Below, in pieces: positions 1 through 64,000 of a DNA stretch of 64,000 nt (the first letter of the stretch is position 1; each line of letters begins with the position of its first letter). This DNA comes from Sporosarcina sp. Marseille-Q4063. Its GTDB lineage: Bacteria > Bacillota > Bacilli > Bacillales_A > Planococcaceae. Position numbers and translations under genes: made by a program. The notes under the pieces are model-generated. The model was given only the letters and a program-made list of their open reading frames with translations, was not told the DNA's origin and ran no database searches. The stretch covers positions 3,405,001-3,469,000 of the forward strand of contig NZ_CP070502.1 in assembly GCF_018309085.1 (NCBI RefSeq), read 5' to 3'.

Positions 1-2
1 TT

Positions 3-515
3 CCGGGTACAAATTATTTAGAACCATTTTTGGAAAAAGGTGTACCGGATTTATGGACTTATTATTGTTGTGGACAATATAAGGAGGTTGCAAATCGTTT
101 TTTTGCTTTTCCTTCTGCCCGTAATCGGATAATTGGAATGCAATTATATAAATTTAATATGACCGGCTTCTTGCATTGGGGTTTTAATTTTTGGTACTCA
201 CAATTATCAAAGAAAAAAATAAACCCATTTCAAGTAACTGATGCTGATCATGGATTTCCTTCAGGAGATGCATTTGTCGTATATCCTGGGGAAAACGGAC
301 CAATCGAATCACTTAGGTTGGAAGTGTTTTATGAGGCATTACAAGACATAAGGGCATTGCAACTATTGGAATCCTATGTAGGAAAAAAAGCAGTAATTGA
401 ATTATTAGAGGAAGGATTAAATGAGCCATTAACCTTTACTAAATATCCACAGAGCGGTGATTGGTTATTGAAAAAAAGAGAACAAGTAAATCGTGAAATA
501 AAAGATAGAATATGA
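3..515 (+). CDS. DUF4091 / GH123-like glycoside hydrolase, C-terminal part
   Basis: The reading frame is open to the left edge (codons for PGTNYLEPFLEKG precede the first in-frame TTG), so only about the last 170 residues are present. The segment with SARNRIIGMQLYKFN, GFLHWGFNFW, FPSGDAFVVYPG and LRLEVFYEALQDIRAL resembles the C-terminal part of DUF4091 proteins, which are related to family GH123 beta-N-acetylgalactosaminidases. The catalytic residues are upstream of the window, so activity cannot be judged. It ends 12 bases before a Gfo/Idh gene, suggesting one operon. A GalNAc-releasing enzyme would fit the amino-galactose genes at 15-19 kb; that link is inference. Confidence 0.65.
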   Translation, partial: PGTNYLEPFLEKGVPDLWTYYCCGQYKEVANRFFAFPSARNRIIGMQLYKFNMTGFLHWGFNFWYSQLSKKKINPFQVTDADHGFPSGDAFVVYPGENGPIESLRLEVFYEALQDIRALQLLESYVGKKAVIELLEEGLNEPLTFTKYPQSGDWLLKKREQVNREIKDRI

Positions 516-527
516 GGAGTGACTTAA

Positions 528-1610
528 ATGACGAAAGTATTGAAAGTTGGAATTATCGGTTGTGGTGGAATTGCCAATGGTAAACATCTACCAAGCTTAA
601 GTAAGCTAAAGAACGTTGAGCTTGTTGGATTTTGCGATGTTATTATTGAAAAAGCGGAGATAGCTGCAGAAGAATATGGAACAGCAAATGCAATAACTTA
701 TGTAAAATATCAGGAATTGTTAGAAGATAAATCAATTGACGTTGTTCATGTGCTAACACCAAATATCTCACATGCTGAAATATCAATTGCCGCATTGGAG
801 GCGGGAAAGCATGTTATGTGTGAAAAACCTATGGCTAAGACTTCGAAAGAAGCAAAGGAAATGGTAGAAAAGGCAAGAAGTACAGGTAAAAAGTTAACAA
901 TTGGTTATGATAACCGGTTTAGACCAGACAGTCAGCAATTGCATAAAATCACAAGTCGTGGTGATTTGGGGGAAGTATATTTTGCTAAAGCACATGCAAT
1001 TCGAAGACGTGCTGTACCTACGTGGGGTGTGTTTCTGGACGAAGAAAAACAAGGTGGCGGTCCATTAATTGATATCGGAACTCATGCCCTAGATTTAACT
1101 TTGTGGATGATGGACAATTATGAGCCCAAATCTGTAATGGGAAACATTTACCACGTATTGGGGAAGAAAGAAAATTCCGCGAATGCATGGGGTTCGTGGA
1201 ATCCTAATGAATTTAGAGTGGAGGACTCTGCATTTGGTTTTATTACAATGAAAAACGGGGCAACAATTACATTAGAAGCTAGTTGGGCATTAAATTCATT
1301 AGATGAAGACGAAGCTAAATGCTCCTTAAGTGGGTCTGAAGGTGGAGCTGATATGAAAGATGGTCTTCGTATAAATGGAGAGGATTTTGGCAAGTTGTAT
1401 ACAAAGAGTTTCGAATTGGATGCAGGCGGAGTTGCCTATTACGATGGTGAATCAGAATCGCATGCAGATTTGGAAGCTCGTTTGTGGATCGATAGTATTA
1501 TTAATGACACAGAACCAACAGTAAAACCAGAGCAAGCTTATGTAGTTACACAAATATTAGAAGCTATTTATGAGTCTGCGAAAACCGGTAAAGCTGTCTA
1601 TTTTGATTAA
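528..1610 (+). CDS. Gfo/Idh/MocA family NAD(P)-dependent oxidoreductase
   Basis: 360 residues, a normal length for the family. The N-terminal Rossmann fold has a GCGGIA nucleotide-binding turn (about residues 11-16), the family EKP motif is at 99-101, and GGGPLIDIGTHALD (177-189) supplies the usual His and Asp of the substrate site. An AGGAG-type site lies 8 bases before the ATG. The block HAIRRRAVPTWGVF is closely matched in the protein at 4665-5705, so the two are paralogues in one locus. Members oxidise or reduce sugars, inositols or glycosides; the substrate cannot be read from sequence. The gene follows the GH123-like gene directly. Confidence 0.9.
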   Translation: MTKVLKVGIIGCGGIANGKHLPSLSKLKNVELVGFCDVIIEKAEIAAEEYGTANAITYVKYQELLEDKSIDVVHVLTPNISHAEISIAALEAGKHVMCEKPMAKTSKEAKEMVEKARSTGKKLTIGYDNRFRPDSQQLHKITSRGDLGEVYFAKAHAIRRRAVPTWGVFLDEEKQGGGPLIDIGTHALDLTLWMMDNYEPKSVMGNIYHVLGKKENSANAWGSWNPNEFRVEDSAFGFITMKNGATITLEASWALNSLDEDEAKCSLSGSEGGADMKDGLRINGEDFGKLYTKSFELDAGGVAYYDGESESHADLEARLWIDSIINDTEPTVKPEQAYVVTQILEAIYESAKTGKAVYFD

Positions 1611-1681
1611 TAAGCTATTGTCTCGTAATCAAATACAGTGCACGTAGGTTATTATTCAAAACTTATAAACGGAAGTGAGTG

Positions 1682-2692
1682 ATGAAATTGATTAAAGTAG
1701 CATTACTAAGTAGGTGGCATGTACATGCTGATGACTATGTACGTGAAATTAATGAAAATAAAAATATATCTATCAAGTTAGTTTGGGATGAAGAAATAAT
1801 TCGTGGGGAAGAATGGGCTAAAGAATTAGGAGTACCATTTGAAAAAGATTTAAAAGCTGTGCTATCAAATCCTGAAATTGATGCAGTCATTGTAAATACG
1901 CCAACTAGCTTACATAAGGATGTTATTGTCGCTGCAGCGAATAATAACAAACATATATTTACCGAAAAAGTTTTGGCCTTTACAGCGAAAGACTGTGACG
2001 AAATTTATCAGGCTGTTGAATCAGCAGGAGTTAAATTAATGGTATCTTTACCACGATTAACGAGCAATAATTTCCTGTATGCCGAAAAGGCACTTAAGGA
2101 AAATTGGATTGGAAAACTAACGATGATTCGATGTCGATTCGCACATGATGGTGCTGTTGTATCAGAAGGAGAGGAAAGTGGGTGGCTACCTACTAGGTTT
2201 TTCGATCAAGTCCAAGCGGGTGGAGGTGCAATGATTGACCTGGGTGCACATCCTATTTATTTAGTAAATCGTCTAGCAGGGAAAGCGAAGGCTGTATATG
2301 CACGTCTGAATAAAGTTATTAGTCCTAAGGTGGATGACAACTCTGCGTTATTGGTAGATTATGAATCGGGTGCAATCGGTATCATAGAAACAAGTTTTGT
2401 TTCTAATAGTAGCCCATTTCAGCTTGAACTTTACGGTACAATTGGAACATTGCTAATTAATGAAGGCGATATTAGCGTTGCTAGTGAAAATGTAAATGAT
2501 GGAAAGTTGACAAAACTAACGGAGGCTTTACCAGAGCTTGCATTGCCAATGGAACAATGGGTTGATGCGATTTTAAATGGATCTACCCCAACAATTACCA
2601 AAGAAGATGTAATTAATCTTTCTTTACTTAATGAAGCAGCATTTTTATCAAATGAAGAGGGACGTCGAGTTGAAGTAGATAAAGTTAAATAG
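1682..2692 (+). CDS. Gfo/Idh/MocA family protein with altered active-site motifs
   Basis: 336 residues from the ATG at 1682; a GTG immediately before it is possible, but GGAAGTGA is better spaced to the ATG. The fold is recognisable from PTSLHKDVIVAAANN, the EK lysine and GGGAMIDLGAH. The usual EKP is EKV (95-97), the glycine-rich turn is replaced by LLSRWHVHADDY, and the HxxD motif reads HPIY. It may bind a different substrate or be a non-catalytic or divergent dehydrogenase. It belongs to the same run of genes as 528-1610 and is followed by a rho-independent terminator. Confidence 0.82.
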   Translation: MKLIKVALLSRWHVHADDYVREINENKNISIKLVWDEEIIRGEEWAKELGVPFEKDLKAVLSNPEIDAVIVNTPTSLHKDVIVAAANNNKHIFTEKVLAFTAKDCDEIYQAVESAGVKLMVSLPRLTSNNFLYAEKALKENWIGKLTMIRCRFAHDGAVVSEGEESGWLPTRFFDQVQAGGGAMIDLGAHPIYLVNRLAGKAKAVYARLNKVISPKVDDNSALLVDYESGAIGIIETSFVSNSSPFQLELYGTIGTLLINEGDISVASENVNDGKLTKLTEALPELALPMEQWVDAILNGSTPTITKEDVINLSLLNEAAFLSNEEGRRVEVDKVK

Positions 2693-2700
2693 TAAATTGA

Positions 2701-2749
2701 TATCATCCTTTACAATCAAAGATTATTAAGGGATGGTATTAATTTTTTT
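2701..2749 (+). terminator. Rho-independent terminator
   Basis: An imperfect 10-bp stem (ATCATCCTTT with AAGGGATGGT, two G-T pairs) is followed by a run of seven T. It ends the first oxidoreductase transcript. Confidence 0.75.
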
Positions 2750-2825
2750 GTTTGTATAAAACAGATAAATAATGAAATTGTATTATGATATTAGCTGAAT
2801 TCTTTAATAAGTGAAGGAGAAAATA

Positions 2826-3521
2826 ATGCGTTTGTTATATAATGTTTTAGAATGGATGTCTCGGTTTTTGGCTGTGAATCTATTGTGGATATTTTTCAAT
2901 ATCCCGATTTGGTATTTTATCATTAGTTTAGTATTAGCTGAAAACCAAAATCAACTTATTGGACTAATAATTATACTAGTAGTTTTAGTGCCATTGCTAT
3001 TTTTTCCTGCAACAACGAGTATGTTTGCTATAATTCGGAAATGGATAATGAATGAACGAGAAGTTCCTATTATTAAATATTATTGGAAGTTTTATAAGGA
3101 GAATTATGTTAAAAGTATGCTAGGCGGGTTCATAATAATCGGCATCTGGATAATATTTATCATTGATTACTATTATTTTAAAACCTACTTAAATAGTATG
3201 TTTTTATATTTGTTTATAGTTTTATTTATACTTTTACTGACTTTTACCATGTACTTTATCTCGACAATTGTCCATTTTGAAGCAAAGTTACTATACTCGC
3301 TAAAAAATGCATTTCTTATTACCATTATAAGACCGATTTCAAGTTTGGGAATCGGAATACTGAATGTACTCAGTATTTATGTTAGTGTTTATCATATAAC
3401 TTTTTTAATCCCAACTTTTTTAGGAACAATAATTGCCTATGTATCATTTTCTGGATTTTTTAAAGTGTATGTAACTCTTGAAGCGAAACGAGAAAAAGAT
3501 AACATGAAAAATCTAAAATAA
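2826..3521 (+). CDS. YesL-like (DUF624) membrane protein
   Basis: 231 residues from the ATG at 2826. An upstream in-frame GTG at 2811 is unlikely because the ribosome site GAAGGAG lies inside that extension, correctly placed for the ATG. Four to five hydrophobic segments (about 15-40, 50-75, 105-125, 130-155, 170-215), the start MRLLYNVLEWMSRFLAVNLLW and the FFPATTSMFAIIRKW region are typical of DUF624/YesL proteins. These occur in Bacilli beside sugar ABC importers and pectin genes; their biochemical role is not established. Here it sits between oxidoreductases and a TIM-barrel gene. Confidence 0.8.
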   Translation: MRLLYNVLEWMSRFLAVNLLWIFFNIPIWYFIISLVLAENQNQLIGLIIILVVLVPLLFFPATTSMFAIIRKWIMNEREVPIIKYYWKFYKENYVKSMLGGFIIIGIWIIFIIDYYYFKTYLNSMFLYLFIVLFILLLTFTMYFISTIVHFEAKLLYSLKNAFLITIIRPISSLGIGILNVLSIYVSVYHITFLIPTFLGTIIAYVSFSGFFKVYVTLEAKREKDNMKNLK

Positions 3522-3581
3522 TTTAATTACCGCTAACAAGAATACTAATAATTTAAATTAAAGGTTGGGGGAAGAAACAAT

Positions 3582-4550
3582 ATGAAGTTAGGTGTATTTT
3601 CAGTATTATTCTCACAAAAATCATTTGAAGAAATGCTTGACCATGTTCAAGCTGCAGGCTTAGATGCAATTGAAATCGGGACGGGCGGCTATCCGGGAGA
3701 TGCTCATTGTAATGTTGATGAGCTTTTGGCGAGCGAAGATAAACGAAAAGAATACTTGGATAAAGTTCATTCACGCGGTTTAACAATAAGTGCGTTCAGC
3801 TGTCACGGTAATCCCTTTTCACCGAATCAACAAATTGCACAAGATGCTCATGAAACATTCGTTAAAACGGTGAAACTTGCACAACTATTGGACGTTCCAG
3901 TGGTAAATACTTTTTCAGGAACACCTGGATCAAACGAAGACTCTAAACAACCGAATTGGCCAATTTCTCCGTGGCCGACAGAGTACACGGATATTTACAA
4001 CTGGCAATGGGAAGAGAAACTCATTCCGTACTGGAAAGAACAAGGGAAATTTGCGGAAGATCATGGCGTAAAAATCGGCATCGAACTTCACGGCGGATTT
4101 TCAGTTCACACGCCGTACACCATGTTGAAATTAAGAGAAGCGACTTCACCGGCAATTGGCGCGAATTTGGATCCAAGTCATCTGTGGTGGCAAGGGATTG
4201 ACCCAGTCGCTGCAATCAAGATTTTAGGAAAAGAGAATGCCATTCACCATTTCCATGCAAAAGATACATACATCGATCAAGAAAACGTGAATATGCACGG
4301 GCTAACGGATATGCAACCTTATGGCGATGTGCAGTCTCGCGCATGGACATTCAGATCTGTAGGCTGCGGCCACAGCATTCAAGAATGGTCCGACATGATG
4401 AGCGCGCTTCGCACGTATGGATATGATTATGTCGTCAGTATCGAACATGAAGATCCGTTAATGTCAGTCGACGAAGGTTTTTCGCGTGCTGTGACAAACT
4501 TGAAATCTGTATTGATTAAAGACCAACCTGCTGATATGTGGTGGGTGTAA
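3582..4550 (+). CDS. Sugar phosphate isomerase/epimerase-like TIM-barrel protein
   Basis: 322 residues, family AP_endonuc_2 (xylose isomerase-like TIM barrel). Candidate metal ligands are Glu168 (IGIELHGG), Asp197/His200 (LDPSHLWW), His225 (HFHAKD) and Glu near 288 (SIEHED). GGGGAAG gives a good ribosome site. Relatives include inosose dehydratase (IolE), ketose epimerases and the recently recognised 3-keto-glycoside lyases, which partner with Gfo/Idh enzymes. Its position between two Gfo/Idh genes makes an oxidise-then-eliminate or epimerise role plausible, but the substrate is unknown. The second half of the gene looks more GC-rich than its upstream neighbours. Confidence 0.88.
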   Translation: MKLGVFSVLFSQKSFEEMLDHVQAAGLDAIEIGTGGYPGDAHCNVDELLASEDKRKEYLDKVHSRGLTISAFSCHGNPFSPNQQIAQDAHETFVKTVKLAQLLDVPVVNTFSGTPGSNEDSKQPNWPISPWPTEYTDIYNWQWEEKLIPYWKEQGKFAEDHGVKIGIELHGGFSVHTPYTMLKLREATSPAIGANLDPSHLWWQGIDPVAAIKILGKENAIHHFHAKDTYIDQENVNMHGLTDMQPYGDVQSRAWTFRSVGCGHSIQEWSDMMSALRTYGYDYVVSIEHEDPLMSVDEGFSRAVTNLKSVLIKDQPADMWWV

Positions 4551-4560
4551 ATGAATAGTT

Positions 4561-4602
4561 AGTTGTGATCAATGAAGATTTCGCATATATCACAACTTTT
4601 TT
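4561..4602 (+). terminator. Rho-independent terminator
   Basis: A perfect 9-bp stem AGTTGTGAT/ATCACAACT is followed by six T, just after the TIM-barrel gene. Confidence 0.85.
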
Positions 4603-4664
4603 AGTTATGAACAATAATATCTCTAATTCGAGAAAAACCGAACGAATCGGAAGGGAAAGTTAAT

Positions 4665-5705
4665 ATGAATGTATTAAGAGTAGGCATTATTGGGGCGGGG
4701 GCAATCGCAGGAGATGTCCATATTCCGAATTATTTATCCTGTGGAAACAAAGTAGAGGTTGTGGCGGTAGCGGATGTGGTCATTGAACGTGCTCAGGAAT
4801 TGGCAAATAAATTTGCGATACCCCATGCATTTGGTTCATATGAAGAAATGCTCGCGGATGTTAAATTAGACGCAGTCAGTGTTTGCGTGCCGAATAAATT
4901 TCATGCAGAAGCAACAATCGCGGCGCTTGAAGCGGGTTGTCATGTGTTATGCGAAAAACCGCCAGCGATGACCGTCGAAGAAGCGGAATTAATGGTGCAA
5001 ACCGCTCAAAAATCAGGAAAGTTCTTAACATTTGGTTTTCATTTCCGTTATCGACCAGAAGTTGAAATTGCAAAATCATTCATCGATGCCGATGAAATGG
5101 GCGAAATTTATTCCGCCCGCGTGCATGCGATTCGAAGAAGAGGCATTCCAGGTTGGGGCGTCTTCACGAATAAAGAATTACAGGGTGGCGGTCCTTTAAT
5201 CGATATAGGCGTGCATATGTTAGATACCGCGTTATATCTGATGGGGTATCCAGAGCCGGAAACTGTCCTCGGAAAAACACATCAGCGACTAGGCAATAAA
5301 AAAGGGGTCGGCTTGTTCGGCGAGTGGGATTATGAAAATTACACTGTCGAAGACATGGCTGTCGGCATGGTGACATTCAAAAATGGCGCCACATTGACAT
5401 TGGAAGCTTCATTCGCTGCAAACGTCGAAAAGGACGAAACGATGCAAGTCTCATTGATGGGCGATAAAGGCGGAGCAGATATATTCCCGCTTAAAATATA
5501 TCAAGAAAAACATAATACGTTAGTCGATATCACGCCGGTCTATCTACCTGAAGTGGTAGGCCACGAACGCGAGATTCAACAGTTTGTCGAACACTGTTTA
5601 GCAGGCGTGCAACCTTTGAGCACACCTGAACAAGGTTTGATCATACAAAAAATCGTCAATGCGATTTATGAATCGGCGGAAACTGGGAAAGCGATACAAT
5701 TTTAA
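4665..5705 (+). CDS. Gfo/Idh/MocA family oxidoreductase
   Basis: 346 residues with a GAGAIAG nucleotide-binding turn (10-16), EKP at 97-99 and GGGPLIDIGVHMLD as the substrate-site motif. It is a clear paralogue of the protein at 528-1610 (shared HAIRRRGIPGWGVF-type block). GGAAGGGAAAG gives the ribosome site. It follows a terminator, so it may have its own promoter in 4603-4650 or rely on readthrough. It is probably an NAD(P)-dependent dehydrogenase for a glycoside or sugar derivative, working with the TIM-barrel enzyme upstream; this is inferred from context only. Confidence 0.9.
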   Translation: MNVLRVGIIGAGAIAGDVHIPNYLSCGNKVEVVAVADVVIERAQELANKFAIPHAFGSYEEMLADVKLDAVSVCVPNKFHAEATIAALEAGCHVLCEKPPAMTVEEAELMVQTAQKSGKFLTFGFHFRYRPEVEIAKSFIDADEMGEIYSARVHAIRRRGIPGWGVFTNKELQGGGPLIDIGVHMLDTALYLMGYPEPETVLGKTHQRLGNKKGVGLFGEWDYENYTVEDMAVGMVTFKNGATLTLEASFAANVEKDETMQVSLMGDKGGADIFPLKIYQEKHNTLVDITPVYLPEVVGHEREIQQFVEHCLAGVQPLSTPEQGLIIQKIVNAIYESAETGKAIQF

Positions 5706-5714
5706 ATATAAGTT

Positions 5715-5763
5715 AAATGCTTGGTAATTTGCTGATGAAAGCAATTGCCAAGCATTTTTTTAT
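5715..5763 (+). terminator. Strong rho-independent terminator
   Basis: AATGCTTGG pairs with CCAAGCATT and the stem continues inward through AATTTGC/GCAATT with one bulge. Seven T follow. It closes region 1. Confidence 0.9.
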
Positions 5764-6242
5764 TTCCGTCAACTTTATACATTATTCAAAATACATTCTC
5801 TTGACTTTCCGCACCTGTAAACAACAACAAAAATATTCTCCTAAACAGAAATCAGGTCACCCATCAAATGAACAATCGCTGCATTATGGTATCACCTACC
5901 ATACCTCTATTGATATTTGTGTCATATGTTATCGCATCTAAGCATCTTGTAATCTAGTTTTAGTTTAATGTAAAACTATTTAGTAAAACTTAATTACTTA
6001 ATTAACTAATTCATTTGTAGCTAATCGCAATATTATCGATGGTTTTCTACGGATTGGCCTCTATAAAATTCGTTATGTTCAAAAATAAACACAGGAAACT
6101 TTAAATTCAATATAGACAGAATTTGTAGTCTATGATAATATGAAAAAATAATTAGTAAAACATTTACTTGATGTTTTATTTTTAATTAACTCAATATGTA
6201 AACGTTTTTGAAAAGTAGATAACGGAATGCGTGGTGATTTAT
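5764..6242. other. AT-rich intergenic region before the ROK kinase gene
   Basis: About 480 bases with no convincing gene; a 74-codon open frame starting in the terminator is rejected. The segment TTAGTAAAAC occurs twice (about 5980 and 6150) and could be part of a regulator site. A weak cre-like sequence lies near the 3' end. I see no clear -35/-10 pair. Confidence 0.5.
6197..6210 (+). promoter_or_regulatory. Weak cre-like site
   Basis: TGTAAACGTTTTTG matches the CcpA cre consensus except for the last two bases. It lies about 35 bases upstream of the ROK kinase gene. Functional only by inference. Confidence 0.35.
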
Positions 6243-7151
6243 GTGACATATGCGTTAGGTGTCGATATTGGAGGTACGAAAGTTGCAACAGTAATAATTG
6301 ATAAGTCTGGAGGAATATTGAACCGTTCAGAAGTGATAAGTATTCCAACCGATAAAGAAAAGATGTTTGGACAAGTTATTAAAAGTATTGAAATGGTGCT
6401 AGAAGAGTCATCCGTTCAAATTGAAGAAATCAATGGAATTGGGGTGGGGATTCCCGGAAAAGTTGATCGTGGAAAAGGTATTGCTGTTTATCAAAACAAC
6501 TTACCTTGGCGGAACTTTCCGATTGTAAATCGATTAAAAGACTACTTTTCAATTGAAAACATTGTCATTGATAATGATGTCTACATGGCGACATTTGCAG
6601 AGTGGAAAGTTTCAAACTTAAATACAGAGGATACATTTGTTTACTTAACAGTTAGTACAGGTATTTCATGTTCGATTATCCACGAGGGCTCATTTCTACG
6701 TGGAAACGGTTTCGCCGGAGAAATTGGGTTATTCCCAGTCTTGTCAAAGAAATCGGCCAGTGGCATGAAGAGTTTGGAAAGAGTTGCATCTGGTCCTGCT
6801 ATTCAAAAGCGAGTCGAAAAGTTATTTGAAGATCAAAATTTAACAACGAAGGATTTATTTGAAAAATACAAAGACGGGAATATGGATGCAATTATTTTAA
6901 TGAAGGAGGTGGTTGATTCAATAGCATATGGTATTTATTCAATTATATGTTTGTTGGACCCACACAAAATTGTAGTCGGAGGCGGCGTCATTAATAATAA
7001 CCCATTTATTTTAGATTTAATAAAAGAGTCCATGAAAAAACATTTAATTCCTGAACAACTACATAGCCTAGAGGCATTACGTACAAGTAAACTCAAAGAA
7101 AACTCTGGGATAATTGGGGCGGGATTAAAAGGAATTGAATATTTAAGCTAA
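6243..7151 (+). CDS. ROK-family sugar kinase (candidate amino-galactose kinase)
   Basis: 302 residues from the GTG at 6243 (MTYALGVDIGGT); GGTGA lies 5 bases upstream. An extended GTG start at 6231 is possible. The ATP-binding DIGGT (8-12), the GIGVGIPGKVD region and the DNDV active-site Asp are present, and no HTH domain precedes them, so this is an enzyme rather than a repressor. The zinc motif CxCGxxGCxE common in ROK proteins is absent. It is the first gene before an ABC importer, so it probably phosphorylates the imported sugar. GalNAc or galactosamine is the best guess, given agaS and the nagA-like gene downstream. Confidence 0.85.
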   Translation: MTYALGVDIGGTKVATVIIDKSGGILNRSEVISIPTDKEKMFGQVIKSIEMVLEESSVQIEEINGIGVGIPGKVDRGKGIAVYQNNLPWRNFPIVNRLKDYFSIENIVIDNDVYMATFAEWKVSNLNTEDTFVYLTVSTGISCSIIHEGSFLRGNGFAGEIGLFPVLSKKSASGMKSLERVASGPAIQKRVEKLFEDQNLTTKDLFEKYKDGNMDAIILMKEVVDSIAYGIYSIICLLDPHKIVVGGGVINNNPFILDLIKESMKKHLIPEQLHSLEALRTSKLKENSGIIGAGLKGIEYLS

Positions 7152-7223
7152 AACGAATGAGGTTACTTATTCGAGATGAGAAATTAGTGAAAACAATAAA
7201 AAAGTGGAGAAATGGGGATTAAT

Positions 7224-8486
7224 ATGAAAAAAATCACAGGCTTTTTATTAAGTGTATTATTGCTAGCAATCATTTCAGCATGTGGAAACAGTGGAGACAA
7301 AGCAGAAGCAGATAATGAAATTACATTATGGTATTGGAATAGAGGATTAGATGAAAGTGTATTAGAAAAGGTGAAAGAAGAGTTCCCTGATATTAAGTTT
7401 AATGCACAAAAATTACCACCGGGTTCTGAATATAAAACAAAATTGAGTTCGCTATTAGCAACCAAAAACACTAAAGATGCACCAGATCTAGTATTAATGA
7501 ACATTTGGGTTTCTGAGTATTTACCGCATGCGGACAAGTTTTTAAACTTATATGATCATGGCGGCGAAGAAATTGAAAAGTTATATCCTGCTTGGAAAAC
7601 AAGTCAGGCAATCACGGGTGACGGCGAGCATATGATAGCTGTTCCAGTGGATACATCTCCGACAGGATTCTTTTACCGAGAGGATGTCTTTTCAAAGGCC
7701 GGCATAGCCGACTCTCCTGAAGAATTAGCGGAGAAGACGAGCACCTGGGAGGGCTATGTTGATGTACTCACAACGTTAAAAGAAGAAACAGGTGCTTATG
7801 CGATACCTTCACTTAATAGTATGTTTTCTGGATACATCAATAAACTAGATCAACGATTCTTCGATGAAAATGATGAATTTATAGGTGACCAGGATCATAT
7901 TAAAGATGTTTGGGATAAAGCAATTGAATTAGATGAAAAGGGTCTTATCCTAGGGAATATTGCTGATCAATCGCAGGAGTGGAATGCAGCTATTAATAAT
8001 GATGAAATTGTCGGGTATGATGGTCCGGTTTGGGCAAAAGATATTTTAATAGACACAACACCAGGTACATCTGGAAAATGGAAAGTTGCCCGTTCACCAA
8101 TTAGTGATGGAAATGACGGTGGATCTTTCCTAGCAGTATTAAGTTCCACTAAGAATCCAGAAGTTAGTGCGGAAATTGCTAAATTCATCAATACAACGGA
8201 AAACCAAATTACTTCTTATAATAATTTAAGTTTATTCCCAGCAGAGTTGGATGCGTTGGAAAGCGATAAACTAAACAACGAGGAAGAATTCTTTGGTGGT
8301 CAAAATACAACGGAAATCTTTGTTGAATCTGCTAAAAATGTTAAAGAAGCACACAGAGGTCCGAAAGAGTCGATTGTATTTTCAGCTTTCAGTGATGAAT
8401 TGGATTTGGTGAAAGTGAAGAAGAAAGATCCAGAAAAAGCATGGAAAGATGCTATTGAAAAAATTAAGAGAGATATCGATCTATAA
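7224..8486 (+). CDS. ABC sugar importer, substrate-binding lipoprotein
   Basis: 420 residues from the ATG at 7224 (GGGG six bases upstream); the in-frame ATG at 7212 has its purine run too close. A short lipoprotein signal (MKKITGFLLSVLLLAII) ends in the lipobox SAC followed by GNSGDKAEAD, so the protein is anchored outside the membrane. The body (ITLWYWNRGLDES, YTGF/SPTGFFYREDVF-type segments) is a family 1 extracellular solute-binding protein. It precedes two MalF/MalG-type permeases. No ATPase gene is nearby. Confidence 0.92.
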   Translation: MKKITGFLLSVLLLAIISACGNSGDKAEADNEITLWYWNRGLDESVLEKVKEEFPDIKFNAQKLPPGSEYKTKLSSLLATKNTKDAPDLVLMNIWVSEYLPHADKFLNLYDHGGEEIEKLYPAWKTSQAITGDGEHMIAVPVDTSPTGFFYREDVFSKAGIADSPEELAEKTSTWEGYVDVLTTLKEETGAYAIPSLNSMFSGYINKLDQRFFDENDEFIGDQDHIKDVWDKAIELDEKGLILGNIADQSQEWNAAINNDEIVGYDGPVWAKDILIDTTPGTSGKWKVARSPISDGNDGGSFLAVLSSTKNPEVSAEIAKFINTTENQITSYNNLSLFPAELDALESDKLNNEEEFFGGQNTTEIFVESAKNVKEAHRGPKESIVFSAFSDELDLVKVKKKDPEKAWKDAIEKIKRDIDL

Positions 8487-8597
8487 AAATGTTATAGGGG
8501 GAGCTTCTTCTCCCTATTCTAATTTTATTTTAGGTGGTGGGTTAAAATAGAAAAAACTACAAAGAAGCCAGTAGATAAAATAGATACATGGAGTGCT

Positions 8598-9461
8598 ATG
8601 AAGAAAAACAAAGGAGCGTATCTCCTTATTTCACCATTTTTCTTGATCTTTGCGATTTTCGGTGTATTTCCAATTTTATTTTCAATCTATTTAGCATTAT
8701 CAAGTTGGGATGGAATTGGAACAATGGAGTTTGTGGGTTTAAAAAACTTTAAATTCCTAGTCTCTGACACCTTGTTCTGGAAGTCGATCGGTAACACTTT
8801 TATCATTTGGTTTTTATCCACGGTACCTATGATAATACTTGCCTTAATTGTTGCATTTTTGTTGAACTCAGCATTTTTAAAGTTCAGTGGTTTTTATAAA
8901 ACGCTGTACTTCCTTCCAAATGTCACTGCAATTGTAGCAGTAGCAATTGTATTTAGCGTAATATTCGCGCCTAACTATGGATTAATAAATTACATGCTAA
9001 ATCTAATCGGATTTGAAGCCGTCGATTGGCATAACAATTCTATTGGTGTGAAAGTTGCTATTTCTGCGATGATTATTTGGAGATGGACAGGCTATAATGC
9101 AATTATATTCTTGGCAGGATTACAGAAGATATCCGGGGATTTATATGAGGCTGCTAGAATAGACGGTGCAAATTCGTTTGAAATATTTACTAAGATAACA
9201 ATTCCATTGTTAAAACCTGTCATCCTATTTGTCGTCATAACATCCACGATTGGCGGAATGCAGACTTTTGTAGAACCACAGTTACTTGTAGGAAATTCCG
9301 GTGGGGCTGGTGGTGGAGGCTTGACTATAGTGCTTTATCTTTACCAACAGGCGTTTGTTAAAAATCTTTTCGGTTATGGATCTGCAATTGCAATAGGGCT
9401 ATTTATTATCATCATGCTTTTCTCTTTGATTAACTGGAAATTTATTCAAAGAAAAGATTGA
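8598..9461 (+). CDS. ABC sugar importer permease, MalF type
   Basis: 287 residues from the ATG at 8598, with six predicted membrane segments and the EAA loop EAARIDGANSFEIF, where the ATPase docks. Upstream the frame stays open as KIEKTTKKPVDKIDTWSA, which reads like the usual cytosolic leader of such permeases. A good ribosome site (AGGTGG, 8532-8537) is spaced 9 bases from an ATA codon at 8547 rather than from the ATG. The original start may therefore be ATA, or a mutated ATG. Membrane partner of the next gene. Confidence 0.9.
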   Translation: MKKNKGAYLLISPFFLIFAIFGVFPILFSIYLALSSWDGIGTMEFVGLKNFKFLVSDTLFWKSIGNTFIIWFLSTVPMIILALIVAFLLNSAFLKFSGFYKTLYFLPNVTAIVAVAIVFSVIFAPNYGLINYMLNLIGFEAVDWHNNSIGVKVAISAMIIWRWTGYNAIIFLAGLQKISGDLYEAARIDGANSFEIFTKITIPLLKPVILFVVITSTIGGMQTFVEPQLLVGNSGGAGGGGLTIVLYLYQQAFVKNLFGYGSAIAIGLFIIIMLFSLINWKFIQRKD

Positions 9462-9485
9462 TACTGATAAAAGAGGTGAGATTAC

Positions 9486-10307
9486 TTGGATAAAATGAAA
9501 AAATTAATAATGCATATTTGTTTAATTGCAGGGGTTATCATATCAATCTTTCCGTTTTATTGGTTAATTGTATTAGCTACTAATGATGCGGGTGCAAGTT
9601 ATAAATTTCCTCCTATTTGGTCATTAGGCAATCAATTTATAACAAACGTTCAAAAGGTATTCACAGAAGTTAATTTTCTTGGCTCCCTTATGAATACTGT
9701 CTTTGTATCGACCATTTCGACAGTATTAGTTGTGTTTTTAAGCTCATTGGCGGGTTTTGTTTTTGCTAAGTTTGACTTTCCGGGTAAAAACAAATTATTT
9801 GTGTTTACAATTGCTACAATGATGATACCTGCTCAACTTTCATTAATACCAATGTTTATCATGATGCAAGAACTCGGATGGATTGATAGTTATAAAGCTT
9901 TAATCATCCCAGGTCTGGTAAGTGCATTCGGTATATTTTGGGTAAAGCAATACGCAGAAGGTGCCATTCACGATGACTTACTGAATGCAGCTCGAATTGA
10001 TGGATGCGGGATTTTTAGGATGTATTGGAGTGTAGCGTTACCTGTCTTAAAACCTGCCATTGCATTCCTAGCGATTTTCAACTTTATGGGTGTTTGGAAT
10101 GATTATTTATGGCCATTAATCGTGCTGAATGATCCATCAAAATATACATTAATGGTAGAGTTGGCGAATTTAAAAGGATTAAATCAAACAGATACTGCTG
10201 CAGTAATGACGGGTACTTTATTAGGTACGCTGCCTTTAATTATCTTATTCCTTATCGTGAGTAGACAATTTATATCAGATATAGCGGCGGGTGCAGTGAA
10301 AGACTAA
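9486..10307 (+). CDS. ABC sugar importer permease, MalG type
   Basis: 273 residues. The TTG start at 9486 has AGAGGTGAG five bases upstream and gives MDKMKKLIMHI. Six membrane segments are present, with an EAA-type loop LLNAARIDGCGIFRMYW, the first Glu replaced by Leu/Asn, and a typical C-terminal end SDIAAGAVKD. It pairs with the permease at 8598-9461 to form the channel. Confidence 0.93.
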   Translation: MDKMKKLIMHICLIAGVIISIFPFYWLIVLATNDAGASYKFPPIWSLGNQFITNVQKVFTEVNFLGSLMNTVFVSTISTVLVVFLSSLAGFVFAKFDFPGKNKLFVFTIATMMIPAQLSLIPMFIMMQELGWIDSYKALIIPGLVSAFGIFWVKQYAEGAIHDDLLNAARIDGCGIFRMYWSVALPVLKPAIAFLAIFNFMGVWNDYLWPLIVLNDPSKYTLMVELANLKGLNQTDTAAVMTGTLLGTLPLIILFLIVSRQFISDIAAGAVKD

Positions 10308-10328
10308 ACCATGAAGGATGAGAAAATC

Positions 10329-11585
10329 TTGAAAAAAACTAAAGCAATATTAATTGGTGCGGGCGACAGAGGAGCTAAAGCGTATGCTCCTTATGCGATT
10401 AATTATCCACATGAATTGGAATTTGTTGCAGTTGCAGAATTGAATCCTGAAAAAAGAGAGGCGTTCGCAAAACAATTTTCACTGTCAGAAGGCCAGTGTT
10501 ATGCAACTTGGGAAGAGTTGTTAAAGGAAGATATAAAAGCAGATGTTGCTATTATATGCACATTGGATAGGGACCATTATGAACCAACAATTAAGGCGAT
10601 TCAAAAAGGATATCATGTATTATTGGAGAAGCCGATGTCGCCAGATCCAGCGGAATGTGTCTCAATGGTTGATGTTGCAAAGGAAAATAAAAAATTGTTA
10701 ACGATTTGCCATGTGCTTAGGTATACACCTTTTTGGAATACAATCAAAAATATTATCGATGAAGGAAATATTGGAGAAATTGTCTCGATTCAACTGAATG
10801 AAAATGTTGAAGTGATGCATATGTCACATAGCTTCGTTCGCGGAAATTGGAATAATAGTGATGTCTCGAGTCCAATGATTTTACAAAAATCATGCCACGA
10901 CATGGATATCTTAATGTATTTAATGGATCAAAAATGCAAACAAGTGAGTTCATTCGGCTCGTTGATGCATTTTAAAGAGTCCAATGCGCCTGTTGACGGA
11001 CCTTTGCGTTGTTTAGACGGATGTCCGATTGAAAATGAATGTATCTTTCATGCAGGACATTATTACTTGGGTGAGGGGAAAGGGTGGGCGAAAAAATTTA
11101 CAACGGATCATACAAGAGAGGGAATTATTCACGCGTTAAATACAACCCCTTACGGAAAATGCGTCTATAAATCAGATAATAATGTTGTCGATCATCAAGT
11201 CGTCAATTTGGAATTTGAGAATGGTGCAACAGCAACTTTTAGTATGTGTGGATTCACGAGGGAGCAAACTCGCATCGTTCAAATTATGGGCACAAAAGGT
11301 GAAATCAGAGGAAAAATGGATGAAAACGAAATATCTGTTTTTGATTTTCTAACGAAAAGTGAAACAATCATTAACTTAGCACGACAAACAAGTGGTCACG
11401 GTGGTGGCGATGAAGCGATTGTTAGGGATTTCCTAATGGAAGCTCGAAATTATCGAGGCGAAGAAGGGCGGCATTCTTCTGAAATTTCATTGGAAAGTCA
11501 TTTACTTGCTTTTTGTGCTGAATCTTCAAGAGTTCAAGATGGTAAAGTCATAACGATTGATAGTTTTGTAGAAGGATTACGTTAA
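10329..11585 (+). CDS. Gfo/Idh/MocA oxidoreductase with a cysteine cluster
   Basis: 418 residues from the TTG at 10329 (GGATGAG seven bases upstream). An ATG at 10311 is in frame but lacks a ribosome site. It has a GAGDRGAKA nucleotide turn (10-18), EKP at 100-102 and a late KSCHDMDIL motif in place of the usual GxH region. The insert CLDGCPIENECIF carries three cysteines (C-x3-C-x5-C) and could bind a metal. It follows the permeases in the same operon, so it probably acts on the imported glycoside or sugar. Confidence 0.88.
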   Translation: MKKTKAILIGAGDRGAKAYAPYAINYPHELEFVAVAELNPEKREAFAKQFSLSEGQCYATWEELLKEDIKADVAIICTLDRDHYEPTIKAIQKGYHVLLEKPMSPDPAECVSMVDVAKENKKLLTICHVLRYTPFWNTIKNIIDEGNIGEIVSIQLNENVEVMHMSHSFVRGNWNNSDVSSPMILQKSCHDMDILMYLMDQKCKQVSSFGSLMHFKESNAPVDGPLRCLDGCPIENECIFHAGHYYLGEGKGWAKKFTTDHTREGIIHALNTTPYGKCVYKSDNNVVDHQVVNLEFENGATATFSMCGFTREQTRIVQIMGTKGEIRGKMDENEISVFDFLTKSETIINLARQTSGHGGGDEAIVRDFLMEARNYRGEEGRHSSEISLESHLLAFCAESSRVQDGKVITIDSFVEGLR

Positions 11586-11612
11586 TCTTATATTAGAAAG
11601 GTGTCGAATGCA

Positions 11613-13355
11613 TTGTCTAAATTAATGGTTTCAGGAAAAGATTTATATTTAAACGATGAAAAAATCCAACTTATCTCAGGTGCCATTCACTATTTTAGAG
11701 TTGTGCCAGAATATTGGGAGGATCGATTGTTAAAATTAAAAGCTTGTGGCTTTAATTGTGTTGAAACCTATGTTCCTTGGAATTTACATGAGCCAAAAGA
11801 AGGGGAATTCAATTTTGAAGGACTAGCAAATATTGAAGAATTCATACGAATTGCAGACCGAGTAGGGCTTCATGTGATTGTTCGTCCGAGTCCATACATA
11901 TGCGCGGAGTGGGAGTTTGGTGGATTACCTTCATGGCTCCTGGCAGATAGCAATATGAAATTCAGAACCTATTATGAGCCATACTTAGATAAAGTAGATA
12001 ATTATTACGATGTCTTATTAAAAAAATTAGTACCGCTTTTACAAACAAATGGCGGTCCGATCATTGCCATGCAAATTGAAAATGAATATGGCAGTTTTGG
12101 AAATGATAAAAAGTACTTGAATTATATTAAAGATTCCCTGATTAAAAGAGGAATTGATGTCTTATTATTTACTTCCGATGGACCTACAGACTTGATGCTT
12201 CAAGGGGGCTCAGTTGAAGGGGTATTGGCAACTGTTAACTTTGGTTCCCGACCAAAAGAAGCCTTTGATAAGTTGCAATCGTATTTTCCAAATACGCCTA
12301 ATATCGTAATGGAATACTGGAATGGCTGGTTCGATCACTGGGGCGAAGAACATCATGAACGAGATCCTGCTGAAACTGCACAAACATTTGAAGAAATGCT
12401 TGAGCGCGGGGATTCAGTTAACTTTTACATGTTCCATGGTGGCACTAACTTTGGTTTTTATAATGGTGCAAATTTCGATAAAGTGCATCAACCGACTGTT
12501 ACGAGTTACGACTATGACTGCCCGATTAGTGAAACGGGTGATATTACACCAAAATTTCATGCCGTACGTGAGGCCGTTTCTAAACATAAAGATATTGGCG
12601 AATTAGTTTTGCCTGAGCCAATTCCTAAAATCGATTACGGAAAAGTTGAAATGACAGAAGTTGTCGGGTTATTTGATGCATTAGATATGATTAGCGAATC
12701 CGTTCAAAAAGCGAATCCAGAAACAATGGAGAAACTCGGACAGGCGTATGGTTTTACACTTTATCGAACATTTTTGGAAGGTCCCAAGGATGAAGCTGCA
12801 TTAACCATACAAGAGGTTCGTGACCGTGCACTTGTTTTTATAGATAATGAATATAAAGGTGTTATCGATCGCTGGGATAATGAGACAATCTCATTTGCAG
12901 TGCCAAAAGAAGGTGTGCAAATCGACTTGCTCGTTGAAAATATGGGACGCATAAATTATGGACCTATGATGAATGATCCAAAAGGGATTACTGAAGGTGT
13001 TAGGTTTGAACGTCAATTTCTATTTGATTGGACGATGTACCCATTGCCAATGGATAATCTTCAAAATCTGTCATTTAGTAAACTGAATAATGAAGTGAAT
13101 AAACCTACTTTCTACAAAGGAAATTTTGAAGTGGAAGAAGTTGGGGATACGTTTGTAGAACTCCCTGGCTGGGTAAAAGGGTTCGTCGTCGTAAATGGCT
13201 TTAATCTTGGTCGTTACTGGGAAATTGGGCCACAAGAAACATTGTATTTACCAGGTCCAATTTTGAAAAAAGGTGAGAACGAAATCATTATTTTCGAATT
13301 GCATCCGTCTGAAAATAAAGAAATAAACCTTATCGACACACATAAATTGGGGTAA
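11613..13355 (+). CDS. GH35 beta-galactosidase
   Basis: About 580 residues from the TTG at 11613 (AAGGTG nine bases upstream); a GTG at 11601 is too close to that site. The N-terminal TIM barrel shows SGAIHYFR, the acid/base Glu158 in IENEYGSFG and the nucleophile Glu234 in MEYWNGWFDHWG, both characteristic of GH35. C-terminal beta domains follow (WYxP-like and GFVVVNGFNLGRYWE). There is no signal peptide, so it acts in the cytoplasm on imported oligosaccharides, releasing terminal beta-galactose. It lies between the importer operon and a LacI regulator. Confidence 0.93.
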   Translation: MSKLMVSGKDLYLNDEKIQLISGAIHYFRVVPEYWEDRLLKLKACGFNCVETYVPWNLHEPKEGEFNFEGLANIEEFIRIADRVGLHVIVRPSPYICAEWEFGGLPSWLLADSNMKFRTYYEPYLDKVDNYYDVLLKKLVPLLQTNGGPIIAMQIENEYGSFGNDKKYLNYIKDSLIKRGIDVLLFTSDGPTDLMLQGGSVEGVLATVNFGSRPKEAFDKLQSYFPNTPNIVMEYWNGWFDHWGEEHHERDPAETAQTFEEMLERGDSVNFYMFHGGTNFGFYNGANFDKVHQPTVTSYDYDCPISETGDITPKFHAVREAVSKHKDIGELVLPEPIPKIDYGKVEMTEVVGLFDALDMISESVQKANPETMEKLGQAYGFTLYRTFLEGPKDEAALTIQEVRDRALVFIDNEYKGVIDRWDNETISFAVPKEGVQIDLLVENMGRINYGPMMNDPKGITEGVRFERQFLFDWTMYPLPMDNLQNLSFSKLNNEVNKPTFYKGNFEVEEVGDTFVELPGWVKGFVVVNGFNLGRYWEIGPQETLYLPGPILKKGENEIIIFELHPSENKEINLIDTHKLG

Positions 13356-13377
13356 GCTCCTATTTCGCACATTATGA

Positions 13378-14439
<1,062 letters not shown>

Positions 14440-14475
14440 ACTGATTCGTTTTACTTTAGGAAGGTGCAAAACCTA

Positions 14476-15189
14476 ATGGAGAAAAGCAGGATTCCGTTAT
14501 ACTTTCAGTTAATGCAAGAGTTGATTGATAAAATTGATAATGAAGTTTATGTTGAGCATGAAAAATTGCCGTCTGAACGTGAATTATGCACGATATATAA
14601 TATGAGCCGCATCACAATTAGACAGGCATTACAAGAATTAGAACGAGAAAACTATATTTATAAAATGCATGGAAAAGGGACGTTTGTTGCTCCCAAATTG
14701 TACAATCAAAAATTAGTGAAGCTTTATAGTTTTACTGAAGAAATGAAAAAGTCAGGAAAAATACCATCGACAAAAGTGTTAGAATTTCATGAGATGGTTG
14801 CAGACGAACGATTAGCCAGTAAGATGGACATCAAGCCATTTGAGGAAGTTTTTCAAGTCATTCGTTTACGGTTAGCGGATGATGAACCGTTGATGTATGA
14901 AACATCGTATCTACCAAAAAAGATTTTTCCGAACCTGACACAAAAAGACGTAGTCGAAAAACCGATGTATTCCGTCTTTCTTGATGATTATCAGATTCAA
15001 GCTACGAAAGCATTTGAACGTTTTAAAGCGACAAGCGTCCGTTCCAAAGAGGCTGTCCATTTAAAAATGATCGAAAATCAACCAGCTATGCTAATTACGC
15101 GAAGCACCTATTATGAAAATACATTAATTGAATATACGATTAGTATAGCCCGTGGCGATAAGTTCGATTATACGGTTGAATTAACATAA
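14476..15189 (+). CDS. GntR/HutC-family regulator with UTRA domain
   Basis: 237 residues from the ATG at 14476, preceded by AGGAAGGTG; a GTG inside that site (14464) is in frame but less likely. The N-terminal winged helix (LPSERELCTIYNMSRITIRQ) is followed by a UTRA ligand domain from about residue 80. Relatives such as NagR/DasR/AgaR bind amino-sugar phosphates. It lies just before agaS, whose leader holds a perfect inverted repeat that is a candidate operator, so it probably controls the amino-galactose genes. Confidence 0.9.
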   Translation: MEKSRIPLYFQLMQELIDKIDNEVYVEHEKLPSERELCTIYNMSRITIRQALQELERENYIYKMHGKGTFVAPKLYNQKLVKLYSFTEEMKKSGKIPSTKVLEFHEMVADERLASKMDIKPFEEVFQVIRLRLADDEPLMYETSYLPKKIFPNLTQKDVVEKPMYSVFLDDYQIQATKAFERFKATSVRSKEAVHLKMIENQPAMLITRSTYYENTLIEYTISIARGDKFDYTVELT

Positions 15190-15213
15190 CTCTATTTAGT
15201 AGAGTTTTGTTTT
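15190..15213 (+). terminator. Small rho-independent terminator
   Basis: CTCTA, TTTAG loop, TAGAG, then TTTTGTTTT directly after the GntR-type gene. The short 5-bp stem suggests a weak terminator or attenuator before agaS. Confidence 0.6.
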
Positions 15214-15221
15214 ACTATAAC

Positions 15222-15241
15222 TGGTTATGACAACATAACCA
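15222..15241 (+). promoter_or_regulatory. Candidate GntR operator before agaS
   Basis: A perfect 8-bp inverted repeat with a 4-base spacer: TGGTTATG, ACAA, CATAACCA. It ends two bases before the GGAGG ribosome site of agaS. Size and TGG...CCA ends resemble HutC/UTRA-regulator operators, and the gene for such a regulator is immediately upstream. The position implies roadblock or translation-level repression. Confidence 0.55.
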
Positions 15242-15256
15242 TCGGAGGGTGTAAAT

Positions 15257-16426
15257 ATGTTTAATATCACAGTAGATCAAATGACGAAGCAAAATGCAGT
15301 TCATACAACTGGGGAAATCCATCAACAACCAGCTGTTTGGCAAGAGTTAATCGAGGATTTTTTTGCACAACAAGCATCCTATAAAGAATTTCTTGAGACA
15401 ATTTACAAAAAACATCAAAGCGTTCGTGTCATATTCACAGGCGCTGGAACTTCCGCGTTTGTAGGAGATACGCTTGTACCAGAATTGGCGAAACAAAATA
15501 ATAGAAATATCCAGTTCGAATCGATTCCGACAACGGATATCGTATCGAACCCGACTGAGTATTTGTTTAAAGAACAACCAACCATTTTGGTATCGTTTGC
15601 AAGATCTGGAAATAGTCCCGAAAGTGTTGCAACGGTTTCACTTGGACAAGAAATTGTGGATGATTTTTATCAAGTGGTTATTACATGCAACAAGATTGGC
15701 CTATTAGCGGAAAATATCAAAGAGGATAAAAATAGTATTACTTTATTAATGCCTGAAAAAGCAAATGATCAATCATTAGCAATGACAAGTAGCTTCACAA
15801 GTATGATTATTGCAGGGTTTGCACTCTTTACAGACAATGTTTTTTCAAAAGAAGTTGCAAATCAAGTAATTGAAAGTGCTGAACAGTTGGTTGAAAACCT
15901 TGGAGATCGTATTGATGAAATACTTGAATTCGATTTTGAACGAATTGTCTATTTAGGTTCTGGTTTACTTGCGCAGTTATCTCATGAGGCAGCGTTAAAA
16001 ATGCTTGAACTTTCAAATGGTCAAGTTGTTGCGATTCATGAATCATCACTCGGTTTTCGTCATGGACCGAAATCGATTTTAAATGATCAATCCGCCGTGG
16101 TTTTATTTGTCTCACAAAATCCATATACGCGAAAATACGATCTTGATATTTTAAGAGAGTTAGCGGCTGCGGATACTTTTAAAATTATTGCTTTAACTGA
16201 AACAAAAGATGATGAGGTTGCGGAACTTGCGAATTGGCAACTAACCGTCAATCGTGGATCAAAACCATTTGCGAATGACTTTAATCTTTCGTTGCTCTAT
16301 GCTATTTTTGCACAAGTATTAGCTTTAAAAAAATCACTACAATTAGGGATTACCCCAGATAATCCAAGTCCGGATGGGTTAATCAGTCGCGTCGTAAAAG
16401 GCGTCACCATATATGACTATCAGTAA
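15257..16426 (+). CDS. agaS: AgaS-type SIS-domain deaminase/isomerase
   Basis: 389 residues with two SIS domains: GAGTSAFVGDTL (about 57-68) and SFARSGNSPES in the first, and the catalytic-region segment HESSLGFRHGPKSI in the second. AgaS converts galactosamine-6-phosphate to tagatose-6-phosphate plus ammonia. GGAGG precedes the ATG. It is followed within 45 bases by the aldolase gene and then by tagatose-6-phosphate kinase and deacetylase genes, the classic amino-galactose set. The related GlmS-type isomerase is less likely because no glutaminase domain is present. Confidence 0.9.
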   Translation: MFNITVDQMTKQNAVHTTGEIHQQPAVWQELIEDFFAQQASYKEFLETIYKKHQSVRVIFTGAGTSAFVGDTLVPELAKQNNRNIQFESIPTTDIVSNPTEYLFKEQPTILVSFARSGNSPESVATVSLGQEIVDDFYQVVITCNKIGLLAENIKEDKNSITLLMPEKANDQSLAMTSSFTSMIIAGFALFTDNVFSKEVANQVIESAEQLVENLGDRIDEILEFDFERIVYLGSGLLAQLSHEAALKMLELSNGQVVAIHESSLGFRHGPKSILNDQSAVVLFVSQNPYTRKYDLDILRELAAADTFKIIALTETKDDEVAELANWQLTVNRGSKPFANDFNLSLLYAIFAQVLALKKSLQLGITPDNPSPDGLISRVVKGVTIYDYQ

Positions 16427-16449
16427 GCAAAGAACAGCATTCAGCTTAA

Positions 16450-17325
<876 letters not shown>

Positions 17326-17328
17326 AGA

Positions 17329-17359
17329 AATGGAGTGAGAGATTATTTCTCACTCCATT
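17329..17359 (+). terminator. Stem-loop after the aldolase gene
   Basis: A perfect 12-bp stem AATGGAGTGAGA/TCTCACTCCATT with a 7-base loop. Only three T follow, so it may stabilise or attenuate mRNA rather than end it before the kinase gene. Confidence 0.7.
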
Positions 17360-17405
17360 TGACTCTATGGAAGTAAATTTGAATTAGATGAAGAGGGGAT
17401 AAAAG

Positions 17406-18344
17406 ATGATTTTAACTTTGACATTAAATCCTGCTGTTGATATTAGTTATAAGCTAGATCGTTTGGAATTAGATGTGGTTAATCGAGTGGCGAGTGTTTC
17501 AAAAACTGCAGGGGGTAAAGGCTTAAATGTTGCTCGGGTATTGCATCAGCTTGGTGAAGAAGTTGCTGCATCGGGTTTTTTGGGTGGCAGCTTGGGAAGT
17601 TTTATAAGCGCAGAACTTCAGGTAATTGGAATCAATGATTTTTTTGTTCCGATACAAGGAGAAACAAGAAATTGTATCGCTATTCTCCATGAAGGTAAGC
17701 AGACAGAAATTCTAGAAAGCGGACCAATCATTTCAGAAGTTGAGGCTGGATTTTTCCTTGGGAAATTTGAGGAATATATACAGCAAGTAGATTTAGTAAC
17801 GATTTCTGGTAGTTTGCCTAAAGGTTTATCAGTTGATTTCTACGCTAAATTAATCGAAATCTCAAATCGCTATGAAACGAAGGTGTTATTGGATACGAAT
17901 GGGACATTGTTAACTTCAACATTAAACAGTACCAGTAAACCGTATCTCATTAAACCAAATGAGGAGGAAATGGCAGAGTTACTTGGGAAATCTACTATTG
18001 ACGAAGTTGAAATAATTGGAGCATTAGAGAGCATGTTATTTACTGATATTCCTTGGGTTGTAGTGACCCTTGGAGCGAACGGTGCAATCGTAAAACACAA
18101 TAAAACCATCTATCGAGCTGCTCTACCGAAAGTTAACGCTATCAATCCAGTCGGCTCGGGTGATTCAGTTGTTGCAGGATTCGCTGCTGGAATAACTCGC
18201 GGCTTGACCGATGAAGAATTAATAAAGTTCGGGCTTACTATGGGTGTACTTAATGCACTAGAAGATAAAACTGGTTATATTAATATAGAGAAAGTAGAGA
18301 CAGTTTCAAGCCAAATCGAAGTGAAAAGTACCAGCATTCATTAA
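17406..18344 (+). CDS. lacC: Tagatose-6-phosphate kinase / 1-phosphofructokinase family
   Basis: 312 residues, PfkB family. TLTLNPAVDISY starts the protein, TAGGKGLNVARVL is the substrate-site signature and NPVGSGDSVVAGF carries the catalytic Asp. LacC and FruK are close relatives; the genes for AgaS, tagatose-bisphosphate aldolase and deacetylase on either side favour tagatose-6-phosphate as substrate. It is cytoplasmic, ATP-dependent and supplies the bisphosphate for the aldolase. GAGGGG precedes the ATG. Confidence 0.87.
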   Translation: MILTLTLNPAVDISYKLDRLELDVVNRVASVSKTAGGKGLNVARVLHQLGEEVAASGFLGGSLGSFISAELQVIGINDFFVPIQGETRNCIAILHEGKQTEILESGPIISEVEAGFFLGKFEEYIQQVDLVTISGSLPKGLSVDFYAKLIEISNRYETKVLLDTNGTLLTSTLNSTSKPYLIKPNEEEMAELLGKSTIDEVEIIGALESMLFTDIPWVVVTLGANGAIVKHNKTIYRAALPKVNAINPVGSGDSVVAGFAAGITRGLTDEELIKFGLTMGVLNALEDKTGYINIEKVETVSSQIEVKSTSIH

Positions 18345-18370
18345 TTGGATTTACGAGAGGAAGTTGTTTC

Positions 18371-19555
18371 TTGGGAGATTTATATTTAACAAATGCCACG
18401 ATTGTTCTAGAAAATAGGGTTTTGTCAAAAGGTTTTATTCATATAATCGGTGAGCGGATTGAGTCGGTTGGAGAGATGGAAGCCTGCCCGCCAATAAGTG
18501 ATTTGGATAAAATATACGACTGTTCAGATAAACAATATGTAATCCCAGGAATGATTGATATTCATGTCCATGGAGCAGCTGGATATGATTTTATGGATGG
18601 AAATACGAAAGCAGTTGAAGCGATTGCTTTTGCTCTAACAAAAGAGGGTGTTACCTCCTTTCTAGCAACAACCATAACCAATCCAGTTGATTATACAAGT
18701 AATGCAATCGGAAATCTTAATTCTTACAGTGTGCACAATAATAAACCTGGCGTAGCAGAATTAGTCGGCATTCATTTAGAAGGCCCTTTTATTAATAAAG
18801 AACAAAAAGGTGCACAGCCTGAAGAGAGTATTTTACCTCCTAATGTTGTGCTTTTTAAAGAATGGCAAGAGTTGTCGGGGAATACTATTAAAATTATTAC
18901 ATATGCACCGGAGTTAGATATAAATTTTGAGCTTCTAACTGAACTTAATAAGACAGAAGTTATTCCCTCTATGGGGCATACAAATGCAACTTATGATGAA
19001 TCTATTCATGCGATTCATAACGGGGTTTCTCATGCCACGCATTTGTTTAATGGGATGAAGGGGTTTCATCATCGTGAACCGGGGGTTGTTGGAGCGGTTC
19101 TTCTGCGGGATGATGTGTACGTTGAAATCATTCCAGACGGGATTCATTTTCATTCTGATTTAGTAAAGCTTATTGTCAAGATGAAAGGGCTTGAAAAAGT
19201 GTTGGTCATTACGGATGGAATGCGTGCAAAAGGGTTGCCAGATGGTAATTATGATTTGGGTGGACAGGAAGTAATTGTTAGTGATGGAAGTTGTTTGTTA
19301 GTGTCCACCGGTTCATTGGCTGGGAGTGTTGTAACGATGAATAACGCTCGCTTGAATCTAGTAGAATGGCTTGATTTATCAATCGTTGAACAAGTGCAGG
19401 TGACCTCCGTTAACCAAGCCAAACGTTTAGAAATTTTTGATCGCAAAGGATCTATTGAAGCTGGAAAAGATGCTGATCTAGTAGTTCTCGGTTCAGATGG
19501 TCAAATCGAATTAACAATTTGTAGAGGGAAGATTTCTTATCAGCGAGAATCCTAA
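18371..19555 (+). CDS. nagA: N-acetyl-hexosamine-6-phosphate deacetylase (NagA/AgaA)
   Basis: 394 residues from the TTG at 18371 with GAGAGGAAG upstream. Amidohydrolase motifs are clear: metal HVH in MIDIHVHGAAGYD, HLEGPF, MGHTNATY, ATHLFNGM and the catalytic Asp in VITDGMRAKG. It removes the acetyl group from GlcNAc-6-P or GalNAc-6-P. With AgaS next to it, GalNAc-6-phosphate is the more likely substrate. It is last in the amino-galactose operon. Confidence 0.92.
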   Translation: MGDLYLTNATIVLENRVLSKGFIHIIGERIESVGEMEACPPISDLDKIYDCSDKQYVIPGMIDIHVHGAAGYDFMDGNTKAVEAIAFALTKEGVTSFLATTITNPVDYTSNAIGNLNSYSVHNNKPGVAELVGIHLEGPFINKEQKGAQPEESILPPNVVLFKEWQELSGNTIKIITYAPELDINFELLTELNKTEVIPSMGHTNATYDESIHAIHNGVSHATHLFNGMKGFHHREPGVVGAVLLRDDVYVEIIPDGIHFHSDLVKLIVKMKGLEKVLVITDGMRAKGLPDGNYDLGGQEVIVSDGSCLLVSTGSLAGSVVTMNNARLNLVEWLDLSIVEQVQVTSVNQAKRLEIFDRKGSIEAGKDADLVVLGSDGQIELTICRGKISYQRES

Positions 19556-19610
19556 TCGATTAAAATATGCCTGTTAGCGGATTTTACCTTAAAGGTAATT
19601 ATAAATAAAG

Positions 19611-19652
19611 AACGTCTATTCAAAACCTTTTTAGGTAATGAATAGACGTTTT
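19611..19652. terminator. Bidirectional terminator between convergent genes
   Basis: An 11-bp perfect stem AACGTCTATTC/GAATAGACGTT between the plus-strand deacetylase and the minus-strand oxidoreductase, with short T tracts on both strands. Confidence 0.75.
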
Positions 19653-19665
19653 ATGATTTGGTAGA

Positions 19666-20604
19666 TTAAACAAGTAATTTCGTAACCTTACGAGAAATTT
19701 CATGTGTATTTATCGTCGACTCAACTTGTCTATTCTTCACACTGTTAATAAACTCTTCAACTTCATAATACATCGTGTCAAACTCGTGTTTAACAGAAAT
19801 ATCCTCAGTTCGACCATCTCTGTATTTAATAACCACTTGCTGTGGATCACTAATTTTGTCAATTTCAATGACGCCATTTTCACCTTGAATTTCACTCGGT
19901 AAAAATGAATCGGAAATCTTCGAGTACATCACAACGGCTTCAAAGCCGTCATAATTCAAAATCATGCTGCCTTGACCTTCCGCGCCTGTGGACAGTAAAT
20001 AGTTATTTTTCAAAACAGAAATAGGTTCGCCGACTAAATGTACAATCGGCGCAATCGCATAGACCCCTAAATCCGTCTTCGCGCCATTGCCTAACTCAGG
20101 TTTAAACGCATTCTCTATAATGCCATCCTTGTAACTGTCGTACCGAGAAGAATATTGATTGTAATGAAAGACAAAGCGACGTATCGCGCCAATTTTGTCC
20201 AAGTTCTTTTTTAAATTAAGGAAAGATGGTGTAACCGTCGACTTCATAGCCTCCATAAATGTAACACCATATTGCTGGGATGCTTCAATCACTTGATCCA
20301 TTTCTTCAACAGTCGTGACAGCAGGCTTTTCGCAAAGGACATGAATGCCATTTTCCATTGCCAATATACTTTGTTCCGCATGAAACGCATTCGGCGAAGC
20401 GATATAAACCGCATCAATATTCCCACTCTGGAACATCTCTTCCATATTCGTATACACATTTTGAACATGATGTTTTTCTGCAAATGCTCTGCCAGTTTCC
20501 TCAGTCCGCGAATAAATCGCTCCAACAGCAAACTCTTGATGCGCACTTGCTGCTTTTATAAATCGATCTGTTATCCAATTTGTTCCGATAATACCAAATT
20601 TCAT
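19666..20604 (-). CDS. Gfo/Idh/MocA family oxidoreductase
   Basis: 312 residues with GIIGTNWITDRF nucleotide turn, EKP at 92-94 and TDLGVYAIAPIVHL late motif (Tyr in place of the usual His, as in the YhhX/dihydrodiol dehydrogenase-like subgroup). GGACAGGAGAAG upstream of the ATG is the ribosome site. It is divergent from another Gfo/Idh gene at 20733 with a 128-base shared promoter region. Substrate unknown. Confidence 0.88.
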   Translation of the reverse strand: MKFGIIGTNWITDRFIKAASAHQEFAVGAIYSRTEETGRAFAEKHHVQNVYTNMEEMFQSGNIDAVYIASPNAFHAEQSILAMENGIHVLCEKPAVTTVEEMDQVIEASQQYGVTFMEAMKSTVTPSFLNLKKNLDKIGAIRRFVFHYNQYSSRYDSYKDGIIENAFKPELGNGAKTDLGVYAIAPIVHLVGEPISVLKNNYLLSTGAEGQGSMILNYDGFEAVVMYSKISDSFLPSEIQGENGVIEIDKISDPQQVVIKYRDGRTEDISVKHEFDTMYYEVEEFINSVKNRQVESTINTHEISRKVTKLLV

Positions 20605-20732
20605 AGAATAATCTTCTCCTGTCCTCTAATAGTAAATCCTATATTTAGTATTATACAGGAAAATAACAAAGTAAAATATTGGCTATTTATCTGTGATATA
20701 ATTAGACAAAAGAAATAATTGGAGGAATACAT

Positions 20733-21740
20733 ATGAAAAAAGTTCGCTGGGGAGTATTAAGTACTGCAGGAATCGCACAAAAAGAACAAATTCCGGCGTT
20801 TTTAAGATCGTCGAATGCTGTTGTCACAGCAATCGCGACAGGTAGTGGAATTGAAAAAGCGTTAGAAGTGGCAAAGCGTTTTGGAATAGACAAGACATAC
20901 GATAGTTATGAAAAATTACTTGATGATCCAGATATCGATGCAGTGTATATCCCACTGCCAAATCATTTACATAAGAAATGGGTTATTGAAGCAGCAAAAA
21001 AAGGCAAACATATTTTATGCGAAAAGCCAGCAGCTATCAGTGCGGATGAAGTTCGTGAAATGGAACAAGCGTGTAAAGAAAACGGCGTTCTATTCATGGA
21101 AGCCTTCATGTATTATTTCCATCCTCAGCACGCCCGAGTTAAAGAAATTATCGATGCGAGTGAAATTGGCGATGTTTCTTATATGCAAGCAGGTTTTTCG
21201 TTTTATTTGGATGAAAGCAGAAGAGCAAATTCAATTAAAATGAGCGACGAAACTGGCGGCGGTTCCATATATGATGTCGGCTGTTACGCCATTCATTCAC
21301 TCCGAAACATTTTACGGGCTGAACCTGAAACTGTTCACGTTCATGCAGTGATGGATCCAGAATTCAATATCGATACAGATGCAGTCGGCTATTTAACGTT
21401 TCCAAATGGTGTACGCGCAACATTCGATTGCAGTTTCAATCTAGCCATGCGTAATGAATACAAAGTGTTCGGTACGAAAGGCACCATAACCGTTCCAAGA
21501 GCATACCGTCCAGACAATAACGGCGGCGATGGTTTAATAATCGTTGAAACGAATGGCGTTTCGCGTACGGAAACATTAAATGATGATCAATACCGAGGTC
21601 AAATCGAACATCTCTCTCAAGCTATATTAGAAGGGAAAAACCATATAGCACATGATTTTGTGAATACATTAAATAATATGCGCGTGATTGATGCTTGTAT
21701 GGAGTCAATTGAAACTGGCAATCAAGTGAAATTATCATAG
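20733..21740 (+). CDS. Gfo/Idh/MocA family oxidoreductase (dihydrodiol/xylose dehydrogenase-like)
   Basis: 335 residues. RWGVLSTAGIAQK at the start, EKP at 97-99, FMEAFMYYFHPQH and SIYDVGCYAIHSLR place it in the subgroup with glucose-fructose oxidoreductase, NADP-xylose dehydrogenase and trans-dihydrodiol dehydrogenase. TTGGAGG gives the ribosome site and TATAAT at about 20697 may be the -10 box. It is divergent from the minus-strand Gfo/Idh gene. Confidence 0.88.
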   Translation: MKKVRWGVLSTAGIAQKEQIPAFLRSSNAVVTAIATGSGIEKALEVAKRFGIDKTYDSYEKLLDDPDIDAVYIPLPNHLHKKWVIEAAKKGKHILCEKPAAISADEVREMEQACKENGVLFMEAFMYYFHPQHARVKEIIDASEIGDVSYMQAGFSFYLDESRRANSIKMSDETGGGSIYDVGCYAIHSLRNILRAEPETVHVHAVMDPEFNIDTDAVGYLTFPNGVRATFDCSFNLAMRNEYKVFGTKGTITVPRAYRPDNNGGDGLIIVETNGVSRTETLNDDQYRGQIEHLSQAILEGKNHIAHDFVNTLNNMRVIDACMESIETGNQVKLS

Positions 21741-21750
21741 TCAACAAGGT

Positions 21751-21803
21751 CCCTAATTTGCATATACAAATTAGGGGCCTAATTTGAATAAAACAAATTA
21801 GGG
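21751..21803 (+). terminator. Double, mutually exclusive hairpins
   Basis: CCCTAATTTG/CAAATTAGGG forms one perfect stem and CCTAATTTG/CAAATTAGG a second directly after it. Because all four arms are copies of the same sequence, the first arm could also pair with the last. No long T run follows either. It may be a terminator of the upstream gene or a leader switch for the sensor operon. Confidence 0.6.
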
Positions 21804-21836
21804 ATTAATTTATCAAGAAAATAGGTTGGTGACCGA

Positions 21837-22826
21837 ATGAAAAAGTCCACAAAAAGAATCCTTTATAGTGTCGGCCTCACTATTTTTCTAATGAGCTTTT
21901 TAGGAATGATCTATTATGGTTATAAAACTTTTTATATTGAAAAAGACACTGTTACTTCAAAAGAATACGCCCATCATTTCGTCTTAATTGCTGAAGAAAT
22001 TGACAATGAATATTGGCGGCTTGTCGAGCGTGGCGCATTGAGAGCTGCCGAAGAACATGACATTTACTTAGAATATTTAGGGCCGCCAAAAGCGGATAAT
22101 GACCAGCTCCTTAGACTATTGGACCGAATGATATCTGCCAAAGTGGACGGCATCATAACGCAAGGCGTGGAAGGTCAACAATTCGTTGATTTGGTGTTTA
22201 AAGGCGTCGAACGGGGAATTCCGATTATCACTGTCGACACGGATGTGAAAAGCAGTGTTCGGAAGGCTTATGTCGGAACGGATAATTATTATGCCGGGCA
22301 GCTTGCTGGAAGAACGATTATTGAAAACACGACGGGCGAACAATATGTCGGCATCGTGATGGGGCGTTTTGATGCGATCAATCAACAAGAAAGAATCGAA
22401 GGTTTTAAAGATGCGATCAAAACAGCTGACCGCATTGAGATTGTCGGCAGAAAAGAATCGAACATTACTCAAATTGGAGCAGCGCAAGCGACTTACTCAT
22501 TATTGAAAGAGTTTCCGAAGATCAATGCGCTCGTTGGGACGAGTGCGCTTGATGGAATCGGCATGGTCGAAGGATTACAAGAAATCGCGCCGAATAAGGA
22601 TGTCTATATCACTGCTTTTGATGTCTTGCCAGAGACTTTAATGTTAATTCAAAAAGGGAAAATCGATGCGACGGTTGCGCAGTATCCAGAAGAGATGGGC
22701 TACGGGGCGATTGAAGTGATGATTGAATTACAAGCGCATGACGTCTTGAATACTGAAGTCTTTACGCGAACAAAAATAATCGATAAAGGCGATGTCGATG
22801 GATTAAGACCCGGTGATCCAAAATGA
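21837..22826 (+). CDS. Membrane-anchored sugar-binding sensor protein
   Basis: 329 residues. One N-terminal membrane helix (about 9-30) is followed by a periplasmic-binding-protein domain (Peripla_BP_4: HFVLIAEEIDNEYW, DGIITQGVEGQQF, ITVDTDVKSS, YVGTDNYYAGQLAG). It has no lipobox, so it is held by the helix. It overlaps the kinase gene by 4 bases (ATGA). Such binding protein-kinase-regulator trios act as three-component sugar sensors (XylFII-LytS-YesN and GanPSR/AraPSR types). The ligand is unknown. Confidence 0.87.
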   Translation: MKKSTKRILYSVGLTIFLMSFLGMIYYGYKTFYIEKDTVTSKEYAHHFVLIAEEIDNEYWRLVERGALRAAEEHDIYLEYLGPPKADNDQLLRLLDRMISAKVDGIITQGVEGQQFVDLVFKGVERGIPIITVDTDVKSSVRKAYVGTDNYYAGQLAGRTIIENTTGEQYVGIVMGRFDAINQQERIEGFKDAIKTADRIEIVGRKESNITQIGAAQATYSLLKEFPKINALVGTSALDGIGMVEGLQEIAPNKDVYITAFDVLPETLMLIQKGKIDATVAQYPEEMGYGAIEVMIELQAHDVLNTEVFTRTKIIDKGDVDGLRPGDPK

Positions 22827-24253
22827 AAACAATTCGCGGGAAGTTATTAATGTACTTTTTCGTATTTGTCATCCTGTTTCAAGTGACTGCGATTTCCATT
22901 TTCGTCAGTTCTAATGAATTAACCAATAAATATAATGAAAGTTTTCAACGATTTTTATTGTTGAATTCAGTTTCTCAAAAGTCAGATGAACTATATGCGC
23001 TTACAAGGATCTATGTGATAGAGCCGGAAGATGAAAATGCAACCAGTTATTTCAAGAAAAAAGCCGGGCTCACAGCTGAAAAGGAAAATTTAAGAAGTCT
23101 TTATGCGTTAAATGAAAATATTAAAATCAAAAACTATATCAATCTAGTCGATACATTTATTCATGAAAGTGAACTGACAGTTGGATTTGTTTTGAAAGAA
23201 GATATTGAACACTATACGAATCATCTTGAAGAAGTGAGAGTGGCTTCGGGTTATATTCAAGAGTCTGCGCTTGAATTGATCGATGTTGAATTAACGGCTT
23301 ACCAAGCTTATTACAAGGACTTGCAAGAAAGAAATAGACATTTTATAACGTTCATCATCTTTTTATTTATAACGACAATTGCTCTAGCAATCTTTTTTGC
23401 AATCTGGTTTTCAACGGGAATTACGAGCCCGCTTCATAAGTTATCTCATGCGGCAAAGGAAGTGGCTAAGGGGGATTTACTGGGCGAGGCTGTGGAAATT
23501 CAATCGAATGATGAGTTGCGAATACTCGGGGATGCCTTTAATAATATGCGTTCCAATATTCATGAATTGGTGAAAGAAATCAAAGACCAATCGGAGCTTG
23601 ATCAATTGCTTAAAGAAATGGAATTAAAGCATTTGCAAAATCAAATTAATCCACATTTTTTATTTAACACTTTAAATACGATTTCAAAAATGGCTTATTT
23701 AGAAGATGCGAACTCGACTTCCAGATTAATCGATTCAGTGGCTGCACTACTGCGGCATAGCTTAGGCGAAATCGATGATCAAGTTACGTTGAAAGATGAA
23801 GTGAATATCGTTCAAGATTATTTTAGAATTCAACAAACTCGTTTTTCAGAAAGAGTTCAATTCATCACGAAAATTGATGAGACATGTCTGGGTATCGAAA
23901 TCCCGCGTTTAACGCTTCAACCATTAGTTGAAAATGCATTTATTCATGGGATTGAAGAACGTGAAGAAGGCGGCGTCATTTCGATTCGGGTAGAACAGAC
24001 AGAAGAATCCGTCGTCATTGAAGTAAGCGATGATGGGGAGGGCATTGACCAAGAAAAGATTGAAAGCTTGTTGTCTCTCTCAACCGTTAGAGATGAGCAT
24101 GTAGGGCATTCAACAGGCATAGGGTTGACCAATGTCATTCGGAGATTGCAGCTTTTTTACAAGACGGACAATGTAGTTGAAATTGAGTCAGAAAAAGGAC
24201 AATGGACAACGATTCGGTTGACTTTGCCTAAAATTAGTAAGGGGGCTATCTAA
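22823..24253 (+). CDS. LytS/YesM-type sensor histidine kinase
   Basis: 476 residues: membrane helix 10-29, a helical extracellular region 30-170, helix 173-196, HAMP 197-250, then a His_kinase domain with phospho-accepting His278 in QINPHFLFNTLN and a HATPase domain (LVENAFIHGIEE, DDGEGI, STGIGL). It probably listens to the binding protein encoded just upstream and phosphorylates the regulator encoded next (start and stop overlap by one base, TAATG). Confidence 0.93.
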   Translation: MKTIRGKLLMYFFVFVILFQVTAISIFVSSNELTNKYNESFQRFLLLNSVSQKSDELYALTRIYVIEPEDENATSYFKKKAGLTAEKENLRSLYALNENIKIKNYINLVDTFIHESELTVGFVLKEDIEHYTNHLEEVRVASGYIQESALELIDVELTAYQAYYKDLQERNRHFITFIIFLFITTIALAIFFAIWFSTGITSPLHKLSHAAKEVAKGDLLGEAVEIQSNDELRILGDAFNNMRSNIHELVKEIKDQSELDQLLKEMELKHLQNQINPHFLFNTLNTISKMAYLEDANSTSRLIDSVAALLRHSLGEIDDQVTLKDEVNIVQDYFRIQQTRFSERVQFITKIDETCLGIEIPRLTLQPLVENAFIHGIEEREEGGVISIRVEQTEESVVIEVSDDGEGIDQEKIESLLSLSTVRDEHVGHSTGIGLTNVIRRLQLFYKTDNVVEIESEKGQWTTIRLTLPKISKGAI

Positions 24254-25677
24254 TGAGAATCTTGATTGCTGAAGATGAATTACTAGAGAGAAAAGCGATG
24301 AAGAAATTCATCCAAGATAATTTTAGGGATATGGAAGTCGTTGGCGAAGCTGTGAATGGGCGAAAAGCAATTGAGTTAGCAAAAGAAATGGAACCCGATG
24401 TTATTTTTATGGACATTAAGATGCCGGGTATCAACGGTTTGGAAGCGATTGAGAAAATCCATTCGATGCGGCCGAAGACTAAATTTATTTTGGTCTCGGC
24501 TTATGATACGTTCGAGTATGCGAAGCAAGCGATGCAATTTGGCATTAAAGATTATATTTTAAAGCCTGGTAAAAAAGAAGAAATTATTACTGCGCTATTT
24601 CGTCTGAAAAAAGAAGTTTTGAATGAAGCGAAAATGGAAGAAGAGAAACGGCAGTCCGAGCAGCTTTTGAAAGAGAGTTTTATTCGAAAGCTGATGAAAC
24701 AACCTCTCGTTGAAGATGCGTTTGAATTGAAAAAACAATTATACCCGCAAATGAAATCGGGTTACTTTTTTGTGGTGACCTCCGTTAATCTGCTGGAAGA
24801 GAAAATGATTGTTGAAATCATTGGGAAGCATGTACTGGATTCATTCATCGTCTTTAAAGAAAACGATGTTGTTACTGTTGGGGTGTTTGTAAATGGCTCT
24901 GTTATAAAGGCAGATCAATTGCTGATAGCTAGAAAGCTGCAAATTGAGCTTGGGGATGATGTTTTTATCGGGATTGGGCATATTGCCGACTCTCTTGAAA
25001 ACTTTCCTCTGTCTTACCGGGAAGCGTATGCGGCAAATTTTCAACTTAAAAACGAAAAGAAATCCAATTACGGATTCCCGCAAAAAGATGTAAATCATCA
25101 TCAAGATATCGTTTCAAAAATAGTACAGGAGATTGAAAAAGGGAAGCGTGATAATGCCATCGCGATTTTTAAAGAAAATGAACCGCAATTAACGATGGTT
25201 GATAAAGAAAATTTATATATTGACATTCAAACTATGCTTGTGAAGAAAAATCTTTCAATCACAACGGGCTCAATTTCGACTTTGCAGTCAAATGATGACT
25301 GGGCTATTTATATGAATGTCTGCTGTAATAAAGTGAATGAATACTACGAGTCAAAGCAGTCGATGACAATCGCGAAAGAATATATTATGACGCATTACGG
25401 GGAATCTATTTCGCTTGAAGATATAGCCGAATTGGTGAATTTAAGTCCAAATTACTTTTCCAATTTATTTAAAGAAGAGTTCGGTGAAACGTATATCGAG
25501 TTTTTAACGAAAATACGAATGGAACAAGCCAAGGAATTGATCGGAAAAAATACATATTCCTTGAAAGAGATTAGTTTTATGGTTGGCTATAAAGATCCGA
25601 ACTACTTTAGCCGCGTTTTTAAAAGGTATTTTCATACTTCACCAAAGCATTTTCAAGACAGCATCTTTGAAAAGTGA
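24253..25677 (+). CDS. YesN-type response regulator with AraC HTH
   Basis: 474 residues. The receiver domain has the acidic pocket (EDE 7-9), phospho-acceptor Asp54 (FMDIKMPG) and Lys near 104. A long middle region is followed by an AraC-type double HTH at the C-terminus (SLEDIAELVNLSPNYFSNLF, YKDPNYFSRVFKR). It is the output of the three-component system and probably activates the importer that starts 98 bases downstream. Confidence 0.93.
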   Translation: MRILIAEDELLERKAMKKFIQDNFRDMEVVGEAVNGRKAIELAKEMEPDVIFMDIKMPGINGLEAIEKIHSMRPKTKFILVSAYDTFEYAKQAMQFGIKDYILKPGKKEEIITALFRLKKEVLNEAKMEEEKRQSEQLLKESFIRKLMKQPLVEDAFELKKQLYPQMKSGYFFVVTSVNLLEEKMIVEIIGKHVLDSFIVFKENDVVTVGVFVNGSVIKADQLLIARKLQIELGDDVFIGIGHIADSLENFPLSYREAYAANFQLKNEKKSNYGFPQKDVNHHQDIVSKIVQEIEKGKRDNAIAIFKENEPQLTMVDKENLYIDIQTMLVKKNLSITTGSISTLQSNDDWAIYMNVCCNKVNEYYESKQSMTIAKEYIMTHYGESISLEDIAELVNLSPNYFSNLFKEEFGETYIEFLTKIRMEQAKELIGKNTYSLKEISFMVGYKDPNYFSRVFKRYFHTSPKHFQDSIFEK

Positions 25678-25743
25678 AGGTAAACGTAAAATAATGCAGA
25701 TATTCATTCCCATTCAATGTTTGAATTGTTTTACTATAAGAGT

Positions 25744-25757
25744 TGTAAGCGCTATCA
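25744..25757 (+). promoter_or_regulatory. cre site (CcpA)
   Basis: TGTAAGCGCTATCA fits the cre consensus at all fixed positions. It lies 32 bases upstream of the importer lipoprotein gene, a position suited to catabolite repression by roadblock or promoter overlap. Confidence 0.75.
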
Positions 25758-25775
25758 ATTGAAGGGGGAACATTA

Positions 25776-27056
25776 ATGAAAAAAATACTTGGATTTTTAG
25801 TATTATCACTCGTACTTGTTGTCTCTGCCTGTAGTTCAGATTCCGATTCCGGAAAAAAGTCTGAAAAGGGCGGGGAAAATGCAGATGGTGCAGTTGAAAT
25901 CTTTAGTTGGTGGACTGGTGCCGGTGAAGAAGATGGTCTTTTAGCATTAATCGATTTATTCAACGAGCTTCACCCAGACATTGAAGTTAAAAATGCTGCA
26001 GTTGCCGGGGGTGCTGGAACAAACGCGAAAGCAGTTCTAGCGACTAGAATGCAAGGAAATGATCCGCCATCAACATTCCAAGTGCATGGTGGGGAAGAGC
26101 TGAACAAAAGTTGGGTTGCCGCGGATAAAATGGAACCGCTAAATGATTTATATAAAGAAAATGATTGGATGGATAAATTCCCGGAAGCATTGATTGATCT
26201 AGTCAGTAACGAGGGCAATATCTATTCGGTTCCTGTAAATATTCACCGTGGGAACGTCATTTTCTATAATATGGAGATTTTTGAAGAACATGGAATTGAA
26301 GTGCCGACAACATTGGACGAATTTTTCACTGTTGCTGAGAAATTAAAAGACGCTGGTGTTACGCCGTTAGCACTGGGTGATAAAGAGACGTGGGAAGCTA
26401 CACAAATTTTTGAAAACGTACTTGCTGCCGAATTGGGAACAGAAGATTATATTAAATTGTTTTCTGGCGAACTTGATTTCACGGATAGCAGAGTCGTCAG
26501 TGCTGCCGAGAAGTTCGGAAAAATCCTTGATTATGTGAATGACGATCATGCTTCACGTAACTGGCAAGACTCCGCACAGCTAGTCGCTGAAGGAGAAGCT
26601 GCAATGCTTAATATGGGCGACTGGGCGAAAGGTTATTTCGTTAATGACCTAAAGCTAGTTACGAATGAAGACTATGGTTACTTTGCATTCCCGGGTACTG
26701 ATGGTGACTTTGCTGTCATCACGGATACATTTGGACTTCCAAAAGGAGTCGATAATGTTGAGTCAACGAAGGAGTTTTTAACGGTTCTTGGTTCTGTTGA
26801 AGGTCAAGATGCATTTAACCCATTAAAAGGATCGATTCCAGCGAGAATTGATGCGGATCCTTCAAAGTATGATGATTACGGGAAAGATACTATTGAAGAC
26901 TTTAAGACTGCTAACTTATTTCCAAGTCTTGCACACGGATCGGCAGCATCTGAAGGTTTCGTGACGAAAGCGAATCAAGCCGTCAATATTTTTGTAACGC
27001 AAAGAGATGTCGATAACTTTATCGATGCTTTACAAAATGCAGCACCTGATATGTAA
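25776..27056 (+). CDS. ABC sugar importer, substrate-binding lipoprotein
   Basis: 426 residues with a lipoprotein signal and lipobox VSAC (Cys19), a Ser/Gly/Lys-rich linker and a family 1 solute-binding domain (VEIFSWWTGAGEEDGL). TGAAGGGGG precedes the ATG. Together with two downstream permeases it forms an importer likely controlled by the three-component sensor upstream and by CcpA. The sugar is unknown; GanPSR-like context hints at galactan- or arabinan-type oligosaccharides, weakly. Confidence 0.92.
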   Translation: MKKILGFLVLSLVLVVSACSSDSDSGKKSEKGGENADGAVEIFSWWTGAGEEDGLLALIDLFNELHPDIEVKNAAVAGGAGTNAKAVLATRMQGNDPPSTFQVHGGEELNKSWVAADKMEPLNDLYKENDWMDKFPEALIDLVSNEGNIYSVPVNIHRGNVIFYNMEIFEEHGIEVPTTLDEFFTVAEKLKDAGVTPLALGDKETWEATQIFENVLAAELGTEDYIKLFSGELDFTDSRVVSAAEKFGKILDYVNDDHASRNWQDSAQLVAEGEAAMLNMGDWAKGYFVNDLKLVTNEDYGYFAFPGTDGDFAVITDTFGLPKGVDNVESTKEFLTVLGSVEGQDAFNPLKGSIPARIDADPSKYDDYGKDTIEDFKTANLFPSLAHGSAASEGFVTKANQAVNIFVTQRDVDNFIDALQNAAPDM

Positions 27057-27065
27057 AGAAAATTA

Positions 27066-27100
27066 GGGGCGGCCATCTATCGGCAGCCCCTTCTCTTTTC
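27066..27100 (+). terminator. Intra-operon stem-loop
   Basis: GGGGCGGCC pairs with GGCAGCCCC (one mismatch), followed by TTCTCTTTT. It sits between the binding-protein gene and the permeases, where partial termination commonly keeps the binding protein in excess. Confidence 0.7.
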
Positions 27101-27138
27101 ATGAATACATATGAACCTCAAACTGAGGAGGGTTTAAC

Positions 27139-28077
27139 TTGGAGAAAGATATACCGGTACGAAAGAAAAGGAAACTATCGAATGATCATCTAACGGCAAT
27201 CGCTTTTTTAATTCCGTCTGTTATTTTAATTTTAGTTTTTGTCTACGGATTTATAAGTTGGACGGGGTATCTTTCATTAAGTAATTATAATACGATTGTT
27301 CCGGATTTCTCATTTGCTGGATTAAAAAACTATATTTATTTGTTCAATGATTTCCGTTTTCAAGCGGATTTGCGTAACACTTTATTCTTTACGATTCTTT
27401 TTATTGGTGCCGTAATTTTACTTGGCCTAGGGTTAGCGATTTTATTGGATCAAAAACTAAAAGGTGAATCCGTCTTTAGAAATATCTTTTTATTTCCAAT
27501 GGCATTATCTTTTATCGTGACTGGGGTTGTCTGGCAGTGGTTATTGCACCCATCAACTGGGTTCAATAAGTTTTTAATCCATTTTGGGATTGAACCGAAA
27601 TGGTATACCGATACAAACATATTGGCCGGATTTAAATGGGGAAGTATTGAGTTCGGCTTGCCTGTTGCCATTATTGCAGTCGTTATCGCCGCTGTTTGGC
27701 AAATGACGGGTTTTTCATTGGCGATGTATTTAGCGGGATTACGCGGGATTGACGAAGAATTGCGTGAAGCTGCGAGAATGGACGGGGCTAGCGAGTTCCA
27801 AGTGTACCGGAAAATTGTACTACCGATTCTTATGCCAATTACGATGAGTGTTGTCATTATTATGGCGCATATCTCGTTGAAAATATTTGATTTGATTTAT
27901 GCGATGACAGGGTCCGGTGCGAACTTTGTCACGGATGTTCCTGGATTGTATATGTTTGAAACGACGTTTAGAGGAAACTATTATGCAAATGGCGCCGCGA
28001 TTGCAATTATCATGTTACTGTTAGTCGCCGTATTTATTGTCCCTTATTTATGGAATAGTAGAAAGGGTGAAAGCTAA
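27139..28077 (+). CDS. ABC sugar importer permease, MalF type
   Basis: 312 residues from a TTG at 27139 with GAGGAGG upstream. Six membrane segments and EAA loop REAARMDGASEFQVYRKI. Its stop overlaps the ATG of the next permease (TAATG), so they are translated together. Confidence 0.93.
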   Translation: MEKDIPVRKKRKLSNDHLTAIAFLIPSVILILVFVYGFISWTGYLSLSNYNTIVPDFSFAGLKNYIYLFNDFRFQADLRNTLFFTILFIGAVILLGLGLAILLDQKLKGESVFRNIFLFPMALSFIVTGVVWQWLLHPSTGFNKFLIHFGIEPKWYTDTNILAGFKWGSIEFGLPVAIIAVVIAAVWQMTGFSLAMYLAGLRGIDEELREAARMDGASEFQVYRKIVLPILMPITMSVVIIMAHISLKIFDLIYAMTGSGANFVTDVPGLYMFETTFRGNYYANGAAIAIIMLLLVAVFIVPYLWNSRKGES

Positions 28078-28898
28078 TGGCGACATTACGAATTGGAAAC
28101 GTAGTTAAATATGGATTGTTAATACTTGTGTCACTGCTATTTTTAACGCCGGTTTATGTAATTATCGTGACAAGTATTAAACCGCTTGATCAGGTTTCGC
28201 TTTCACAAATGTGGACTTTGCCGACAGCGATTGACTTTAGTTCGTATAAGATGGCGTTTGATAGTTTAAAGCCGAACCTGTTGAATAGTTTGTACCTGGT
28301 CATTCCTGCGACATTGTTATCGGCTTTGTTAGGTGCTATGAATGGCTATATTTTGTCGAAGTGGAAGTTTAGAGGATCTGATATCATCTTTACGTTCATT
28401 TTGTTTGGGATGTTTATTCCTTATCAAAGTATTTTAATCCCGATGATTCAATTTTTACGGAATATTGAGCTGTATAATACAATTCCAGGGTTAGTGCTGG
28501 TTCATGTTGTTTATGGCCTGCCGATCACGACGTTGATGTTCCGGAATTTTTATGCGAGTATTCCGGATGAGATGATTGAGTCGGCTCAAATCGATGGAGC
28601 AAACTTTTTAGGTGTGTTTAAGAATATTATCATACCTTTGTCGATCACGGGTTTTGTGGTTGTAGCGATATGGCAATTCACGAATATTTGGAATGAATTC
28701 CTGTTTGCTGTGACGATAACGACGGGGGATAAGCAGCCGGTTATGGTTGCTTTGCAAAACTTGTCGGGCAGTCAGATTGTTCAGTGGAACGTCCAAATGG
28801 CCGGCGCATTACTTGCCGCGTTGCCGACTTTGATTGTGTATGTTTTTCTTGGTAAGTATTTTGTTCGGGGATTGTTGGCGGGGTCTGTTAAGGGGTAA
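28077..28898 (+). CDS. ABC sugar importer permease, MalG type
   Basis: 273 residues, six membrane segments, EAA-type loop ESAQIDGANFLGVFKNI, C-terminal GLLAGSVKG typical of MalG-like subunits. Last gene of the operon; a strong terminator follows. Confidence 0.93.
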   Translation: MATLRIGNVVKYGLLILVSLLFLTPVYVIIVTSIKPLDQVSLSQMWTLPTAIDFSSYKMAFDSLKPNLLNSLYLVIPATLLSALLGAMNGYILSKWKFRGSDIIFTFILFGMFIPYQSILIPMIQFLRNIELYNTIPGLVLVHVVYGLPITTLMFRNFYASIPDEMIESAQIDGANFLGVFKNIIIPLSITGFVVVAIWQFTNIWNEFLFAVTITTGDKQPVMVALQNLSGSQIVQWNVQMAGALLAALPTLIVYVFLGKYFVRGLLAGSVKG

Positions 28899-28945
28899 GG
28901 TTACTAACTTGGCAATCTGGAAATAGTCCAATATATATTTAGAGT

Positions 28946-28983
28946 GAGTACTTGAAGGGTTCAATATTCAAGTACTCTTTTTT
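28946..28983 (+). terminator. Rho-independent terminator
   Basis: A perfect 11-bp stem GAGTACTTGAA/TTCAAGTACTC plus six T. Its arm sequence is closely shared with terminators at 36632 and 59375, each also beside a copy of the GC-rich repeat. Confidence 0.9.
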
Positions 28984-28992
28984 ATTCGAGTC

Positions 28993-29122
28993 GTTGATTT
29001 CCATTTCAGGCGGACGCTTTCCTGCGGGCGAGCGCCGAGCCGCTTCCCTCGCTGCGCTCAGTCCAGGGTCTCGGCTGTCTCGCTTTATTCCGCGGGAGTC
29101 GCCACCTTCCATTCCAATCAAC
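28993..29122 (+). repeat. GC-rich structured repeat, copy A
   Basis: About 130 bases bounded by GTTGATT and AATCAAC. It contains CTTTCCTGCGGG near the left end and CCGCGGGAGTCGCC near the right, which can pair, and an inner stem CCGAG/CTCGG. It is far more GC-rich than its surroundings. The same unit occurs at 36489 (inverted), 43378, 52099 (variant), 52514 (inverted variant) and 59426 (truncated). Short open frames across it are not genes. Confidence 0.9.
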
Positions 29123-29156
29123 TAATATCATTGCACGGAGTGAGTTATTAATTTTT

Positions 29157-29304
29157 AGGTACCTGTGCAAGACACTATTCGAAAAATACACTACAATTGC
29201 ATAAAATGAAAAGGGGATATCGACTAAATAACGCTTTGTCGATTTCCCCTTGGCTTTTTATCCAAAGTCCTGAATTGTCATAATTGCACCATGCACAGGT
29301 ACCT
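29157..29304. repeat. Inverted-repeat-bounded element (possible MITE)
   Basis: AGGTACCTGTGCA (29157-29169) and its exact reverse complement (29292-29304) bound 122 bases. In the middle is a second hairpin, AAGGGGATATCGAC/GTCGATTTCCCCTT (about 29211-29252). There is no open frame. This could be a small non-autonomous transposable element or a long structured 3' region for the minus-strand gal operon. Clear target duplications are not visible. Confidence 0.55.
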
Positions 29305-29356
29305 CTTTAATTTAGAAATCTTTAGTAACCAAATCAAGTTAGACATTTCCAACTAA

Positions 29357-29398
29357 AGAAACATCAATAATCTATCAAGTTTAAACCAGCGCCGAAGC
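29357..29398 (+). repeat. Remnant of the 96-bp structured repeat
   Basis: The left flank AGAAACATCAATAATCTATC, shared with the copies before 43688 and 59705, is joined almost directly to CCAGCGCCGAAGC, the right arm of that repeat. Both arms of the full repeat begin with AGCG/CCAGCG, so deletion between them would give this structure. Confidence 0.6.
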
Positions 29399-29443
29399 GA
29401 ATTTAATAGAGGTTTCTCTGTACAATCTATTTAGCTTGAAGCA

Positions 29444-30610
29444 TTACAACGGATCAAATAAATCAACTAAAAGTAAAGCAACAGCACCCTTAAGCGTCGC
29501 ATCATCACCAAGTTTCGAGACTGATATAGCTGTTTGTTTAGCCTTTGGCGTTAACGCACGGTTTTCTATGGATTTACGAATCTCTGGTAAAATCAGTTTC
29601 CCGGATTTTGTTACGCCTCCGCTAAGAACAATCTTTTCAGGGTTTATAATATGGATAAGATTTGTTAGTCCAACTCCAATTATTTCTCCTGTTTCCTTAA
29701 ATACCGATGCGATATTTTCATCGCCAATCACTGCTAATTCATAAATCTGTTCTCCGGATAAATCATGTTGATTCTTAGTTATAAACTTTTGTGCGCGTCT
29801 AGCAATGGCGGGTCCAGTGATAAATGTTTGCAAGCACCCCGGGTTGCCGCATTCACAAACCTCACCATTTAAATCAATCGTCATATGGCCGACTTCTCCG
29901 GCTATATCGTGTGAACCGTGATACAAGTTCCCGTTCATGACAAGTCCGGCCCCGACACCTCTACCGATATTGACAACTAACATGCTTTCAAGTGGACCGT
30001 GGTCTCCGAACCAAGATTCTCCCAATGCGATAGCACGTGCGTCATTTTCAACTTTCACATCTAAATCAAATTCCTTTTCCAATTCTTCTTTGATTGGGAT
30101 ATTTTTCAAACCTAAAATAGGTGCCACCAGCGATGTTCCAGTTTCAACTTCGACAACACCATGCATGGCGACCCCTATTCCGATAATTTTATCGTTGGAT
30201 GTAGGGGAGCCGCCTATACAAGTTCGAATGCATTCTTTGAGAATCGTCAGGAACTGTTTATTGGTAATCGAGGTTGTTAATTTATTAGAAGACCTATTGC
30301 TAATTTTGCCTGATAAATCCGCCATGACACACTCAATCATATCTGGGCCGATATCCACACCGACAATCGAGAACGCTGAGTTATCGATTAGAAGCATTGT
30401 CGGCTTTCGGCCACCTTGCGATTTCCCAAGTTCACTTTCTTTCACGATTCCTTGTTCAATTAACTCTTTCACATTGCTACTCACTGTTGGTGGTGTTAGT
30501 TTTGTTTCCTTAGCAATTTGCGCTCTCGAAATTGGTGCATCCGTCCGTATTTTATTTAAAATAATAGATTTATTTACTGATTTCATCCATTGAAAGGTAC
30601 CTTGTCGCAT
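29444..30610 (-). CDS. ROK-family transcriptional repressor
   Basis: 388 residues. An N-terminal winged HTH (ISRAQIAKETKLTPPTVSSN, about 28-47) precedes a ROK sugar-binding domain with VGVDIGP, the END active-site-like segment, and the zinc motif CECGNPGCLQ. AAAGGAG is the ribosome site. It is the last gene of the galK-galE-galT-galM cluster on the same strand and probably represses it through the palindrome at the galK promoter (35362-35374). Confidence 0.9.
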   Translation of the reverse strand: MRQGTFQWMKSVNKSIILNKIRTDAPISRAQIAKETKLTPPTVSSNVKELIEQGIVKESELGKSQGGRKPTMLLIDNSAFSIVGVDIGPDMIECVMADLSGKISNRSSNKLTTSITNKQFLTILKECIRTCIGGSPTSNDKIIGIGVAMHGVVEVETGTSLVAPILGLKNIPIKEELEKEFDLDVKVENDARAIALGESWFGDHGPLESMLVVNIGRGVGAGLVMNGNLYHGSHDIAGEVGHMTIDLNGEVCECGNPGCLQTFITGPAIARRAQKFITKNQHDLSGEQIYELAVIGDENIASVFKETGEIIGVGLTNLIHIINPEKIVLSGGVTKSGKLILPEIRKSIENRALTPKAKQTAISVSKLGDDATLKGAVALLLVDLFDPL

Positions 30611-30622
30611 AACAAATCTCCT

Positions 30623-31657
30623 TTAATCTATTTTAAATGTAAACACGGTTTGTTTTTCGTATGTTTCATCTGCCTTCAGAATGACTGTAGGAAATCCTTC
30701 ATGATGCAAGGAGGCGGGGGCCGCTTGGGTTTCAAAACATACGCCTAAATACTTTTCGGAATTTCTTTCAGCTAGCTCAAAACCTTCTTCAAGATTAGTT
30801 GATGTGTACATAACTACGCCAGGCTGATTCGTTTTAATAGTCATCATGCGGCCACTTGTTTTTTCTCTTACAATCATTTGCTCGTCATTGGTTTGATTGA
30901 AAATGAAATAATGATCATAACCATTCTTTGCAACAAGGTTTTGCTCGTAAGTGGATTCAATCCCGTCAGCAATTTTTCGACCCTGACGAAAATCAAATGG
31001 CGTATCAGTCACATCAATCTTTTTCCCAGTTGGAATCAATTCCATATCAAGTTCTACAAACTCATCGCTGTTCATTGTAACGATATGATTTTGGACAGTA
31101 TCGGCTAAATTACCACTCAAATTAAAATAAGAATGATTGGTTATTGTTAATGCTGTTGTCTTATCTGTCGTGGCGGAATAATCAATGATAAGTTCATTGT
31201 GATTCGTCAATGTATAGATGACTGTCGTATTCAAATTACCAGGATATCCACCGTCGCCATCTTCACTTGAATGCGTCAATTTTACGCCGACTGTGTGGGC
31301 TGTTTGGAAGGTGGCAGCTTCCCAAATGATTTGATTAAAGCCACCTGGTCCGCCATGTAAATGATGCCTTCCCTCATTTGATTCCAAAGAATAGGTTTCA
31401 TCATTAATGGTAAAACTCGCATCTTGAATTCTTCCTGCAACACGACCAGTAATCGCGCCGAAGTAATTCGGATTTTGTTCGTAATCGGGCAGGTTTTTAT
31501 AGCCGAGTACGACATTTTCAAAAACACCACTTCGATTGGGAACGAGAATTTCAGTAATGATACCACCGAAGTTCAATAAACTAACGCGCATCCCGTTGTC
31601 ATTCGTTATTTTATAGTGTTGCCAACCATTCTTAGTTTTTTCTATCTCTATTTTCAT
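30623..31657 (-). CDS. galM: Aldose 1-epimerase (mutarotase)
   Basis: 344 residues. Catalytic His lies in TNHSYFNLSG and the catalytic Glu in VCFETQAAP near the C-terminus; GAITGRVAGRI is the usual family segment. It interconverts alpha- and beta-galactose so that galactokinase has its substrate. It lies 11 bases after galT and before the ROK regulator. Confidence 0.95.
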   Translation of the reverse strand: MKIEIEKTKNGWQHYKITNDNGMRVSLLNFGGIITEILVPNRSGVFENVVLGYKNLPDYEQNPNYFGAITGRVAGRIQDASFTINDETYSLESNEGRHHLHGGPGGFNQIIWEAATFQTAHTVGVKLTHSSEDGDGGYPGNLNTTVIYTLTNHNELIIDYSATTDKTTALTITNHSYFNLSGNLADTVQNHIVTMNSDEFVELDMELIPTGKKIDVTDTPFDFRQGRKIADGIESTYEQNLVAKNGYDHYFIFNQTNDEQMIVREKTSGRMMTIKTNQPGVVMYTSTNLEEGFELAERNSEKYLGVCFETQAAPASLHHEGFPTVILKADETYEKQTVFTFKID

Positions 31658-31668
31658 CCTATTGGCCC

Positions 31669-33147
31669 CTATTCATTTAATCTGTCGATAAACCTTTCAT
31701 AATCAGCTTTCACCTTGAAAACGCCTGCATCTTTGAGGACCCTAGCGAACTTGTTTCCAAGTTCTTTTTCTATGATTGATTCAATTTCTTCTATATTAGA
31801 TATTTCACCGTAGTTCTTTTTCATCTGATCTACCCAGTCGTTATGATAAGGGGCTACTTCACTAGGTTGACCTAGTAAGTATTTCTTGATTTCCTCTAAT
31901 TCATCCTTCAGGCGTGCGGGTAAAACCGCGAGTCCCATTACTTCAATCAAGCCGATGTTTTCTTTCTTTATATGATGGACATCTTCATGAGGATGGAAAA
32001 TTCCAAGCGGATGCTCATCAGTTGTTCTGTTGTTTCGAAGGACTAGATCGAGTTCGAATAATCCGTCCCGCATGCGCGCAATCGGCGTAATCGTATTATG
32101 CGGAGTGTCGCCGCTAAACGCAAGAATGGCGGCATCTTCGTCACTATAACCTTTCCATGCAGTCAGAACGTAATCGGCAGCATCTACTAAAGTCTGGATG
32201 TCGGCGCTTTGCAATCGAATCGTTGATAACGGCCAATCCAAGACAGATGCAGTTATGTTCGGAAACTTTTCAAATTGAAATGAAAAAGCATTTTTAGCTC
32301 GAGTCATCGGAAATTCGTATCTTCCTGCTTGGTAATGATCGTGACTTAAAATAGACCCGCCGACGATTGGTAAATCAGCATTTGAACCAATAAAATAATG
32401 CGGGAATTTTTCTATAAACGCCAGCAATCGTTCAAAAGATTCTTTACTAATCTTCATATTCCGATGCTCGCCGCATAGTACGATACTATGTTCGTTATAA
32501 TAAACATACGGTGAATATTGCAAGTACCAGTTTTCATTTCCAAGCGGAATTTCAACGATGCGATGATTTGCTCTCGCAGGATAGGCTGTGCGTCCTTCAT
32601 AGCCTTCGTTTTCAATGCATAATAAACATTTCGGATAATTTATATCGCTTTTCAATTCAAGTTCCCGTTTAATTTGTTCGGGATCTTTTTCAGGTTTTGA
32701 CATATTGATTGTAATATCCATTTCACCATAGATTGTTTCGGCTTTAAAATGAATGTTTTTCTGAATGCGATTCATCTGAATATAGTTGCTGTTTTTACTT
32801 AATTCGTAAAAATAGTCTGTTGCATCTTGTGGTGATTTTTCATATTTGTTTTGGAACGTGCTATTAATAACGGAAGGTCTAGCCACAAAGCAGTTCATAA
32901 TGTTTGCTGAGAGAATTTCTTTATCGTCAAAAACATTCTCGATTACATTACTTTCAACTGCATAAGAAATAATTTTTTTGAGTAGATTCGGGATTGTGTC
33001 CTCTGTATTGTTGTTATTTGTTTCAGGAAAAGATTCTAGATTGAGCAGGGCAAGTACTTGGTTGCGTACATAAATCTGATCTGCTTCTTCGATTAACTTT
33101 GTATCGATTCCTTTTTGAATCAAACCACTAATATGTTGGTAAATCAT
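31669..33147 (-). CDS. galT: UDP-glucose--hexose-1-phosphate uridylyltransferase, Firmicutes type
   Basis: 492 residues, the length of the type 2 GalT of Firmicutes. NEGYEGRTAYPARANHR and GSILSHDHYQAGRYEFPM (active-site His pair) are diagnostic. It exchanges UMP between UDP-glucose and galactose-1-phosphate. Its ATG abuts the galE stop; galK, galE, galT and galM form one minus-strand operon. Confidence 0.96.
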   Translation of the reverse strand: MIYQHISGLIQKGIDTKLIEEADQIYVRNQVLALLNLESFPETNNNNTEDTIPNLLKKIISYAVESNVIENVFDDKEILSANIMNCFVARPSVINSTFQNKYEKSPQDATDYFYELSKNSNYIQMNRIQKNIHFKAETIYGEMDITINMSKPEKDPEQIKRELELKSDINYPKCLLCIENEGYEGRTAYPARANHRIVEIPLGNENWYLQYSPYVYYNEHSIVLCGEHRNMKISKESFERLLAFIEKFPHYFIGSNADLPIVGGSILSHDHYQAGRYEFPMTRAKNAFSFQFEKFPNITASVLDWPLSTIRLQSADIQTLVDAADYVLTAWKGYSDEDAAILAFSGDTPHNTITPIARMRDGLFELDLVLRNNRTTDEHPLGIFHPHEDVHHIKKENIGLIEVMGLAVLPARLKDELEEIKKYLLGQPSEVAPYHNDWVDQMKKNYGEISNIEEIESIIEKELGNKFARVLKDAGVFKVKADYERFIDRLNE

Positions 33148-34146
33148 TTACTTCACATCCTTTTCAAAGCCGTTTGGGTTGGCAACATGCCAGTTCCAAG
33201 CATCTTCGATAATATTTTCGATAGAAGTCCGAGTCGGTTTCCAGCCTAGTATGGTTGAAGCTTTTTCCGAACTCGCGACTAGCGTGCTCGGATCTCCCGC
33301 GCGGCGCTCTCCTGACTTTTCAGGTATCTCTTTTCCAGTCACTTTACGTGCGGCATCAATCATTTCTTTCACAGAGAATCCCTGATTGCTTCCAAGATTG
33401 AAAATATCACTTTTCCCGCCTTTGTTTAAATAGTTTAGCGCTAAAAGATGCGCATTGATAAGGTCTTCGACGTGGACATAGTCACGAATGCAAGTACCAT
33501 CAGGCGTGTCGTAATCCTCACCGAAAACAGTAATATGAGAACGTTTGCCGAGTGCAACTTCTAATATGATAGGCACTAAGTGCGTTTCCGGACGATGATC
33601 TTCACCGATTTCACCAGATTCCCGAGCCCCTGCAACGTTGAAATAACGTAAGGAAACATATTGAATTCCGTATGCTTGGTCGCACCATTTCATCATTTTC
33701 TCCATCGCTAATTTCGTTTCCCCATACGCATTCGTTGGGTTCGTTCTGACTTCTTCAGTAATTGGTATCGTGTCTGGTTCGCCGTAAGTTGCGGCTGTTG
33801 ACGAAAAGACGATTTTCTTAACGCTGAATTCATTCATTACTTGTAATAAAACCTGTGTTCCGTAAACGTTGTTATCGAAGTATTCGAGCGGTTTTTCCAT
33901 TGATTCGCCGACAAGTGAATTTGCAGCAAAATGAACGACGGCGTCAATCGATTCCTTTTCAAAGACATCCCGCATAAATTCGATGTTGCGAATATCACCT
34001 TCGTAAAATGTTGCGTCAGGATGAATTGCTTTTCGATTACCGGTTTGAAGGTTATCGATAATAATGACGTCTAATTTTTGGTCGATGAGTTGGTAAACGG
34101 CATGAGAACCGATATATCCGGCCCCGCCTAAAACTAATACACTCAT
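33148..34146 (-). CDS. galE: UDP-glucose 4-epimerase
   Basis: 332 residues from the ATG at 34146 ([15 protein letters not shown]). A longer GTG-initiated frame to 34155 is unlikely: AGAGGAG is 8 bases from this ATG, and the ATG overlaps the galK stop (AAATGAG). NAD-binding GGAGYIGS (7-14) and the YxxxK pair in [12 protein letters not shown] are present. Leloir pathway, cytoplasmic. Confidence 0.96.
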
Positions 34147-35327
34147 TTCGCACACTCCTCTGTAATTTCTTTTGCCCCGTCACCAATTGTTGCTACGTAG
34201 AAAGATGGCGGGTAACCTATTTTAGTAGTGTAGATATTGTCTAGATTGTTTTTAAAATTATCGATTTGATCTTTTTCGACGATTGCGATGGCACAACCGC
34301 CAAATCCTGCGCCGGTCATGCGTGCACCGATAACCCCCGGTTGCTCCCATGCTGCACTTACAATGGTATCTAGTTCAAGTCCGGTAACTTCATAGTCGAC
34401 TTGAAGCGATTTATGCGATTCATTCATTAATTCGCCAAAAGCATCAAGATCACCAAGTTCAAGTTTTTTAGCGGCTTCAATCGTTCGTTGGTTTTCATAC
34501 ACTGCATGTTTTGCACGTTTTTGGTTGACTTCATTGTTAATCAAGTGTTTGTGCTGTTCAAATTCTTCATTAGTCAGATCGCCAAAACTGTGAATGGAAA
34601 GTTCTGTTTGCAAATCCGCTAACGCTTGCTCGCATTGAGTACGGCGTTCATTGTATTTAGAGCCCGCTAGTGTCCGTTGTTTATTGGTGTTAATAATGAT
34701 AATCACATGGTTATCGAGTTTTATCGGCGCGTATTGATAGTCGAGCGTTTGGCTGTTTAATAGAATGGCATGATCACTTTTGCCTTTTCCAACGGCGAAT
34801 TGATCCATAATCCCGCTATTGACACCGATATAATCGTTTTCAACTTTTTGACCGATTTGAATCATCTTGATGCGGTCGATTACCAAGTCGAATAACCCTT
34901 CAAGTACAACACCAGTAACCATTTCAATTGAAGCAGAAGAGGAGAGTCCGGCACCGTTCGGGATGTTTCCGTAAAATAAGATATCCATTCCCCTAGTTAT
35001 TTCGAAGCCGCTTTCTCGGATAAATTTAATCATCCCTTTAGGGAAGTTCGCCCAATTATGTGCGTCATCATAATCCAGGTTATTTAAATCACATTCAATG
35101 ATCCCGGAGTCTGGGAAGTTTAATGAATAAAACCGCAGTTTTTGGTCATCACGAGTTTGCGCGAGTGCATAGGTGCCGAATGATATGGAAGCAGGGAAGA
35201 CGTGCCCTCCGTTATAATCCGTATGTTCACCAATCAGGTTTATCCGCCCAGGTGCAAAAAATATACGTGGTGTATTCGTATTATCGAATATCGTTTGAAA
35301 CTCATGAAGCAAGTCGGGATTTTTCAA
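34143..35327 (-). CDS. galK: Galactokinase
   Basis: 394 residues from a TTG start with GTAGGAGG upstream. The galactokinase signature [20 protein letters not shown] (27-46) and the GHMP ATP loop [12 protein letters not shown] are intact, and [12 protein letters not shown] is the third GHMP motif. It phosphorylates galactose released by enzymes such as the GH35 beta-galactosidase in this window. First gene of the gal operon. Confidence 0.96.
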
Positions 35328-35361
35328 TTGTAATGCCTCCTACAGAACTTAATAAATTAAT

Positions 35362-35374
35362 TTAACTAAGTTAA
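35362..35374. promoter_or_regulatory. Candidate ROK operator at the galK promoter
   Basis: TTAACTAAGTTAA is a palindrome around one central base, lying immediately downstream of the -10 box. The adjacent operon encodes a ROK repressor, a family whose operators are AT-rich palindromes with TTAG/CTAA or GTTTG/CAAAC arms. Confidence 0.5.
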
Positions 35375-35402
35375 GTGTACGGGAGTTTTTAGAAATATTC
35401 AA
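35374..35402 (-). promoter_or_regulatory. galK promoter
   Basis: On the minus strand: -35 TTGAAT (35402-35397), a 17-base spacer, -10 TACACT (35379-35374). This is the best sigma-A-type match upstream of galK. Confidence 0.65.
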
Positions 35403-35487
35403 CAAGAAACGCTCTTTTTGCTTAGGTAACGGGAATGATGATAGTATTAGGTAGTGATTTTTTTCAACAACTCAGGAGATGTTTAGC

Positions 35488-36417
35488 ATGAAGAAGTATT
35501 TAACGAAAAAGTGGTCTGTTGTTACGATTGCCATTTTTTGTTCGATTTTATGGGGGAGCGCGTTCCCTGTTTTAAAGGTTAGTTACGAAGAATTGCAAAT
35601 GGTTCCCGAAGATACGATTGCCAAAGTCGTGTTTGCGGGTATGCGATTTTTATTGGCAGGGTTGATATTGTTAGTAGGCGTATTTTTTATTAACCGAAAA
35701 GCATTGTATGTGTCACGAAAACAAATTCCAATATTGATTGTCTTCGGAATGACGCAAACCGCTTTGCAATATTTCTTCTTTTATAATGGCCTTGCTAAAA
35801 CGACAGGAATGAAAGGCGCGATTCTTGCATCAAGCGGTACATTTTTCACGGTCATGTTGGCGCATTACTTCTATGTCAATGATCGGATGAATTGGCAAAA
35901 GACAATTGGTTTAATCGCTGGTTTTGCAGGCATCGTCGTTGCCAATTGGGGCTCAGGGTTTCAACTAAGTTTTCAAATAACGGGTGAGGGTTATATGATA
36001 TTGGCTGCCTTAACCGGAGCCGTCGGGACGATTATGGCGAAGGAGATGGCGGTGGGCATCCATCCTTTTGCTTTGACAGGTTGGCAATTAACGATTGGAT
36101 CCGTGCTCATGCTAGTCATTGGATTACCTCAACTACAGGAAAATGCAATGACGTTTACGCCATTGGGCTGGGGATTGTTCATCTATTCCGCACTTCTATC
36201 AGCGGCCGCATTCGCATTGTGGTATTCCATTTTAAAGTATAACAAAGCCGGAGAAATCAGCATTTATAAATTCGCAACACCTGTTTCTGGGGCTATTTTG
36301 TCAGCGCTATTTATTCCAGGAGAGAATTTAACGTTACTAATCATCGGGGCGTTAGTCCTTGTCGCTGTTGGATTTATTGCGATTAATTATAAACCTAAGC
36401 GGGCTGCTGATAATTAA
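35488..36417 (+). CDS. EamA/DMT-family transporter
   Basis: 309 residues from the ATG at 35488; an ATG nine bases earlier overlaps the CAGGAG site. Ten hydrophobic segments and two EamA repeats (WGSAFPVLKVSYEEL near residue 24; the second half from about 165) are visible. Substrate unknown: metabolite or sugar-derivative export or import. It is not obviously tied to the flanking gal and uxaC operons, and a GC-rich repeat follows it. Confidence 0.88.
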   Translation: MKKYLTKKWSVVTIAIFCSILWGSAFPVLKVSYEELQMVPEDTIAKVVFAGMRFLLAGLILLVGVFFINRKALYVSRKQIPILIVFGMTQTALQYFFFYNGLAKTTGMKGAILASSGTFFTVMLAHYFYVNDRMNWQKTIGLIAGFAGIVVANWGSGFQLSFQITGEGYMILAALTGAVGTIMAKEMAVGIHPFALTGWQLTIGSVLMLVIGLPQLQENAMTFTPLGWGLFIYSALLSAAAFALWYSILKYNKAGEISIYKFATPVSGAILSALFIPGENLTLLIIGALVLVAVGFIAINYKPKRAADN

Positions 36418-36488
36418 GTAATCACTATAATTATTAGTGCTGTCCTTTGGTGGTGGCAATAAATAACACACCTAATAAAGTGAAAGTA

Positions 36489-36618
36489 GTTGATTGTAGT
36501 GGAGGGTGGCGACTCCCGCGGAAAAAAGCGAGACAGTCGAGACCCTGGACAGAGCGTAGCGAAGGAAGCGGCTCGACGCTCGCCCGCAGGAAAGCGTCCG
36601 CCCGCAACGGAAATCAAC
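36489..36618 (-). repeat. GC-rich structured repeat, copy B (inverted)
   Basis: Same unit as 28993-29122 in the opposite orientation, ends GTTGATT and AATCAAC. Its inner stem reads TCGAG/CTCGA where copy A has CCGAG/CTCGG, a compensatory change. It lies between the EamA gene and a terminator. Open frames across it are not genes. Confidence 0.9.
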
Positions 36619-36631
36619 GGTTCATCTATCA

Positions 36632-36672
36632 CCGATTACTTGAAAAATGAACATTCAAGTAATCGGTTTTTA
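36632..36672 (+). terminator. Rho-independent terminator
   Basis: A 13-bp perfect stem CCGATTACTTGAA/TTCAAGTAATCGG followed by TTTTTATTC. It terminates transcription from the EamA gene after repeat B. Confidence 0.85.
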
Positions 36673-36743
36673 TTCTACCTAAAAAAGCCTATCCAAATCT
36701 AATAAACTATCACACGATTAAAAACTCTCTCTATATAATAGAC

Positions 36744-36772
36744 TTGAAAACTAAAGCGTTTACATTTACTAT
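36744..36772 (+). promoter_or_regulatory. uxaC promoter
   Basis: -35 TTGAAA (36744-36749), 17-base spacer, -10 TACTAT (36767-36772). A cre-like site fills the spacer and a ROK-type operator lies about 20 bases downstream. Confidence 0.7.
36751..36764 (-). promoter_or_regulatory. cre-like site in the uxaC promoter
   Basis: On the minus strand TGTAAACGCTTTAG matches cre except the last two bases. Its position between -35 and -10 would allow CcpA to block RNA polymerase. Confidence 0.5.
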
Positions 36773-36792
36773 AGACAATAGAGAGTTAATGT

Positions 36793-36811
36793 GTTTGTTT
36801 GACAAACAAAC
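36793..36811. promoter_or_regulatory. XylR/ROK-type operator before uxaC
   Basis: GTTTGTTTG, central A, CAAACAAAC: a perfect 19-base palindrome, with further AGAGTTA/ACTCT flanks. The arms match the known Bacillus XylR operator pattern (GTTTGTTT...AAACAAAC). The likely binder is the ROK repressor encoded at 39822-40985 or the one at 29444. Confidence 0.7.
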
Positions 36812-36872
36812 TAACTCTACCGACGTTGTTATCTATAAATTTACATAAATATAAATTGAAGGGTTGGTAATT

Positions 36873-38270
36873 ATGAAAACTTTTATCACAGATGATTTTC
36901 TGTTGTACAATGAAACAGCAAAAGAGTTATTTCATGGTACTGCAAAAGATTTACCAATTATCGATTATCACAACCACTTAAATCAACATGAAATCTTGGC
37001 GGATAAAAACTTCACGAATTTATCCGAAATCTGGTTGGGCGGGGACCACTATAAGTGGAGAGCGATGCGTGCAAATGGTGTCGATGAGTCCTTCATAACA
37101 GGCAATAAAAGCGATTATGAAAAGTTCTTAGAATGGTCGAAAACAGTTCCGAAAACATTCGGTAATCCATTGTATCACTGGACGCATTTAGAACTTAAAC
37201 ATTATTTTGGTATCGATGAGCTTCTCAATGAAAAGACGGCACCTGCAATTTGGGAAGAAGCGAATAAAAAATTGGCGACAAAAGAGATGTCCATCAGATC
37301 ATTGCTGAAAAAAGATAAAGTAGAATTTTTAGGAACGACGGATGATCCGACAGATGATTTGGCGAGCCATAAAGCGCTTCATGATGAAGGCTTTGAAATT
37401 AGAGTATCGCCTTCATTCCGACCGGATAAAGGACTTAATCTTGAGCGTGAAGAATTTTTTGGCTGGCTCGAGAAACTTGGTCAAGTCACGAATACTTCGA
37501 TTGAAACGTATGACCAATTATTGGATGCGTTAGCAAGTCGCGTTGATTATTTCGATGAACATGGATGCCGTGCTTCTGACCACGGAATTGACGTGATGTT
37601 TTTTGAAGAAGCGACGAAAGAAGAAGCTGCAGCTGTTTTCCAAAAGCGTTTAAATGGTGAAGCTTTGAGTGCGAAAGAAATTGAACAGTATAAAACGTTT
37701 ACTTTGGTGACATTGGGCGAATTGTATGCCGAAAAAGGTTGGGCAATGCAACTTCATTTAAGTGCGCTTAGAAATAACAACACGAGAATGTTCAATATAC
37801 TAGGACCGGATACTGGATTTGATTCGATCGGTGATGTCTTAATTGCCAATAAAGTGTCGAACTTCTTGGATGCGCTCGAAGGTAAAGATAAGTTGCCGAA
37901 AACAATTCTTTATAGCTTAAATGCGAATGATAATAATGTGCTTGCGTCAATGGCTGGAAATTATCAAAGTTCTGAAATTGCTGGAAAAGTACAATTCGGT
38001 ACAGCTTGGTGGTTTAATGATACAATTGACGGTATGGAAGAACAGATGAAAACCTTAGCGAATATCGGTTTGATTAGTAATTTTGTCGGTATGTTAACTG
38101 ACTCAAGAAGTTTCCTTTCATTCCCGAGACATGAATATTTCAGAAGAATTCTTTGTAATTTACTCGGCACATGGGTTGAAGAACATAAAGTACCGAAAGA
38201 TATGGCACTCCTTGAGCAGTATGTAACGGATATTTGTTACGAAAATTCAAAGCGTTATTTCGGATTATAA
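36873..38270 (+). CDS. uxaC: Glucuronate/galacturonate isomerase
   Basis: 465 residues from the ATG at 36873 (GAAGGG nine bases upstream); a TTG at 36864 is in frame but badly spaced. DYHNHLNQHEI near the N-terminus provides the metal-binding His pair typical of UxaC, and the length is normal. It converts galacturonate to tagaturonate, or glucuronate to fructuronate. The next pathway enzymes (UxaB/UxaA or UxuB/UxuA) are not in the window. gnd follows 45 bases later. Confidence 0.95.
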   Translation: MKTFITDDFLLYNETAKELFHGTAKDLPIIDYHNHLNQHEILADKNFTNLSEIWLGGDHYKWRAMRANGVDESFITGNKSDYEKFLEWSKTVPKTFGNPLYHWTHLELKHYFGIDELLNEKTAPAIWEEANKKLATKEMSIRSLLKKDKVEFLGTTDDPTDDLASHKALHDEGFEIRVSPSFRPDKGLNLEREEFFGWLEKLGQVTNTSIETYDQLLDALASRVDYFDEHGCRASDHGIDVMFFEEATKEEAAAVFQKRLNGEALSAKEIEQYKTFTLVTLGELYAEKGWAMQLHLSALRNNNTRMFNILGPDTGFDSIGDVLIANKVSNFLDALEGKDKLPKTILYSLNANDNNVLASMAGNYQSSEIAGKVQFGTAWWFNDTIDGMEEQMKTLANIGLISNFVGMLTDSRSFLSFPRHEYFRRILCNLLGTWVEEHKVPKDMALLEQYVTDICYENSKRYFGL

Positions 38271-38315
38271 GTTTCTCCATATAAATCAAGTTCGATCAGG
38301 AAGGAAGTAAAGTAT

Positions 38316-39725
38316 ATGTCTAAACAACAAATTGGCGTTATCGGTTTAGCGGTAATGGGAAAAAACTTAGCTCTTAATATTGAAAGCAGAGGATATTCCG
38401 TTTCTGTATTTAACCGTACAACGTCTAGAACTGAAGAATTTCTAGAAAATGAAGCAAAAGGCAAAAACTTTTTTGGTGCGACAACGATAGAAGAGTTTGT
38501 AAACTCTCTAGAAGTTCCGCGTAAAATCATGCTGATGGTTCAATCCGGAAAGCCGACAGATGCGACGATTGCATCTTTGCAACCATTCCTTGAAAAAGGC
38601 GATGTTCTAATCGACGGCGGAAACACTTTATACGAAGATACGATTCGCCGCAATAAAGAGTTAGAAAAAACGGGTATTCACTTCATCGGCACGGGCGTTT
38701 CTGGTGGAGAAGAAGGCGCGCTTACAGGCCCTTCAATCATGCCAGGTGGTCAAAGAGAAGCTTATGATCTCGTTGAACCGATTTTCGATGCGATTGCAGC
38801 GAGAGTCGACGGAGAATCATGCAGTTCTTATATCGGACCGGACGGCGCGGGCCATTACGTGAAAATGGTGCATAACGGAATCGAGTACGGCGATATGCAA
38901 TTGATCGGCGAAGCTTATTTCATCTTGAAGCATGTTCTTGGCATGGAGGCACAGGATTTGCATGAAACATTCACAGAGTGGAATAAAGGCGAATTAGATA
39001 GCTACCTTATCGAAATTACAGCTGAGATTTTCACGAAAATCGATGAAGAAACAGATCAGCCATTAATCGATGTTATTTTAGATAAAGCAGGCCAAAAAGG
39101 AACAGGTATGTGGACAAGCAAAAACGCATTGGATTTAGGCGTTCCGCTACCAGTTATTACAGAAGCCGTATTCGCACGTTGCATTTCATCCATGAAAGAC
39201 GAGCGCGTGAAAGCGAGCAAAGTACTCAAAGCGCCTGAAGCAATCGACTTTACTGGCGATAAAGAAGAACTTGTAGAAGCAGTACGAAAAGCTTTATATA
39301 TGAGTAAAATTTGTTCATATGCACAAGGTTTTGCACAAATGCGTGCACAATCGGAAGAAAGCGATTGGAATCTTAACTACGGCGATATCGCGATGATTTG
39401 GCGCGGCGGCTGTATTATCCGTGCACAATTCTTACAAAATATTAAAGATGCATACGATCGTAATCCAGAATTGGATAACTTATTATTGGATGATTACTTC
39501 AATAATATTGTTGGCGAATACCAGTCAGCTTTACGTGAAGTCGTATCGGTTGCAGTGAAACACGGTATTCCGGTTCCTGCATTTGCAAGCGCGATTTCAT
39601 ACTATGACAGCTACCGTTCAGAAAACTTGTCTGCGAACTTAATCCAGGCACAACGTGATTATTTCGGTGCGCATACGTATGAGCGTAAAGACAAAGAAGG
39701 TTCATTCCACACAAACTGGTTCTAA
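38316..39725 (+). CDS. gnd: 6-phosphogluconate dehydrogenase, decarboxylating
   Basis: 469 residues, the usual length. NADP-binding [16 protein letters not shown] (6-21), [19 protein letters not shown], and the catalytic segment [15 protein letters not shown] with Lys and the substrate-binding loop are intact. It forms ribulose-5-phosphate, CO2 and NADPH. AGGAAGG precedes the ATG. Placed with uxaC it may serve gluconate-linked sugar acid metabolism, or the pairing may be simple co-regulation. Confidence 0.95.
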
Positions 39726-39733
39726 TTTAAATG

Positions 39734-39776
39734 ACAAACAAGCGCCCATTCAATTTGAAATGGGCGTTTGTTTTCT
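39734..39776 (+). terminator. Rho-independent terminator after gnd
   Basis: AACAAGCGCCCATT pairs with AATGGGCGTTTGTT (one bulge), followed by a T-rich tract. Confidence 0.85.
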
Positions 39777-39787
39777 TTGTATGAAAT

Positions 39788-39814
39788 AAAAAAGAATCCT
39801 CAGGTCGAGGATTC
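39788..39814 (-). terminator. Terminator of the minus-strand ROK gene
   Basis: GAATCCTC/GAGGATTC with a 5-base loop; on the minus strand the stem is followed by six T. Confidence 0.8.
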
Positions 39815-39821
39815 AAGTTTG

Positions 39822-40985
39822 TTATTCATCTAGTGTTAAAAGAAGTTCCGGAACTTCTAGAAAACGTTGTATCGCTAATGCACAGGCACCGATTGAACAA
39901 GATTTATTGCCAAGGTCTGAAATTTCAAGACTTCCGTACTTGCTCACTGTCGATTTTAAATTGCTTTTAATTTTTTCGATGGAATCGGGGTACATTTTCA
40001 AGATTTCACTCGTTAAAACCAGCGTCTCCGGGTTATACATATTAATAATATTATTAAGACCAGTAGACAGGTCTACGATAAATTGTTCTATCAACGCTAT
40101 CGTCGTTGGATCATTCTCAGCGATTAAATTCTGAATGTCCTCATACGTCAGTTTTGTTACATCAAGTTGCTTAGAAAGTCGGGCAAGCAGACTTGTCTCG
40201 GATGAATATTGTTCCCAGCAACCGCGGTTGCCACAGCGACAAATTTCTCCGTCTTGAGCTATAATCATATGGCCCATTTCACCGGCATAACCGTGGTATC
40301 CTTTGTGAAGCTTGCCGTCAATCATGATGCCGACGCCAATACCTGATGAAAGCATGATGCAAAGCAAGTTATTGCTATCATGATGCTTATAAACACGTTC
40401 AGCGTAAGCGGACAAGTTAGCGTTGTTTTGAATGGTGATATCTAAATCCAGTTCTTTCATCAAGTCTTCTTTCAATGATTTATCTTGCCATTGATATGTA
40501 GGGATGAAAAATATGCTTTCGTCTTTATTTACAGTTCCATGAACGCCAATCATGACGCTGACCAATCCGTATTTACTTTTTGAATACTTGCTTTTATAAA
40601 TTTTAATCTGTTTAATGAGTAAACGGACAATTTCTTCATAATTATCGGTTTCAAATTCCACGGAATCGTAGTGAACCGGCTTGCCGCTTAAATCAGCGAC
40701 TGTATATTGGATATGTTTATAATCGAGATCGATTCCTAGTACATAACCAACGTTTTTGTTAATGGAAAGCATAATCGGCCTTCTGCCCACGACATTATGT
40801 TCAAGCTTTGTTTCATTGATTAACTCTTCGTTTAATAAATCGGCAACTTGAACGGAAATCGTTGCTTTATTTAACCCGGTAATTTTAGATAGTTCCGCTC
40901 TAGATATCATTTTATGTTCAATGATTTTACTTAAAATGATGCTTCGATTTATTTTTTTGATATAAGCGCCATCGCCAGTAATCAT
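39822..40985 (-). CDS. ROK-family transcriptional repressor
   Basis: 387 residues from the ATG at 40985, preceded by GGGGGCG; the longer frame to 41060 adds a 25-residue leader without a ribosome site. Winged HTH ISRAELSKITGLNKATISVQ is followed by GIDLDYKH, a ROK domain and the zinc motif CRCGNRGCWEQ. It resembles XylR-type repressors. It is convergent with gnd, and the perfect GTTTGTTTG/CAAACAAAC palindrome before uxaC is a good candidate target. Confidence 0.9.
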   Translation of the reverse strand: MITGDGAYIKKINRSIILSKIIEHKMISRAELSKITGLNKATISVQVADLLNEELINETKLEHNVVGRRPIMLSINKNVGYVLGIDLDYKHIQYTVADLSGKPVHYDSVEFETDNYEEIVRLLIKQIKIYKSKYSKSKYGLVSVMIGVHGTVNKDESIFFIPTYQWQDKSLKEDLMKELDLDITIQNNANLSAYAERVYKHHDSNNLLCIMLSSGIGVGIMIDGKLHKGYHGYAGEMGHMIIAQDGEICRCGNRGCWEQYSSETSLLARLSKQLDVTKLTYEDIQNLIAENDPTTIALIEQFIVDLSTGLNNIINMYNPETLVLTSEILKMYPDSIEKIKSNLKSTVSKYGSLEISDLGNKSCSIGACALAIQRFLEVPELLLTLDE

Positions 40986-41141
40986 AGATTTTCGCCCCCA
41001 AAGTTTTCCTAGTAACCAACTTATTTTGTTTAGTCGCCAAAGTAAATGTGATATATTCAAATATAGCGTATATGCAGTGCAATGAAAAGGCTTTCAAGAA
41101 AGTTATCTGATTTGATTATAGCATAGGAAGGAATTGTAAAA

Positions 41142-41909
41142 ATGAATATTTTATATTTCGATTGTTTTTCAGGAATTAGCGGAGACATGGTTATCGGTGC
41201 TTTAATCGATGCCGGTGGAGATTCGACTCATTTGGTTAATGAACTTAAAAAGCTTACGATGGAAGACGAGTATGAATTGACGTTCACGAAAGTCGTGAAA
41301 AATGGCATTACGAGTACGAAGTTCGATGTTTTATTGACGAATAAAGAGCATAGCCATGAGCACGAGCATAATCATGATCACGAACATCATCACGGTCATA
41401 GCCATCGATCTTACAAACATATTGTTGAGATTATTAAAACGGCTGGTTTTTCTGAACGGGTTGAAGAAATGTCATTGGCTATTTTCAAAAAGATCGGGAT
41501 TGCAGAAGGTAAGATTCACGGTGTGGACCTTGACGATGTTCACTTCCATGAAGTAGGCGCTGTCGACTCAATAATCGATATTATCGGTGCGGTGATATTA
41601 CTTGATCAGTTGGAAATTGATAAGATTCAATCATCACCAATTCCTGTTGGTTCGGGGAAGATTCATATTGATCACGGAATCTATCCGGTACCCGCGCCTG
41701 CAACTTTGGAAATCCTTCGCGGTATACCAATTGCTGCGAGCGATGTGAAAGGGGAACTTGCAACACCTACAGGGGCAGCAATTGTAGCTGTTCTTTCAGA
41801 AGCTTTTGGAACGTTGCCGTCGATGAAAGTGAAGTCGATCGGGTATGGTGCCGGAACGAAGACATTCCCGACGCATCCAAACGTATTAAGAGTTATTATC
41901 GGTAATTAA
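41142..41909 (+). CDS. larC: LarC1-type nickel-pincer cofactor protein, N-terminal half only
   Basis: 255 residues. YFDCFSGISGDMVIGALIDAGG at the start (first 20: YFDCFSGISGDM...), DVHFHEVGAVDSIIDIIGA and TPTGAAIVAVL are LarC hallmarks. A histidine-rich run (about 68-86, with 10 His) probably binds nickel. In lactic acid bacteria full LarC is LarC1 plus LarC2 made by frameshifting; here a stop follows VLRVIIGN and the next gene begins 16 bases later, so LarC2 is absent. LarA, LarB and LarE are also not in the window. Confidence 0.85.
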   Translation: MNILYFDCFSGISGDMVIGALIDAGGDSTHLVNELKKLTMEDEYELTFTKVVKNGITSTKFDVLLTNKEHSHEHEHNHDHEHHHGHSHRSYKHIVEIIKTAGFSERVEEMSLAIFKKIGIAEGKIHGVDLDDVHFHEVGAVDSIIDIIGAVILLDQLEIDKIQSSPIPVGSGKIHIDHGIYPVPAPATLEILRGIPIAASDVKGELATPTGAAIVAVLSEAFGTLPSMKVKSIGYGAGTKTFPTHPNVLRVIIGN

Positions 41910-41925
41910 GATTTCGGAGGTAACC

Positions 41926-43299
41926 ATGAAACAGCACCAGGTTTTTCAATATTTATATATTCTTTATGCGTCTGTATTTGCCGTTAACGTTGCCAATATA
42001 TTTATTGGCAGCGAGACGTTGAATTACATAATAGGTTTGTTTGCGATTTTTATGTTAGTCATTTCTTTTCTAGGCGCTTCAAAATTATTTGTCATTTTAA
42101 GTGCTTCTTTTCTTGTGATTGGTGGTTTGTTATACGCCTCAACAGGGGAGTCAGTTCTAGCGATTCCTGGAATTTTAACATCGAATATGGCACTTCTAAC
42201 TTTATTAGCGATGTTGCCTTGGATGAATAGCGTTGTGAGAAGTGGGCGATTTGATCGGAGTTTAAATACGTTAATGAAAGTAAATGTGTCCGACTTAGGG
42301 AAGTTATATATCCGAAGCTCAGCAACGACGCTTACATTAGCGGCTTTCTTAAACTTGTCGGCGGCTACAATTTCGCAGGATGTGTTGAAAACGAATTTGG
42401 CTCATGTGAATAAAAGGTTGAGAGACTCTTTTATCGCTTCGTCAACATTGCGAGGATTTTCGTTAGCTTTGCTGTGGAGCCCGCTTGAAATCTTGTTGGC
42501 CGTTTCGATATTTATGACAGGTGTTTCGTATGTAGCGATTTTACCTTGGTTACTTTTGATTGCAGTCCTAACGTTCGGACTCGATTCGCTGTGGGGACGT
42601 TTCCACTATCGAAAGCATTCGTATGAAGGTCCAGGTGAGGGCGAACGGGAGAAAGTTAGTGTTGAAGGATTGGCAGGTAAAGTGATTCATCTAGCCAGCG
42701 CATTAGTATTATTTTTGGCGCTCGTAATTGGATTGGGGACGTTGTTTGATATCGATTTCATCTTGACGGTAACGTTACTGATTTTTCCGTTCACTTTGGT
42801 TTGGTCTTTCATTATGAAAAGGTCGCGCAGTTTCTGGGCGATCGGGTGGAATACTTGGAAGATGAAGACGAATACGATGCAAAACTTCGTCATCTTGTTT
42901 ATTTCTCTATCGTTTTTTTCGTATAGTATAAGTAATGCGTCATTTTTAGAGGTCATTCAAAAGCCGATTTTATATGTTTCGGATTATCCGTTATTGGTCT
43001 TTTTCGTCATTCAGTTGCTCTTTATCGGGATGAGTATGTTTGGGGTTCATCCGATCGGAACGTTTGGAATCTTAGGCAGCCTCGTCACGTTGTTGTTGGA
43101 AGTGTATAATCCATTGAGTTTAGCGATTGTCCTAGTTACGAGTTCCATTGCAACATTAACTGTGGGGACATATGGTTTAGTTGTAACCTTGACGGCAATA
43201 AGCACAGAACAAAGTCCATATCGTATTACAATAAACAACCTAGCCTACTCGCTGATATTCGGGAGTATCGGGACGATTATTGCTTATTTTTTATTATAG
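41926..43299 (+). CDS. Polytopic membrane protein, possible ion-transporter-superfamily permease
   Basis: 457 residues with about 11-12 hydrophobic segments, a central basic/acidic loop (about 220-248) and the segment GMSMFGVHPIGTFGILGSL, reminiscent of hairpin regions in ion-transporter-superfamily carriers. I do not recognise the family firmly. CGGAGG lies before the ATG and the spacing from larC is 16 bases, so the two are probably co-transcribed. A role in transport of the substrate of a LarA-like enzyme, or of an organic acid, is possible but unproven. Confidence 0.75.
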   Translation: MKQHQVFQYLYILYASVFAVNVANIFIGSETLNYIIGLFAIFMLVISFLGASKLFVILSASFLVIGGLLYASTGESVLAIPGILTSNMALLTLLAMLPWMNSVVRSGRFDRSLNTLMKVNVSDLGKLYIRSSATTLTLAAFLNLSAATISQDVLKTNLAHVNKRLRDSFIASSTLRGFSLALLWSPLEILLAVSIFMTGVSYVAILPWLLLIAVLTFGLDSLWGRFHYRKHSYEGPGEGEREKVSVEGLAGKVIHLASALVLFLALVIGLGTLFDIDFILTVTLLIFPFTLVWSFIMKRSRSFWAIGWNTWKMKTNTMQNFVILFISLSFFSYSISNASFLEVIQKPILYVSDYPLLVFFVIQLLFIGMSMFGVHPIGTFGILGSLVTLLLEVYNPLSLAIVLVTSSIATLTVGTYGLVVTLTAISTEQSPYRITINNLAYSLIFGSIGTIIAYFLL

Positions 43300-43310
43300 A
43301 ATGAATTAAG

Positions 43311-43343
43311 AACATAGTACCTGTTATGGGTGCTATGTTTTTT
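43311..43343 (+). terminator. Rho-independent terminator
   Basis: AACATAGTACC pairs with GGTGCTATGTT (one G-T), followed by a T run. Confidence 0.85.
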
Positions 43344-43377
43344 GTTTTCCATTATTAAGATATTTTTTATATGGGCC

Positions 43378-43506
43378 GTTGATTTCCGTTCCGGGCGGCG
43401 CTTTCCTGCGGGCGAGCGTCGAGCCGCTTCCCTCGCTGCGCTCAGTCCAGGGTCTCGACTGTCTCGCTTATTTCCGCGGGAGTCGCCGCCCTCCACTCCA
43501 ATCAAC
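43378..43506 (+). repeat. GC-rich structured repeat, copy C
   Basis: Ends GTTGATT/AATCAAC; outer stem GGGCGGCG/CGCCGCCC is perfect here, whereas other copies carry an extra A and a C/A mismatch. The inner stem reads TCGAG/CTCGA. It follows the terminator of the preceding gene by about 35 bases. Confidence 0.9.
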
Positions 43507-43687
43507 TACTTTCATTGTACAGAGGGAGTTATTTAGTGCCTACTTTGGAATATGTAAATTATTATGTACTGAATGCGTATTAATAGAAAAATTTAGTGGA
43601 TTTTGATAGAGCTCTAGTTCAGAAACTCTTAGAAATCAAAAACTAATAGTCTATAGCTACAGAAACGTCAAATTCTACTAAAACAAT

Positions 43688-43783
43688 CCAGCGAAGGCGC
43701 CTTTCCAGTGGTAGCTGGAGCAATAAGACTGATAGTGTTTTTCTATCAGGCTTATTGCGGGAGGCATCCACCAGCGCCGAAGC
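43688..43783 (+). repeat. 96-bp structured repeat, copy 1
   Basis: CCAGCGAAGGCGCC begins and CCAGCGCCGAAGC ends the unit. A central stem (CAATAAG, one mismatch, CTGATAG with CTATCAG, CTTATTG) has a 7-base loop. Copy 2 at 59705-59800 has the same length and two compensatory base-pair changes in this stem. Confidence 0.85.
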
Positions 43784-43988
43784 GGTCTTCATTGAAAATT
43801 CTATATAGAACCCAACGTATTACCCAAAGTACGCCACATTTAATCGAAACCAGGAAACGAATCACGTCAACTAGGCAACACACTATCTAACAAATCCCGC
43901 CCCATAGCCATTCTATCCACTATCTAACTATTAAGATTCGAAAGATGTTAAAAAATCTAACAAAGACCTTAAAATATTATCTTATAAA

Positions 43989-44002
43989 AGAAAGCGTTTT
44001 CA
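43989..44002 (-). promoter_or_regulatory. cre-like site
   Basis: On the minus strand TGAAAACGCTTTCT matches cre with one mismatch. It lies about 45 bases before the permease-first importer operon. Confidence 0.6.
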
Positions 44003-44044
44003 TTTAGACTTAGGTCAAGTTAAGAAAGTGGAAGGAGGACTACG

Positions 44045-44971
44045 ATGAGCTCAAAACAGCTTAGTGGTGATGTGAAAGTGAAGCGCAAGTTTAAAATAGA
44101 TAATTGGATTCCATATTTGTTTATCTTGCCGTCATTTCTAATTATCGCTACTTTTCTATTTTACCCGATTGGAACCGTTTTCTATTACGCTTTCCAACAC
44201 TATGACATTTCAGCACCTTTCTATAATAAGTTTGCTGGCTTTGATAACTTCATTAATATCTTTACAGCTGATAAACTCTTTTTCCCGAGTTTATGGACAA
44301 GTTTAAAATGGGTTGTGTCTCAAGTTGGTCTTCAGTTAGTATTCGGATTGCTATTTGCCGTAATGCTTAACCAAACATTTAGACTTAGAGGCTTCGTTCG
44401 TGCCATTGCCTTCATTCCGTGGGCAATCTCAGGCGTACTCGCTTCTGTAATGTGGTCGTTGATGTATAACGAACATATGGGTGTTTTCAACGACATCCTG
44501 ATGAAACTTGGAATCATCAGCGAACCGCAAGCATTCCTTGCAAGTACATCCAGTGCTTTCATCGCGGTCATCATCGCTGAATTATGGAGAGGGATTCCGT
44601 TTTTCGCAATTACGTTGTTGGCGTCGCTTCAAAGTATTCCGGAAGAATTGTATGAAGCATCGGATATTGACGGCGCAAGTAAATGGGAATCATTTGTTCA
44701 CATTACGTTGCCGCATTTGAAAAACACGATCGTGTTAACGACATTACTCAGAACGGTTTGGGAATTTAACAACGTCGATTTGATTTTCAACTTGACGGGT
44801 GGAGGTCCTGCGAATTCCACGACGACACTGACGATGTATATAGCTAACCTGGCTGTAAACGGAAGTGACTTCGGATATGGATCCGCATTAACAGTAATTT
44901 CGTTTATTCTACTATTTGTCTTTGCCATGGTTTACTTGAAGATTACTGGATATGAAAGGGAGGACGAATAA
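44045..44971 (+). CDS. ABC sugar importer permease, MalF type
   Basis: 308 residues from an ATG with GGAAGGAGG upstream. Six membrane segments and EAA loop YEASDIDGASKWESFVHI. It is the first gene of an operon ordered permease, permease, binding protein, GH105. The downstream hydrolase suggests that the cargo is an unsaturated rhamnogalacturonan oligosaccharide or similar. Confidence 0.93.
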   Translation: MSSKQLSGDVKVKRKFKIDNWIPYLFILPSFLIIATFLFYPIGTVFYYAFQHYDISAPFYNKFAGFDNFINIFTADKLFFPSLWTSLKWVVSQVGLQLVFGLLFAVMLNQTFRLRGFVRAIAFIPWAISGVLASVMWSLMYNEHMGVFNDILMKLGIISEPQAFLASTSSAFIAVIIAELWRGIPFFAITLLASLQSIPEELYEASDIDGASKWESFVHITLPHLKNTIVLTTLLRTVWEFNNVDLIFNLTGGGPANSTTTLTMYIANLAVNGSDFGYGSALTVISFILLFVFAMVYLKITGYEREDE

Positions 44972-44973
44972 AA

Positions 44974-45810
44974 ATGGTCAACTCTAGAAGTCGCACAAAC
45001 AAAATTTTATTTTTTTACCTCCCTTTAACATTAATGTTTACGTGGACAATTTTTCCGATTTATTGGACGATAAACACAGCATTCAAGCATGAAGGCGATA
45101 TTGTAAAACGTCCGTTAGAATATTTTCCGACCGCACCAACTGTTGAAAACTTTGTGGTCGCTTGGAATAACGTCGGATTCGCGACATTCTTTAAAAACAG
45201 TTTGATCGTCGGTATTTCGACAGTGCTTGTTGTTATCGTTTTATCGACATTGTCGGGGTATGCATTAAGCCGTTACAAGTTTAAAGGAAAACGTTCATTT
45301 TTGTTAATGTTGCTCGCCACGCAGTTTATTCCAAGAGCGATGTTAATCATCCCGTTGTTCATTATTTTCAAGAGCATGGGGTTAATCAGTAATCCGTTGT
45401 CGCTGATTATTACGTACACCGCCGTGGAGATACCGTTTACGACCATCTTGATGAGCGGATTTATCGGGAATATTCCAAGGGATTTGGAAGAAGCGGCCTC
45501 GGTTGATGGAGCAAGTAAATTGCAATCATTGCGTTTGGTCATGCTGCCATTACTTCTTCCAGGAATTGTTGCAACAGCGGTGTTCACATTCATCTATACT
45601 TGGAATGAGTTCTTACTGGCACTCATGCTGACAAATCAACAAAGCAAGTTCACATTGCCAGTCGGTTTAAGCTTTATGATGGGTGAATTCAACGTCAACT
45701 ACGGTGCGTTGGCCGCGGGAAGTGTAATCGCATTAGTACCAGCAGTTATATTATTCGCTTATGCACAAAAGCACCTTGTTAACGGTATGGGCGGGGCAGT
45801 TAAAGGTTAA
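44974..45810 (+). CDS. ABC sugar importer permease, MalG type
   Basis: 278 residues, six membrane segments, EAA loop EEAASVDGASKLQSLRLVML, C-terminal NGMGGAVKG. It begins 2 bases after the preceding stop, so translation is coupled. Confidence 0.93.
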   Translation: MVNSRSRTNKILFFYLPLTLMFTWTIFPIYWTINTAFKHEGDIVKRPLEYFPTAPTVENFVVAWNNVGFATFFKNSLIVGISTVLVVIVLSTLSGYALSRYKFKGKRSFLLMLLATQFIPRAMLIIPLFIIFKSMGLISNPLSLIITYTAVEIPFTTILMSGFIGNIPRDLEEAASVDGASKLQSLRLVMLPLLLPGIVATAVFTFIYTWNEFLLALMLTNQQSKFTLPVGLSFMMGEFNVNYGALAAGSVIALVPAVILFAYAQKHLVNGMGGAVKG

Positions 45811-45848
45811 TCAATACATGCAAGTAACTATAAGGAGGAAGAACATCC

Positions 45849-47156
45849 ATGAAGAACTTACTTAAAATCAGTTTGCTGTTAATGCTAGTTGCTGGTGGAA
45901 TTTTAGCGGGTTGCGGTAGTAGTGATAAAGGTGGCAAGACAGCGGACGGTAAAACGAAAATCACATTTTGGGATGAAAACGCTGGACCACAACGTACGCC
46001 GATTTGGGAAAAATTAATCGCGGACTTTGAAGATGCAAATCCGGATATCGATGTTGATTATGTTGGACTTCCGAAAGATTCTTCAAAATCTAAATTAGAT
46101 ACAGCGATTGCAGCCGATGATATGCCGGACGTTGGTTCCGTGCAAACAAGTTGGTTGCCAGAGTTTTCGATTCGTGAAGCACTGCTTCCGTTAGATGATT
46201 ATTTAGCTGATTCAGAGTTGAATGAGTTAATTAACGAAGGTGCAGTTACTTTCAACAAAGATGTCGTACGTGATGGTAAGTTATATGGTATTCCGTACAC
46301 ACAAAACTTAGATGTTATTTGGATTCGTTCAGATTGGTTTAAAGAAGCAGGACTCGAAGCGCCAGATACTTGGGATGAGTTCTTTACTGCAGTCGATGAA
46401 ATGACGATTGATGGCCGATACGGTTATACGATCCGCGGCGGTTCAGGTGGATCTTTCCAACTTCAACGTTTGATGTTTGCGTATTCCGGTTTGGAAAATT
46501 ACTTTGACGATAATGGAAAATCAACAATCAATGATCCAAAGCACGTTGAGTTTCTTGAGAAATATTTCGAACTATACAAAAAGAACACGCCTAAGAGTGA
46601 CATAACTAACGATTACAAAGAAATGATTGCTGGTTTCGATACTGGCGTTGTAGCAATGGTTCACCATAATATCGGTTCTTTCGGCGAGCATAGTAAAGCT
46701 TTCGAACCAGATCAATTCGAAGCAATTCCACTTCCGAAAACAGAAGATGGACGATATGTAGCTGAAGGTGGAAACACGATTAATATGTCAATCTTCAATA
46801 CGACGAAAAATCCAGATGAAGCTTGGAAATTCGTTGAGTTCATTAACTCTGCTGAAAGCCAAAGTTATTGGAACGAGGAAGTCGGTCAAATTCCTACGAA
46901 CTCTGATGTTTTAGAGATGGATTGGATCAAAGATTCAGCTCATATTAAAACAGCGTTTGAAGTGTATGACAATCCGCAAACTGTTTTATACAAGCCACCG
47001 TTTTACTTACCGGACTACCGTTCAATTCTTGACAACACGGTAGACCCTGGAACACAAAAAGTAATGAGTGGAGACAGCACTGTTCAAGAATTCCTTAATG
47101 AGTGGGCAAAAGCGGTTGAAGATTCAGAAGCTAAATATAATGACGCAATGAAATAA
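45849..47156 (+). CDS. ABC sugar importer, substrate-binding lipoprotein
   Basis: 435 residues. Lipobox LAGC (Cys22), a Gly/Ser/Lys linker, then a family 1 solute-binding domain (ITFWDENAGPQRTPIW, PDIDVDYVGLP). TAAGGAGGAAG precedes the ATG. Being followed by GH105, it may bind unsaturated (rhamno)galacturonides; inference from context. Confidence 0.92.
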   Translation: MKNLLKISLLLMLVAGGILAGCGSSDKGGKTADGKTKITFWDENAGPQRTPIWEKLIADFEDANPDIDVDYVGLPKDSSKSKLDTAIAADDMPDVGSVQTSWLPEFSIREALLPLDDYLADSELNELINEGAVTFNKDVVRDGKLYGIPYTQNLDVIWIRSDWFKEAGLEAPDTWDEFFTAVDEMTIDGRYGYTIRGGSGGSFQLQRLMFAYSGLENYFDDNGKSTINDPKHVEFLEKYFELYKKNTPKSDITNDYKEMIAGFDTGVVAMVHHNIGSFGEHSKAFEPDQFEAIPLPKTEDGRYVAEGGNTINMSIFNTTKNPDEAWKFVEFINSAESQSYWNEEVGQIPTNSDVLEMDWIKDSAHIKTAFEVYDNPQTVLYKPPFYLPDYRSILDNTVDPGTQKVMSGDSTVQEFLNEWAKAVEDSEAKYNDAMK

Positions 47157-47157
47157 T

Positions 47158-47202
47158 TATAGTAATCTGAGTGTTGATTCATCGGCACTCAGATTTACTA
47201 TA
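47158..47202 (+). terminator. Intra-operon stem-loop
   Basis: ATAGTAATCTGAGTG pairs with CACTCAGATTTACTAT with one mismatch. There is no T run, so it probably protects the binding-protein mRNA or attenuates GH105 expression. Confidence 0.65.
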
Positions 47203-47231
47203 TAAAAACTACCGGGGAGAGAATAGTAAAC

Positions 47232-48323
47232 ATGACAACTAAAACTGAAACATCACTAGCAATTGCCGAGAAGGCTTGCCAGACAATAATGAAAACGTTT
47301 ACGCCAGCAGAACTACCGCCGGCAAATAGATGGCATTACCACCAAAGTGTATTCTTGTACGGGATGATGCGCGTGTGGGAAGCTACTGGAAAAGATGAGT
47401 ATTTCGATTATATGAAGGCGTATGTGGACAACTTATTGGATGACGAAGGGAACTTCTATTTCGATAGAGACGAACTCGATTCACTCCAAGTTGGGATTTT
47501 ATTATTCCCGCTTTATGAAGCGACTAAAGAGAAGAAGTATTTGATTGCTGCTAAGAAATTAAGAAATCTTTTAAATACAATTAATAAAACATCCGAAGGC
47601 GGATACTGGCATAAAGACAAATATCCATATCAAATGTGGTTGGATGGACTATTTATGGCAGGTCCGTTCATGGTAATGTATGACAATCATTTCAATGAGC
47701 CAGAACTTGTCCAATCAGTTTTGCTTCAAGAAAACTTAATGAGAAAACATATGAAAGATCCAAATACTGGACTTCCATTCCACGCATGGGATGAAAAGAA
47801 AGAACAGCCATGGGCAAATAAAGAAACGGGTTGTTCACCAGAGTTTTGGGGCCGTTCGGTTGGTTGGTACGGAACTGCGCTCGTTGATCTACTGGAATTG
47901 TTGGAAGGTCAAAAGCATGGACAAGAAGTGTTTGTGGAAGAGTTGAAGCAGTTCATCCCAGCGATTGTTAACTTCCAAGATGAAGAATCTGGTCTTTGGT
48001 ACCAAATCGTAGATAAAGGCGACAGAGAAGATAACTGGTTAGAATCTTCCTGTTCATCATTATTTATCTACACGATTGCCAAAGCGATCAAAGCGGGAAT
48101 TGTCGATGATTCGTATAAAGCGGTTGTTGATAAAGCGTATGAAGGTTTGCTAGAACACATGGTGAAAGTCGACGGAGATCATCTTGAGTTAAGCGGAATT
48201 TGTATCGGAACATCCGCCGGAGTATACGACTATTACGTTGGACGACCTACTTCAGAAAATGACTTGCATGGCATGGGCGGATTTATCTTAGCATTAATGG
48301 CGGTTCATGATATATCAAAATAA
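47232..48323 (+). CDS. GH105 unsaturated rhamnogalacturonyl hydrolase (YteR-like)
   Basis: 363 residues. The alpha6/alpha6-barrel segments NRWHYHQSVFLYGMMR, DELDSLQVG (Asp83), YQMWLDGLFMAGPF (Asp138, matching the catalytic Asp of YteR), SPEFWGRSVGWYG and GICIGTSAGVYDYY are typical. There is no signal peptide, so it acts in the cytoplasm. It removes the unsaturated uronic acid left by lyases, giving 5-keto-4-deoxyuronate, the substrate of KduI encoded downstream. GGGGAG precedes the ATG. Confidence 0.93.
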   Translation: MTTKTETSLAIAEKACQTIMKTFTPAELPPANRWHYHQSVFLYGMMRVWEATGKDEYFDYMKAYVDNLLDDEGNFYFDRDELDSLQVGILLFPLYEATKEKKYLIAAKKLRNLLNTINKTSEGGYWHKDKYPYQMWLDGLFMAGPFMVMYDNHFNEPELVQSVLLQENLMRKHMKDPNTGLPFHAWDEKKEQPWANKETGCSPEFWGRSVGWYGTALVDLLELLEGQKHGQEVFVEELKQFIPAIVNFQDEESGLWYQIVDKGDREDNWLESSCSSLFIYTIAKAIKAGIVDDSYKAVVDKAYEGLLEHMVKVDGDHLELSGICIGTSAGVYDYYVGRPTSENDLHGMGGFILALMAVHDISK

Positions 48324-48347
48324 GCAGAGTAAGTAACGACTATGCTT

Positions 48348-48388
48348 GTCCTCTAGATTAGTCTATACTTGGTCTAGAGGGCTTTTTT
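48348..48388 (+). terminator. Rho-independent terminator after GH105
   Basis: GTCCTCTAGA and TCTAGAGGGC form the stem, followed by six T. Confidence 0.88.
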
Positions 48389-48392
48389 CTCT

Positions 48393-48675
48393 AAAAATTC
48401 AGTGTATGAGCAAGGAAGAATTGAACTGCATTCTTCCAAGTCGGTGCTAAGCGAGCGCCTTGAGCTTTTTTGTACTCAAAAATTCAGTGTATGAGCAAGG
48501 AAGAATTGAACTGCATTCTTCCAAGTTGGTGCTAAGCAAGCGCCTTGTGCTTTTTTGTACTCAAAAATTCAGTTTATGAGCAAGGAAGAATTGAACTGCA
48601 TTCTTCCAAGTCAGCGTTAAGTGAGAGCTTTGCGCTTTTGTTCTAAAAAAATTAGTGTATAAGCAGGGGTTTACT
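48393..48675 (+). repeat. Tandem 85-bp repeats leading into a kinase gene
   Basis: Three copies start at 48393, 48478 and 48563 (period exactly 85) and a short fourth begins near 48646 and runs into the ribosome site. Each has a perfect 8-bp hairpin GGAAGAAT/ATTCTTCC with loop TGAACTGC, then a weak second hairpin (AAGC...GCTT type) ending in a T run. Bases in the second stem vary in a pairing-preserving way between copies 2 and 3. This may be a chain of attenuators or a mobile repeat. Confidence 0.85.
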
Positions 48676-50484
48676 ATGCTTCGTGAAAAAATGAAAGCTT
48701 TTAGTCGAAAAAACTTATTTTCGTCATTTAGTTCGACCATCAATGCATTTTATATATCAATTATTATCATATTCGGCGGAATCATCGGGTGGGTTTCGTA
48801 TGTATTGGCTACGAAACAAATTGAAGAAAACTCATATGAAAGTATGCATGATACGGTTCTTCAAACAAATAATTATATTGATTTTATATTAACGGATGTT
48901 TTTGAGCAACTTGTTTTATTGTCAAAGGATCCGAAGATTGCAGCTTTGGATGCAACAGATCTGGATTCGAGAAACTCGAAGCTATATGTAGATGTCGATG
49001 ACGATATTCGTGCGATTTATCATCGGTTTAATTCGATTATCGATTCAATTTATATAGATATTGATGATGGGAAAGTTTCCTTTTATCAAGGTTCGCAGCA
49101 AATAAATTCTGAATTTCCCTATGAAGATTACTTTACGGAATTCAAGGGGAACAAGGAATCCTTTTATTGGCGAAATATACATCCCAATACAGTGACCACG
49201 AATCCCTACGATGTCATTTCGGTATTTCATTTAATCGAATCGGATGACCCTGCGAAACAAGCCATCATTTTATTTAATTTGAGAGCGGACTTTTTTGAGA
49301 AGGTTTTTAATAAATCCTTAATTGGAAAAAACGGTTATTTGACCTTGATAAGTCCGGACGGTACTTTACAAACGAAAGATGTGCCACAAGACTATGAGTT
49401 AGATGCTAAAACCGTACAGGCATTGAATCAGTTAGCGCAAAAAGAAGGGAAATACGCTTTTAGAAACGCGCATGGCGAAAAAATGAATGCGATTTATAAC
49501 ACAATCGGTGTGAACAAATGGAAAGTTGCAGCTGTTTTTCCAGAAAATCAAATCTTGCAAACCATTAATAACATGAAATATTTGATGTTGGGTTTATTTC
49601 TTATCGTCATCATCATGGCGACTTTTATTGTAAATATTGTTGGAAAATATATTTCCAAGCCGATAGAAAAGTTAGCGGATGAAATGACGAAAGTGGACCG
49701 AGAACATTTGCAGCTAGCTGAAGGGTTGGCTGTGCCCAAAGAAATGCGGATTCTATATAGCAGTTTTAACGAACAAATGGAGAAAAATGCAGCTTTATTG
49801 AACCAAATCGAACTCGATCAAAAAGAAAAGCGGCAATTGGAAGTTGCGATTATTCAAGCGCAGATGAATCCGCATTTTCTTTACAATACATTGTATTCGA
49901 TCAAAGGGCTATGCGATATGGGGCTTAACGAAGATGCGAGTGAAATGATCAGCGCGCTTTCAAGCTTTTTCAGGATCAGCATTAGTCGTGGGAATGAAAT
50001 CATTTCAATTGAAGAAGAAATCGACCATATTAAGAGTTATTTATATATTATGGAGATGCGTTACGGGGATGATTTTTCCTATACGCTTGATGTTGATGAA
50101 AAAGTTCTATCGAGTAGGATTATTAAACTGACGTTGCAGCCGTTGATAGAGAATGCGATTTACCACGGTGTTAAACTGAATCGCAATCAAGGATTTATTG
50201 ACGTGAAAGTACTTTCAGTCGGGGATAAGATTCAACTTGAGGTTGAGGATAACGGGCTGGGCATGAGTGAAGAAAGATTGTCGAAGATTCGAGAGGAAAT
50301 CGATGCGCCTTATAATGATAATAGGAAAAAATATATCGGAATCGGTTTACGAAGTGTCAGTGAACGACTCAAAGGTTATTTTGGCAAAACATGCGAGCTC
50401 AAGATTGTAAGTGAAGTTGAAAAAGGCACAAAAATAACCATTATTATTCCTAACGTAAAAGGGGAAATCGAAGACTATGGATAA
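48676..50484 (+). CDS. YesM-type sensor histidine kinase
   Basis: 602 residues from the ATG at 48676 (GCAGGGG six bases upstream); the GTG at 48655 would add part of the repeat. Membrane helices at about 24-46 and 300-322 enclose an extracellular Cache-like domain; HAMP, phospho-accepting His400 (QMNPHFLYNTLYSIK) and a HATPase domain (LIENAIYHG, DNGLGM, IGIGL) follow. It overlaps the regulator gene by 8 bases. Probably senses pectin-derived sugars for the importer/GH105 operon. Confidence 0.92.
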   Translation: MLREKMKAFSRKNLFSSFSSTINAFYISIIIIFGGIIGWVSYVLATKQIEENSYESMHDTVLQTNNYIDFILTDVFEQLVLLSKDPKIAALDATDLDSRNSKLYVDVDDDIRAIYHRFNSIIDSIYIDIDDGKVSFYQGSQQINSEFPYEDYFTEFKGNKESFYWRNIHPNTVTTNPYDVISVFHLIESDDPAKQAIILFNLRADFFEKVFNKSLIGKNGYLTLISPDGTLQTKDVPQDYELDAKTVQALNQLAQKEGKYAFRNAHGEKMNAIYNTIGVNKWKVAAVFPENQILQTINNMKYLMLGLFLIVIIMATFIVNIVGKYISKPIEKLADEMTKVDREHLQLAEGLAVPKEMRILYSSFNEQMEKNAALLNQIELDQKEKRQLEVAIIQAQMNPHFLYNTLYSIKGLCDMGLNEDASEMISALSSFFRISISRGNEIISIEEEIDHIKSYLYIMEMRYGDDFSYTLDVDEKVLSSRIIKLTLQPLIENAIYHGVKLNRNQGFIDVKVLSVGDKIQLEVEDNGLGMSEERLSKIREEIDAPYNDNRKKYIGIGLRSVSERLKGYFGKTCELKIVSEVEKGTKITIIIPNVKGEIEDYG

Positions 50485-52018
50485 AGTCATCATTGTTGAA
50501 GATGATCGTATTATTCGACGCAGTTTGTCTAGAGCTCCATGGAAAGAGCATGGTTTTATACTAGCAGGTGAAGCAGCGGATGGTGAAAGTGCACTCGAAT
50601 TGATCGAAAGAGAACAACCGCATGTCGTTGTTTCAGATATATCTATGCCTTTTATGAACGGGTTAGATATGGCCAGGGTTATAAAAGAAACGAGTCCGCA
50701 CACGAAAGTGATTTTTCTGACTGGTTATGAAGATTTTAAATATGCGCAGGAAGCCGTTCAGTTGAAAGCATTCGATTATTTATTGAAACCAGTCAAAATT
50801 GACGACTTGATCGAAAAGGTTAAAAAAGCCGCGGCGGAATGCAATCAGGAAATGACGAATGAAAGAAGGTTCGTTGAATCATTGCCTTTATTGCAGCAAC
50901 GGTTTTTGCGAAAGTTGGCCAATCAAGACGGTGCGACCATTGTCGATATTGAAAAGGAGTTAGCTGACCTCGACGTTCAGTTAGAAGGTCCGTTTTACAA
51001 TGTGTTGCTTATTAACGTCAATGAAGAGGAAAAGGCTCAGGTAACGGAAACTATTTCTGAGATGCCTTCTAACGGAAGCGGGTATTTGTTGAACGGGGAA
51101 ATGAATGAGATGGTTTTACTGCTTTCATTGGATACCGATGATGGTGAACGGGAGAAGAAATTAGCGGTCGATATTTTAGAACAGCTAAAAGCGCAACTAG
51201 AAAATAGCGTGACGATTACGATTGGGCGAACGTATCGAAACTTGTTTGAAATCAGCACTTCGTTTGTGGAGTCACGGCTAGCGATGGATATGAAGCATAT
51301 TATGGGGACAAGTCGCGTGTATTCAATCGACGATACGATTCCTTGTACGATGCAAAATGTAAATATCTTGAATGAACTAAACGAAGAGTTTAATACTCAA
51401 ATTAGACTGGAATCGCCGTTAAAAGTGAAGGAAACGCTGGAAAAGCTATGTGAGGCGATTACTGACAATAAAAATATACCGCTTTCGGAAATAAAACTTC
51501 TCGCTTTAAAATACAGTACTTCCCTTTATTATCAAATTAAGAAGTGGAAGAAGGGCGAAGAGGAAAGCTTAAGCATGACGGTGCTTTTTGATCATATTTT
51601 ACAGTTGGAGTCGCTCCATGAAATGTCGAAAACGCTTCAGGGGCTTGTCGATGAGTGGTCGGATTCGATGGATAAAGAAAAGAATTTGAATCATAATTCG
51701 CTGGTGGATAATGCGATGGCGTATATGAATGAGAATTTCCATGATTTGACGTTAACGCAGCAAAAGGTAGCCGATAAAGTTTTCGTCAGCGCGCCTTATT
51801 TGAGTAACTTGTTCAAACTTGAGAAGGGTTTGAATTTCGGTGATTATTTATTGGAATTAAGGATTACGAAGGCGATGGAGTTATTGCGCGATCAAAATGC
51901 GAAGGTTTATAAAGTGGCTGAAAGTGTCGGGTATAGTAATCCGCAGTATTTCGGTGTTTGTTTTAAAAAGTACACGGGGCATACGCCGGGTGAGTATCGG
52001 AAGAGTGTGCTTGCGTGA
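50477..52018 (+). CDS. YesN-type response regulator with AraC HTH
   Basis: 513 residues. Receiver domain with EDD (8-10), Asp54 (VSDISMPFM) and Lys near 106, a long linker, then a C-terminal AraC double HTH (LTQQKVADKVFVSAPYLSNL, YSNPQYFGVCFKKY). Partner of the kinase upstream and likely activator of neighbouring pectin-sugar genes. Confidence 0.93.
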   Translation: MDKVIIVEDDRIIRRSLSRAPWKEHGFILAGEAADGESALELIEREQPHVVVSDISMPFMNGLDMARVIKETSPHTKVIFLTGYEDFKYAQEAVQLKAFDYLLKPVKIDDLIEKVKKAAAECNQEMTNERRFVESLPLLQQRFLRKLANQDGATIVDIEKELADLDVQLEGPFYNVLLINVNEEEKAQVTETISEMPSNGSGYLLNGEMNEMVLLLSLDTDDGEREKKLAVDILEQLKAQLENSVTITIGRTYRNLFEISTSFVESRLAMDMKHIMGTSRVYSIDDTIPCTMQNVNILNELNEEFNTQIRLESPLKVKETLEKLCEAITDNKNIPLSEIKLLALKYSTSLYYQIKKWKKGEEESLSMTVLFDHILQLESLHEMSKTLQGLVDEWSDSMDKEKNLNHNSLVDNAMAYMNENFHDLTLTQQKVADKVFVSAPYLSNLFKLEKGLNFGDYLLELRITKAMELLRDQNAKVYKVAESVGYSNPQYFGVCFKKYTGHTPGEYRKSVLA

Positions 52019-52098
52019 GAATACATTTTCTCTTTTCTAGGGATGTATAAGCAAGCCACGGATTCCGTGAGTTTAATATTATTATTATCTTTGAATAC

Positions 52099-52251
52099 GA
52101 TTTAGTGCTCCGTCGTTCGCTTTCCTGCGGGCGAGCGCGGAAGCGGAAAGATAAAGTTCAATCTTTCCCTGCCGCTTCCCTCGCTACGCTCAGTCCAGGG
52201 TCTCGGCTGTCTCGCTAATTCCGCGGGAGTCTCACGACTGCGCACTAAATC
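52099..52251 (+). repeat. GC-rich structured repeat, copy D (variant ends)
   Basis: The core CTTTCCTGCGGGCGAGCG ... CCGCGGGAGTC is the same as in copy A, but the ends are GATTTAGTGC and its exact complement GCACTAAATC instead of GTTGATT/AATCAAC. An extra inner hairpin (GGAAGCGG/CCGCTTCC with AAAGAT/ATCTTT nested) is inserted. Pairing is kept although the sequence differs. Confidence 0.85.
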
Positions 52252-52270
52252 TGAAAGTAATGGTATGAGA

Positions 52271-52304
52271 AAAAATCACTTTAATACTATTTCAGTGATT
52301 TTTA
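52271..52304 (+). terminator. Terminator after copy D
   Basis: AAAATCACT/AGTGATTTT followed by T-rich sequence. It ends the kinase/regulator transcript after repeat D. Confidence 0.75.
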
Positions 52305-52513
52305 TTACACTAGGTAGAAGTCCATAAGCCATCTCATTAACCGGGCTTTACGGGTTGGGAGAGCACAAGCAGTTGGCAGTTAAGGTTTCTATACTACGCT
52401 TCTATCAAGGTATGTATAACTCAGATTTATCTCTTATAGATTTTTGACGTTTCGATTAATAGTGAGTGAATGTTGTAGCATTCTAGATTAACTCTCTCAA
52501 TTTAATGAAAGTA
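52305..52513. other. Intergenic segment, nothing recognised
   Basis: About 210 bases between two repeat copies; no open frame, RNA gene or clear promoter was seen. Confidence 0.5.
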
Positions 52514-52624
52514 GTTGATTGAAGTGTAGGGTGGCGACTCCCGCGGAATCAGCATCAACCGAAGACCCCGCAGGAGCGACGAGGAGGCTGAGGTGATGCC
52601 CGCAGGAAAGCGTCCGCCCGAAAC
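52514..52624 (-). repeat. GC-rich structured repeat, copy E (inverted, different loop)
   Basis: Ends GTTGATT/AATCAAC and the outer stem are as in copy B, but the interior is replaced by a shorter segment with GCATCA/TGATGC arms around a GACCCCGCAGGAGCGACGAG core. It shows that stem and loop are exchangeable modules. Confidence 0.85.
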
Positions 52625-52642
52625 GGAAATCAACGGTACAAT

Positions 52643-52682
52643 TAAAAACGAGTACTAGAATAATGAATTATCCTAGTACTCG
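52643..52682 (-). terminator. Terminator of the IclR gene
   Basis: CGAGTACTAG/CTAGTACTCG with a 14-base loop; on the minus strand five T follow. It lies between the IclR gene and repeat E. Confidence 0.85.
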
Positions 52683-52702
52683 CCAAAGCGATACTTACTA
52701 TG

Positions 52703-53467
52703 TCATTGAAGCTCTTCTTCAATTGCAGCTTTACAATTCTGCACAGCTTCAATGATTTCATTAGTAAAGTTATCAGTGATTCTGTACTTTGGAACGCTGA
52801 CGCTGAATGCGCCGAAGTTGTTGCCGTGGGCGGTGATGTTGGCGCCGATGCAGAATACGTCAACTTCATGTTCGCCGTCGTCAACTGCATAACCTTGATT
52901 TTTAATGGTGTTCAGTTCGTTTCTGAAAGATTCTTTAGTAGTAATTGTATTTTCCGTTTTTGGGATTAATTCGTGTTCAGCTAGATATTCATCGATTTCT
53001 TCTGCCGTTTGGTCGGCTAGGATTGATTTTCCCATAGCTGAACAATACAGAGGAATCGACCTTCCGATCTGGGAATACAAAGTAACCGGGTTATTGCTTT
53101 CGATTTTCGTGAGATAAACAATCTTATCATTTTCAATCGCACCCAGGTGTACAGTTTCAGTCGTGATTCTTTGCAACTCTTCCAAATGCGGTTGGGCAAT
53201 TTTCTTAATATCCAACTGTTTAAGACTTTGCTTAGCATATTTAATAATGGAAGGCCCAAGTTCGAATTCATTGGTTTTTGGATCTTTTCTAACATAACCA
53301 ATTAAGCCTAACGTATTTAAAATCTTTGACGCCGTTGAATTCGTCATATCGGTGGCTTTCGCGATTACATTTAGACGTTGTGGCTGTGCACTTTCAAACA
53401 AGAAATTTAATATTTGATCGGCTTTTATTAGAACCGTGCCATATGGTTTACTTTGAGTTTTAGACAT
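52703..53467 (-). CDS. kdgR: IclR-family regulator (KdgR-like)
   Basis: 254 residues. N-terminal HTH (RLNVIAKATDMTNSTASKIL, about 31-50) and a C-terminal IclR effector domain (SRSIPLYCSAMGKSIL-type segment, CIGANITAHG). Divergent from kdgA-kdgK-kduI-kduD, so it is probably the repressor that senses 2-keto-3-deoxygluconate, as KdgR does in other bacteria. A TTTCC-AAATA-GGAAA palindrome in the kdgA leader is a candidate site. Confidence 0.88.
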   Translation of the reverse strand: MSKTQSKPYGTVLIKADQILNFLFESAQPQRLNVIAKATDMTNSTASKILNTLGLIGYVRKDPKTNEFELGPSIIKYAKQSLKQLDIKKIAQPHLEELQRITTETVHLGAIENDKIVYLTKIESNNPVTLYSQIGRSIPLYCSAMGKSILADQTAEEIDEYLAEHELIPKTENTITTKESFRNELNTIKNQGYAVDDGEHEVDVFCIGANITAHGNNFGAFSVSVPKYRITDNFTNEIIEAVQNCKAAIEEELQ

Positions 53468-53568
53468 AATAATTTCCTACTTTCATAGCTCATATTTTCT
53501 TCGAGTTTTGGATTAAAGGGTAATTAATTAATGATAGTTTGTCTCATAAACAAATTAAAGGATTTAGC

Positions 53569-53597
53569 TTGTAAACGCTTTCTTTATTATATATAAT
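53569..53597 (+). promoter_or_regulatory. kdgA operon promoter
   Basis: -35 TTGTAA (53569-53574), 17-base spacer, -10 TATAAT (53592-53597). A cre-like site overlaps the -35 box. Confidence 0.78.
53570..53583 (+). promoter_or_regulatory. cre-like site at the kdgA promoter
   Basis: TGTAAACGCTTTCT matches cre with one mismatch at the last base and covers most of the -35 box and the upstream half of the spacer. Confidence 0.65.
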
Positions 53598-53628
53598 AAA
53601 GAAGAAAGTTTCCATATAATAATCTATG

Positions 53629-53643
53629 TTTCCAAATAGGAAA
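53629..53643. promoter_or_regulatory. Candidate IclR/KdgR operator
   Basis: TTTCC, AAATA, GGAAA: a perfect 5-bp inverted repeat about 30 bases downstream of the -10 box. A second TTTCC half-site lies near 53609 and TAGGAAAT recurs just upstream of the IclR gene itself. Confidence 0.5.
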
Positions 53644-53668
53644 TTAATTAATTTATAGGGGGTGTGTT

Positions 53669-54316
53669 ATGAAAAAGCAACAGGTACTTAGAAAACTAAC
53701 TGATTGCGGAGTGGTTGCGGTTGTTCGAGCCGAATCTGAAGAAGAAGCGTTAAAAATTTCAGAAGCCTGTGTAGAGGGCGGTATTAACGGAATCGAAATT
53801 ACCTTTACCGTCCAAGGTGCCGATAAGATCATTAGTGAATTAGCTGCAGTTTACAAGAATAATAGTGATGTCGTCATTGGTGCAGGAACCGTGCTCGATG
53901 CCGTGACAGCTCGAATTGCCATCCTTGCTGGTGCTGAGTTCGTTGTCAGCCCATGCTTTGATAAAGACACGGCGGAGTTATGTAATTTATATCAAATTCC
54001 ATATATGCCTGGTTGCATGACAATAACTGAAATGAAGGAAGCGTTGAAGTCTGGCGTCGATATCGTTAAGTTGTTCCCGGGTAATACATATGGTCCTGAT
54101 TGGGTGAAGGGCGTTAAAGCTCCGCTGCCACAAGTGAATATCATGCCAACGGGCGGCGTCGATTTGGACAATGTGGATCAATGGATTAAAAACGGTTGTG
54201 TTGCTGTAGGTGTGGGCGGCAGTTTGGTTGCACATGCAAAAACAGGTGAGTTTGAAAAAATCACGGAAGATGCTCGTAAATTTGTCGGAAAAGTTCAAAA
54301 GGCAAGAGAGGCGTAA
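53669..54316 (+). CDS. kdgA: 2-keto-3-deoxy-6-phosphogluconate aldolase
   Basis: 215 residues, the usual size. VVAVVRAES, the Glu of GIEITFTVQ, GAGTVLD and the Schiff-base Lys in DIVKLFPGN are present. It splits KDPG into pyruvate and glyceraldehyde-3-phosphate. AGGGGGTG precedes the ATG. First gene of the kdg/kdu operon, with its own CcpA- and IclR-type control sites. Confidence 0.95.
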   Translation: MKKQQVLRKLTDCGVVAVVRAESEEEALKISEACVEGGINGIEITFTVQGADKIISELAAVYKNNSDVVIGAGTVLDAVTARIAILAGAEFVVSPCFDKDTAELCNLYQIPYMPGCMTITEMKEALKSGVDIVKLFPGNTYGPDWVKGVKAPLPQVNIMPTGGVDLDNVDQWIKNGCVAVGVGGSLVAHAKTGEFEKITEDARKFVGKVQKAREA

Positions 54317-54318
54317 TT

Positions 54319-55332
54319 ATGAAAAAGATTATTACTTTTGGTGAAATCTTGCTTCGTCTTTCAACTACAGTGGGAGAAAGACTTTTACAGGCGAATCAAC
54401 TGACGATGAATTACGGCGGTGCTGAAGCGAACGTAGCAATATCCTTGGCGAATTTCGGTCACGACGTAAATATGGTTAGTAAAATTCCAGATAATTCGCT
54501 TGGTCATGCCGTGGAGAAACATTTGAAAGCGAATGGTGTACGGACGGATTATTTATTAAAAGGCGGGGAACGTCTGGGAACTTATTACTTGGAAACAGGT
54601 ATTGGTGAGAGAAGCGCCCAAGTCGTCTATGACCGGAAATACTCGAGTATTTCAATGTTAGCGGAAAATGAAATCGATTTTGATGAAATTTTTCGTGACG
54701 CAACACTTTTTCACGTGACGGGAATCACTCCGGCATTATCGCCAGCCTTGAGTGAGATTACATTGCTGGCGTTAAAGAAAGCAAAAGAACTTGGTGTTAC
54801 GACAAGTTTTGATTTTAATTATCGATCAAAGCTTTGGGGTAAAGAAGAGGCTGCCGAAGTATTTAAACAGCTTTTACCCTATGTGGATATTTGTTCTTGC
54901 GGCGATAAGGATGCGATTCACTTTCTTGGAATTGAAGAAGCGGATGAAACACTCGAAGCAAGTGAAAAACTTAGCTACTATTACGCTAAAATCCAAGAGA
55001 TGTATCCGAATATTACCTATTTGAGCTCGACGTTCCGAGAGGTTTTATCGGCATCGGAAAATGATTTACAAGGTAATTTCTACGTCGATGGAATTTTGTA
55101 TCAATCGAAAGTGCATCATATAAATCCAATCGTGGACCGTGTTGGCGGGGGCGATGCGTTTGCATCAGGCATTTTACATGGCATTTTGGAAGGGTTTTCA
55201 CCAGAAGAAGTGATTTCATTCGCGACTGCGGCATCGGCATTAAAACATACTGTCCACGGAGATTGCAATGTCTTTTCTGCGGATGAAGTGCTAGCGTTCG
55301 CTGAAAATGGTACAGGTAAAATTATTCGTTAA
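54319..55332 (+). CDS. kdgK: 2-keto-3-deoxygluconate kinase
   Basis: 337 residues, PfkB family. NYGGAEANVAISLANFG is the substrate-side signature and DRVGGGDAFASGILHG contains the catalytic Asp. It phosphorylates KDG to KDPG, the substrate of the aldolase encoded 2 bases upstream. Confidence 0.94.
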   Translation: MKKIITFGEILLRLSTTVGERLLQANQLTMNYGGAEANVAISLANFGHDVNMVSKIPDNSLGHAVEKHLKANGVRTDYLLKGGERLGTYYLETGIGERSAQVVYDRKYSSISMLAENEIDFDEIFRDATLFHVTGITPALSPALSEITLLALKKAKELGVTTSFDFNYRSKLWGKEEAAEVFKQLLPYVDICSCGDKDAIHFLGIEEADETLEASEKLSYYYAKIQEMYPNITYLSSTFREVLSASENDLQGNFYVDGILYQSKVHHINPIVDRVGGGDAFASGILHGILEGFSPEEVISFATAASALKHTVHGDCNVFSADEVLAFAENGTGKIIR

Positions 55333-55364
55333 TAAGGCTTTTAACTATTAGGAGGATGACTAAA

Positions 55365-56201
55365 ATGGAAATGGAAACACGTTATGCAAATCACCCGGAA
55401 GAGATTAAGACTTATAATACTGATGAATTGAGAGAGCATTTTCTTGTCGAAAAACTTTTTGAAGCAGGAAAAGTTCACTTAACATACACGCATGTGGATC
55501 GCATGATTTTCGGCGGTGTTACACCAGCAAATGAAGAACTGACTATTAAACTGGATAAAGAACTAGGAGTAACTTATTTCCTTGAGCGCCGTGAACTTGG
55601 AATTATTAATATCGGTGGCGACGGATCTGTCGTTCTTGACGGTGAAGAAATCAAGATGGACCGCCGCGACGGACTTTACGTTGGACGCGGAACGAAAGAA
55701 GTACTTTTCCGTTCAGACGATGCAAACAACCCGGCTAAATTCTATATCAACTCAGCACCTGCGCACCACACGTACCCAACAACGAAAATTGATATTAATA
55801 ATATCAAACCACTTGAAATGGGCGAGCCAGGAACGTTGAACGAACGTAAAATCTATCAATACGTACACCCGAATAACTGTGAGAGCTGCCAACTACAAAT
55901 GGGTCTTACAATGCTACAACCGGGAAGCGTTTGGAACACAATGCCATGTCATACGCATGAGCGCCGCATGGAAGTTTACCTCTACTTCGATATGGAACCA
56001 GAAACGCGTGTCTTCCATTTCATGGGACAGCCGGATGAAACAAGACATTTAGTCATGAAAAACGAACAAGCTGCAATTTCACCAAGCTGGTCAATTCATA
56101 CAGGTACTGCAACGAATAACTACACGTTCATTTGGGGCATGTGCGGAGAAAACATCACGTATGACGACATGGACCACGTAGCAATGGAAGACTTACGATA
56201 A
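55365..56201 (+). CDS. kduI: 5-keto-4-deoxyuronate isomerase
   Basis: 278 residues from the ATG at 55365, matching the usual KduI length; the ATG at 55356 abuts the AGGAGG site. Cupin-type zinc ligands lie in TMPCHTHERRMEVYLYF. It converts 5-keto-4-deoxyuronate, formed by GH105 action on unsaturated oligosaccharides, into 3-deoxy-hexosulosonate for KduD. Codon use from here through kduD is noticeably richer in C-ending codons, suggesting high expression. Confidence 0.96.
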   Translation: MEMETRYANHPEEIKTYNTDELREHFLVEKLFEAGKVHLTYTHVDRMIFGGVTPANEELTIKLDKELGVTYFLERRELGIINIGGDGSVVLDGEEIKMDRRDGLYVGRGTKEVLFRSDDANNPAKFYINSAPAHHTYPTTKIDINNIKPLEMGEPGTLNERKIYQYVHPNNCESCQLQMGLTMLQPGSVWNTMPCHTHERRMEVYLYFDMEPETRVFHFMGQPDETRHLVMKNEQAAISPSWSIHTGTATNNYTFIWGMCGENITYDDMDHVAMEDLR

Positions 56202-56256
56202 TTGAAAAAGAGCGTGCTCGTTTAGGCGGGCACGATATTCTTGGAGGGCGAAATAG

Positions 56257-57039
56257 ATGACAAACAACTTAAATGATTTCTCATTAGACTTTTTCTCATT
56301 AGATGGTCAAGTAGCAATCGTAACAGGCGGTAACAAAGGATTAGGCCAAGCATATGCGGTAGCACTTGCGAAAGCTGGCGCAGATCTTTTCGTTGTCACA
56401 CACGGTACTGAGTGGGATGAAACAAGAGAATTAATCGAAAATACAGGCCGTAAAGTTGAATTTTTCCAAGCAGATTTAACTGATCGCAAGAATGCTAAAG
56501 CATTGGTGGCTAAGTGCGTTGAAGTTTACGGGAAAGTTGATATTTTGATTAACAATGCAGGAACGATTCGTCGTGCACCACTTCTTGAATATACGGAAGA
56601 AGATTGGGACGCGGTCGTAGAATTAAACCAAAACTCCATGTTTTTCCTAAGCCAGGAAGCAGCGAAGCATATGGTGGAACAGAGAAGCGGTAAAATCGTC
56701 AACATCGCTTCCATGCTATCATTCCAAGGCGGAAAATTCGTTCCTCCATACACAGTGAGTAAGCACGGTGTTGTAGGGTTAACGAAATCATTTGCGAATG
56801 AATTAGCGGAGTACGGTGTTCAAGTGAACGCAATCGCACCGGGATACGTTAAGACTGCAAACACAGCGCCGATTCGCGAAGACGAAAAGCGTAACGCGGA
56901 AATTCTATCACGCATCCCAGCTGCACGTTGGGCGGACCCAGCTGACTTAATGGGAATTGTCGTATTCCTATCAAGTAAAGCTTCTGACTATATGAACGGC
57001 TCAGTCGTCGCGATTGACGGCGGATGGTTGTCAAGGTAA
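56257..57039 (+). CDS. kduD: 2-deoxy-D-gluconate 3-dehydrogenase
   Basis: 260 residues, SDR family. NAD site TGGNKGLGQAYA (about 24-35), NNAG, catalytic Ser in NIASMLSF and YxxxK in YTVSKHG. It reduces the KduI product to 2-keto-3-deoxygluconate. GGAGGG precedes the ATG. Confidence 0.95.
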   Translation: MTNNLNDFSLDFFSLDGQVAIVTGGNKGLGQAYAVALAKAGADLFVVTHGTEWDETRELIENTGRKVEFFQADLTDRKNAKALVAKCVEVYGKVDILINNAGTIRRAPLLEYTEEDWDAVVELNQNSMFFLSQEAAKHMVEQRSGKIVNIASMLSFQGGKFVPPYTVSKHGVVGLTKSFANELAEYGVQVNAIAPGYVKTANTAPIREDEKRNAEILSRIPAARWADPADLMGIVVFLSSKASDYMNGSVVAIDGGWLSR

Positions 57040-57056
57040 GAATAGTTGTAAATGAG

Positions 57057-57083
57057 CCGTATCACGGGAAGTGATACGGTTTC
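57057..57083 (+). terminator. Terminator after kduD
   Basis: Perfect 9-bp stem CCGTATCAC/GTGATACGG with loop GGGAA, then TTTCTTT. Confidence 0.8.
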
Positions 57084-57109
57084 TTTGATAGGTAGATTTG
57101 GTGGTTTTG

Positions 57110-57214
57110 GTCGTTTGAGAGTGGGGATTAGTCGCTTGACTGCTGGCTTTAGTCGTTTGCGAGCCCGCTTTAGTCGTTTCAAAGCCATTATTGGTCGTTT
57201 GATAGTTTTATGTA
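57110..57214 (+). repeat. Five direct repeats at exact 21-bp spacing
   Basis: GTCGTTTG or a one-base variant begins at 57110, 57131, 57152, 57173 and 57194. The inner bases differ. The spacing is two helical turns. The array ends about 30 bases before a TIM-barrel gene. Confidence 0.85.
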
Positions 57215-57242
57215 TTTAAATACTAGTAAAGAGGGGATTATT

Positions 57243-58088
57243 TTGGAATTAAATCTTGGGATTCGCGCGCATGATATACAAAATCAGACAACGATTGAAG
57301 GGTTAGTCGATGAAATCGCTGGTAAAGGCTTAACGGGTGTACAACTTGCTTTGGGTAAATCGTTTGAGGATATCAACTCTAGTTTAGGTAGTTTAAGCCC
57401 GGGTTACGCGCAACATATTGGCGGGAAGTTTGCTGAAAAGAATGTTCAAATTTCTGTATTGGGTTGCTATATTCACATGATTCATCCGGATAAAGAAAAA
57501 AGACAGGCGGAGTTGGATCGTTTTAAAGAACATATTCGCTTTGCTAGGGATTTTGGTTGCAGCATTGTTGGAACTGAAACTGGAAACGTTCATGCAAAAG
57601 GAGGCTACACGACGGATAATTTCGAAGAACAACCATTCCTCGATGTCGTTGATAGTGTCCGTGAATTAGTTGAAGAAGCTGAGAAGTTTGGTGTCATTGT
57701 TGCAATCGAAGGTGGCATCAATCACCCGGTTCACACGCCGCAAAAATTGAGAAGACTATTAGACCTTATTGATTCGCCTAATCTTCAAGTAATCTTTGAT
57801 CCGGCAAACTACTTGGATCCGGATAATTATCACCGTCAAGAAGAAATCTTCCAAGAAGCAATGGATTTACTGGGAGACCGCATGGTCATTATGCATGCAA
57901 AAGACTTCATAATTGAAGACGGTTGGATTAAAATGGTGCCAGTGGGAACAGGCCTATTAAATTACGATGCTGTTTTCAAATTAATTAAACCGAAAAAGCC
58001 TTTCATGAATGTACTTTTAGAGGCTACGCAAGAACCGCATATTAATGACAGTATCGCATTCTTAAGAAAGAAATATGCTGAAGCATAA
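57243..58088 (+). CDS. Sugar phosphate isomerase/epimerase-like TIM-barrel protein
   Basis: 281 residues from the TTG at 57243 with AGAGGGG upstream; a longer ATG frame from 57210 lacks a ribosome site. The AP_endonuc_2 fold is supported by VAIEGGINHPVHTP (Glu), FDPANYLDPDN (Asp), IMHAKDFI (His) and LLEATQE (Glu). Lies downstream of kduD and 22 bases before an IMPase-like gene. A role in a side branch of uronate or sugar-phosphate metabolism is likely; substrate unknown. Confidence 0.88.
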   Translation: MELNLGIRAHDIQNQTTIEGLVDEIAGKGLTGVQLALGKSFEDINSSLGSLSPGYAQHIGGKFAEKNVQISVLGCYIHMIHPDKEKRQAELDRFKEHIRFARDFGCSIVGTETGNVHAKGGYTTDNFEEQPFLDVVDSVRELVEEAEKFGVIVAIEGGINHPVHTPQKLRRLLDLIDSPNLQVIFDPANYLDPDNYHRQEEIFQEAMDLLGDRMVIMHAKDFIIEDGWIKMVPVGTGLLNYDAVFKLIKPKKPFMNVLLEATQEPHINDSIAFLRKKYAEA

Positions 58089-58110
58089 ATCGGTGTTGGA
58101 GGTAGGGAAT

Positions 58111-58920
58111 ATGGATAATGCTGTTCGTAATGAAATCTATGAACATGCAAAAAAGTGGGTGCATGAGGCTGGTGAATTGATTCGCCAGAAAATTAATGAT
58201 CCCATGATTATTGAAACGAAAGCGCATGACAAGGATCTCGTCACGACGGTTGATAAAGAAACCGAGTATTTCTTGGCTGAAAATATTCGAAAAACGTATC
58301 CGGAGCATTTGTTATTTAGTGAGGAAGGATACGGGGATGACGTAACATCGTTGGACGGCACTGTTTGGATTGTGGATCCTATTGACGGCACGATGAATTT
58401 TGTACAACAACGAAGAAATTTTGCGATTTCAATCGGGATTTTCCATCAAGGCATCGGTGAAATCGGTTTTGTATACGATGTGATGGCGGATGTTCTTTAT
58501 AGTGCGAAACGCGGTGAAGGTGCTTATAAAAATGACGAAAAACTGCCGATGTTAAAATCAGAACTCGAACTCGGGGAAGCTGTACTTGGATTTAATCATA
58601 AGTGGTTATGTGAAAACAGTGTGATTGATGAAAAGGTTGTGCAGCAATTAGTGAAAAGAATCCGCGGTGTACGTGCATATGGTTCGGCTGCATTAAAACT
58701 GGCTTATGTGTCAGAAGGAATCGTGGACGGTTATTTAACGATGAACCTGGCGCCTTGGGATATTGCGGGCGGCATGATTCTTGCGAATGAAGTTGGTGCA
58801 GTCACTACTAATTTGAGCGGCGGAGAAGTTAATATGCTGACAAACGATTCTACACTGACTTGCCACCCAGCAATTCAAAACGAAATCATTCAGAACTTTT
58901 TGGTGAAAGGCTTAAAGTAA
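58111..58920 (+). CDS. Inositol monophosphatase-family phosphatase
   Basis: 269 residues from the ATG at 58111 (GGAGGTAGGG upstream); the frame from 58075 overlaps the previous gene. Metal-binding Glu in FSEEGYG, DPIDGTMNFV and NLAPWDIAGG are the IMPase signatures. Mg-dependent phosphatase on a sugar or inositol phosphate. Coupling with the TIM-barrel gene suggests that the two act in turn. Confidence 0.9.
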   Translation: MDNAVRNEIYEHAKKWVHEAGELIRQKINDPMIIETKAHDKDLVTTVDKETEYFLAENIRKTYPEHLLFSEEGYGDDVTSLDGTVWIVDPIDGTMNFVQQRRNFAISIGIFHQGIGEIGFVYDVMADVLYSAKRGEGAYKNDEKLPMLKSELELGEAVLGFNHKWLCENSVIDEKVVQQLVKRIRGVRAYGSAALKLAYVSEGIVDGYLTMNLAPWDIAGGMILANEVGAVTTNLSGGEVNMLTNDSTLTCHPAIQNEIIQNFLVKGLK

Positions 58921-59008
58921 ACACGCTACGTACGGTTTTGGTTTACACTTCCTATATTGGGGAATCCTGTTTATAACTGAAACTATAAGTGAATAGGGGA
59001 TGAACCTA

Positions 59009-59356
59009 ATGACTAGAAGTGTAGAAGTTTATTTGAAAAGTGAAAATGACGCCGAATCCGTACGTGCCAGTTTACAAACCGCGAAAGTGAAGAATCTGGT
59101 GATCGATGAAATGGGCGAAGAAGAAAGTAATACAAGGATGTTTACGCCTTTCTTTCCGACGAATATCGGAGGTTCGGGGATGCCAGGCAGCGTCGGACCG
59201 ATTGGTGCAAATGCGCCGATTGTGGTCGATGAGGATGTATTCCAAGGTGAAGACGCGAATCCGACCCATTTATTGAAATTAGAAGTCGAAGAATCCGAGT
59301 ATGATCATGTTCTTTCTATTTTACAGAACCATGAATGTTATACTTCGGTGCAATGA
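59009..59356 (+). CDS. Small conserved-looking protein of unknown function
   Basis: 115 residues from the ATG at 59009 (AGGGG nine bases upstream). A first beta-alpha-beta part (SVEVYLKSENDAESVRASLQ, VKNLVIDEMGE), a glycine/proline-rich middle (GGSGMPGSVGPIGANAP) and an ending LKLEVEESEYDHVLSILQNH suggest two ferredoxin-like halves joined by a flexible loop. No signal or membrane segment. I do not recognise the family. It is followed by a strong terminator. Confidence 0.75.
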   Translation: MTRSVEVYLKSENDAESVRASLQTAKVKNLVIDEMGEEESNTRMFTPFFPTNIGGSGMPGSVGPIGANAPIVVDEDVFQGEDANPTHLLKLEVEESEYDHVLSILQNHECYTSVQ

Positions 59357-59374
59357 AATTATGTTATAACTTTA

Positions 59375-59417
59375 ACTGGTACTTGAATGGTTCATTATTC
59401 AAGTACCAGTTTTTTTA
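59375..59417 (+). terminator. Strong rho-independent terminator
   Basis: A 13-bp perfect stem ACTGGTACTTGAA/TTCAAGTACCAGT plus seven T. Arm sequence similar to that at 28946. Confidence 0.92.
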
Positions 59418-59425
59418 TTTGAACC

Positions 59426-59474
59426 GTTGATTTCCGTTCCGGGCGGCGCTTTCTTGCGAGCGAGCGCTGAGCAC
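59426..59474 (+). repeat. GC-rich structured repeat, truncated copy F
   Basis: Starts GTTGATTTCCGTTCCGGGCG as in copy C, then diverges after CGAGCGCTGAGCAC; the right half is missing. Confidence 0.75.
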
Positions 59475-59591
59475 AGTTGTTGAAGTACCAGCTTTCGTAC
59501 AGTTAAAAAGTCCCAACTTGCAAGCAATTGTCATATTAGTGCAATCAAATCACTATGAACTGCAAGCAAATTATTAATAACAATAGTAATC

Positions 59592-59621
59592 AAAAAAGCC
59601 GCCTACCCTCGACGGCTTTTA
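59592..59621. terminator. Hairpin with T/A tracts on both sides
   Basis: AAAAAGCCG and CGGCTTTT arms with an 11-base loop; it could stop transcription on either strand. Confidence 0.6.
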
Positions 59622-59704
59622 CTTTATTTCCTGAAGAAGTTATTCAGATTGCTACAACTTCCACACACTAATAATAGAAATATCAACAATCTACCAAAAA
59701 CAAA

Positions 59705-59800
59705 CTAGCGAAGGCGCCTTGCCAGTGGTAGTCGGAGCGAGAAGACTGATAGTGGTTTTCTATCAGGCTTCTCGCGGGAGGCATCCACCAGCGCCGAAGC
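59705..59800 (+). repeat. 96-bp structured repeat, copy 2
   Basis: Same 96-base length as copy 1 at 43688. The central stem is CGAGAAG/CTTCTCG where copy 1 has CAATAAG/CTTATTG: two base pairs changed together. The inner part CTGATAG/CTATCAG is identical. Confidence 0.85.
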
Positions 59801-59867
59801 CTTTTAACGGGATATTTCTTAGTTTAGCACTTTTCATTTGTTTGTTAAAAACAATACCTGGCGTTTT

Positions 59868-60845
59868 TCATTTACAACTAGCCCTCACCGTCAATTCAGG
59901 CTTCATTTTAATAACAACTGGTTGGCTATCCTTTTCCTCAATAATCTTAATCATCGATTGGACGATTTCAACTGCTAATTTGTCGACTGGAACGCCGATG
60001 CTTGTTAATGGGATTTCCATGTTTTCCATTTGAGGAATGTTATCGTAACTAATAATCGAGATGTCTGTTGGAATCTCAAGGTTCGCTTCTTTAATTCCAC
60101 GAATAATCCCGCCGCTAATATCATAACTCCCGCCAACAATTGCTGTTGGGCGATTTGGAATGCTTAAAAACTTTTTAGTAGCGGTATAACCATCGTACCA
60201 ATCCAATCCAGATGTGTTAATAAGATTATGTTCTTCAACAGGAAGGTTAAAATCCTTCATTGCCTTGACGAATCCTTTGTACTTTTGCATTTGCATTGGA
60301 TCGGTAGGGGAGAAGTCCCCGATATAGGCTATATTTGTATGATCTAAGACGCTTAAATATTTGACGGCATCATACATCGCTTGTTCGTGATTTGCATCGA
60401 TAATCGGATAATTAGCTGGTTCTTTTCCGGCTACCCCATACGATAACAAGGGAGTAGCAATTGGATCTACAGCAACATCCACATTTTCCTCGAATAAAAT
60501 AATCCCGTCTACTTGGAACCGCCTGAATGTCTCCAAAGAAGTTTGCACAGGATCGACGGAGAGAATCATGGAGTATGGTGTTTTATTTATTTCATCGCTA
60601 ATATTAGTAACTAATGTGGAAAGAACAACACGTTCAATTGTCGGCCAAATTAAGCCGATAATCTTCGTTTGTTTTGAAACGAGTTGTTGCGCAGCGAAAT
60701 TAGGTTCATACCCGATTTCTTTTGCAATCGCGACAATTCGTTTTTTTGTGTCACTTTTTACCAAAGGGCTGCCATTCAGTGCTTTGGAAACAGTTGAATA
60801 ACTGACACCCGCAATTTTTGCTATATCTTTTATTGTCACGCTCAT
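59868..60845 (-). CDS. LacI-family transcriptional regulator
   Basis: 325 residues. HTH VTIKDIAKIAGVSYSTVSKA (3-22), hinge NFAAQQL and a periplasmic-binding-like effector domain. Divergent from an LplA/YteP-type importer at 61123 and probably its regulator. The 277-base intergenic region carries one perfect and one imperfect cre-like site, which could be targets of this protein or of CcpA. Confidence 0.9.
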   Translation of the reverse strand: MSVTIKDIAKIAGVSYSTVSKALNGSPLVKSDTKKRIVAIAKEIGYEPNFAAQQLVSKQTKIIGLIWPTIERVVLSTLVTNISDEINKTPYSMILSVDPVQTSLETFRRFQVDGIILFEENVDVAVDPIATPLLSYGVAGKEPANYPIIDANHEQAMYDAVKYLSVLDHTNIAYIGDFSPTDPMQMQKYKGFVKAMKDFNLPVEEHNLINTSGLDWYDGYTATKKFLSIPNRPTAIVGGSYDISGGIIRGIKEANLEIPTDISIISYDNIPQMENMEIPLTSIGVPVDKLAVEIVQSMIKIIEEKDSQPVVIKMKPELTVRASCK

Positions 60846-60896
60846 TTATAATCACCCAATTTAGTATTTACTCGCTACTATTAATGTAACACAAAA

Positions 60897-60910
60897 TAAC
60901 AACGTTTTCA
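60897..60910 (-). promoter_or_regulatory. Weak cre/LacI-type operator
   Basis: On the minus strand TGAAAACGTTGTTA; two deviations from cre. It lies 52 bases upstream of the LacI gene and may be autoregulatory. Confidence 0.4.
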
Positions 60911-60977
60911 TTTTTGGCTGCCAATCAATTCGAAAATCAAGTTCAACCACGTAAAAATGATAATCATATCATTAGGT

Positions 60978-60991
60978 TGTAAGCGTTATCA
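60978..60991 (+). promoter_or_regulatory. cre site or LacI-family operator before importer
   Basis: TGTAAGCGTTATCA fits the cre consensus fully and is nearly identical to the site at 25744. It lies about 130 bases before the binding-protein gene. Confidence 0.7.
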
Positions 60992-61122
60992 TGTTGATGC
61001 GACTGACTTTAGGGGGAGTGTAAGAAACTGATTATATACGAAATTGTCAGAGTTATCTTATGATGAGGCTAGTTACAAAATAGATTCATAAATCGCATTA
61101 CAACTAAAAGGGGTGCAAGAGA

Positions 61123-62634
61123 ATGAAGTTAAAGAAGATGTTGGTATTATTATTTTCAATGGTTTTAATGCTTGTCGTAGTCGCATGTAGCAATGATGAA
61201 GGCGGTTCGACTGACAAGAAAGAAGGCGGGGCAGATAAAACTGAAGAAAAAGCTACACCAAAGATTTCGATCATGACAAAGCTTCATACAGCGGAAGTTC
61301 CAGATGATAAGCTCAAAAAGTTGTTTGAAGAAAAAGCGAATGTTGAACTAACAATCGAATGGGTTCCTGATAACAACTATAGCGACAAGCTAAGCACTGC
61401 TTTCGCAACAGGAACATTCCCGCAAGCAGTTACTATGGGAGCAGACCAAATTGATATGTTTAAAGAAGCAATCCGCGATGACCAGTTCTGGGAAATCGGG
61501 CCATACTTCGATGAGTTTGAAAACTTAGCTAAATTAAATGAAACAGTTGTTAAGAACACTATGGTAGACGGAAAAGTATATTCATTATATCAAGGTCGTC
61601 CGTTTTCTAGACAAGGGCTTATCTATCGTAAAGATTGGGCAGAAAAGCTTGGACTAGAGGCACCAAAAACTGTAGACGAGTTTTATGAAATGGCAAGAGC
61701 ATTTACAGAAGATGATCCAGACGGAAATGGTAAAGATGACACAATCGGATTAACAGATAGAAGCGATTTAGTCTTTGGGGTTTTCAAAACAATTGCGTCA
61801 TGGCACGGAACGCCAAATAATTGGGGCGAGAAAGACGGAGAACTATTACCGGAATTCATGTTCCCAGAGTACAAAGAGTCTATGAACTATGTTAAGAAAT
61901 TAAGAGATAATAAATTCATGAACCAGGATTTCCCTGTAACTAGTAAAGAAGACCAACAAGCAATGCTTAAAAATGGAACAGCAGGTATGTATGTAGGGGC
62001 AATGGTTGACGTTCTTGGTTTATACAATGATGCTGTTGAACTGAATCCTGACTTAGTATTCGACGTTCATAATTATGTAGCAGGTCCAAGCGGCGAGTTC
62101 ACAGTTTGGTCGAACCCAGGGTATAACAACGAAATTGTATTCCCTAAATCTGCAATTAAAACAGAAGAAGAACTTAAAGACGTATTAGCATTCTTTGATC
62201 TAATGATGACACCAGAATTTTCCAACCTTGCACAATGGGGCGTAGAAGGCGAACACTATACAGTTGAAAACGGATTCGCTGTTGTTGGCGATGACCAAGA
62301 TACGTTTGAAAGAGAAGTATTCTCTTATAACATGTTGGGAATCGGCGAACCGGCAAGTAACGGAAGATATGAATCAAAACACTCTTATGAGCCAAGACAA
62401 AAAGTTGAAGAGTTAATCTTGGAAAATGATAATCACTTGATTCATGACCCTACGATAACGTTGGATTCAGATACGTATGTTAAAGACGGTGCTAGATTGC
62501 AAGAAATCATCAATGACGCAACTTACAACTATATGTTAGGCGAAATCGATGAGGCTGGCTTTGATGGTGAAGTCGAGAAGTGGAAATCACAAGGCGGAAG
62601 CAAAATTATTGAGGAGTTCAATGCATCTAGATAA
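61123..62634 (+). CDS. LplA-like ABC substrate-binding lipoprotein
   Basis: 503 residues, larger than the other binding proteins here and typical of the LplA/YtcQ group. Lipobox VVAC (Cys22), a charged Gly/Lys/Glu linker, then ISIMTKLHTAEVPDDK, DRSD and a DPDGNGKDDTIGLTDRSD-type stretch with a calcium-loop pattern (DxDGNGxDD, about 202-210). Followed by YteP/LplB-like and YtcP/LplC-like permeases. In B. subtilis such systems import polygalacturonan or rhamnogalacturonan pieces. Confidence 0.92.
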   Translation: MKLKKMLVLLFSMVLMLVVVACSNDEGGSTDKKEGGADKTEEKATPKISIMTKLHTAEVPDDKLKKLFEEKANVELTIEWVPDNNYSDKLSTAFATGTFPQAVTMGADQIDMFKEAIRDDQFWEIGPYFDEFENLAKLNETVVKNTMVDGKVYSLYQGRPFSRQGLIYRKDWAEKLGLEAPKTVDEFYEMARAFTEDDPDGNGKDDTIGLTDRSDLVFGVFKTIASWHGTPNNWGEKDGELLPEFMFPEYKESMNYVKKLRDNKFMNQDFPVTSKEDQQAMLKNGTAGMYVGAMVDVLGLYNDAVELNPDLVFDVHNYVAGPSGEFTVWSNPGYNNEIVFPKSAIKTEEELKDVLAFFDLMMTPEFSNLAQWGVEGEHYTVENGFAVVGDDQDTFEREVFSYNMLGIGEPASNGRYESKHSYEPRQKVEELILENDNHLIHDPTITLDSDTYVKDGARLQEIINDATYNYMLGEIDEAGFDGEVEKWKSQGGSKIIEEFNASR

Positions 62635-62644
62635 TTAAGAAGGT

Positions 62645-62683
62645 AAAGGAAGACCCGATTCTCTCGGGCTTCCTTTATTCTTT
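62645..62683 (+). terminator. Intra-operon stem-loop
   Basis: AAAGGAAG, CCCGA with TCGGG, CTTCCTTT; one unpaired base on each side. Between binding-protein and permease genes, so likely partial termination. Confidence 0.75.
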
Positions 62684-62733
62684 ATATTACTCTAGCAACG
62701 TAATAAACATTTCTTACAGAGAGAGTGATAAGT

Positions 62734-63690
62734 ATGAGTAGCGAGGTTGCCACGCGAGAGGCAGTTAAAAGCAAGCCGAAAAGGGAAAGTAAATTATTAA
62801 AACAAATTGCGAAAAACAAATTGCTTTATTTGATGATTGCCCCAGGGCTTATTTATTTGTTCATCTATAAGTACGTGCCGATGTACGGCTTGATTATCTC
62901 CTTCCAAAACTACAAACCTTATTTGGGAATTTCGGGTAGTGAATGGGTAGGATTTGAACATTTTATCCGATTATTTACGTCCCCGGATTTCTGGATGATA
63001 TTGAAAAACACACTTGTATTGTTTGGTTTGCAATTATTCATCTTCTTCCCGATCCCGATTGTGCTTGCGTTAATGTTAAACGAGATTAGAAGAGAATATT
63101 ACAAACGTACAATACAAACGTTAATATATTTACCTCACTTCATGTCATGGGTCGTTATCGTATCTATCAGTTATGTACTTTTAACGCTTGATGGTGGAAT
63201 TATTAATGGGGTGTTGGAGTATTTTGGATTCAAACCAGTTAACTTCCTATTGGATTCTACTTGGTTCCGTCCGATGTACATCTTGCAAATCATATGGCGC
63301 GAAGCAGGTTGGGGAACAATCATTTTCCTTGCTGCAATCGCTTCGGTTGACCCTCAATTATACGAAGCTGCCAAAATGGACGGCGCGAATCGCTTTAGAC
63401 AAATTTGGCATATTACGTTGCCTGCGATTAAAAGTGTCATTGTCATCCTCTTAATCTTGAAAATTGGTGATGTTCTTGAATTAGGATTTGAGCATGTTTA
63501 CTTATTGATGAATTCAACAAACAGACATGTGGCAGAAATATTTGATACATATGTTTATGTTGCCGGACTCAGACAGGGTCAATTCAGTTACGCAACAGCA
63601 GTTGGATTTTTCAAAGGATTCATCGGTCTTGCATTAGTAGTATTTGCTAACTGGTTAGCGAAAAAGAACGGTGAAGAAGGCGTTTATTAA
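62734..63690 (+). CDS. LplB/YteP-like ABC importer permease
   Basis: 318 residues from the ATG at 62734; the GTG at 62725 is within the AGAGAGAGTG site. Starts with a charged leader, then KNKLLYLMIAPGLIYLFIYKYVPMYG-type first helix (shortened here: LIYLFIYKYVPMYG), six helices and EAA loop YEAAKMDGANRFRQIWHI. LplB-type subunit, partner of the next gene. Confidence 0.93.
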   Translation: MSSEVATREAVKSKPKRESKLLKQIAKNKLLYLMIAPGLIYLFIYKYVPMYGLIISFQNYKPYLGISGSEWVGFEHFIRLFTSPDFWMILKNTLVLFGLQLFIFFPIPIVLALMLNEIRREYYKRTIQTLIYLPHFMSWVVIVSISYVLLTLDGGIINGVLEYFGFKPVNFLLDSTWFRPMYILQIIWREAGWGTIIFLAAIASVDPQLYEAAKMDGANRFRQIWHITLPAIKSVIVILLILKIGDVLELGFEHVYLLMNSTNRHVAEIFDTYVYVAGLRQGQFSYATAVGFFKGFIGLALVVFANWLAKKNGEEGVY

Positions 63691-63710
63691 TAATTTTTAG
63701 GAGGATTAAA

Positions 63711-64000
63711 ATGATTGGGGACAAGCAAATAGGCACACGCATATTTAATATCATTAACGCCACATTACTGACAATCTTAGCCTTAATAATGATACTGCCG
63801 TTTATTCACGTTCTCGGTAGTTCATTTGCAACTGGAGCAGAAATAGCAGAGAAGAGGTTCCTCTTATTTCCTACTAAGTTCACGTTAAGTGCCTATAAAT
63901 ATATCTTTTCAACAGACACGGTTATGAAGTCGGTTATGGTTTCTATTTTCGTTACAGTTGCGGGGACGCTTTGGAGTATGTTCTTATCCACTTTAACGGC
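63711..64000 (+). CDS. LplC/YtcP-like ABC importer permease, 5' part
   Basis: The frame from the ATG at 63711 (AGGAGG upstream) runs off the right edge after 96 codons. It begins MIGDKQIGTRIFNIINATLL and contains one complete membrane helix (about 18-38) and part of the second, with LPFIHVLGSSFATG, a pattern of LplC-type subunits. The EAA loop lies outside the window. Confidence 0.88.
   Translation, partial: MIGDKQIGTRIFNIINATLLTILALIMILPFIHVLGSSFATGAEIAEKRFLLFPTKFTLSAYKYIFSTDTVMKSVMVSIFVTVAGTLWSMFLSTLT

Follow-up and report, generated by a model that had tools for sequence, protein, structure and literature searches.

Results

The window, a 64-kb stretch of the Sporosarcina sp. Marseille-Q4063 genome, carries six copies of a GC-rich structured repeat, here named A to F (Table 1). 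All six lie where an earlier note on this DNA had located them, the sixth, at 59425, being the left 48 bases of a copy. The borders set by a covariance model agree with that note in placing copies on both strands, and its statement that the copies are without an open frame holds for ORFs of >=100 aa, none of which overlaps a copy in the ORF list. The paired change that it had described in the inner stem is likewise real, with CCGAG/CTCGG at 28992 and TCGAG/CTCGA at 36485 and 43377.

Table 1. Positions of the repeat copies and adjoining hairpins in the window (64-kb stretch coordinates).
Feature	Position	Strand	Covariance-model score	Remarks
Copy A, core hairpin	28992..29126	+	145.7 bits	
Copy A, outer hairpin	28946..28977	+		terminator-like, then T-run
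Copy B, core hairpin	36485..36619	-	146.3 bits	
Copy B, outer palindrome	36632..36666	-		without T-run between palindrome and core
Copy C, core hairpin	43377..43510	+	146.1 bits	
Hairpin immediately upstream of copy C	43311..43345	+		terminator-like, with T-run
Copy D, core	52096..52257	+	48.7 bits (weak)	different outer stem; left of inward pair
Copy E, core	52510..52635	-	124 bits	ATCACCTCAG-type arm; right of inward pair
Copy E, outer hairpin	52649..52682	-		T-run on minus strand
Copy F, truncated	59425..59472	+		left 48 bases only
Copy F, outer hairpin	59376..59409	+		then T-run

A GAGTACTTGAA-like palindrome lies outside the copies at 28992, 36485, 52510 and 59425, with a T-run in three of the four and none at 36485. 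The hairpin upstream of copy C is unlike the outer hairpins of the other copies in sequence, and the outer stem of copy D (52096) differs as well (ATTTAGTGC/GCACTAAAT); this copy and copy E (52510) form an inward-facing pair. Examined by eye, the flanks of the window copies show a conserved outer hairpin and right flank, and a matching terminal repeat was not seen. There is also a second GC-rich repeat at 43680-43783. We considered a fixed composite of the core with this second repeat and rejected it, since the repeat lies right of the core in 6 of 38 loci, a set drawn mainly from genomes other than that of the window.

The structured family occupies 44 BLAST places in the window genome, and covariance-model matches occur in 82 of 299 Bacilli genomes, spread over 27 of 118 genera. 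The core is about 130 nt in size, and its apical arms vary from copy to copy and from species to species. Folding of the copy at 43377 yields -63.1 kcal/mol, compared with -44.3 (sd 3.7) for shuffles, none of 200 of which equalled it. Paired changes were counted in 73 copies from 22 genomes, an alignment made up of 61 extracted copies, less three with large inserts and two near-duplicates, plus 17 with hand-set ends, and leaving out copies whose ends could not be set. Pairing cells reached 93.6%, versus 82.8% when shuffled and at most 48.9% when slid, and two-sided change was present in 27 of 39 pairs, a count reached by 0 of 500 shuffles. Both sides of the stem have conserved internal loops that are not complementary to each other, and unpaired positions in A1 are conserved too. 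Searched against Rfam, the window gave no match at gathering score; with the limit relaxed to E = 1, a search of five loci gave only 6S RNA, outside the core. By strand, the folding energy of the 73 sequences is better on the minus strand in 53 and on the plus strand in 19, and the orientation of genes around 38 copies is without bias (10/10/9/9, based on simple ORF calling that includes spurious frames). A cis-regulatory or 3' UTR RNA was rejected on these two grounds, the unbiased orientation and an energy that does not favour a plus-strand RNA.

Orthologous sites allowed us to follow individual copies. The copy at site A is present in both G003 and G012, with another apical arm in the former and the arm missing in the latter. 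In G003, the core at site B is gone while both flanks remain, the ortholog at site C has another apical arm, and that at site E folds far less well. Four orthologous comparisons, a small sample, were free of arm exchange; 154 of their 171 pairs were kept, compared with about 156 expected by random substitution, and compensatory changes were absent. In five other comparisons the arm had changed. Two G003/G012 orthologs fold better than every simulation, each having gained a mini-hairpin. Given that pairs survive at these sites no more often than random substitution predicts, and that arms have changed, upkeep of the structure seems to be at the level of the family, the hairpin shape being maintained, it seems, as the family spreads and not through a function at each site. 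Constraint on structure is strongly supported for the family, where the two-sided changes exceed all shuffles, but selection at single sites is not supported.

In relatives, the core resides inside IS1182-family elements. Some have it in the stretch that separates terminal repeat from transposase, others have a core at each end, the two facing inward, and at several insertions a whole stem-loop of 21-33 bp is duplicated. Five loci of G238 have an identical core (L380, L381, L382, L383 and L384). All but L383, a partial element, are insertion sequences (ISs) ~1740 bp long; their ends are CAGACTGTAGACAAA/TTTGTCTACAGTCTG, their open frames span 450-451 codons, and the IS of this genome has a single core only. 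The direct repeats are whole stem-loops of 25, 26 and 33 bp in L380, L382 and L384, respectively; L381 has the IS ends, and a direct repeat was not found there. In L167 of G016, an IS1182 gene lies between two inward-facing cores, and a 28-bp stem-loop is duplicated. Terminal inverted repeats together with a stem-loop target characterize L167, L174, L175, L176, L380, L382 and L384, of which L174 and L175 have lost much of the gene and retain the same ends. Similar ends adjoin palindromes in L393 and L293, and matching ends were not found in L170.

The transposases of these elements score 463.6 bits (L062/L167) and 341.9 bits (L281) against NF033551, for which the cut-off is 270; a fragment at L325, whose frame has an internal stop, scores 96.8 bits and is under that cut-off. 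At L325 and L301, a core is likewise followed by a transposase, with only 22-24% identity to the query, and in G022 the core is carried by an element of ISL3 type, whose partial frame scores 166.1 bits against NF033550 and so falls short of the cut-off of 180. The largest cluster of ORFs near cores, with 40 loci, holds the IS1182 loci. The set was enriched in loci that had been retrieved as IS1182, and the cluster also contains a frame that reads through the core, so that no count was drawn from it. DUF772 transposase domains were present in 3 of 95 proteins in the neighbouring-ORF batch covered by the Pfam scan (A2; batch A3, of 107 proteins, was outside it). In the named scan with two query transposases, a related transposase was within 1.8 kb of 10 of 83 cores, an undercount, because many loci end near the core. 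That the copies might be explained as an IS end, a possibility raised in the earlier note, is borne out in part by the IS1182 elements of relatives, although only those 10 of 83 cores were found near a related transposase. No IS1182-family transposase matched in the window genome itself.

Copies that lie close together tend to face each other. In the named scan, with 125 model hits, pairs less than 1 kb apart comprised 26 inward, 3 tandem and 0 outward, and in a second set of 46 hits all six were inward; L382, L384 and L390, on the other hand, each contain an outward pair. Among the 32 inward pairs with enough flank, a terminal repeat exceeded the 95% shuffle level in 16, some narrowly, and was below it in the other 16. 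Three copies in G229 constitute a 194-nt single-core unit, identical at 193 of 194 positions and with sharp borders, which had no match to the IS1182 query and in which a terminal repeat was not seen. These single units look mobile too.

Discussion

In this study, we find that a hairpin dispersed between genes in the window recurs inside ISs of related genomes. Four observations, namely the position of the core in ISs, the duplication of stem-loops, the inward-pair bias and the covariation of the fold, are the basis of our best explanation, held with moderate confidence, in which the repeat is a structured hairpin that forms a subterminal module of mobile elements associated with transposases of the IS1182 family. 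The module would exist in three states: in complete IS1182-type ISs, in the interval between terminal repeat and transposase or as an inward pair at both ends; as inward pairs without a transposase; and as single copies. Since the window genome is without an IS1182 transposase, the window copies, both the singles and the pair D/E, are most likely relics. The fold may matter through a structure-dependent transposition that joins stem-loop ends to stem-loop targets, in the way proposed for IS1272, and the arms may be swapped by exchange between dispersed copies. Any role of the hairpin core in transposition is putative. A bolder version, which we put forward tentatively and regard as rather unlikely, is that REPINs and RAYTs have a counterpart of DDE type here, in which an IS1182-type transposase recognises a 130-nt hairpin at element ends by its fold and not its sequence, and joins this hairpin to stem-loop targets; stem-loop replacement on resident copies would then produce the differing apical arms, outer stems and nested mini-hairpins at orthologous sites.

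IS1272 has been placed in the IS1182 family, and IS1272/TnSha1 insert into hairpins, several of which are terminators (PMC4923244). Structure-dependent transposition has been proposed for IS1272, one branch of which would duplicate the whole stem-loop (PMC5678879); as far as the accounts in PMC4923244 and PMC5678879 describe it, no target duplication is reported and the stem-loop is deleted or replaced. The elements of relatives resemble IS1272/TnSha1 in their NF033551 transposase and their stem-loop or terminator targets (PMC4923244, PMC5678879). They differ in having a 130-nt covarying hairpin inside one or both ends, and in that several insertions duplicate the entire target stem-loop, relative to what those accounts describe (PMC4923244, PMC5678879). 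As with REPINs and RAYTs, there are inverted doublets and singlets, and the transposase gene can be flanked by an inverted pair (PMC3116915), yet the gene is of the DDE-type IS1182 family instead of Y1. The inverted doublet is the replicating unit of REPINs; here, inward pairs make up 26 of the 29 close pairs, but the single units of G229 look mobile as well. REP sequences are palindromes of 20-40 bp beside a GTAG or CGTC tag, and so far shorter than the hairpin of about 130 nt described here (PMC3733652).

Like bacterial MITEs, including bcr1 of Bacillus cereus, the copies are non-coding, intergenic, dispersed, short and without a transposase. By its description, bcr1 is restricted to the B. 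cereus group and has a TTTAT motif, which sets it apart (PMC6542083). Bhal-1 and Bhal-2 of Bacillus halodurans (74 and 76 nt) are also dispersed stem-loop repeats in a Bacillales genome, and a comparison by description neither shows nor excludes identity with the present family (PMC2267715). Literature searches with exact element strings gave nothing resembling the family among the matches listed, and we recognised no description of the element, Bhal (PMC2267715) and bcr1 being compared as described; the searched text of a MITE review (PMC10969869) has no occurrence of IS1182, Bacillus or REPIN. Integron attC-like sites were considered in view of the GTTGATT/AATCAAC ends, but the attC pattern does not seem to fit.

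With the subterminal module, IS1182-linked mobile DNA in many Bacillales genera would gain a structural signature that is both large and covarying, and whole-stem-loop duplication, one branch of the IS1272 model (PMC5678879), would gain natural examples. Our data further suggest that selection acting on a mobile family, and not RNA function at each site, can lie behind strong covariation among paralogous copies, which would be a trap in the discovery of RNAs. Large stems and terminator-like hairpins are deposited beside genes, and their effect on transcription is directly testable.

Another possible, though not a likely, explanation is that the core is a structured mobile element in its own right, with a mobiliser of its own, which lands by terminators and which several unrelated ISs have captured. 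In support of this, cores fitting the same model occur with IS1182 transposases that share only 22-24% identity with the query, one ISL3-type element carries the core, 194-nt single units occur in G229, and most copies in the named scan had no related transposase found nearby. The inward-pair bias and the two-core ISs with IS1182 ends, however, are expected of IS derivatives and not of separate insertions. It is improbable that the repeat is instead a host-useful RNA or DNA structure, such as a terminator, insulator or 3' end protector, selected at each site. The strong fold with its covariation, the terminator-like outer hairpins adjoining several copies and the conserved unpaired positions would all suit such a function, but the copies show no orientation bias to neighbouring genes, pairing in the four orthologous comparisons is kept as under random substitution, the core at site B and the arm at site A have been lost in G003 and G012, respectively, and Rfam holds no match.

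Imperfect palindromes are subject to quasipalindrome correction, a self-templated mutational process that copies one arm onto the other. That this process, and not selection, generated the apparent covariation is very improbable: arm-to-arm copying is what it would yield, but the internal loops conserved on both stem sides are non-complementary, and paired changes were absent from the four orthologous comparisons without arm exchange. Least probable of all is a REP/REPIN family mobilised by the Y1 transposase RAYT, a link considered in the earlier note, for although inward pairs with singles resemble REPINs (PMC3116915) and the window genome has a RAYT-like gene, mobilisation by RAYT/Y1 is contradicted by the distribution among genomes, seven copy-rich genomes of the genus having no Y1 match and G005 and G020 having Y1 matches yet no copy by BLAST, and by the 7-kb stretch surrounding the RAYT-like gene, which contains five copies of another palindrome.

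Results

The repeat family is real, widespread, structured and tied to IS1182 elements, and the copies in this window are most likely a set of relics. All six window copies are real, chance matches being excluded, and the stem change named in the earlier note (CCGAG/CTCGG versus TCGAG/CTCGA) was verified in copies A, B and C. The core of the repeat, a hairpin of ~130 nt bounded by GTTGATT and AATCAAC, forms a single long stem that is interrupted along its length and carries an apical arm; several arm types occur across copies, some of them with nested mini-hairpins.

Window copies of the GC-rich hairpin repeat (window positions)
Copy	Position	Strand	Match
A	28992-29126		Family covariance model, within 124 to 146 bits
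B	36485-36619	minus	Family covariance model, within 124 to 146 bits
C	43377-43510		Family covariance model, within 124 to 146 bits
D	52096-52257		Covariance model, 48.7 bits; outer stem of different sequence
E	52510-52635	minus	Family covariance model, within 124 to 146 bits
F	59425-59472	+	48-base fragment

Copy C matched 44 places by BLAST in the window's genome (G000; 3,978,257 bases, one contig), a count that includes some single copies split into pieces by an insert. In two copies (L037, L043) the apical loop is interrupted at a TGCAC/GTGCA site, the insert being read as an IS3-like element. Left of the core, many G000 copies have a CGAGTACTTGAAT...ATTCAAGTACTCG-type palindrome, followed in most by a T-run; right of the core lies a flank that ends near AGTTATTTAGTG. 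In some copies the left palindrome differs in sequence with its pairing preserved, e.g. GAGTAC/GTACTC and GAGCAC/GTGCTC. The nested mini-hairpins, ~30 nt long, were seen inside some elements (L005 versus L084, L028 versus L083, L013, L039, L040, L042), and at two orthologous sites one is present in one species and absent in the other.

A first BLAST search matched 22 of the 24 other genomes of the genus (all but G005 and G020) and 3 of 16 from other families; among the matches listed, the extended flanks were included mainly in G000, G003 and G012. The covariance model R1, run over Bacilli with stricter filters and no more than 11 scored candidates in each genome, was positive (E of 1e-4 or better) in 82 of 299 genomes and 27 of 118 genera. 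The named scan gave at least 120 stretches, and the 80 of these listed come from Sporosarcina, Psychrobacillus, Paenisporosarcina, Planococcus, Lederbergia, Bacillus, Salsuginibacillus, Evansella, Texcoconibacillus, Virgibacillus, Salipaludibacillus, Alkalicoccus and unclassified Bacillota.

The link to IS1182 is seen where cores lie inside elements. In G016, an intact 467-aa transposase (IS1182 model NF033551, 463.6 bits) lies between two inward-facing cores, outside which are the element ends CAGACTGTAGACAAA and, beyond these, a 28-bp stem-loop as a direct repeat. G238 represents another genus in the same family, and at five of its loci an identical core separates the left end from the transposase. 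Four of these loci have common ends and ~1740 bp each (L380, L381, L382, L384), and one is partial (L383). Whole stem-loops of 25, 26 and 33 bp form the direct repeats at L380, L382 and L384, respectively; L381 has none despite the common ends. The same pattern recurs at L174 (21 bp) and, with substitutions, at L175 and L176; in L174 and L175 much of the transposase gene is gone and both ends are kept. Similar ends adjoin palindromes in other families (L393, L293). In another clade, the transposases share 22-24% identity with the query, the ends are different AGGCCACTGAAAAA and the core is once more situated between end and gene (L325, whose frame has an internal stop, and L301), and in Evansella (L285, L321, L322) fragments of a further IS1182-like gene lie close to the core. 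Of the 83 cores in the named scan, where many loci stop near the core, only 10 had a transposase resembling the two queries within 1.8 kb.

Neighbouring cores less than 1 kb apart (125 model hits, 80 named loci listed) were inward in 26 cases, tandem in 3 and outward in none, an inward excess with a binomial value of 3.6e-13 at a chance of 1/4, though paralogous copies are not independent. In 40 further loci, all 6 close pairs were inward; three outward pairs (L382, L384, L390) occurred in loci chosen for other reasons. A terminal-repeat search covered 35 inward pairs, 3 of which had too little flank; a repeat rose above the 95% shuffle level in 16, some narrowly (L275, L314 at 1077, L170), and did not in the other 16. 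Pairs in Psychrobacillus, such as L313 and L314, are bounded by ends of a separate type, ATAGGGAAACTGCGCGGTA. Psychrobacillus pairs that lack a transposase (L302, L291, L313, L314, L315, L307) mostly have terminal repeats of type GGGAAACTGCGCGGTAA, the left one being absent in L302, and targets that look palindrome-like by eye.

Covariation was measured in 73 cores from 22 genomes, using a 39-pair structure specified on the basis of RNAalifold. Pairing held in 93.6% of cells, compared with 82.8% in the shuffles and no more than 48.9% for slid versions, over which the structure has an advantage because it was derived from the same 73 sequences. Two-sided changes occurred in 27 pairs (shuffled mean 14.3) and 327 cells (107.3), and the covariation score was 0.295 (0.114); none of 500 shuffles equalled the pairing, two-sided-change or score values, although structure-free but related sequences can also outscore shuffles. 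Further pair types gave no clear separation (57 observed, 53.7 shuffled, equalled by 45 of 500).

Synteny across the window region extends to G003 and, in part, to G012. At site A the arm is different in G003 and absent in G012, at site B G003 lacks the core, and at site C the arm differs between orthologs. Nine pairs of G000 and relative cores were compared, leaving out site B, two loci in which the core or a flank did not align (L013, L029) and matches to paralogous elements; losses are under-sampled because the relatives' loci were fetched as mostly element-bearing. In five pairs the arm was exchanged or lost, or a mini-hairpin gained or lost (L001, L006 twice, L014, L028), with 32/46, 34/42, 24/42, 28/44 and 37/55 base pairs kept. 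The four without arm exchange (L005, with an extra 30-nt mini-hairpin in G012, L007, L016 and L030) kept 41/44, 36/42, 41/43 and 36/42, where random substitution predicts 40.1, 38.4, 40.3 and 37.2, and showed no compensatory change. The nine together had 5 compensatory changes against 2.3 expected, all where the arm had changed.

Folding energies across the nine pairs were mixed. Out of 200 simulated sequences, those that equalled or exceeded the ortholog in stability numbered 124, 163 and 192 for L007, L016 and L030, 191 for L006 against G012, 45, 36 and 73 for L001, L014 and L028, and 0 for L005 and for L006 against G003, two comparisons in which the ortholog has an added mini-hairpin. For copy E, the mutated G003 sequence reached G000 stability in 0 of 400 runs and the mutated G000 sequence was at least as stable as the G003 fold in 374 of 400; given this asymmetry, the G003 copy looks decayed. 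The earlier note had taken pairing kept despite base change as a sign of selection on structure: covariation across the 73 cores bears this out, but in this small sample and against a simple null there is no sign that the fold is kept up at each site.

Discussion

PMC5678879 proposes for IS1272 that stem-loop ends are joined to stem-loop targets, one branch of the model duplicating the whole target stem-loop; PMC4923244 describes hairpins, several of them verified terminators, as insertion sites, with partial deletion. Our insertions with stem-loop direct repeats fit the duplicating branch. The core hairpin may be retained because propagation needs its structure, with recognition of the core by the transposase as a putative step; resident copies would decay, and arms would be swapped by exchange between dispersed copies. 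In layout the family resembles REPINs, the inverted doublets moved by RAYT, whereas its partner is of the DDE type. Large size, covariation and this REPIN-like layout with a DDE partner make the family of interest.

Possibly the core is an independent mobile element rather than part of IS1182, a reading that still stands because of two genomes. In G022 the core lies within an ISL3-type element (transposase 166.1 bits on the partial frame scanned, cut-off 180), and identity between copies ends 88 nt left of a CGGACGC motif, ~66 nt from the core, at one element end. In G229 a 194-nt single-core unit (30 nt, core, 31 nt; 193/194 identical) occurs at three unrelated sites, with 17 and 14 of 30 bases equal between the first two copies outside the unit and no match to the IS1182 query there.

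Mobilization of the IS1182-linked core by a RAYT, which the earlier note had proposed to check for, is not borne out: G000 does have one RAYT-like gene (NF047646, 66.1 bits, cut-off 80), but the repeat around it is another palindrome, and G006, G009, G010, G014, G015, G016 and G019 contain the core and no Y1 hits. That palindrome, GGTACCTGTGCA...TGCACAGGTACC, is probably the RAYT-linked repeat of the genus, with five copies in a 7-kb stretch around the gene (L046) and dozens of matches in G012. It also directly adjoins copy A (window 29158-29303), and is absent from site A in G003 and G012. A 6S RNA gene lies near the RAYT-like gene (L046:6161-6351).

Other elements were also observed. Another GC-rich repeat of palindromic form, CCAGCGAAGGCGCC...CACCAGCGCCGAAGC, is present at window 43680-43783 and 59697-59800, with part at 29385, and at times 128-378 nt right of a core. 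L047 holds an IS605-like element with a broken TnpA frame and an open 568-aa frame read as TnpB-like, and at window 48374-48628 an 85-bp unit is repeated three times in tandem between genes.
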